This document shows positions 1-26,229 of a stretch of DNA of 26,229 bases, piece after piece. Position numbers and translations under genes: made by a program. The stretch lies in the IMG/VR virus record IMGVR_UViG_3300027782_000314, positions 1-26,229 of that record; one strand, given 5' to 3'. Each line of letters opens with the position of its first letter. Within the stretch, counting starts at the first letter, position 1. The notes beneath the pieces are model-generated. The model did not search any database. It was not told the origin of the DNA and saw only the letters and a list, made by a program, of their open reading frames with translations. The stretch is from a virus.

Positions 1-1
1 T

Positions 2-3000
2 GCAGGTACTAACGGTATTACAGCGTATAATAATTCTGGCGGTACTAACGTTACCTTAAGTCGTGTAGCAAGTCCTAGTGGAACTCCTACAACATCCGGT
101 TTTGTTTTACAGATTGTACACAACGGTACAACAACCAGTCCGGGCTTTGGCGGATTTAGATTTGGCGCGGCCACTCGTGCTAATGCTATAATTGTTGCAA
201 GATTTAAAGCACAACTAGCAGTCGGCTACACTATTAATTTTGCAACCAATGCCGCAGGTACAAACTATCAAGGATACTGGTGTACAAATAACGTTGGAAC
301 AGGCAAGTGGGAAGAATATGTTTACGTAGTAATCTGTGGCGATACAGGCACTTTTAGCACTACGCATTTATTCTATCTATCTGGTAGCCCAACACCTAGT
401 GCAGGCACTCCATTAACATGGTATATCTGTTCAGCTAGTATCTACGATATTACAGATCAACGAACTGATATACTTTACCTTGATCGAGCAGCATCTACTG
501 CCAACATCAAAGGTTACGGACAAGGCGACATTGTTGTTGACTCAAAAGACAACACAGGCCTTGTTGGCTTACAATACTATCATACAGGCAATGTTGTAGT
601 TGCAGGTGGTGGTGGTAAAGTACGTGTTGGTGGAACAACAGCACCTGTAGAAACTTTAGATGTTTCAGGCGGCGGCGCATTTATCAATTATCTACGTGTT
701 ACAGCAGGAAGTGGCGCACAGAATATCTTAATTGGTAATCAAGACGGAGCCGGTGCAGCAAGGCCAGCAGTAATTCAAGGGTCAAATGCAACAATATATT
801 TTGGCACAGGAACATCTTGGACCGGCTCCGGCGGCAGTATTAACAATTATGCCTATTGGTCACTAGCTGGTAGTAGTTTATCGGGCGGTGCTGGTACTAC
901 GCCAACACTGATTATCAATCCAAGCGGTAGTAGCTGGAGTCAAGGTATACGAGTTAATCCTAGCAGTGTTGATACGGTATCTTCAGTGTCGTTCCCTGTA
1001 GTAGCCAACGATCAAACAGCATGGACAGTTGGAAAATTAGCCACAGTAACTTATAGCGATGCATTTGCTGTATTAAAGAACGGATTTACTGGAGGTGTTG
1101 CTGCAAGAGCAGATGCTGCCTTTGATATCAGCGCCAGCACAGGTCGTACTACATTTGGTTATAATCCGTATGTTGGCGCTAACGTAGTATGGCATGCAGG
1201 AAATTTAACAAACTTAAATCAACTTACTAACCCTGGTTTTGCACTAGCCAACGGTGACGTTCAATTTAATACCGTAAACAGTACCTATGGTTACTTTAGT
1301 GGCTTGAATATGATCAACGCTGGTAACTACAGCGGCAGTGCAACACCTGTAACAGGTTATCTAATTACCACTAATATTCCTGCTACACAGTTTCATATGC
1401 CTAAGATTATCATCGAAGGTTATGCCAACGGTGACAGTGAGCCAATAAACATAGAACTAGTCTATCACTTTACTCCACAGAATGCCAGTACAGGTGCATT
1501 TACTGGATATAAATGTTATTATACAGGTTGGGATCCTGGCACAGTTAGTCTAGCACTAAACGCCAGCAATAACATTGTAATACACATGAGCAGTAATGCG
1601 TACTACATTCGTTTTTCTGTGAGCTATGTCAGCGATAGTTTAGGTATTGCTTATAGACAATGGGCAGTAACTGAAGCTGCATGTCCTGCTACTAAGAAAG
1701 TGTCAATAACACCTTTCAAAGTTTGGACTAGCAATAACTTAACTAACCTAAGTCAACTGACCAACGGTCCTGGCTATGTAAGTTCATACTATACAGCACC
1801 ACTAGACTTCCGAGGCGGAAGCCACATGTTCCATTCTAGCGGGCGCGGCGCATCTGAAATTAACACAGGCACCTGGGCTATGCAGGTTGGACCTGCTACA
1901 CAGCGTATTACCACAGCTGGTAGTTATTATGCAGGTATTGCGTTTAATCATAACTTAAACTACAGTGGTGGCACATTAAACAGTGACAGCGGAACTAATA
2001 ACGTTGCACCACATGCATGGGTTGGTTTGAGATTATATGACGTATCTGGTTCAGAGCGTAGTTATTTGGTCTTTGCTACAAAACCAGGTACTGGATCTAC
2101 GAATACAGGTACTAATATTCCTGTTGAAAGAATGGCCATTGACCCAATCAACGGCTACGTAGGTATTAATCAAACCGTTCCTGCATATTATCTCGATGTA
2201 AACGGCACAGTTAGACTAGCAACCAACAGTTATATTCCTAGAACTTATGTACAGTCAAGTGACTTTGCTCAGTTAACCGCAAACTCACCAACTTACGGAC
2301 TAGGCACATCAAACGTTATAGGTTGGGACAGTTTAAACACAATGATGCAACTGTCCGGCGGCTACGGACTACGACTAAGAAGTCAAAATAATTATCTAGA
2401 TGTTGGCGGTTCAGGTGACAATGTAAGAATCAACGGTAATATTATTCTACACGCAGGTAACTTTACTGGCTATACATTGTCTGCAAGCACCAGTAGTACT
2501 ATCACAGGAAATCTTACTGTAGCAGCTGGCTATAGTTTTGTTGCAGCAGGAACTAATAATAACGGTGGCTTTGCAATGGCCAATAATAGTGTCTATTATG
2601 GTTTAATGTGGAACTATGCTGCCAATGATTGGCGTATAGGTTACGGTAGTGTTATTTCTCAGCAAAACTGGAATATGCGTTGGGACAACACCGGCATTGC
2701 CTGGAGTAATTTAAGTCATCGTGCTCCGTTATTCTATGATTCAGACGATACTGGCTATTATGCAAATCCAGCCGGTAGATCTATTATGGCATCATTGAAT
2801 CTTGCCAGCGCCACTGTGATTTCCAGCGGTATACTTAACGTCTACGGCGGCGGTGCTACTGGTGTAGGCTGGGGTACAGGATTTAACATAGGTGACAGTA
2901 CAAATTATACTAGTACTATACAAGATGCTGGTGTAAATCGTACAAGAAATTTTGGTACTGGAGGTTGGGATTGGTACAATAGTGCTGGTACTAGATCTTA

Positions 3001-4369
3001 CTGGGGCGATGACGCCGGTAATTTTACCGCACTAACATCTTCAAGATCACCAATATTCTACGACACCAATAACACTGCTTATTATACTGACCCTGCTACT
3101 TCAAGTGTAATGCTTGATCTTGATATTCGAGGCGAAGTCTACAACGACGGTTGGTTCCGTAACGATACCAGCGGTAAAGGTCTGCGTAATACTGCATCCG
3201 GTGCTGAGTGGTATTCAAACAGCGGATACTGGAAAATGCATTCAGCTGGCAATGCCTATGGAGGTATCGCAGCCTATGCAACATACGAAGCTACCCTAAA
3301 AGGCTATCTCGGTTATTGGGATGCTAACGGTTTTGGATTGTTAAACAGTTCAGGTAACTGGCAGGTACGTATTGAATACGGCAATGCCAACATGGAACTG
3401 TATCGTATTACCTATTTGGATGATGCACGAGCCAACATCTACTATGATAGAGCTAACACAGCATATTACAGTGACCCGGCTAGCACTGGTAACATCAATG
3501 TAGAAACTTCAAACCAGCTTAATTTTGGTCTATTAAACAACAAATATCAAGGTGGTAACAGTGGTATAGCAACACAGCCATATGCCATCTATCAGGAAAC
3601 AGGCGGATGGACTAGCCCGTACCCAGATTTGAGAATTGCCAACCACACTGGTCTTAAATTTGGTGCCAACCCCAGCTACGAAGGCATGCGTTTCTACAGC
3701 GATTACGATATGAGTTCGCTGTTGTTTCAGGTCAACGGCGGCAGTAACTATCTGTACAAATATGTTTGGATGTACACCAATACCACTGGATTTTATAGTG
3801 ATACCAACGGTGCTCATTGGTATCCAAACAATGCCAGCTATGGTTCATGGCGCAGTGACGGCACTAGAAACGGATGGGGCGGCATTGAATTCAACGGTCA
3901 CACCAGTCTAATGATGAACGATGATAGCTACGGTTTCCATAGAAATGCTCAGGGTTGGAGATTCTATGTCACTGGTGGTAACGGCTACTTCCCAGGTGAA
4001 GTTACTGCTTATTGGTCAGACCGAAGACTAAAAGAAAATATTCGAGCACTGGATTCCGGAGAAGGACTAGCACTAATTGATAGATTAGTACCTTCTAGAT
4101 TTACCTGGAAAAAAGAAGCTGAATATGTTACTCAAGATGCTGTATATGGCGGGCAAGAAGAGGTAAGTATGATTGCTCAGGAAACTCAAGCAGTCTTGCC
4201 TGTAGCAGTAAAAGTTAACAAAGTTGGTAAAAAACACATAATTGACGGGGAAGAAATCAAAGATTATCTAACCATTAATTATGATAAAATTACTCCATAT
4301 CTTGTACAGGCAGTTAAAGACCTTAAACGAGAAATTGATGAATTGAGACAGCAGTTAAAAGGAAAATAA
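2..4369 (+). CDS. Tail fibre protein with C-terminal S74 intramolecular chaperone (5' truncated)
   Basis: The frame is open from base 2, so the gene starts before the window and 1455 codons are visible; a GTG at 986 is only an internal codon. The body is Gly/Ser/Thr/Asn/Tyr-rich beta-type sequence, as in long trimeric fibres, with repeats of the kind HAGNLTNLNQLTN (about 1190 and 1730) and three FYDxxxTxYYxxP repeats (2723-2770, 3047-3094, 3431-3478). The C-terminus is a peptidase S74 domain: SDRRLKENI carries the Ser (codon 4016-4018) and Lys (4031-4033) with the same 5-residue spacing as the endosialidase catalytic dyad, followed by IDRLVPSRFTWK, MIAQETQAVLP and YLTINYDKITPYLVQAVK, then a short coiled coil. 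In known S74 proteins this domain trimerises, aids folding of the fibre and cuts itself off before the Ser. Here the fibre is probably the host-binding adhesin. The fibre identity is firm; which T4 fibre it replaces is unknown. Confidence 0.9.
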   Translation, partial: AGTNGITAYNNSGGTNVTLSRVASPSGTPTTSGFVLQIVHNGTTTSPGFGGFRFGAATRANAIIVARFKAQLAVGYTINFATNAAGTNYQGYWCTNNVGTGKWEEYVYVVICGDTGTFSTTHLFYLSGSPTPSAGTPLTWYICSASIYDITDQRTDILYLDRAASTANIKGYGQGDIVVDSKDNTGLVGLQYYHTGNVVVAGGGGKVRVGGTTAPVETLDVSGGGAFINYLRVTAGSGAQNILIGNQDGAGAARPAVIQGSNATIYFGTGTSWTGSGGSINNYAYWSLAGSSLSGGAGTTPTLIINPSGSSWSQGIRVNPSSVDTVSSVSFPVVANDQTAWTVGKLATVTYSDAFAVLKNGFTGGVAARADAAFDISASTGRTTFGYNPYVGANVVWHAGNLTNLNQLTNPGFALANGDVQFNTVNSTYGYFSGLNMINAGNYSGSATPVTGYLITTNIPATQFHMPKIIIEGYANGDSEPINIELVYHFTPQNASTGAFTGYKCYYTGWDPGTVSLALNASNNIVIHMSSNAYYIRFSVSYVSDSLGIAYRQWAVTEAACPATKKVSITPFKVWTSNNLTNLSQLTNGPGYVSSYYTAPLDFRGGSHMFHSSGRGASEINTGTWAMQVGPATQRITTAGSYYAGIAFNHNLNYSGGTLNSDSGTNNVAPHAWVGLRLYDVSGSERSYLVFATKPGTGSTNTGTNIPVERMAIDPINGYVGINQTVPAYYLDVNGTVRLATNSYIPRTYVQSSDFAQLTANSPTYGLGTSNVIGWDSLNTMMQLSGGYGLRLRSQNNYLDVGGSGDNVRINGNIILHAGNFTGYTLSASTSSTITGNLTVAAGYSFVAAGTNNNGGFAMANNSVYYGLMWNYAANDWRIGYGSVISQQNWNMRWDNTGIAWSNLSHRAPLFYDSDDTGYYANPAGRSIMASLNLASATVISSGILNVYGGGATGVGWGTGFNIGDSTNYTSTIQDAGVNRTRNFGTGGWDWYNSAGTRSYWGDDAGNFTALTSSRSPIFYDTNNTAYYTDPATSSVMLDLDIRGEVYNDGWFRNDTSGKGLRNTASGAEWYSNSGYWKMHSAGNAYGGIAAYATYEATLKGYLGYWDANGFGLLNSSGNWQVRIEYGNANMELYRITYLDDARANIYYDRANTAYYSDPASTGNINVETSNQLNFGLLNNKYQGGNSGIATQPYAIYQETGGWTSPYPDLRIANHTGLKFGANPSYEGMRFYSDYDMSSLLFQVNGGSNYLYKYVWMYTNTTGFYSDTNGAHWYPNNASYGSWRSDGTRNGWGGIEFNGHTSLMMNDDSYGFHRNAQGWRFYVTGGNGYFPGEVTAYWSDRRLKENIRALDSGEGLALIDRLVPSRFTWKKEAEYVTQDAVYGGQEEVSMIAQETQAVLPVAVKVNKVGKKHIIDGEEIKDYLTINYDKITPYLVQAVKDLKREIDELRQQLKGK

Positions 4370-4371
4370 TA

Positions 4372-4770
4372 ATGGCATTAGTCAAAGCATATGAATTAAA
4401 AAACGGACTAACAGCTCCTAACGCTTATCACATTATCACCAAGGTTGATACTGTTAAGCGACCCAGCGATGATATTGACCCAGCAGGCGCCCGCCCAGAA
4501 AATGCACCAGACCATGCATGGAAAGCAGGTTGGTACGGACGTATTGCCGTAGCTATCTATCTAGATAAAGCAGCTAGAGACGCAGGCAAACCACCAATTG
4601 CAGCAATATCTGTTAATCCTACTGATGCACCTTCATTGTTTGAAGGAGAGCGATCAACTGATCAGAATTTAAATTTTACAATCGATATTAATAGTAGCGA
4701 TAGTATATTAGATCAAGCCTATGCACATTTAAAAACATTGAGTAAATGGCAAGGTGCTACAGAAGCATAA
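4372..4770 (+). CDS. Hypothetical protein downstream of fibre
   Basis: 132 residues, starting 2 nt after the fibre stop, with AAAAGGA 8 nt before the ATG, so probably translated from the fibre mRNA. No family is recognised. It is soluble, without signal peptide or membrane segment. Visible features are an N-terminal MALVKAYELKNGL, a Pro/Asp/Ala-rich stretch (about residues 31-47) and a C-terminal helix-like part ending in LKTLSKWQG. It lacks the YTW start of the three small paralogues that follow. Its place right behind an S74 fibre suggests a fibre-associated or assembly role, but this is inference from position only. Confidence 0.75.
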   Translation: MALVKAYELKNGLTAPNAYHIITKVDTVKRPSDDIDPAGARPENAPDHAWKAGWYGRIAVAIYLDKAARDAGKPPIAAISVNPTDAPSLFEGERSTDQNLNFTIDINSSDSILDQAYAHLKTLSKWQGATEA

Positions 4771-4778
4771 AATAAATA
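4771..4778 (+). promoter_or_regulatory. Late-promoter-like motif AATAAATA
   Basis: One mismatch to T4 late TATAAATA. By T4 geometry transcription would start near 4784, giving a 16-nt leader with GGAG at 4791-4794 before the ATG at 4800. Confidence 0.45.
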
Positions 4779-4799
4779 TAGGAAACGTTTGGAGAAAAT

Positions 4800-5168
4800 A
4801 TGGCTATTAACTACACATGGACCGTTACGGGAATTAAGACAACTACAGAAGGACAACATCAAAATTCTGTAATTCAAACTTATTGGAAAAAAACTGGCAC
4901 TGACGAAAACGGAAACACTGGCGAGTTTTCTGGCGCAACTCCTTTTACCGCAGCCAATGTTGATCCAGCAGACTTTGTTCCGTTTAACGAACTAACTGAG
5001 GAAATTGTACTAGGATGGATTAAAGCGGTAGTTGTTGGCGATTACGAACGGCATGTAAATGCACAGATATTAAAAAGTTTAAATGCGTCTGCTATTGTAG
5101 AACAACCTCTTCCTTGGGATCCAACAAAAGGAGTTGTCGGAACTCCTCAACCAGCAAATACTCCTTAA
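4800..5168 (+). CDS. YTW-family small protein, copy A
   Basis: 122 residues, GGAG 5 nt before the ATG. It begins MAINYTW and has a central DFVPFNELT followed by a GWIKA helix and a DYERHVNAQILKSL segment. These landmarks (YTW start, acidic-Gly loop, D/NxxPxxxLT, WVxA, QI) recur in the genes at 5420 and 6357, so the three form a diverged paralogue family. Similar small proteins cluster near fibre genes in environmental T4-like phages, with no function known to me. The C-terminus ends in a Pro-rich tail (about residues 103-122) that the other two copies lack. Virion or fibre-tip association is plausible but unproven. Confidence 0.8.
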   Translation: MAINYTWTVTGIKTTTEGQHQNSVIQTYWKKTGTDENGNTGEFSGATPFTAANVDPADFVPFNELTEEIVLGWIKAVVVGDYERHVNAQILKSLNASAIVEQPLPWDPTKGVVGTPQPANTP

Positions 5169-5190
5169 TTTTTAAGGTATTAACTACGTA

Positions 5191-5198
5191 TATAAATA
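5191..5198 (+). promoter_or_regulatory. Exact T4-type late promoter TATAAATA
   Basis: Perfect match to the T4 late consensus, in the 52-nt gap before the gene at 5221. The predicted start is about 5204, giving a 17-nt leader with GGAG at 5211-5214. Confidence 0.6.
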
Positions 5199-5220
5199 AT
5201 CTCATATAACGGAGTATTCT

Positions 5221-5406
5221 ATGAATAACAAACTACATTTAGAACTAGATCTTAACGAATTAAACTTAGTAATGGGCGGCCTAGGTAAATTACCCTACGA
5301 GCAATCATTCCAAGTTGTTGATAAAATTCGTCAACAGGTTGCCCCTCAAATACAAGAGCAGCAACAATCTAATGGATTCACTGCAATGGGTCCTGGTAAA
5401 GAATAA
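5221..5406 (+). CDS. Small conserved hypothetical protein
   Basis: 61 residues with GGAG 6 nt before the ATG and an exact TATAAATA upstream. The sequence has an amphipathic start (LHLELDLNELNLVMGGLGKL), then LPYEQSFQVVDKIRQQV and a Gln-rich tail. The NLVxGGLGKLPYEQ pattern is one I associate with short conserved proteins of environmental T4-like phages; no function is known. It sits between two copies of the YTW family and probably shares their late transcript. It looks like a small helical protein, perhaps an oligomerisation partner; nothing in it suggests an enzyme. Confidence 0.75.
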   Translation: MNNKLHLELDLNELNLVMGGLGKLPYEQSFQVVDKIRQQVAPQIQEQQQSNGFTAMGPGKE

Positions 5407-5419
5407 ACAAGGATAAATT

Positions 5420-5779
5420 ATGGCAACAACCTACACATGGGACATTGAAAATGTAACAATACTTGATTCCCATAACGGTAACGAAAAAGTAGTTTCTCGT
5501 GTTGTCTGGAAATGCACTGCAACAAACGATACAGGAACCTCAAAAAGTCAAATAGGTGTTGTGGATTTAGATATCAATAACATTTCTACAGACTTTGTTC
5601 CTGCATCCCAGGTAACAAAACAGCAAATCATCGATTGGGTAACTGCTAAAGTTCCTAAAACAATGATAGAAAATGATCTAATGCCAGAAACTACCACTGT
5701 GAGTTTCTTAGAGTCTAACTTAACTGACACTATCACAGATCAAATTGCTGCGGTTGAAGCTCGACAAAACAACAGTTAA
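5420..5779 (+). CDS. YTW-family small protein, copy B
   Basis: 119 residues. It starts 13 nt after the previous stop, with AAGG about 7 nt before the ATG. The start MATTYTW, central TDFVPASQVTKQQIIDWVTAKV and C-terminal helix with a DQI element line up with the copies at 4800 and 6357. Identity between copies is low outside these landmarks, so the duplications are old or fast-evolving. No enzyme motif, signal peptide or membrane segment is present. It lies directly upstream of the oxygenase (5-nt gap), so the two are probably co-translated. Function unknown. Confidence 0.8.
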   Translation: MATTYTWDIENVTILDSHNGNEKVVSRVVWKCTATNDTGTSKSQIGVVDLDINNISTDFVPASQVTKQQIIDWVTAKVPKTMIENDLMPETTTVSFLESNLTDTITDQIAAVEARQNNS

Positions 5780-5784
5780 TATAA

Positions 5785-6348
5785 ATGAACGGCGAATGGT
5801 CGTATATCAAAGGGTATTTTACTCCCGACGAATGTGACTTTATAATTTCTCAAGCAGAAAAAATTACCGCATTTGACGGTGTTGTTGGCGATACCGGTTC
5901 AGTTGATAATCAATGGCGTAGAAGTACAATACGTCCTATATTAAAAAATCAAGATTGGCATTATCTTTTTGACAAAGTAGATCAAGCAGTGGCAAACATA
6001 AACAGAGAATGGTTTAATATTGCCTATGATTTTTTACCTGGAATACAGTTTGCCTCTTACAACGAGTCAAATCAAGGCTGCTATAAACGGCATCAAGATG
6101 TATTCTTAATGTCGCCTAACAATACACATAGGAAACTAAGTTTTACAGTACAGCTATCAGATCCTACTACATATCAGGGCGGCGAATTAAAATTTTTCGA
6201 TGTTGCTTTACACCCTGATGGGGCAAACATGCAAGCAAGAGGTACACTCTGTGTATTTCCTAGCATTATTTTTCACGAAATAACACCAGTTACGAAGGGC
6301 GTTAGGCATAGTTTAGCAGGGTGGTACGAAGGCCCTAGATGGAGATAA
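5785..6348 (+). CDS. 2-oxoglutarate/Fe(II)-dependent oxygenase (prolyl 4-hydroxylase-like)
   Basis: 187 residues, the size of a single double-stranded beta-helix domain. Iron ligands are visible as HQD (H103, D105) and H164 in FHEITPV, and the 2-oxoglutarate-binding Arg is R174 in GVRHSLAGW. YQGGELKFF (130-138) is the typical strand before the C-terminal half, so the active site looks complete. The family hydroxylates Pro, Lys or other side chains, or sugars and bases, using O2 and 2-oxoglutarate. Members are common in marine T4-like phages but substrates are mostly unknown. The position between two YTW genes behind the fibre suggests a virion or host-surface protein as target (inference). 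There is no clear Shine-Dalgarno; translation probably couples to the gene ending 5 nt before. Confidence 0.9.
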   Translation: MNGEWSYIKGYFTPDECDFIISQAEKITAFDGVVGDTGSVDNQWRRSTIRPILKNQDWHYLFDKVDQAVANINREWFNIAYDFLPGIQFASYNESNQGCYKRHQDVFLMSPNNTHRKLSFTVQLSDPTTYQGGELKFFDVALHPDGANMQARGTLCVFPSIIFHEITPVTKGVRHSLAGWYEGPRWR

Positions 6349-6351
6349 ATA
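6344..6351 (+). promoter_or_regulatory. Late-promoter-like GATAAATA (predicted leaderless start)
   Basis: One mismatch to TATAAATA. It overlaps the oxygenase stop. The last A is 6 nt before the A of ATG 6357, so by T4 geometry transcription would begin on the start codon. A GGAG at 6341-6344 could alternatively serve as a ribosome site, 12 nt away. Confidence 0.4.
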
Positions 6352-6356
6352 ATATT

Positions 6357-6680
6357 ATGATTACATATACATGGGAATTTCCAAGATTTTTAGCACACCC
6401 TACTCTTAATGGCCTTGCTAATGTAGTACATGGTATTGAGTTTATCCTATCTGCAACTGACGGCGAAGGCCATGGCGCTCAAGTGTTTGGAACTGTTGGT
6501 CTTTCAGAACCTAATCCAGATAATTATATTCCTTTTAACCATTTAACTTCGCAGCAAGTTTTAGAATGGGTAGAAGCTTCTATGGGCGAAGAAGTTTTGG
6601 GCGATTATAAAGATAATCTTGCTCGACAAATAGAACAACAGATAACACCTGTATCTGTCACATTAAACAAACCTTGGTAA
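6357..6680 (+). CDS. YTW-family small protein, copy C
   Basis: 107 residues from ATG 6357. I chose this start over the in-frame ATG at 6339 because MITYTW then lines up with MAINYTW and MATTYTW of the two paralogues, and because the longer form would overlap the oxygenase gene. Landmarks: a TDGEGHG loop, NYIPFNHLTSQQVLEWVEA, then a YKDNLARQIEQQI helix. It is the last gene of the + strand block. Its TAA (6678-6680) touches the stop of the convergent Nudix gene with no base between and no terminator hairpin. Function unknown. Confidence 0.8.
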   Translation: MITYTWEFPRFLAHPTLNGLANVVHGIEFILSATDGEGHGAQVFGTVGLSEPNPDNYIPFNHLTSQQVLEWVEASMGEEVLGDYKDNLARQIEQQITPVSVTLNKPW

Positions 6681-7124
6681 TTATTGAATAATATCTAATA
6701 GCAATTCAATTTTTGTTCTATTAGTTCTATTTGAAAGACTACGCTTAACACCTTGATGTAAAGGTTTAGGCCATTGATTTAAATCACACCAAGCATAACC
6801 TACATGTTCAGAATTTAGAGTAGGAATAAATTCTTTTTCAACAACCAACACATAGGTGTTAAATTGAAATCTTTGATCTTCACTGGTGAATAATTCTAAT
6901 GGTATAGATTTTTTAATACTAGGAGTTTTTCCTACTTCTTCCTGCACTTCTCTCATTAGTGCAGCATAAACAGTTGAATCTGTTTCTTCTTTTTTGCCGC
7001 CTACAATACCCCAAGACCCTGCAGTCTTGCCTTGATTACGCAGCAAAAATAAAAATCTTTTAGTATCGCGGGCAACAAATAATCCGCCACTACATATGAT
7101 ATCTGTTACAGAACTAATCTCCAT
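6681..7124 (-). CDS. Nudix hydrolase
   Basis: 147 residues, one Nudix domain. The core REVQEEVG (58-65) carries the metal-binding glutamates, preceded by WGIVGGKKEE (38-47). The classical box GX5EX7REUXEEXGU is slightly off: the acidic residue before the helix is Asp49, and eight rather than seven residues separate it from Arg58. Nudix enzymes cleave nucleoside diphosphates linked to X. T4 itself has one (NudE: ADP-ribose, Ap3A, FADH2), but the substrate here cannot be read from sequence. It is the last gene of the - strand tail operon and overlaps gp15 by 19 nt. AGGAGA abuts the ATG, too close for normal use, and no other start is available after the upstream in-frame stop, so translation is probably coupled to gp15. 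Confidence 0.87.
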   Translation of the reverse strand: MEISSVTDIICSGGLFVARDTKRFLFLLRNQGKTAGSWGIVGGKKEETDSTVYAALMREVQEEVGKTPSIKKSIPLELFTSEDQRFQFNTYVLVVEKEFIPTLNSEHVGYAWCDLNQWPKPLHQGVKRSLSNRTNRTKIELLLDIIQ

Positions 7125-8533
7125 TCTCCTGGATAGTACATGCCATCAATACTCTTAGACCATTGTTCGCCGTCCCATTTGTATTGTGTGCCTGTATATG
7201 AATTAGTTATATAGACAATGTCCGTGACTTCTGCGGAATTGAAAATAACATTCCATTTGGCGCCGTCCCATTGAATAATATCGTTAGCTGAAGCAACAAC
7301 ATCACTGTTGTCACTGTTTTGCCATGCATCAGGACCGTCAACATCGTTGCTTGATATATCTTCTAATATTAGATAACGAGTATCAATGCTTGGAGTACCT
7401 GGATTATAAGTCAACGGATTTACAATGGCATTGACTGTGCCCCTAGTATACGTTGAAGTTAAATCAGTGATATCTGTATTCAATAATGTTTCACTGTCAT
7501 ACTGTACATTAAACAAATCCATGTCACCTTCGTCTAAAGGATTAATACTTAGATAACCTACAATGCGATTTCCGTCCGGCTTGGTCAATTCAATGTGACT
7601 TAATCCTGCTCTAAATTTTCCAGGATACAGATCTACTAGCACACGCCAGTTTATTTTAACACCTGCTTTGACTTGAACATTTTCTAAATCGTCAACTGCT
7701 AGATTTTCACCTGCCGCCATTAGTTTTGCAGTATTATTAGTCATTAACACTGAAAAATTACCTGGAGTGACCACAACAGGTGATACAGGATTACTGAAAC
7801 TTAACTGACCAGAACCAATAGTACCAGTAGGTTCAGTAAACACGTTGGCAATGATCTTAGTGATAATGCCTAGTTTTTTAACTTTAGCAGGAGGACTGAT
7901 CCATATAGGAGTAATAAATGTTAGATTGCTAATATCAATATCATTTTCTGTTCCCTGCGGAATCTGTCTACTACTCCAGGTAGTACCTGTTAACTCAACA
8001 TAACTCAAACTGGTCCAATCAATATAGTTGTTTGTGGTTTGAATCTCCATTGCAGGTCTAAATAACACTAATATCTGCTCTAATATCTGTAATTTTTGAT
8101 CTGTATTTGTTGACCACACATCTGCACAGAAGGTTAAATTGTAAGGACTTGGCATCAGTCGTTCAACAGTGTAATTCTCTCCCTGTGAGTTAGCGTACCC
8201 TTCTATAGTTTGACCATAGGTAGGGCTTTCTGGATTTTCATCAATATATCCGTACTGTCTTTCTCTGATATGCATCTTGCCAATGTATGTGGGATCTTGT
8301 AATCGATCACGAGCAAAGTCTAAACTTTTAATATAACAGGCAATAAATGGTGCAGAATTTAAAACGTTCTCACTGTTCTTTTTCATCACCCCAGCAACTT
8401 GTCTAGTCATATCTCCATACCGAACAGGTATTTGTGTAAGATTTCCACGAGCATCTTTGTAGGTAAAATTACTCATTAATCTCATAAACTGTGTTAGGTA
8501 ACGACGTATTTGGCCATCATAGAAGTGTTCCAT
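7106..8533 (-). CDS. 15: Tail sheath stabiliser / tail completion protein gp15
   Basis: 475 residues from ATG 8533; I prefer this to a TTG at 8566 because AGGA lies 9 nt upstream and MEHFYDGQIRRYL matches the family start. It follows the T4 gp15 pattern: FYxxxxRRY, SNFTY...IPVRYGD, APFIACYIKSLDFARDRL, MPSPYNLTF, QILEQILVLFRPAM, and ISNLTFITPIWISPP. gp15 forms the hexamer closing the top of the tail, holding the last sheath ring and docking to the neck. T4 gp15 is 272 residues; this one has about 200 extra C-terminal residues with W-G-x-x-W style repeats (IQWDGAKW, YKWDGEQW), probably an exposed decoration. The start overlaps the stop of the Cys-rich gene (TAATG), and the end overlaps the Nudix start. 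Confidence 0.88.
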   Translation of the reverse strand: MEHFYDGQIRRYLTQFMRLMSNFTYKDARGNLTQIPVRYGDMTRQVAGVMKKNSENVLNSAPFIACYIKSLDFARDRLQDPTYIGKMHIRERQYGYIDENPESPTYGQTIEGYANSQGENYTVERLMPSPYNLTFCADVWSTNTDQKLQILEQILVLFRPAMEIQTTNNYIDWTSLSYVELTGTTWSSRQIPQGTENDIDISNLTFITPIWISPPAKVKKLGIITKIIANVFTEPTGTIGSGQLSFSNPVSPVVVTPGNFSVLMTNNTAKLMAAGENLAVDDLENVQVKAGVKINWRVLVDLYPGKFRAGLSHIELTKPDGNRIVGYLSINPLDEGDMDLFNVQYDSETLLNTDITDLTSTYTRGTVNAIVNPLTYNPGTPSIDTRYLILEDISSNDVDGPDAWQNSDNSDVVASANDIIQWDGAKWNVIFNSAEVTDIVYITNSYTGTQYKWDGEQWSKSIDGMYYPGEWRLVL

Positions 8534-8703
8534 TATTTGTTTTCCTGTTCTTGTTGATTGACGCAAGTCTCACATTCGCAGTCTGAACAATAGTCACAAT
8601 CTAAACAACTATGGCCGCAATGTTGGGGACAACCACATTTACATTTAAATGTATATCTTTTATAATTTTCAAAATCGTCCATATATTTCTCAAATTTTTT
8701 CAT
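8533..8703 (-). CDS. Cys-rich 56-residue microprotein between gp14 and gp15
   Basis: Reading the - strand gives ATG 8703 directly after the gp14 stop (TAAATG), and a TAA at 8535-8533 that shares a base with the gp15 ATG. This tight packing and the lack of any other gene here support a real gene. The N-terminal 20 residues are charged and aromatic (MKKFEKYMDDFENYKRYTFK). The next 27 hold ten cysteines (21, 23, 25, 29, 33, 36, 39, 42, 44, 47) and two histidines (28, 31); the tail is Gln/Glu/Asn-rich. The CxCxC, CxxC and CxxCxC spacing suggests binding of two or more zinc ions or another metal cluster. There is no signal peptide, so disulphides are less likely in the cytoplasm. It may be a virion neck component or a regulator; function unknown. 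Confidence 0.75.
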   Translation of the reverse strand: MKKFEKYMDDFENYKRYTFKCKCGCPQHCGHSCLDCDYCSDCECETCVNQQEQENK

Positions 8704-9912
8704 TTACATATCTGCCTGAGGTTTTTGTTTCTTTAGAGCCTTGCTTAGACTCTGTCTTTCTTCAATAATTTTCCCTGCAACAGTGGCAGTGTTATTGTTA
8801 TTAATAAAACTACCTACCAAGTTATGTCTGGATAATGAATCATCAACTGGAATACCATTTACTGGCTTATTAGTCATAGTCATCCTTATATTGCTTTCAA
8901 TATAAATCCAAGTACTTCCGTTATATCTAAACAATCTATTAGGTAGGTAATCTGTTCTTAAGTGATATGTACCTGCCGAAGGTCCGGACGGAAATGAAAT
9001 TCCAAAACTATACGGTGCACCATTTGGCGGTATTCCGTCACCACCATCCGGTACTGGTGTAATATATACATCTTTATCAGGAGCTAAGAATACACTGGAA
9101 GCGTCGGCAACATGATCGTCTTCACTGGCATCACGGTCGGCAATACTAGCATCAAGAATACTTAATAATCCATCTTCTTTAGTTGGTAATACATAGAATT
9201 GTGTAGTGTCATATCCGCTGACATTGGCGTCTTCTTCTGCCTGTGCAATAATTTGATTATTAATTTCAATGTTCTTATTGTACATTGACATAACATCGCG
9301 TAAAGTATTAGTGCCGTCACCCGCATCCTGATCCAAGATTTGTTTAAATTCTTGGCTGTCAACTAACGGTTCACATTTGACACGAAGTAAATGAGGATAC
9401 CATGTTTGACTATAACCTGTAGCAGCACGAGTAACATCTGTAATTACATAGAAACGTTTTAGAGCCACCATGTCATCGCCTAGAGCATACTCGTCTTTCA
9501 AGTGGGGCAATTCTAAAACATCACCGCTCATTAATTTTCTACCAAGAAGATCTACAGTAGCACGTAAGTGAAACGTGATCATAATATTGTCATTAGTTAG
9601 AAAGAATCCAAATTGACTTAGATTAAAATCAATGTCCTGCATGGTATAAATTCCACGAGTAACATACACATCTTTGTCATATTTTCTATCTCTATTTTCC
9701 ATGAATAATACATCTTGAATTCCTAATTCAGCAATAGCATTGCCATTCACAGGAGTAGAAGGCGAAGCATCGGCAGCATCTGGATCTTGTGGTCCTAGAT
9801 ATTTGTGTACAACAATATCAGTTCCGCCCACTTGAAACTGCTCGTTAATAACACGGTCGAGCAAGCGGAAATCGTTGCCCTTTTCTGGGCGGTAAAGAGA
9901 TAGTCTTGGCAT
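8704..9912 (-). CDS. 14: Neck protein gp14
   Basis: 402 residues. The N-terminal part matches gp14 of T4-like phages: RLLDRVINEQFQVGGTDIVVHKYLG (16-40), IQDVLFMENRDRKYD (65-79), then FGFFLTNDNIMITFHLR and a KLMSGDVLELPHL strand pair (126-138). The C-terminal LRTDYLPNRLFRYNGSTW (318-335) and ERQSLSKALKKQKPQAD tail (385-401) are hallmarks I know from marine T4-like gp14. gp14 and gp13 form the neck that joins the filled head to the tail. Residues about 200-310 are an acidic linker. It is first in the - strand operon. No Shine-Dalgarno precedes the ATG; a CATAAATA element predicts a 2-nt leader. Unusually, it is on the strand opposite to gp13. Confidence 0.85.
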   Translation of the reverse strand: MPRLSLYRPEKGNDFRLLDRVINEQFQVGGTDIVVHKYLGPQDPDAADASPSTPVNGNAIAELGIQDVLFMENRDRKYDKDVYVTRGIYTMQDIDFNLSQFGFFLTNDNIMITFHLRATVDLLGRKLMSGDVLELPHLKDEYALGDDMVALKRFYVITDVTRAATGYSQTWYPHLLRVKCEPLVDSQEFKQILDQDAGDGTNTLRDVMSMYNKNIEINNQIIAQAEEDANVSGYDTTQFYVLPTKEDGLLSILDASIADRDASEDDHVADASSVFLAPDKDVYITPVPDGGDGIPPNGAPYSFGISFPSGPSAGTYHLRTDYLPNRLFRYNGSTWIYIESNIRMTMTNKPVNGIPVDDSLSRHNLVGSFINNNNTATVAGKIIEERQSLSKALKKQKPQADM

Positions 9913-9919
9913 AGTTGTA

Positions 9920-9927
9920 TATTTATG
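9920..9927 (-). promoter_or_regulatory. Late-promoter-like CATAAATA for gp14 operon
   Basis: One mismatch to TATAAATA, read on the - strand. The predicted start is at 9914, two bases before the gp14 ATG. It lies next to the opposing gp13 motif in the same 28-nt divergent gap. Confidence 0.5.
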
Positions 9928-9935
9928 GCTAAATA
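9928..9935 (+). promoter_or_regulatory. Late-promoter-like GCTAAATA for gp13 (predicted leaderless start)
   Basis: Contains the CTAAATA form seen repeatedly in this window. The last A is 6 nt before the A of ATG 9941. No Shine-Dalgarno is present. Confidence 0.5.
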
Positions 9936-9940
9936 TCTGT

Positions 9941-10699
9941 ATGAGCGAACTTGAAACAGAAAAAGAAAAAGTAGTCGGCTATATCCGTGCTATGCTAGGC
10001 GACGGAATGATCGATGTAGAGTTGGATCCTATCCACTACAATACCGCAATTGACCGTTCCCTAATGAAGTATCGTCAACGCAGTAGTAACGCTGTAGAAG
10101 AAAGTTTTGGATTCTTAACCCTACAAACTGACGTTAATGAATACACCCTAGCTCCTGAAGTAATACAAGTTAGACAAGTTTTTAGACGCAGTATTGGTTC
10201 ACGTACAGGCGGCGGGGATGGTGGCACATTGTTTGAACCGTTCAACTTAGCCTACTCTAACACTTATTTGCTGGCCAGCACCAACATGGGCGGCTTGTCA
10301 ACATATTATATGTTCTCTAGCTACCAAAAAGAAGTTGGTAAAATGTTTGGCTCCTACATTAATTTTGACTGGAATCCTACATATAAACGTCTAAGAATTA
10401 CTCAACGGCCACGCGGTGAAGAAAATGTCCTACTTTGGATGTACAATCAAAAACCTGATTTTGCATTGTTCCAAGACACTTATTCCGGAATATGGGTTAA
10501 AGACTATGCTCTAGCTAACTGTAAAGTAATGCTGGGAGAGGCCCGTGAAAAATTTGCTACTATTGCTAGTCCGCAAGGCGGCACACAGCTGAACGGTACA
10601 GCTCTTAAAGCTGAAGGCAAAGCTGAAATGGAACAATTAGAACTAGATCTAATCAACTATAAAGACAATCAAACTCCAATGTCTTTTGTAATCGGCTAA
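9941..10699 (+). CDS. 13: Neck protein gp13
   Basis: 252 residues (T4 gp13 is 309). The start KEKVVGYIRAMLGDGMIDVELDP and the helix NTAIDRSLMKYRQRS fit the gp13 pattern of a short N-terminal helical bundle that contacts the portal side. NEYTLAPEVIQVRQVFRR, FNWNP-type INFDWNPTYKRLRI and WVKDYALANCKVMLGEAREKF follow in family order. The protein ends with ELDLINYKDNQTPMSFVIG. gp13 forms the neck ring with gp14 after DNA packaging. No Shine-Dalgarno precedes the ATG; see the promoter at 9928. The gene is divergent from gp14 with 28 nt between them, whereas in T4 both are on one strand in tandem. Confidence 0.85.
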   Translation: MSELETEKEKVVGYIRAMLGDGMIDVELDPIHYNTAIDRSLMKYRQRSSNAVEESFGFLTLQTDVNEYTLAPEVIQVRQVFRRSIGSRTGGGDGGTLFEPFNLAYSNTYLLASTNMGGLSTYYMFSSYQKEVGKMFGSYINFDWNPTYKRLRITQRPRGEENVLLWMYNQKPDFALFQDTYSGIWVKDYALANCKVMLGEAREKFATIASPQGGTQLNGTALKAEGKAEMEQLELDLINYKDNQTPMSFVIG

Positions 10700-10706
10700 T
10701 AAAAAT

Positions 10707-10735
10707 TTGACATCGTAACGTAAATGTAATAAATT
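10707..10735 (+). promoter_or_regulatory. Possible sigma-70-type promoter before dNMP kinase
   Basis: TTGACA (10707-10712, perfect -35) with a 17-nt spacer and TAAATT (10730-10735, 4 of 6 to TATAAT). The start would be about 10742, giving a ~15-nt leader with AGGGGG. It fits early expression of a nucleotide-metabolism gene. The -10 is weak. Confidence 0.35.
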
Positions 10736-10756
10736 ATAGTGGCATTAGGGGGCTCT

Positions 10757-11413
10757 ATGATTATTGGTTTTGTTGGATTTATTGGCAGCGGCAAAGACAC
10801 GGCTGCAGACTATCTAGTTAACTGTCACGGTTTTAGACGTGACTCATTTGCTAACACACTAAAAGATGCTGTAGCACAGGTATTTGGCTGGGACAGAACC
10901 TTGCTAGAAGGCCGTACAGCAGAAGCTCGTGAATGGAGAGAACAGATCGATCTATGGTGGAGCGAACGTCTTGGCATACCTGAACTTACTCCTCGATGGG
11001 TGTTGCAACAATGGGGCACTGAAGTTTGCCGCCAAGGCTTTCACGATGACATTTGGATTGCTAGTTTAGAAAATAAAATGCGAAAAACTAGAGACAACAT
11101 TGTTATTAGCGATGTCCGTTTTCCCAACGAAATTAAAGCTATTCACAGTGCTGGGGGCTTGGTAGTACGTATCAAGCGAGGCGTTGACCCCGATTGGTAT
11201 GATGCTGCATTATCAGCAAATCACGGGCCTGACGGTAACTCTACATGGTCTTTGAGCATATCAAAATTAGAACGGCTGGGTATACACACCAGTGAAACAG
11301 CTTGGGTAGGAGGCAATATTGATCATACTGTGAACAATGACACTACTATCGACAACATGTTTCAACAGATTAAAAATCTGGTGTCAGATCTCCCCGCTTC
11401 CAAGGAAGTTTAA
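10757..11413 (+). CDS. 1: Deoxynucleoside monophosphate kinase, gp1-like
   Basis: 218 residues from ATG 10757, preferred over GTG 10739 because AGGGGG (10747-10752) precedes it and MIIGFVGFIGSGKDTAADYL aligns with the family start. The P-loop is GFIGSGKDT (7-15). The substrate-binding region follows: FANTLKDAVAQVFGWDR, then WVLQQWGTEVCRQGFHDDIWI and IVISDVRFPNE (T4 gp1 has an equivalent DTRQ-type strand), and VVRIKRG. T4 gp1 phosphorylates dTMP, dGMP and hydroxymethyl-dCMP; the exact substrates here are unknown. It stands between gp13 and the sheath gene, and its last 44 bases overlap the convergent HNH gene. It may have its own early-type promoter, unlike the late genes around it. Confidence 0.8.
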   Translation: MIIGFVGFIGSGKDTAADYLVNCHGFRRDSFANTLKDAVAQVFGWDRTLLEGRTAEAREWREQIDLWWSERLGIPELTPRWVLQQWGTEVCRQGFHDDIWIASLENKMRKTRDNIVISDVRFPNEIKAIHSAGGLVVRIKRGVDPDWYDAALSANHGPDGNSTWSLSISKLERLGIHTSETAWVGGNIDHTVNNDTTIDNMFQQIKNLVSDLPASKEV

Positions 11414-11705
11414 GTTTGTGTAATAATCGTTGACAGTTTGCACAGACGGTTTTTAGATTCTCGTATCTACAATTTTTAACATCGCCGTCTATGTGATAAA
11501 CGTCCAATTGATTAGTGTCCTCTGATTTAAACCCGCATCTATCACATACAGTTTTCTTTTTGTATCCTGTGTTTATCCAACTAGGACGATTTGTTTTAAA
11601 GTCTTTTGCACAGTGATCGCATATTGATCTGTAAAATACCCTATCTGCTTTTTTGTAATTGATAGCAACAGGTCTACGCTGACATTTTTTACATAGATCT
11701 CTCAT
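11370..11705 (-). CDS. HNH endonuclease, free-standing
   Basis: 111 residues. Two CxxC pairs each form a zinc site: C5/C8 with C29/C32, and C54/C57 with C88/C91. The second encloses the HNH fold, with LDVYHIDGD (H71), NCRYENL (N83) and CANCQRLLH (C88-H96). All expected catalytic positions are present, so it looks active. Such small HNH proteins occur in T4-like phages as mobile, homing-type nucleases or as host-DNA nicking enzymes. It is alone on the - strand, and its 3' end overlaps the dNMP kinase gene by 44 bp, which suggests insertion or drift at a gene boundary. Upstream, on the - strand, AAAGGGCGG precedes the ATG and a TATAAA lies at 11732-11727. Confidence 0.85.
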   Translation of the reverse strand: MRDLCKKCQRRPVAINYKKADRVFYRSICDHCAKDFKTNRPSWINTGYKKKTVCDRCGFKSEDTNQLDVYHIDGDVKNCRYENLKTVCANCQRLLHKLKLPWKRGDLTPDF

Positions 11706-11765
11706 ACACCGCCCTTTTTAATCCCTTTTATACCGTATTTAAGCCGAGATTTTTTAACCATTCTC

Positions 11766-11773
11766 ACTAAATA
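11766..11773 (+). promoter_or_regulatory. Late-promoter-like ACTAAATA for sheath gene
   Basis: CTAAATA form. The predicted start is 11779, giving a 28-nt leader with GGGAG at 11794-11798, 8 nt before ATG 11807. Confidence 0.55.
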
Positions 11774-11806
11774 TACAAGAAGAAACCATTTATGGGAGAT
11801 AACAAG

Positions 11807-14800
11807 ATGGCATTAAGTTCACCAGGTGTACAAGTCAGCGTAATCGATGAAAGTTTTTACTTACCAGCAGCGCCTTCTACAGTACCAATGATTTTTGTTG
11901 CATCCGCTGCCAACAAGCAAAACGCCAGCGGAACAGGTTTAGCAGTAGGAACAGATCCTGCTAATGCCGGTAAAGTTTATTTGATAACTAGCCAACGCGA
12001 TCTAACTGACACATTTGGAACTCCATTGTTCTACACTGATGCCAGTAGTAATCCTGTACATGGCGGAGAATTAAACGAATACGGACTACAAGCTGCCTAC
12101 AGCGTGTTGGGTGTAAGTTCAAGAGCCTATGTTGTTCGTGCAGACATGGACTTAGCTGCCCTTTCACCAAGTGCTAGTGTACCAGTTGGCGACCCAGTTG
12201 GCGGAACATACTGGCTTGATACCGCAAGTACAAAATGGGGCGTGTTTGAGTGGAATAAAACTGACGCTGCATTTACAAATAAAACATTGCTAGTTATTAA
12301 TAACGACAATTTTGCAACTGCTACAGTTAGCGGTCTGGGTCAAGCCCCAGCACCGAGTTACGGTAGCTCCGGTGATTATGCTATTATTGCAACTAGTCAA
12401 AATTCCATGGGCGTGTGGTATAAAAACTCTAACGGTATATGGGTTATAGTTGGTAGCAACGTTGAAACTTCTTTCAATGCTACTAGCACATTCTCAAGCA
12501 CCTGCTGGCAAACCAGCCACCCATTAGTAACAGCTACTAAATCTAGCCCTAATCTAACTGGTTACAACGGAAACACATTAATAATTAATGGTCAAACTAT
12601 TACATTAAGTGGTGTTAATATTACATCAATGGCATCTAGTATTAATGCACAAATGTACCAACGCGGTGTTGGTGCAAAAGTTAACAGCGGCGGTTATTTA
12701 GAATTATATGCTGATGCAACTGCTAAATCTAACGGCACTACTGCCGACGGAAAAATAACAATTGCCGCTGGTACTGGTCTTACTGCTATGTTAGATGCCA
12801 TTGGAATTTCTGCAGGTACATCAGCTAACGTTGCTTTATTCCAAGGACCTCACTACAAATATCCAGACTTTTCAACAAATCCAACTGGATCTGTATATGT
12901 TAAAACAACTACACCAAATAATGGTGCTGACTGGTACGTTAAATTGTACAGTTCGGCATCTGCTGAATTTACATTACAAAGTGTAGCTATCTATGACGAA
13001 CTACAGGCTGCTACAAATGATTTAAGCAGCACCGGTGATATTGCAGTTGGAAAAATTATTATTCAGAGCAATGCAGGAATGGGAGTTGGCACTACATCAA
13101 GTCCTCAACTAGTAGTATTCAATGCATGGCGTAGAAATGCCACAGGAGCAACAAAAATTACTTCTGTAGCAACAACTGCTACTATTGCTTCTACTGCAAC
13201 ATTTAGTATCACTGAAGGATTAACTACATCTACTAACGGTGTTGCAAACTACAGTGCAACTGCAACTATTACTCTAAATCTTGGGGATACTGTTGCCAGT
13301 GTTATACAAAAAATTAACAGTTCAACTAGTTTGACTTTTGTAACTGCATCTGCTGCAACTTACAATGGTTCAACACCGACTAGTTTAACTATCCAACATA
13401 GCCGAGGCGGCCAGTTTAATCTTAAAAACGGAACAAACACACCGTTGACTAGTTTCTTAGGATTCTCAGCATGGAGCAGAGACGCAGAAACTGGAGTCGA
13501 AACTGGTACGAAGAATTTATATATAAAAGCCGGATACGATCCAAGAGATATCACATTCCAAGCATCAAATTGGAAACCTTTGGTATTTGAAGCAAAGGCA
13601 GAACAGCCTTACACCGATCCAGCTGACGGACAATTATGGTATAGTTCTGTAGTCGACGAAGTCGATATTATGGTTCACAATGGAACTACATGGAAAGGCT
13701 ATAGAGATGTTTATCCTCTAACCGATCCAGCTGGTCCGATTGTAGCTAGTGCAGAGCCTACTACACAAAGCACAGGCGACCCATTAGTTGATAATGATAT
13801 TTGGATTTCTACAGCAGACATTGAAATGTATGGTCAGGATGTCTATGTACGCATGGATGGTAAATGGGTTCTACAGAATACCGGTGATCAAACAACACCG
13901 GACGGTTGGTTATTTGCAGATGCCCGTTGGGGAACCGCTGGATCTGATACTTCACCAGCTGATATTGCAGATCTATTGACCAGCAACTATCTAGATCCAG
14001 ACGCACCTGATCCTGCACTATATCCACGTGGTATGAAGTTGTGGAATCTACGCCGCAGCGGTTTCAATGTTAAGAAATATGTAGCATCACACCTAAATCT
14101 TGATGCTAACAGCGGAAATAATGCACGATATAACGACGAAGATATGGCTGCATACTCTGCAGATCGTTGGGTTACTGCAAGTCCTAATGATGAAGTAGGT
14201 CGTGGTAGTTTTGGTCGTCATGCTCAACGTGGATTTGTAGTTGAAGGACTAAAAGGTCTTATTGATGCAAATCAAAGTATCCGCGATACCGATACTGTGA
14301 TCTTTAATTTGATTGCAGCTCCAGGTTATCCAGAAGCTATTCAAAATATGGTTGCATTTAACACCGACCGCGGTCAAACAGCGTTTGTAGTTGGTGATAC
14401 TCCATTCCGACTAGCACCTACTGGCACAGCGTTAAATGCATGGGGTAGCAACAACTTGTTAGCACTAGATAATGGTGATGATGGCGCAGTTAGCTATGAC
14501 GAATACATGGCCATGTTCTATCCAAGTGGATATACTAATGACAATCTAGGCAACTACATTGTTGTTCCGCCAAGCCACATGATGTTACGTACAATTGCAC
14601 TAAGCGATCAACGTAGCTTCCAATGGTTTGCACCAGCAGGTACAAGACGCGGAGGAGTCGACAATGCAACATCAGTTGGTTATCTAGTTGACGGCGAGTT
14701 TAAAACTACTGCACTACCACAAAGCCTACGCGATGTATTAGCAGGCGTTAAGATTAATCCAATTGCAACAATTCCAGGCGCTGGTCTTGTTAACTTTGGT

Positions 14801-15154
14801 CAATACACTCGTGCTAGAAACGCATCAGCATTAGATAGAATCAATGTTGCACGTTTAGTAGCGTACCTACGTAGACAACTATCATTGTTAGTCAAACCAT
14901 TCTTGTTTGAACCTAATGATAGAATTACACGTAATGAAATCAAACAAGCAACAGAAAGTTTCCTATTAGAGTTAGTAGGACAAAGAGCACTGTACGACTT
15001 CTTAGTAGTCTGTGATGACACAAACAACACTCCTACAAGAATTGACCGTTCAGAACTATGGTTAGACATTGCTATTGAGCCAGTTAAGGCAGTGGAGTTC
15101 ATTTATATTCCTCTACGCTTGAAAAATACTGGTGACATTGCTGCCGGACTATAA
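11807..15154 (+). CDS. 18: Tail sheath protein gp18
   Basis: 1115 residues from ATG 11807. I chose this start over ATG 11792 because GGGAG lies 8 nt before it and MALSSPGVQVSVIDES is the usual sheath opening. The C-terminal third is classic: QRSFQWFAPAGTRRG, INPIATIPGAGLVNFGQYT, DRINVARLVAYLRRQL, FLFEPNDRITRNEI, VVCDDTNNTPTRID and AVEFIYIPLRL. This region makes the contractile sheath core. At 1115 residues it is far larger than T4 gp18 (659). The middle (about residues 110-660) is Thr/Ser/Ala/Asn-rich with several W-containing mini-repeats (NGTTW, DGKW, NSNGIW), so probably surface domains facing outward on the sheath. It is directly followed by the tube gene, as in T4. Confidence 0.95.
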   Translation: MALSSPGVQVSVIDESFYLPAAPSTVPMIFVASAANKQNASGTGLAVGTDPANAGKVYLITSQRDLTDTFGTPLFYTDASSNPVHGGELNEYGLQAAYSVLGVSSRAYVVRADMDLAALSPSASVPVGDPVGGTYWLDTASTKWGVFEWNKTDAAFTNKTLLVINNDNFATATVSGLGQAPAPSYGSSGDYAIIATSQNSMGVWYKNSNGIWVIVGSNVETSFNATSTFSSTCWQTSHPLVTATKSSPNLTGYNGNTLIINGQTITLSGVNITSMASSINAQMYQRGVGAKVNSGGYLELYADATAKSNGTTADGKITIAAGTGLTAMLDAIGISAGTSANVALFQGPHYKYPDFSTNPTGSVYVKTTTPNNGADWYVKLYSSASAEFTLQSVAIYDELQAATNDLSSTGDIAVGKIIIQSNAGMGVGTTSSPQLVVFNAWRRNATGATKITSVATTATIASTATFSITEGLTTSTNGVANYSATATITLNLGDTVASVIQKINSSTSLTFVTASAATYNGSTPTSLTIQHSRGGQFNLKNGTNTPLTSFLGFSAWSRDAETGVETGTKNLYIKAGYDPRDITFQASNWKPLVFEAKAEQPYTDPADGQLWYSSVVDEVDIMVHNGTTWKGYRDVYPLTDPAGPIVASAEPTTQSTGDPLVDNDIWISTADIEMYGQDVYVRMDGKWVLQNTGDQTTPDGWLFADARWGTAGSDTSPADIADLLTSNYLDPDAPDPALYPRGMKLWNLRRSGFNVKKYVASHLNLDANSGNNARYNDEDMAAYSADRWVTASPNDEVGRGSFGRHAQRGFVVEGLKGLIDANQSIRDTDTVIFNLIAAPGYPEAIQNMVAFNTDRGQTAFVVGDTPFRLAPTGTALNAWGSNNLLALDNGDDGAVSYDEYMAMFYPSGYTNDNLGNYIVVPPSHMMLRTIALSDQRSFQWFAPAGTRRGGVDNATSVGYLVDGEFKTTALPQSLRDVLAGVKINPIATIPGAGLVNFGQYTRARNASALDRINVARLVAYLRRQLSLLVKPFLFEPNDRITRNEIKQATESFLLELVGQRALYDFLVVCDDTNNTPTRIDRSELWLDIAIEPVKAVEFIYIPLRLKNTGDIAAGL

Positions 15155-15156
15155 TA

Positions 15157-15164
15157 GGTAAATA
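15157..15164 (+). promoter_or_regulatory. Late-promoter-like GGTAAATA for tube gene
   Basis: TAAATA core just after the sheath stop. The predicted start is 15170, giving a 17-nt leader with AAGGAG at 15173-15178 before ATG 15187. It would give extra tube message, as expected for an abundant protein. Confidence 0.45.
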
Positions 15165-15186
15165 TACAGGACAAGGAGCAAATAAG

Positions 15187-15825
15187 ATGGCAATTGCAAG
15201 TTTAAGCAGATTTACAGTTCCGCTACCAGGTGGCGGACAGAGTAACTCATCACAAGGTCTTCTAATGCCAAAGCTGAAGTATCGCTTCAGAGTATCATTA
15301 GAAAATTTTGGGGTTACAAAACCCACTACCGAACTTACTAAACAAGTAGTATCTGCACAAAGACCGCAAGTTCAATTTGACAATCAAGTAATTCACGTTT
15401 ATAATAGTCAAATTAACTATGCAGGCAAGCACACATGGCAACCAATGACATTGAGCGTTCGCGACGATGTTGGTGGTAACATAACAAAACTAGTCGGCGA
15501 ACAACTACAGAAACAATTTGATTTCTTTGAACAAGCTAGTGCTGCATCAGGTGCTGAATACAAGTTCTTAACAAGAATTGAAATGCTAGACGGCGGTAAC
15601 GGCGATAATGCAAATTGGGCACCTAATGTATTAGAAACATGGGAAATCTACGGCTGCTACCTACAACAGGTTAATTATAACGAACTAGCCTATGCAGAAA
15701 GTACGCCAATGGAAATTGCATTAACAATACAATATGACAATGCACTACAGGTAGGACCATCTGGCCAACCTCTAGGACTTGGAGCAACAGTTGGAAGAAC
15801 ACTAAGTTCTCTGGCTACAGGTTAA
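15187..15825 (+). CDS. 19: Tail tube protein gp19
   Basis: 212 residues with a strong AAGGAG 8 nt before the ATG. Family landmarks in order: LMPKLKYRFRVSLENFG, VVSAQRPQVQFDNQVIHVYNS, INYAGKHTWQPMTLSVRDD, QKQFDFFEQASAASGAEYKF and LETWEIYGCYLQQVNYNELAY. gp19 hexamers stack to make the rigid inner tube driven through the host envelope. T4 gp19 is 163 residues; the extra length is an N-terminal Gly/Ser-rich lead (about 15-25) and a Gly/Leu-rich tail after residue 187. It follows the sheath gene and is closed by a strong terminator at 15841. Confidence 0.95.
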   Translation: MAIASLSRFTVPLPGGGQSNSSQGLLMPKLKYRFRVSLENFGVTKPTTELTKQVVSAQRPQVQFDNQVIHVYNSQINYAGKHTWQPMTLSVRDDVGGNITKLVGEQLQKQFDFFEQASAASGAEYKFLTRIEMLDGGNGDNANWAPNVLETWEIYGCYLQQVNYNELAYAESTPMEIALTIQYDNALQVGPSGQPLGLGATVGRTLSSLATG

Positions 15826-15840
15826 TAGACCTAATTAAAG

Positions 15841-15865
15841 AAAGCCCCTTAATGGGGCTTTTTTT
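15841..15865 (+). terminator. Rho-independent terminator after tube gene
   Basis: AAAGCCCC (15841-15848), loop TTAAT, GGGGCTTT (15854-15861), then a continued T run to 15865. This is an 8-bp perfect stem with a 4-bp GC core, 15 nt after the tube stop. Confidence 0.9.
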
Positions 15866-15868
15866 ATG

Positions 15869-15876
15869 ACTAAATA
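15869..15876 (+). promoter_or_regulatory. Late-promoter-like ACTAAATA (predicted leaderless start)
   Basis: Follows the terminator directly. The last A is 6 nt before the A of ATG 15882, and no Shine-Dalgarno is present, so the message probably starts at the AUG. Confidence 0.55.
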
Positions 15877-15881
15877 TTGCT

Positions 15882-17489
15882 ATGGCAAACGCATTTACTA
15901 ATTTTTTAGGGCAAGTTATTACTGGAGGCGGATCAACAAACGTCAAAGACTATTCTCACGCTAGTAGACTCTATGTAGATGATTATTTTAGACTAGCGCC
16001 CAAGGTTGGATTTTTATATTATGTTAAATTTAATATCAATAGGAATGGAAATCCTATTGTGGAAGAGTATATAGGACGAAACGGACAAGAATTGGGTTTG
16101 ATGGTTAAAATGTTAGACCTTCCTAAATATAAAATGTCCACTGAGACTATGAATCAGTACAATAAGAAAACTATTGTACAGAGTAAAATAGATTATACTC
16201 CAGTCAACATCACTTTCCACGACGACAATAACAATACAACAACAGGTATGTGGAAAGCCTATTACAATTATTATTTTGTTGACGGAAAAAATACCAGCGG
16301 ACTATCAATACCTCCGGGGTACAAAGATTCGAAGTACAAAAAACCCGGAGCAAGCATCAGTGAAAGTACATCCTTTGGCCTAAACAACGGGCAAACTGAT
16401 CCGTTTTTTAATTCAATTGAAATATATCAGTTAAACCGCAAGCAGTTTACAGCATTTATTTTAGTAAATCCCATCATTACAGATTACAGTCATGATCAAC
16501 TTGATCAATCTCAGAGTAAGGGACTAGAAAATAAAATGACTGTGGCCTATGAAACTGTGTTATATGGAACTGGAGTAGTCAAACAAGATAGTCCTAGTGG
16601 ATTTGCATCAATACATTATGATAACACTCCCGGGCCATTGAGTATATTTGGCGGCGGGAATAATAGTTTATTTGGACCAGGCGGCATTGTACCCGGCATT
16701 GGGGAAGTACTTGGCGGCGGGGGAAATACTAGTCCATTAGGTTTATTAAAAACTGCACGAGGAGTTTCAAACATTGCAAGAAACGTAAAAAATGTTTCTA
16801 AAGCCAGCGTTTTATCTGAAGGTTTTGGTATTTTAGATAAAGTAGCTAGAGGACAAAAATTAACTGATGTGTTGTCAGGGTCTAGTTCTAAAGGATTGGC
16901 ACTGGCAACTTTGCCCGGAGAAAAAGCCACTACTGGAATTCCAAAACTTACTGGTGCTGACGGATTGGCCAAAGCAATTGGCGGAGTAACTGACACAGTT
17001 AAAAATGTGGCCAACAAGTTAGGAGACAAGTTAAAAGGTTTATTACCTTCAACTGTTCCCACTACAAAAGTAGGACTATCTGCTCTTCAAGCTGAACAGA
17101 CAGCAATTAAATCAGATATTGAGACTAGAATTGCTGCCAATCAAATTATCAAAGACAACCTAATACCTCAGTTAGCAGCAGCACAGGCTGCAAATGACAC
17201 TGATCAAGTTGCTTCAATATACAGTCAGCTTGATGCTGCTGATTATACTGATCCAGATAAATTAACAGAACAACTTAATTCTGTAACAACAAATATACAA
17301 ACGTTGAGTACACTAATTGCCGAAGCTGATGCAATTGAAACACCAAATTCTACGTTATCGGCTGAAACTATTGATCTAGGAGTTGCAGAAGAAGATGTTT
17401 ATAATGTTGTCTCTAATCCAGATTTAGTTACCCAGGTCAACATTACCTACACAGAAAATACAGGTAACACTCCACAATTTTACGTATGA
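15882..17489 (+). CDS. Tail-tube-fold baseplate protein (gp48/gp54-like)
   Basis: 535 residues. The N-terminal ~230 residues show the tube fold seen in gp19, gp48 and gp54: KVGFLYYVKFNI, GLMVKMLDLPKYKMSTETMNQYN, KIDYTPVNITFHDD, WKAYYNYYF, RKQFTAFILVNPIITDYSHDQLD and MTVAYETVLYGTG. In T4 such non-gp19 tube-fold proteins cap the baseplate and start tube growth. I cannot decide between gp48 and gp54. After it come a Gly-rich linker (about 245-285), small-residue-rich helices, and a coiled-coil-like region (about 395-480). The long C-terminus is unusual and might reach into the tube or act like a tape-measure anchor (inference). The stop overlaps the next ATG by 4 nt. Confidence 0.7.
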   Translation: MANAFTNFLGQVITGGGSTNVKDYSHASRLYVDDYFRLAPKVGFLYYVKFNINRNGNPIVEEYIGRNGQELGLMVKMLDLPKYKMSTETMNQYNKKTIVQSKIDYTPVNITFHDDNNNTTTGMWKAYYNYYFVDGKNTSGLSIPPGYKDSKYKKPGASISESTSFGLNNGQTDPFFNSIEIYQLNRKQFTAFILVNPIITDYSHDQLDQSQSKGLENKMTVAYETVLYGTGVVKQDSPSGFASIHYDNTPGPLSIFGGGNNSLFGPGGIVPGIGEVLGGGGNTSPLGLLKTARGVSNIARNVKNVSKASVLSEGFGILDKVARGQKLTDVLSGSSSKGLALATLPGEKATTGIPKLTGADGLAKAIGGVTDTVKNVANKLGDKLKGLLPSTVPTTKVGLSALQAEQTAIKSDIETRIAANQIIKDNLIPQLAAAQAANDTDQVASIYSQLDAADYTDPDKLTEQLNSVTTNIQTLSTLIAEADAIETPNSTLSAETIDLGVAEEDVYNVVSNPDLVTQVNITYTENTGNTPQFYV

Positions 17490-17860
17490 TTTACAGCAAC
17501 CTACCTCCAGTAACCGTAACAGCATCTTCAAGTGATGCAACTAATAACGCATTTAATCAATATAATGATGTACCTATTGAGTTTGATCATAATGTATTAA
17601 CTGCAATGAAAGGTATGTTAGAAAATAGAGGATTTTCAAGTGATTCTTCAGAGTCTATTTCAGTAACAATTATGATACAGGCCAGGCGCGACGGATACAA
17701 TCCAATGACTGTGTTAGAAAGCATGAAGAAACTAGATGAAAACGATCTTAGTCAGTTACTATCTGAAATACTAAATTACAATAGACTAAAGACCAGCGTG
17801 TTAGGCAGCATACAAAAAATCACACCGGTAGATAATGTTCAAAGAAATATAGTAGCATGA
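17486..17860 (+). CDS. Conserved hypothetical, probably virion-related
   Basis: 124 residues, linked by ATGA overlaps to the genes on both sides, so co-translated. The N-terminus (MIYSNLPPVTVTASSSDAT) is Ser/Thr-rich and probably flexible. The rest is helical: IEFDHNVLTAMKGMLENRGFSSD, ISVTIMIQARRDGYNPMTVLESM, and LSQLLSEILNYNRLKTSVLGS. The pattern of a RGF segment, then IQA/KxDG and NYNRxKTSxLG, is one I know from small proteins beside gp4 in marine T4-like phages; they are annotated only as hypothetical or structural. Position suggests baseplate or tail assembly. No catalytic motif is visible. Confidence 0.8.
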   Translation: MIYSNLPPVTVTASSSDATNNAFNQYNDVPIEFDHNVLTAMKGMLENRGFSSDSSESISVTIMIQARRDGYNPMTVLESMKKLDENDLSQLLSEILNYNRLKTSVLGSIQKITPVDNVQRNIVA

Positions 17861-18297
17861 GAGGCGCAGCTAGGGGAAAGTTTACTCCCAAGAACCCAGA
17901 AAAATATCAAGGCTTATCTGACCCAACATATCGTTCAAGTTGGGAATTTACTTTTATGACCTTTTGCGATAATAATCCTGCTGTTGAACATTGGGCTAGC
18001 GAAAGTGTAAAGATACCTTATAGAGATCCGCTGACTGGAAAAAATACTGTGTATGTTCCAGATTTCTTAATTGTCTACGTAGACAAGAATCAAAAGAAAC
18101 ACGCAGAACTAATAGAAATCAAACCAAAAAATCAAGCAGTTAGAGAATCAGTTGGAAAAAATCCTCACAATCAAGCAGCCTACATACGTAATATGGCAAA
18201 ATGGGAAGCAGCACAGGCTTGGTGCAAAAAATACGGTGTAAAATTTAGGGTAGTCAGCGAGGATGATATTTACCACTCTGGTGGTAAAAAACGATAA
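17857..18297 (+). CDS. 4: Head completion protein gp4 (PD-(D/E)xK nuclease-like fold)
   Basis: 146 residues. GKFTPKNPEKYQG, DPTYRSSWEFTFM and VEHWASESVKIPYRDPLTGK match T4 gp4 closely in pattern, followed by YVPDFLIVY and ELIEIKPK. E30, D69, E87 and K89 make a TnsA/PD-(D/E)xK-type active site, all intact. gp4 is needed to finish packaged heads so that tails can join, and is thought to trim or protect the DNA end. It overlaps the preceding gene by 4 nt, and the small-terminase-like gene follows after 8 nt, so head-completion and packaging functions sit together. Confidence 0.87.
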   Translation: MRGAARGKFTPKNPEKYQGLSDPTYRSSWEFTFMTFCDNNPAVEHWASESVKIPYRDPLTGKNTVYVPDFLIVYVDKNQKKHAELIEIKPKNQAVRESVGKNPHNQAAYIRNMAKWEAAQAWCKKYGVKFRVVSEDDIYHSGGKKR

Positions 18298-18305
18298 GTA
18301 GTTTT

Positions 18306-18782
18306 ATGACTAAGAGACTTGAAGAACTTTTCAACTTACCTCAAGAGGAAGTATCTGTAGTAACAGCTACTGAGGTAGAAGCACCTCCAGTAATTTCACT
18401 AGAAGAAAAGCTAGAACAATTTGATAAAATTTCCGCAGCACTACCTAGAGTCAAAGGCCTAGGTGATGTTAGCGATGCTGAGTTAGATGGACTAGCAGCC
18501 AAAGCAGAATCTGCATACGACGATATAATGAATTTGGCCATGCAAGTCGAACCCAAGTACAGTTCTCGTATGTTTGAAGTTGCTACTGGTATGTTAACTG
18601 CGGCTATTACAGCAAAAACTAATAAAATTGATAAAAAATTAAAAATGGTCGAACTGCAACTTAAAAAATATGCAGTGGACAAGAAGAACGGCGATCAAGA
18701 GCAAGGCGCAATCGAAGCTGAGGGGTATATCGTTGCAGACCGTAACAGCATCCTAGAAAAACTTAAAAATATGAATAAATAA
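18306..18782 (+). CDS. 16: Small terminase subunit gp16-like
   Basis: 158 residues (T4 gp16: 164). The N-terminal ~45 residues are acidic and variable (LEELFNLPQEEV, ISLEEKLEQF). The core is two long helices: ELDGLAAKAESAYDDIMNLAMQV, then SSRMFEVATGMLTAAITAKTNKIDKKLKMVELQLKK, the coiled-coil pair by which gp16-type small terminases form rings. The acidic C-terminal tail ends with DRNSILEKLKNMNK. gp16 recognises DNA and regulates the ATPase of gp17. Neighbouring gp4 and the downstream gp17 support the call, but no sequence motif is decisive; a general coiled-coil head protein is the alternative. No clear Shine-Dalgarno; it starts 8 nt after the gp4 stop. Confidence 0.65.
   Translation: MTKRLEELFNLPQEEVSVVTATEVEAPPVISLEEKLEQFDKISAALPRVKGLGDVSDAELDGLAAKAESAYDDIMNLAMQVEPKYSSRMFEVATGMLTAAITAKTNKIDKKLKMVELQLKKYAVDKKNGDQEQGAIEAEGYIVADRNSILEKLKNMNK
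18774..18781 (+). promoter_or_regulatory. Late-promoter-like AATAAATA
   Basis: Overlaps the stop of the small terminase gene. The predicted start is 18787, giving a 13-nt leader with AGGA at 18788-18791 before ATG 18800. Confidence 0.4.
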
Positions 18783-18799
18783 AGCATAGGAAAACCGCT

Positions 18800-19393
18800 A
18801 TGAGATCATTTAAAGAATACCTTACAGAATCAGTTAGAAAATTTGACTTTAGAATTAAAGTCGCACAAGAGTGTACCTCTGAAGATGAAACAAAACTAAA
18901 AGGCCTATTAGAACGTTTCAGCGTAGCTGATTTCAAGAAAACTGGTAAAACACCAATACAACAATTGCCTTTAGATTTCCCTCAAGTTCAAAATACAGAA
19001 GTTCACATTTACGAAGTTTCACTAAACTATCCAACAACACCTCAAGAATTATTAGAATATCTAAGCTCAGGAATGGGTGTTAACAAAGCTAATATGGTGG
19101 TGCGTAATCCTAGAGAACCCAGTGAAGAATATCAAGCAGAGCATACTCCACGCGAAGGTGCTTTGTTAAATGACAGCGAATATAAAGAATCACCAAACGT
19201 TAAACACGAAGACTATTATGGTGACAAATATAATGCAAACTTTTTAAAATCATTAACCGCAGATCTTAAAAAGATGCGTGAAGCACGAGGCGAAGTTATT
19301 CCCAACACAGCTGATGGAAAAACAACCAACGAAATCCCTCAAAACAATAAAAGTCCGATACAACAATCGAACTACGACCCAAGGAAGAAATAA
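18800..19393 (+). CDS. Probable head-associated protein with capsid-targeting-like N-terminus
   Basis: 197 residues. The N-terminus MRSFKEYLTE|S resembles, position by position, the T4 internal-protein targeting peptide (MKTYQEFIAE|A in IPIII-type proteins). LTE|S fits the gp21 prohead protease consensus, so the first ten residues may direct it into the prohead and be removed. Next comes a folded domain: KFDFRIKVAQEC, PLDFPQVQNTEVHIYEVSLNYPTTPQELLEYL, VNKANMVVRNPREPSEEYQ. The second half is polar and probably disordered. AGGA 8 nt upstream decides the start. Related proteins are familiar from marine phages but without function. Role inside the capsid is inference. Confidence 0.75.
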   Translation: MRSFKEYLTESVRKFDFRIKVAQECTSEDETKLKGLLERFSVADFKKTGKTPIQQLPLDFPQVQNTEVHIYEVSLNYPTTPQELLEYLSSGMGVNKANMVVRNPREPSEEYQAEHTPREGALLNDSEYKESPNVKHEDYYGDKYNANFLKSLTADLKKMREARGEVIPNTADGKTTNEIPQNNKSPIQQSNYDPRKK

Positions 19394-19394
19394 T

Positions 19395-20633
19395 ATGCAA
19401 ATGATAGACGTATTGAAAAGATTGGCCGAACTGGATCAAGGTAATCCTAATGTAGTTAATCCTATGACAAAGCCAGTTGAAGTAAAGCCTGAAGTTATTG
19501 CTGAAGGTCGCGAAATTCAACTTAACTTACCTGAACCAGGTCTAGATGATCTTAGAAAATTATCAGGTCGTAAAACTCTAACAGAGTCAGCTATTGCAGA
19601 ATGCGGTATGCCAACAATGGGAGCACCTATGCCCAGCATGCCAGCAAGTATCAATATGAGTGCAGGCAGTGCTAATGAAATTGTTTCTATGGTACGCGGC
19701 ATTATGGATCTTGCCAAAGGTGATGTTCCAAGTCAAACAATGATGCCCACAATGGGTGCAGACATGCCAAGCCTATTGCCAGGATTTGGCAGTGTAGGTG
19801 AACCAGATGCTGATATGGATGCAGCTCCTGATTCATTGAACAAGAGTATGGGTGACGTAGATGGTGACGGCGATCACGATGTTGCCGATCATGCAAAAGA
19901 ACTAGGTGCGGGCACCAGTGATGACGACATCATGGATCTAATTAAAAAAATCCGTACAGGTGATGCAGTTAAAATCAAAACAGACATGCCTGTAAAAGTT
20001 ACCAGCGATGAACCTATCAAAGGTCGCACAGATCAACAGGCTAATGTTGATAGTGATGACAAGCCAGAAGATGAGGGCATGGAAGTGCCTGGCAAGGCAA
20101 ACACAACCCCTAACGATCCGACAGATCCAGGTAGATACGATCCTAAGAAAGGTGTGTTTATGCCTAATACTGGTAATCAAGGTGATCGCATGGACGGTCC
20201 TATGCCAAAAGGTAACCCAGAAAAGAAAGATGAATCTTCAAATCCTCTAGCAGCTTTTGAATCTAAGCTAATGAACGAGTACAAAAAGTTTGTTGAAGAA
20301 TCTAAATTTAAAGATTTAGAAAAGACATTGAGTCATCAAAAGGGTGTTACTAACCCAGCTGGATTAGCTAAATGGATCGGTGACAAAAAGTACGGTAAGA
20401 AAGAAATGGAAAGAAAAGCAGCCGCAGGTCGTAGTGACGAGTCACAAGTTATGCACAACAAGTATGATGAAGCAAGTCATCAAGCTAATGTTACTATGAA
20501 ACATGTTAATGCTAGTGATGCTTCTCCTAAGGTAAAAGCTGCCATTGGTAAAGCATCTAAAGATATTAAGCCAGGTGTTAAAGGTTACGCCGATAGAGCA
20601 GCCGCATTAAATGCCGCTGGTATAAAGCGTTAA
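19395..20633 (+). CDS. Acidic Met/Pro/Gly-rich virion candidate with EF-hand-like loop
   Basis: 412 residues from ATG 19395, chosen because AAGGAAG lies 7-8 nt upstream and the start sits 1 nt after the previous stop. Residues 70-135 are Met/Pro/Gly-rich with a MPTMGAxMPS repeat. Residues 154-165 form a complete EF-hand/dockerin-type calcium loop (D154, D156, D158, G159, D160, D162, D165). There follow an acidic region, LAAFESKLMNEYKKF, then LAKWIGDKKYGKKEMERKAAAGR and a basic C-terminus (KVKAAIGKASKDIKPG...AGIKR). Possible gp21-type cleavage sites are VIAE37|G, LTE64|S and IAE69|C. It looks like a core, scaffold or internal head protein, but I do not recognise a named family. A terminator follows. 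Confidence 0.75.
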   Translation: MQMIDVLKRLAELDQGNPNVVNPMTKPVEVKPEVIAEGREIQLNLPEPGLDDLRKLSGRKTLTESAIAECGMPTMGAPMPSMPASINMSAGSANEIVSMVRGIMDLAKGDVPSQTMMPTMGADMPSLLPGFGSVGEPDADMDAAPDSLNKSMGDVDGDGDHDVADHAKELGAGTSDDDIMDLIKKIRTGDAVKIKTDMPVKVTSDEPIKGRTDQQANVDSDDKPEDEGMEVPGKANTTPNDPTDPGRYDPKKGVFMPNTGNQGDRMDGPMPKGNPEKKDESSNPLAAFESKLMNEYKKFVEESKFKDLEKTLSHQKGVTNPAGLAKWIGDKKYGKKEMERKAAAGRSDESQVMHNKYDEASHQANVTMKHVNASDASPKVKAAIGKASKDIKPGVKGYADRAAALNAAGIKR

Positions 20634-20650
20634 TTTAAAATGGTATAACC

Positions 20651-20678
20651 AAATAGGCTCTCCGGAGCCTATTTTTTT
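20651..20678 (+). terminator. Rho-independent terminator before gp17
   Basis: AAATAGGCTC (20651-20660), loop TCCG, GAGCCTATTT (20665-20674), T run to 20678. The stem is 10 bp and perfect, and the loop is a stable C(UCCG)G tetraloop. It lies 17 nt after the preceding stop. Confidence 0.92.
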
Positions 20679-20679
20679 C

Positions 20680-20687
20680 AGTAAATA
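20680..20687 (+). promoter_or_regulatory. Late-promoter-like AGTAAATA for gp17 (predicted leaderless start)
   Basis: Begins 2 nt after the terminator T run. The last A is 6 nt before the A of ATG 20693, and no Shine-Dalgarno is present. Confidence 0.5.
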
Positions 20688-20692
20688 ATCAT

Positions 20693-22282
20693 ATGGCAAC
20701 GAACAAATTTGATACACTGGTAAAGAAACCTCACACCACACAACGGTGGACAGAGCAAGATATTGAGGATCTAATGAAGTGTCAGGACACGGCTACTGGT
20801 CCCCACTATTTTATGGAACATTTCTTTTATATTCAACATCCTACAAAAGGCAAGTTAAAATACGAAGCATTTGAATATCAAAAACGTCTAATTGACAGCT
20901 ATCACGACCATCGGTTTAATGTAAACTTGCTGCCACGTCAAACAGGTAAGACAACCACTGCCGCAGGATATCTATTATGGTTTGCTATGTTTATACCTGA
21001 CAGCACAATTCTTGTAGCGGCGCACAAATATACAGGTGCTCAAGAAATTATGAGTCGTATACGCTATTCATATGAATTGTGTCCTGACCATATTCGTTGC
21101 GGAGTCAAAAGTTACAACAAGCAAAGTATTGAATTTGACAATGGTTCACGTATTGTAGCACAGACAACTACACCAACAACAGGTCGCGGTATGTCTTTAT
21201 CATTGTTATACGCTGATGAGTTTGCATTCGTTGAACCCAACATCGCTACAGAATTCTGGACTTCTATTTCGCCCACATTGGCCACAGGTGGTAAGGCAAT
21301 TATCACTTCAACTCCTAACAGTGACGAAGATCAGTTTGCACAAATTTGGAAAGAAGCTAATAAAAAGTTTGACGAACACGGCAACGAACAGGACGTTGGC
21401 CGTAACGGTTTCTTTCCGTTTAGAGCACATTGGAGTGAACATCCTGACCGAGATCAAGCATGGGCAGACACTGAAAAATCACGCATTGGTGAAGAACGAT
21501 TCCGTCGTGAACATGAGTGTGAATTCTTAATCTTTGACGAAACACTGATCAATAGTATTACCTTATCAGATTTAGAGGGTGTTGATCCTATACTAAAAAT
21601 GGGACAAGTACGCTGGTACAAAAAAGTAAACCCAACTTCAATGTATATACTTGCATTAGACCCAAGCCTTGGTACAGGTGGAGATTACGCAGCCATACAG
21701 GTGTTAGAAGTACCTAGTTTCAAACAGGTAGCAGAGTGGAATCACAATACCACTCCAGTACAACAACAAGTCCGAATACTTAGAGAAATCTGCAAGTATA
21801 TTGACAGCGAATGTGCCGCCACAGAAGGCAGAGGACAGATCTACTACTCAGTAGAGAACAACACTGTAGGCGAAGCAGCCCTGGTGGCAATTAACGAAAT
21901 GGGCGAGGAAAGCATACCTGGCTTGTTCTTATCAGAACCAATTAAAAAGGGTCATGTACGTAGATTTCGTAGAGGATTTAACACTACAAACGTCAGCAAA
22001 ATTGCTGCCTGTGCTAAACTTAAGCAGCTAATTGAACAAAAACGAATTACAATACATAGCAAACCGCTGATCAGCGAACTTAAAACATATATTGCCAAAG
22101 GCGTGAGTTTTGAAGCAAAAGTCAACGAAACTGACGATCTTGTATCAAGTTTACTACTAGCTGTACGTATGGTTGGCATGCTAGGAGACTGGGATCCCGC
22201 AGTCTACGAGCGTATGGTTGAAGATAGAGGGTTAGACGATATTGATCTGCCCATGCCGATCTTTATCAATAGTTTTGCATAA
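20693..22282 (+). CDS. 17: Large terminase subunit gp17
   Basis: 529 residues. ATPase domain: Walker A-type LPRQTGKTT (80-88), Walker B LLYADEF with D175 and E176, and coupling motif ITSTPNS (204-210). Nuclease domain of RNase H type: ALDPSLGTGGD (D323), YSVENNTVGEA (E388), and ETDDLVSSLLLA (D481/D482), all acidic ligands present. This is the motor that pumps DNA into the prohead and cuts the concatemer. It is slightly shorter than T4 gp17 (610), mainly lacking extra N- and C-terminal length. It has its own terminator-promoter boundary and is separated from the small terminase by two genes, unlike T4 where 16 and 17 overlap. Confidence 0.95.
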   Translation: MATNKFDTLVKKPHTTQRWTEQDIEDLMKCQDTATGPHYFMEHFFYIQHPTKGKLKYEAFEYQKRLIDSYHDHRFNVNLLPRQTGKTTTAAGYLLWFAMFIPDSTILVAAHKYTGAQEIMSRIRYSYELCPDHIRCGVKSYNKQSIEFDNGSRIVAQTTTPTTGRGMSLSLLYADEFAFVEPNIATEFWTSISPTLATGGKAIITSTPNSDEDQFAQIWKEANKKFDEHGNEQDVGRNGFFPFRAHWSEHPDRDQAWADTEKSRIGEERFRREHECEFLIFDETLINSITLSDLEGVDPILKMGQVRWYKKVNPTSMYILALDPSLGTGGDYAAIQVLEVPSFKQVAEWNHNTTPVQQQVRILREICKYIDSECAATEGRGQIYYSVENNTVGEAALVAINEMGEESIPGLFLSEPIKKGHVRRFRRGFNTTNVSKIAACAKLKQLIEQKRITIHSKPLISELKTYIAKGVSFEAKVNETDDLVSSLLLAVRMVGMLGDWDPAVYERMVEDRGLDDIDLPMPIFINSFA

Positions 22283-22285
22283 ATA
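22278..22285 (+). promoter_or_regulatory. Late-promoter-like CATAAATA
   Basis: Spans the gp17 stop. The predicted start at 22291 is 2 nt before ATG 22293. No Shine-Dalgarno is visible. Confidence 0.45.
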
Positions 22286-22292
22286 TGCTAAT

Positions 22293-24491
22293 ATGAATAT
22301 CATTGAAATAATTGCACAAGACGTTTTTGACAAAGTTCGTGGCAGATTCTCTAATCTAGAGATGGGCAACGAAGAAGGAGCCGTGACTTCTAATCCTAGA
22401 GAAGCTAGATTTTTTGACTTTGATTTTACAGTTGAAGAACAAAATTTAGGTCGTGTTAGTGTTAGTATTAATGAACGTGGCTCGTTAAAAATATTTTACA
22501 GTCAAGGAATTACTGAAGGCGTAGACAGTGTTAGCACAAGCATATGGTACGACTTCTTAAAAGAAATGAGATATTTTGCAAAACGCAGAATGCTGGTATT
22601 TGATACTAGAGATATTACCAAAGGCAATTTAAATAAAAATGACTTTCAATATCTTGCACAAAACGGATCCAAGGAAGATAACATGAACGAAGCAAAAATG
22701 TATGGAACTCCTACTAGAAGTTATAAAACATTAAACAAAAAGAACAAAGCTAGAATGGTAATACGTCATTCTGAAGCAGTTGACGAAAGCGTACCTGGCG
22801 CAAGATCAAGAAAAATTGATGCAATTTTTATTGAAAATCATCTAGGCGAGCGTTTTAAAATGCCTATAAATTCTACAACAGCCGCTGGCGCAATGTTACA
22901 ACATGTACACCAAGGCGGTATTCCTTATGATGACATAGGCGAATGTATTCTTGAAATGAGTAGAGACATGGCATCATTATCAGCCTTTGGAAAACATGCC
23001 AGTCGTCACGACAGTATGAACACTGAAACAAATGAAATACTAGAACGCAGCCATGCAAAATTAAACGAACTACGTAATACTCTAAAGAGTCTAGCAAAAC
23101 CAAAATTTTATGAAGCATGGGCTGAAAATTTTGAACCTCGCCAACAAGACGACGGTTTTGAATTAGATCAGGCCACTATGGAAGATTACAAGGCAAAGTT
23201 TACAGTTAATAAATTTGAAGAAAACCTTGCACAATATTTTCCATTGATTCATAAGATCATGCAGGAAACAGGTACAGTTGATTTAGAAGCAGTGGTATCC
23301 GAAGGTGCAATGGATGCTAATGCAATTTGGAGTAGATACGGACACTATTCTAAAGAAGACTTAATGCAGGAATTTCCAGAGCTAACACCTAAGGATGCAC
23401 AGACTATTGTAAACTATGCAGAATACGGTTGGTCCAATATGCCTAATCGTCAAGAGTATAGAGACGAAGTCGTGAAAAGAGTTCAAATGGCTATGAGTGG
23501 CGGAAGTCCCAATGACAGTAAACCCGCAGTGGGATTTGAAAATTTTGAATCTTGGGCAGACTCTGTTGTAGAAGGCACGTTGAATCCTGACACGCTGGGA
23601 CAACTGATTGAACTATTACAAACAGGTTTAACATTTGGAGGCAACGATGCGTTTGGTGCAATTGAATCGTTGGAAAACATCGGCATGTCAAATCATCGCG
23701 ACTGGGATAAATTAGAAGCAGCTCTACGTGGGGCTGCTGGTGCTAACCCAGACGGTGATCCTAAGGATGTAATTATTCCTTGGCTACAAAAAGATGATCC
23801 AGAAGCAGCCGCAGAAATTCAAAGAATGATGGAACCACAACAAGCAGCGCCTGCTGAACCTGCGGCAGCACCTGTTGAACCTCCAGTGGCGGAAGCAGAA
23901 GAAGATGAGGGCGAAGCGTATGTTGCCTGCATAGTACAACATAATCGTTCAGGTCAAGCAATGGTGCAAAGAACAAAACCTATAAGTCGTGAACGAGCAG
24001 AAGAAGTAATTAAAAATGCTCTTGCTAAAAATACATTTGTACACCCGCCGTTTATGACCATTTACCCAGCAAGTGCTGGTAAGTTAGACGGCTCAACTAT
24101 CATGGCCAAATATCCTGATATGAGTAAAGAAGGCATGAGAGAAGGTCCTGCTGACGAACCAGTACATCCAGATGACAACGCCGACGATAAGCGTTGGGAC
24201 GACATGGATCAAGAAGATAGCATGGACAATAAAGAAGAACAACCACATCATGCATCAACACGTGAAATTGCTGAGACTATAATGTCTTTCTGTAACACAG
24301 AAGATATGACATTCCCCAAAGGCGAAGAAGGTGTCATTATTCGTTGCGGTAAAATGTACGGGCCACGCGGGGAAGCATTAGCCACACGTTTAGTTGATCA
24401 TATCAAGCAACAGCGTGAAGCAATGGAAGCACAACGCAGTGTTCAAAATCAGTTTGAAGAAATTCGTAGGCTGGCCGGCTTAGTCAAGTAA
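22293..24491 (+). CDS. Large conserved phage protein of unknown function
   Basis: 732 residues from ATG 22293; an earlier in-frame ATG (22242) lies within gp17 and would add a non-matching lead. Regions: FFDFDFTVEEQNLGRVSVSINE (40-61) with WYDFLKEMRYFAKRRMLVFD, a compact alpha/beta unit; MYGTPTRSYKTL and a basic stretch (about 135-160); a long helical middle; then a Gln/Ala/Pro/Glu linker (QQAAPAEPAAAPVEPPVAEA, about residues 515-540) and a C-terminal domain starting YVACIVQHNRSGQAMVQ. The end QFEEIRRLAGLVK resembles tails of marine T4-like virion proteins. I recognise the style from environmental T4-like phages but know no function. Late promoter and place after gp17 suggest a virion or packaging role. 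Confidence 0.75.
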   Translation: MNIIEIIAQDVFDKVRGRFSNLEMGNEEGAVTSNPREARFFDFDFTVEEQNLGRVSVSINERGSLKIFYSQGITEGVDSVSTSIWYDFLKEMRYFAKRRMLVFDTRDITKGNLNKNDFQYLAQNGSKEDNMNEAKMYGTPTRSYKTLNKKNKARMVIRHSEAVDESVPGARSRKIDAIFIENHLGERFKMPINSTTAAGAMLQHVHQGGIPYDDIGECILEMSRDMASLSAFGKHASRHDSMNTETNEILERSHAKLNELRNTLKSLAKPKFYEAWAENFEPRQQDDGFELDQATMEDYKAKFTVNKFEENLAQYFPLIHKIMQETGTVDLEAVVSEGAMDANAIWSRYGHYSKEDLMQEFPELTPKDAQTIVNYAEYGWSNMPNRQEYRDEVVKRVQMAMSGGSPNDSKPAVGFENFESWADSVVEGTLNPDTLGQLIELLQTGLTFGGNDAFGAIESLENIGMSNHRDWDKLEAALRGAAGANPDGDPKDVIIPWLQKDDPEAAAEIQRMMEPQQAAPAEPAAAPVEPPVAEAEEDEGEAYVACIVQHNRSGQAMVQRTKPISRERAEEVIKNALAKNTFVHPPFMTIYPASAGKLDGSTIMAKYPDMSKEGMREGPADEPVHPDDNADDKRWDDMDQEDSMDNKEEQPHHASTREIAETIMSFCNTEDMTFPKGEEGVIIRCGKMYGPRGEALATRLVDHIKQQREAMEAQRSVQNQFEEIRRLAGLVK

Positions 24492-24494
24492 ATA
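24488..24494 (+). promoter_or_regulatory. Late-promoter-like GTAAATA before methyltransferase gene
   Basis: TAAATA core overlapping the stop of the 732-residue gene. The predicted start is about 24500, within the hairpin at 24493-24512, so the leader would be about 16 nt. A weaker candidate than the others. Confidence 0.3.
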
Positions 24495-24512
24495 CCCTAA
24501 ACATTTAGGGTA
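24493..24512 (+). other. Perfect 9-bp inverted repeat between stop and next ATG
   Basis: Arms TACCCTAAA and TTTAGGGTA with a 2-nt centre (CA). It begins 2 nt after one stop and ends 3 nt before the next ATG. No T run follows, so it is not a standard terminator. Confidence 0.75.
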
Positions 24513-24515
24513 CTT

Positions 24516-25268
24516 ATGAATATTGAATTTTTCTCTCACGAACAACAAGACGAGTTTGCTTATAATCTATTTGGCGGTAAAACCGGCGGAACATTTATTG
24601 ATCTAGCCTGCGCCAATCCCATTATTGGAAATAATACGTACAGTCTAGAAAAATACTGCGGCTGGACAGGCTGGTGTTTTGACATTGTTGACGTCGAAAG
24701 CCGCGACCAATGGAGTTCAAAACGTCAAACTAAATTTCATCAAATGGATGCAACTTCTGCAGAATTTGCAGTATTTTTAACCAATAATGTTCCCCACGAT
24801 ACAGTTGTTGACTACATCTCCTTAGACATAGATGGCGCCAGTATGCAGGCTCTAGATCGAATTTTATTAGCCGGCGTAAAATTTAAAGCTATGACGTTTG
24901 AACACGAGTCTTTCAAAGATGTGTACCTTAGAGATGCGTCTCGAGCCACTTTAGAAGGTATGGGCATGGTACGACTATTTGAAGATGTGGTAATTCCACA
25001 AGTTTTAAATTATTACCCAGGACAAACGCAGATATTTGAAGATTGGTGGATAAATCCGGAATATTTTGAACCAGAATTACTGTCTATTAAAACCAGTGGA
25101 CAAGATTTTAAACACAATGTTGAAGTTCTCAAGCAGTACAAAAATTTACCATACGCAGGAACACACGCTTGTTCAATCTTATGGCCCGATGAGTATAGAA
25201 TTTTTGACAGTGCTTATCAAGAAGCAGAATATAAGGAAAAATTCCGGGTTTATTTCCAAGACAACTAA
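24516..25268 (+). CDS. FkbM-like SAM-dependent methyltransferase
   Basis: 250 residues. GGTFIDLACANPIIGNNTYSLEK (24-46) is motif I of FkbM-type methyltransferases (an F-D-x-G/A-A loop followed by N-T), with WCFDIVDVE as the acidic ribose-binding strand. HQMDATSAEF precedes VDYISLDIDGASMQALDRI (98-116), equivalent to the IDVEGxExxVL motif. The family O-methylates sugars, small molecules and sometimes proteins. In phages it is often linked to glycan or surface modification; substrate unknown here. No Shine-Dalgarno is evident; instead a perfect hairpin ends 3 nt before the ATG. A terminator follows before gp32. Confidence 0.75.
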   Translation: MNIEFFSHEQQDEFAYNLFGGKTGGTFIDLACANPIIGNNTYSLEKYCGWTGWCFDIVDVESRDQWSSKRQTKFHQMDATSAEFAVFLTNNVPHDTVVDYISLDIDGASMQALDRILLAGVKFKAMTFEHESFKDVYLRDASRATLEGMGMVRLFEDVVIPQVLNYYPGQTQIFEDWWINPEYFEPELLSIKTSGQDFKHNVEVLKQYKNLPYAGTHACSILWPDEYRIFDSAYQEAEYKEKFRVYFQDN

Positions 25269-25294
25269 TTTGGCAAAAATATTTTAATCTCTTG

Positions 25295-25323
25295 TTGACG
25301 GGATAAATAAAACTGTGTATAGT
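25295..25323 (+). promoter_or_regulatory. Sigma-70-type promoter for gp32
   Basis: TTGACG (25295-25300), a 17-nt spacer and TATAGT (25318-25323); each box matches 5 of 6 bases. The start would be near 25330, inside the right arm of the terminator at 25309. It fits early expression of gp32. Confidence 0.6.
25302..25309 (+). promoter_or_regulatory. Late-promoter-like GATAAATA before gp32
   Basis: One mismatch to TATAAATA, lying within the spacer of the sigma-70-type promoter. The predicted start is 25315, leaving a ~91-nt leader. T4 gene 32 is likewise transcribed early and late. Confidence 0.4.
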
Positions 25324-25349
25324 TAACGCTATGCACAGTTTTTCTTTTT
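25309..25349 (+). terminator. Rho-independent terminator upstream of gp32
   Basis: AAAACTGTGTATAG (25309-25322), loop TTAACG, CTATGCACAGTTTT (25329-25342): 14 pairs with one G-U. It is followed by a T-rich tail interrupted by one C (25343-25349), and ends the methyltransferase transcript. Confidence 0.85.
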
Positions 25350-25369
25350 AGTCAGTGGGCTAGAAAGAA
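25342..25369 (+). promoter_or_regulatory. Leader hairpin in gp32 mRNA
   Basis: TTCTTTTTAG (25342-25351) pairs with CTAGAAAGAA (25360-25369), 10 pairs with one G-U, loop TCAGTGGG. It shares its left arm with the terminator T tract. It could take part in autogenous control, as the T4 gene 32 leader does with a pseudoknot; no pseudoknot is evident here. Confidence 0.4.
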
Positions 25370-25405
25370 GAGGCAACTAAAGGCATATTATCAAGGAGAA
25401 ACATT

Positions 25406-26229
25406 ATGGCAACTTTAGCAGAAATTAGAGCAAAACTTCAAGCAACATCTCAACAAAACACCGGTGGCTCGACAGGTGGAGACAACGCAATTTACCCCCA
25501 TTGGAATATCGCAGAAGGACAGACCGCAACGGTTCGTTTCTTACCTGATGCTGATCCAAACAACACCTTTTTCTGGATTGAACGTGCAATGATTAAATTG
25601 CCATTTGCTGGTGTTAAAGGTGAAACTAACTCAAAACCAGTTACTGTACAAGTTCCTTGTATGGAAATGTGGGGCGAGACTTGTCCAATCCTTTCTGAGG
25701 TACGTCCTTGGTTCAAGGATCCAAGTTTAGAGGACATGGGTCGTAAGTATTGGAAGAAAAAAAGCTTCTTGTTCCAAGGTTTTGTCGTTGACAGCCAGTA
25801 CAAAGAAGATGGAAAACTTCCTGAGAATCCAATTCGTCGATTTATCATTGGTAGCCAGATTTTTAACATTATCAAGGCTGCATTGATGGATCCAGACATG
25901 GAAGAATTGCCAACAGACTCTCTGCGTGGCGTAGATTTCCGAATTGTCAAAACCAGCAAAGGCGGTTATGCTGACTATTCTACTTCAAACTGGGCTCGTC
26001 GTGAACGTGCTCTAAGTGAAGAAGAAAATGCGGCTGTTAAACAGTACGGTGCCTTTAATTTGAAGGACTTTTTGCCTAAGAAACCAGGTGAAGTTGAACT
26101 CAAGGTCATGAAAGAAATGTTTGAAGCGTCAGTGGACGGTGAAGCATTTGACATGGAACGTTGGGGGCAATATTTCAAACCAGCCGGCATGGGCGGAAGC
26201 GGCCAAGCAACTGGCAGCGGTGCATCTGC
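25406..26229 (+). CDS. 32: Single-stranded DNA-binding protein gp32 (3' truncated)
   Basis: 274 full codons are visible before the window ends. AAGGAG lies about 8 nt before the ATG. The N-terminal MATLAEIRAKLQATSQQ is the short helical lead for cooperative self-binding. The OB-fold core follows: AIYPHWNIAEGQTATVRFLPDAD, TFFWIERAMIKLPFAGV, KKKSFLFQGFVVDSQY, NPIRRFIIGSQIFNIIKAAL and TSKGGYADYSTSNWARRERAL, as in environmental T4-like gp32. T4 gp32 holds zinc with one His and three Cys; here only C85 and C93 are seen in the matching loop, so the zinc site is altered or lost. It covers ssDNA in replication, recombination and repair. The C-terminus turns Gly-rich at 262-274 before the expected acidic tail, which is outside the window. 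Confidence 0.9.
   Translation, partial: MATLAEIRAKLQATSQQNTGGSTGGDNAIYPHWNIAEGQTATVRFLPDADPNNTFFWIERAMIKLPFAGVKGETNSKPVTVQVPCMEMWGETCPILSEVRPWFKDPSLEDMGRKYWKKKSFLFQGFVVDSQYKEDGKLPENPIRRFIIGSQIFNIIKAALMDPDMEELPTDSLRGVDFRIVKTSKGGYADYSTSNWARRERALSEEENAAVKQYGAFNLKDFLPKKPGEVELKVMKEMFEASVDGEAFDMERWGQYFKPAGMGGSGQATGSGAS

Follow-up and report, generated by a model that had tools for sequence, protein, structure and literature searches.

Where do late messages begin in a T4-like phage whose promoter motifs stand only a few nucleotides from the start codons? The question is raised by a fragment of an uncultivated T4-superfamily, jumbo-type myovirus from IMG/VR (IMGVR_UViG_3300027782_000314), which was analyzed over its full 26,229 bp, hereafter the window. 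It carries tail, neck and packaging genes, namely those for sheath, two tube-like proteins, a gp4-type head closure protein, a gp13-type neck protein and the large terminase subunit (TerL). The original prediction, made from the window alone, was that some of these genes are transcribed from the AUG itself, or from 2 nt before it, as leaderless mRNAs, and that others have leaders with Shine-Dalgarno (SD) sequences.

By TerL, the closest cultured relatives are the PA5oct-type jumbo phages (55% identity to PA5oct), which have a similar gene order and a gp55-type sigma factor. Megablast of the whole window against 50,697 cultured-phage records gave 0 nucleotide matches; on this result and the TerL identity, core-gene similarity is not close enough for membership of the PA5oct-type phages (Arenbergviridae), and a TerL tree placed the fragment in an uncultivated clade separate from them. 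As a sample of relatives, 160 IMG/VR loci were retrieved, and genome-wide counts were made on three long relative contigs (638 kb). A gene for a gp55-type sigma (phrog_12791; E 1e-78 to 1e-90) was found in 8 of 8 long relative contigs; it lies outside the 26-kb fragment and was detected in relatives only.

Late-promoter motifs in the window

A single -10-type box resembling TATAAATA, with a TAAATA core or its variant TAAGTA, stands at all described units. Genes are named below by the position of their ATG (9912m being on the minus strand), and the gap is the distance from motif to ATG. The short-gap sites, with predicted promoters, starts and terminators, are as follows.

6346..6351, plus strand: late-promoter core TAAATA, 5 nt to ATG 6357, with a TAA that doubles as the stop codon of the preceding gene
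6357..6680, plus strand: phrog_7802 protein, leaderless-type start
8704..9912, minus strand: virion structural protein (phrog_11591) without SD, 9912m
9920..9925, minus strand: late-promoter core TAAATA, 7 nt to ATG 9912
9930..9935, plus strand: late-promoter core TAAATA, 5 nt to ATG 9941, back to back with the minus-strand promoter
9941..10699, plus strand: neck protein, head-tail adaptor Ad2 (T4 gp13 type), leaderless-type start
15834..15866, plus strand: intrinsic terminator (-18.9 kcal/mol) directly upstream of the 15882 promoter
15871..15876, plus strand: late-promoter core TAAATA, 5 nt to ATG 15882
15882..17489, plus strand: tail-tube-like protein (phrog_13438, phrog_4542), leaderless-type start
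18295..18300, plus strand: variant late-promoter core TAAGTA, 5 nt to ATG 18306; its TAA is the preceding stop codon
18306..18782, plus strand: phrog_16202 protein, leaderless-type start
20651..20680, plus strand: intrinsic terminator directly upstream of the TerL promoter
20682..20687, plus strand: late-promoter core TAAATA, 5 nt to ATG 20693
20693..22282, plus strand: TerL, leaderless-type start
22280..22285, plus strand: late-promoter core TAAATA, 7 nt to ATG 22293; includes the TerL stop codon
22293..24491, plus strand: virion structural protein (phrog_13484), with a leaderless-type start or a very short leader

The six short spacings first reported (5 nt at four genes, 7 nt at two) proved exact in every coordinate and, as claimed, SD strength was near zero at five of the six starts, with a distant GGAG at 6357 that lies 12 nt from the ATG, upstream of the expected +1. 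A seventh site, the TAAGTA before 18306, had been missed. In the window, the base before the TAAATA core is usually C, A or G, and the full TATAAATA occurs once, at 5191. The gene at 9941 is the T4 gp13-type neck gene. A motif near 16131 had been put down to chance, and we agree: this copy (16124-16129) survives in a single one of 93 homologues, so it can serve as a negative control, and the in-frame ATG that follows it, at 16134, was rejected as an internal leaderless start.

Longer gaps combined with SD sequences, predicted at five other genes, were likewise found at each of them.

4773..4778, plus strand: TAAATA, 21 nt before ATG 4800, with GGAG
5191..5198, plus strand: full TATAAATA, 22 nt before ATG 5221, with GGAG
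11768..11773, plus strand: TAAATA, 33 nt before the sheath ATG 11807, with GGGAG
15159..15164, plus strand: TAAATA, 22 nt before the tube ATG 15187, with AAGGAG
18776..18781, plus strand: TAAATA, leadered here, 18 nt before ATG 18800, with AGGA

Conservation of the distance from motif to start codon

The check proposed beforehand was to align relatives and tabulate motif-to-ATG distance against SD, and it revealed a fixed spacing and two classes. In the refined homologue counts, for which start codons were refined, short spacing means 3-8 nt; the upstream DNA was diverged. TAAATA was short-spaced in 91/91 TerL homologues, 92/92 homologues of 15882, 86/89 of 9941 and 77/83 of 9912m. An earlier count gave exactly 5 nt in 44/50, 48/53 and 71/77 homologues of TerL, 15882 and 9941, respectively. 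For 9912m, the gap was 7 nt in 56 of 82 homologues, 8 nt in 8 and 5 nt in 7. Gaps of 5-8 nt were found in 48/48 homologues of 22293, and TAAGTA at a gap of 4, 5 or 7 nt was present in 54 of 61 homologues of 18306. Of the seven homologues found for 6357, four retain the 5-nt gap; its paralogues at 4800 and 5420 both have an SD. The 71 spacers of 9941 comprise 45 distinct sequences, and the distance between the back-to-back motifs of 9912m and 9941 varies from 0 to 27 nt while each motif-to-ATG distance stays fixed, indicating that the length of the spacer, not its sequence, is held. That the conserved spacing pattern is real is near certain.

The two spacing classes are conserved gene by gene in the relatives, with SD sequences mainly in the long class, as the original prediction had proposed. 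No SD was present in 343 of 378 short-gap homologues, and one was present in 28 of 33 long-gap homologues, a split that is partly forced, since in short-gap genes the box physically occupies the SD position. Sheath homologues have gaps of mostly 30-35 nt with AGGAG, and tube homologues mostly 19-25 nt, also with AGGAG, where the motif is present (it is absent in 24 of 64). For the major capsid gene (gp23), an AAGGAG is present and TAAATA is absent within 110 nt. Sheath, tube, tail fibres and a holin-like protein make up the leadered genes with SD; the leaderless-type genes are TerL, neck genes, the tube-like protein, a gp25-like baseplate wedge protein and a small DNA-binding protein. The suggestion that the two classes serve to set the ratios of low-copy to high-copy proteins fits these assignments, because capsid, sheath and tube have an SD. 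Members of the 18800 family have either a gap of 5 or 7 nt and no SD, or one of 17 or 18 nt with AGGA, and the family tree shows six changes between these states; an independent-pairs test of gap against SD on this tree gave four supported pairs, too few for significance.

The same placement was seen in counts that started from words instead of genes. In a count of all hexamers by their distance upstream of the ATGs of ORFs of at least 60 codons in the three contigs, the commonest word at any one position was TAAATA at gap 5, with 37 occurrences against 3.3 expected (Poisson P ~5e-26); the words with a higher observed-to-expected ratio were SD sequences or parts of them. Among 173 TAAATA sites of the clade with a downstream ORF, 69 lay at 4-8 nt and 95 at 14-45 nt, with only 4 in the range of 9-13 nt. 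Start codons at gaps of 4-8 nt were almost exclusively ATG, GTG and TTG being nearly absent.

Eight phages were used for comparison, as partial genomes: T4, syn9, RaK2, GAP32, PA5oct, Phosso, Atu_ph07 and the Vibrio jumbo phage 2.275.O. Only 4 of their 115 TAAATA sites lay at 4-8 nt, and the short-gap sites in T4, GAP32 and Vibrio 2.275.O were rejected as true cases, three of the four being within annotated coding regions. Given 69/173 in the clade against 4/115 in these phages, the short-gap trait is, on sequence counts, specific to this lineage. On a quick TerL tree, short spacing occurs in most of the uncultivated clade, apart from a patch of exceptions in the more distant rows; PA5oct, Phosso, GAP32 and Atu_ph07 lack it, and the tree implies at least seven changes.

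Predicted transcription start and alternative explanations

The late box of T4 has its first base at -13, roughly one helical turn ahead of the start (PMC2988020). Carrying this distance over to the present promoters is an analogy; the base composition at motif+5 and motif+6 speaks independently of T4 numbering. With the box at -13 to -6, the bases at these two positions look initiator-like. In the gap-5 genes 9941, 15882 and TerL, the base preceding the ATG is C or T in 162/162 cases; among gap-7 genes, 88/88 have A as the fifth base past the motif; and in long-gap promoters, A is favoured at motif+5 (0.53). A start five or six nucleotides after the motif would fit all three patterns. A pyrimidine at -1 is also common in two SD-bearing families; it was thus discarded as a signature unique to leaderless genes and is only supportive. 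The predicted +1 on the A of the AUG at gap-5 genes agrees with the base pattern; at gap-7 genes, a start on the fifth-base A, with a 3-nt leader of the type ACU-AUG, is more likely than the 2-nt leader proposed.

We therefore consider it very probable that the late mRNAs of short-gap genes are leaderless or have leaders of 1-3 nt, a reading favored by the conserved spacing, the SD split and the base pattern alike. TAAATA and TAAGTA would be the -10-type boxes of T4-like late promoters used by host RNA polymerase with the phage gp55-type sigma. About 40% of the late promoters of the clade would be placed at the start codon, with +1 on the A of the AUG at gaps of 4-5 nt and 1-3 nt before it at gaps of 6-8 nt. 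The remaining promoters, including those of sheath and tube, would lie mostly 14-45 nt upstream and give leaders usually with a strong SD. Both the RNA start at the short-gap sites and the use of leaderless AUGs by ribosomes are inferred, the latter presumably through direct 5'-AUG binding (70S-type initiation). A short-gap gene would then be translated only from its own late promoter and not from read-through RNA, probably at a rate below that of SD genes. A phage-encoded IF3 or S21 was considered as the cause of leaderless translation and rejected: no IF3 gene was present in any relative contig, and among the relatives searched S21 was found only in one contig (G001) and PA5oct.

Four other explanations were weighed against leaderless or nearly leaderless mRNAs. 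The late promoter might be real and yet minor or a relic at short gaps, translation proceeding from a longer read-through RNA coupled to the upstream gene. Such coupling is possible at 22293, 18306, 18800 and 6357, because they lie directly behind an upstream gene, starting within a few nucleotides of its stop codon, which the motif often contains. However, TerL and 15882 stand behind terminators, and 9912m and 9941 are divergently transcribed, which makes longer read-through mRNAs unlikely at these genes, yet it is these four that hold the short spacing most tightly. The terminator ahead of 15882 is present in 32/48 homologues and that ahead of TerL in 49/50; in 42 TerL homologues, the T-run stops 3 nt short of the box. 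Moreover, the co-directional genes 17486, 17857 and 19395 have no TAAATA, and coupling has no need of a fixed 5-nt spacing, so that we regard this explanation as quite unlikely. Very unlikely, in our view, is that TAAATA acts in the mRNA as an A/U-rich, non-SD ribosome site, with the true 5' ends upstream. The motif does stand in the place of the SD where an SD is absent; but the same word occurs 14-45 nt ahead of SD genes, where only a promoter fits, there is no evident longer RNA to carry such a site behind the terminators, and a ribosome site would neither leave the range of 9-13 nt empty nor explain the sigma-70 placement described below.

Misassigned start codons, with true starts downstream and ordinary short leaders, would account for the short gaps if the further in-frame ATGs that some genes have in their first codons were used. 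This is highly improbable: the first ATG is conserved in 72/77 (9941), 50/50 (TerL) and 49/53 (15882) homologues together with the residues after it, the sequences of these genes show no SD before a downstream ATG, and the upstream alternative ATG of the 6357 gene, at 6339, is not conserved in its homologues. Chance in an AT-rich genome might be argued from a scan for TATAAATA with one mismatch, whose matches were no more frequent than in shuffled sequences; such a scan is the wrong measure for a signal that lies in position. Across the genome, TAAATA is depleted about two-fold and clusters at gene starts, its spacing is exact across homologues with diverged spacers, and the internal copy at 16124 is not conserved. 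Chance is scarcely credible, being already refuted by the excess at gap 5 (37 against 3.3).

Relation to known systems and implications

T4 late transcription is the textbook system and yields leadered, SD-driven messages. The clade shares the box and the expected start distance with the gp55/gp33/gp45 late promoters of T4, KVP40, 44RR, Aeh1 and S-PM2; its relatives carry the gp55-type sigma, and the back-to-back pair leaves no room for a -35 element. It differs from T4, syn9, RaK2, GAP32, PA5oct, Phosso and Atu_ph07, in which the box is mostly 14-45 nt upstream, and from cultured relatives including T4, which have SD leaders at most of the homologous genes. Leaderless messages are known from phages. 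That of lambda cI comes from a single prophage gene, and the late RNAs of phiKZ are made by its own multisubunit RNA polymerase, which does not use a gp55-type sigma; as predicted for the clade, a phage gene has its promoter on the start codon. The core in the clade closely resembles the Aeh1 form, in which (A/G)C occupies -13/-12 (PMC2988020). In the giant phage AR9, leaders are 26-491 nt long (PMC5312081).

Bacterial leaderless mRNAs have been described in mycobacteria (PMC4633059) and in Lactococcus cremoris, where leaderless genes are common and leader lengths are bimodal, with none of 4-14 nt (PMC10986495). These mRNAs and those predicted here both lack an SD and have the promoter at the start codon, and the empty middle range is shared with L. 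cremoris; the bacterial cases concern host genes, those predicted here a phage late regulon in which strong SD leaders occur as well. PA5oct, unlike the clade, has SD leaders at its gp13-type neck and tube genes. Its whole genome contains only four short-gap sites, one of them at EST35_0222 (position 144985), a structural gene with the same architecture, TATAAATA standing 5 nt ahead of an ATG that lacks an SD, whose product has been detected by mass spectrometry. A literature search for 5'-end data on PA5oct yielded nothing usable, and we found no paper on leaderless late mRNAs in T4-like phages in the open-access literature searched, which is weak evidence of novelty.

More tentatively, the spacing from promoter to AUG may act as a translation lock throughout the lineage: genes without SD would be read only from their own late transcript, read-through and early RNAs would be silent, and output would be set by spacing class. 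We consider this possible, though doubtful. A separate observation was made in the relative contig G001, where 17 of 56 TTGACA-N17-TATAAT promoters with a downstream ORF have an ATG 5-6 nt past the -10 box, although some of these have a further in-frame ATG downstream that is preceded by an SD and could be the true start; many of the other such promoters lead to AAGGAG leaders. This sigma-70-type placement signal is a lead. If the lock were true, similarly placed early sigma-70 promoters would carry the rule through the entire infection programme.

Gene callers that depend on SD sequences and T4-derived promoter rules may mis-annotate these phages. The pattern suggests efficient translation of leaderless RNA by the ribosomes of the late infection stage, and the clade offers a natural experiment on the exchange of leaderless for leadered starts, since the 18800 homologues and the 4800, 5420 and 6357 paralogues use either. 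In this large uncultivated sister clade, the shift of late promoters onto the start codon would be conserved gene by gene across deep divergence.

Short-gap late boxes in the window and in a cultured phage

A late box (the T4-like late-promoter core, TAAATA or its variant TAAGTA) was found in the following arrangements, the second serving the divergent genes 9912 (minus strand, virion structural protein) and 9941 (gp13-type neck).

18295-18306: TAAGTA variant late box and ATG, separated by 5 nt; shares bases with the stop codon of the upstream gene
9920-9935: a back-to-back pair of late promoters, with cores separated by 4 nt

The TAAGTA box was kept at a gap of 4, 5 or 7 nt in 54 of the 61 homologues of gene 18306. 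Since the cores at 9920-9935 lie only 4 nt apart, any -35 element would fall inside the transcribed region of the partner promoter. Three tandem paralogues (phrog_7802) occur in one genome (window 4800, 5420 and 6357), two with a Shine-Dalgarno (SD) sequence and one with a leaderless-type start. The same promoter-start architecture as in the window's short-gap genes was observed in the cultured jumbo phage PA5oct, where the ATG of EST35_0222 (L195:44986, record 144985), whose structural protein product was detected by mass spectrometry, follows TATAAATA at a distance of 5 nt and lacks an SD. Across the whole G001, G002 and G005 contigs of IMG/VR relatives, TAAATA was approximately two-fold rarer than hexamers of the same composition, as if it were selected against outside promoters.

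A hairpin before ATG 24516

24489-24516: late box, then hairpin; 5′ arm CCCTAAA after the box, 3′ arm TTTAGGG immediately before the ATG

The greater part of the 5′ arm would be missing from a transcript started at the late promoter, whereas the hairpin would form in read-through RNA (computed folding, -0.3 versus -11.7 kcal/mol, respectively). This predicted behavior resembles that of T4 gene e and I-TevI. The arrangement was present in two near-identical loci only.

Sigma-70 promoters in contig G001

A subset of the perfect TTGACA-N17-TATAAT promoters in G001 (loci L162-L175) places the ATG exactly 5 or 6 nt past the -10 box, as in these examples (contig positions).

69132: sigma-70 promoter with short ATG spacing
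69922: the same
82136: the same
262805: the same

Many other sigma-70 promoters in this contig have AAGGAG leaders instead. The short-spaced genes are possibly leaderless early genes.
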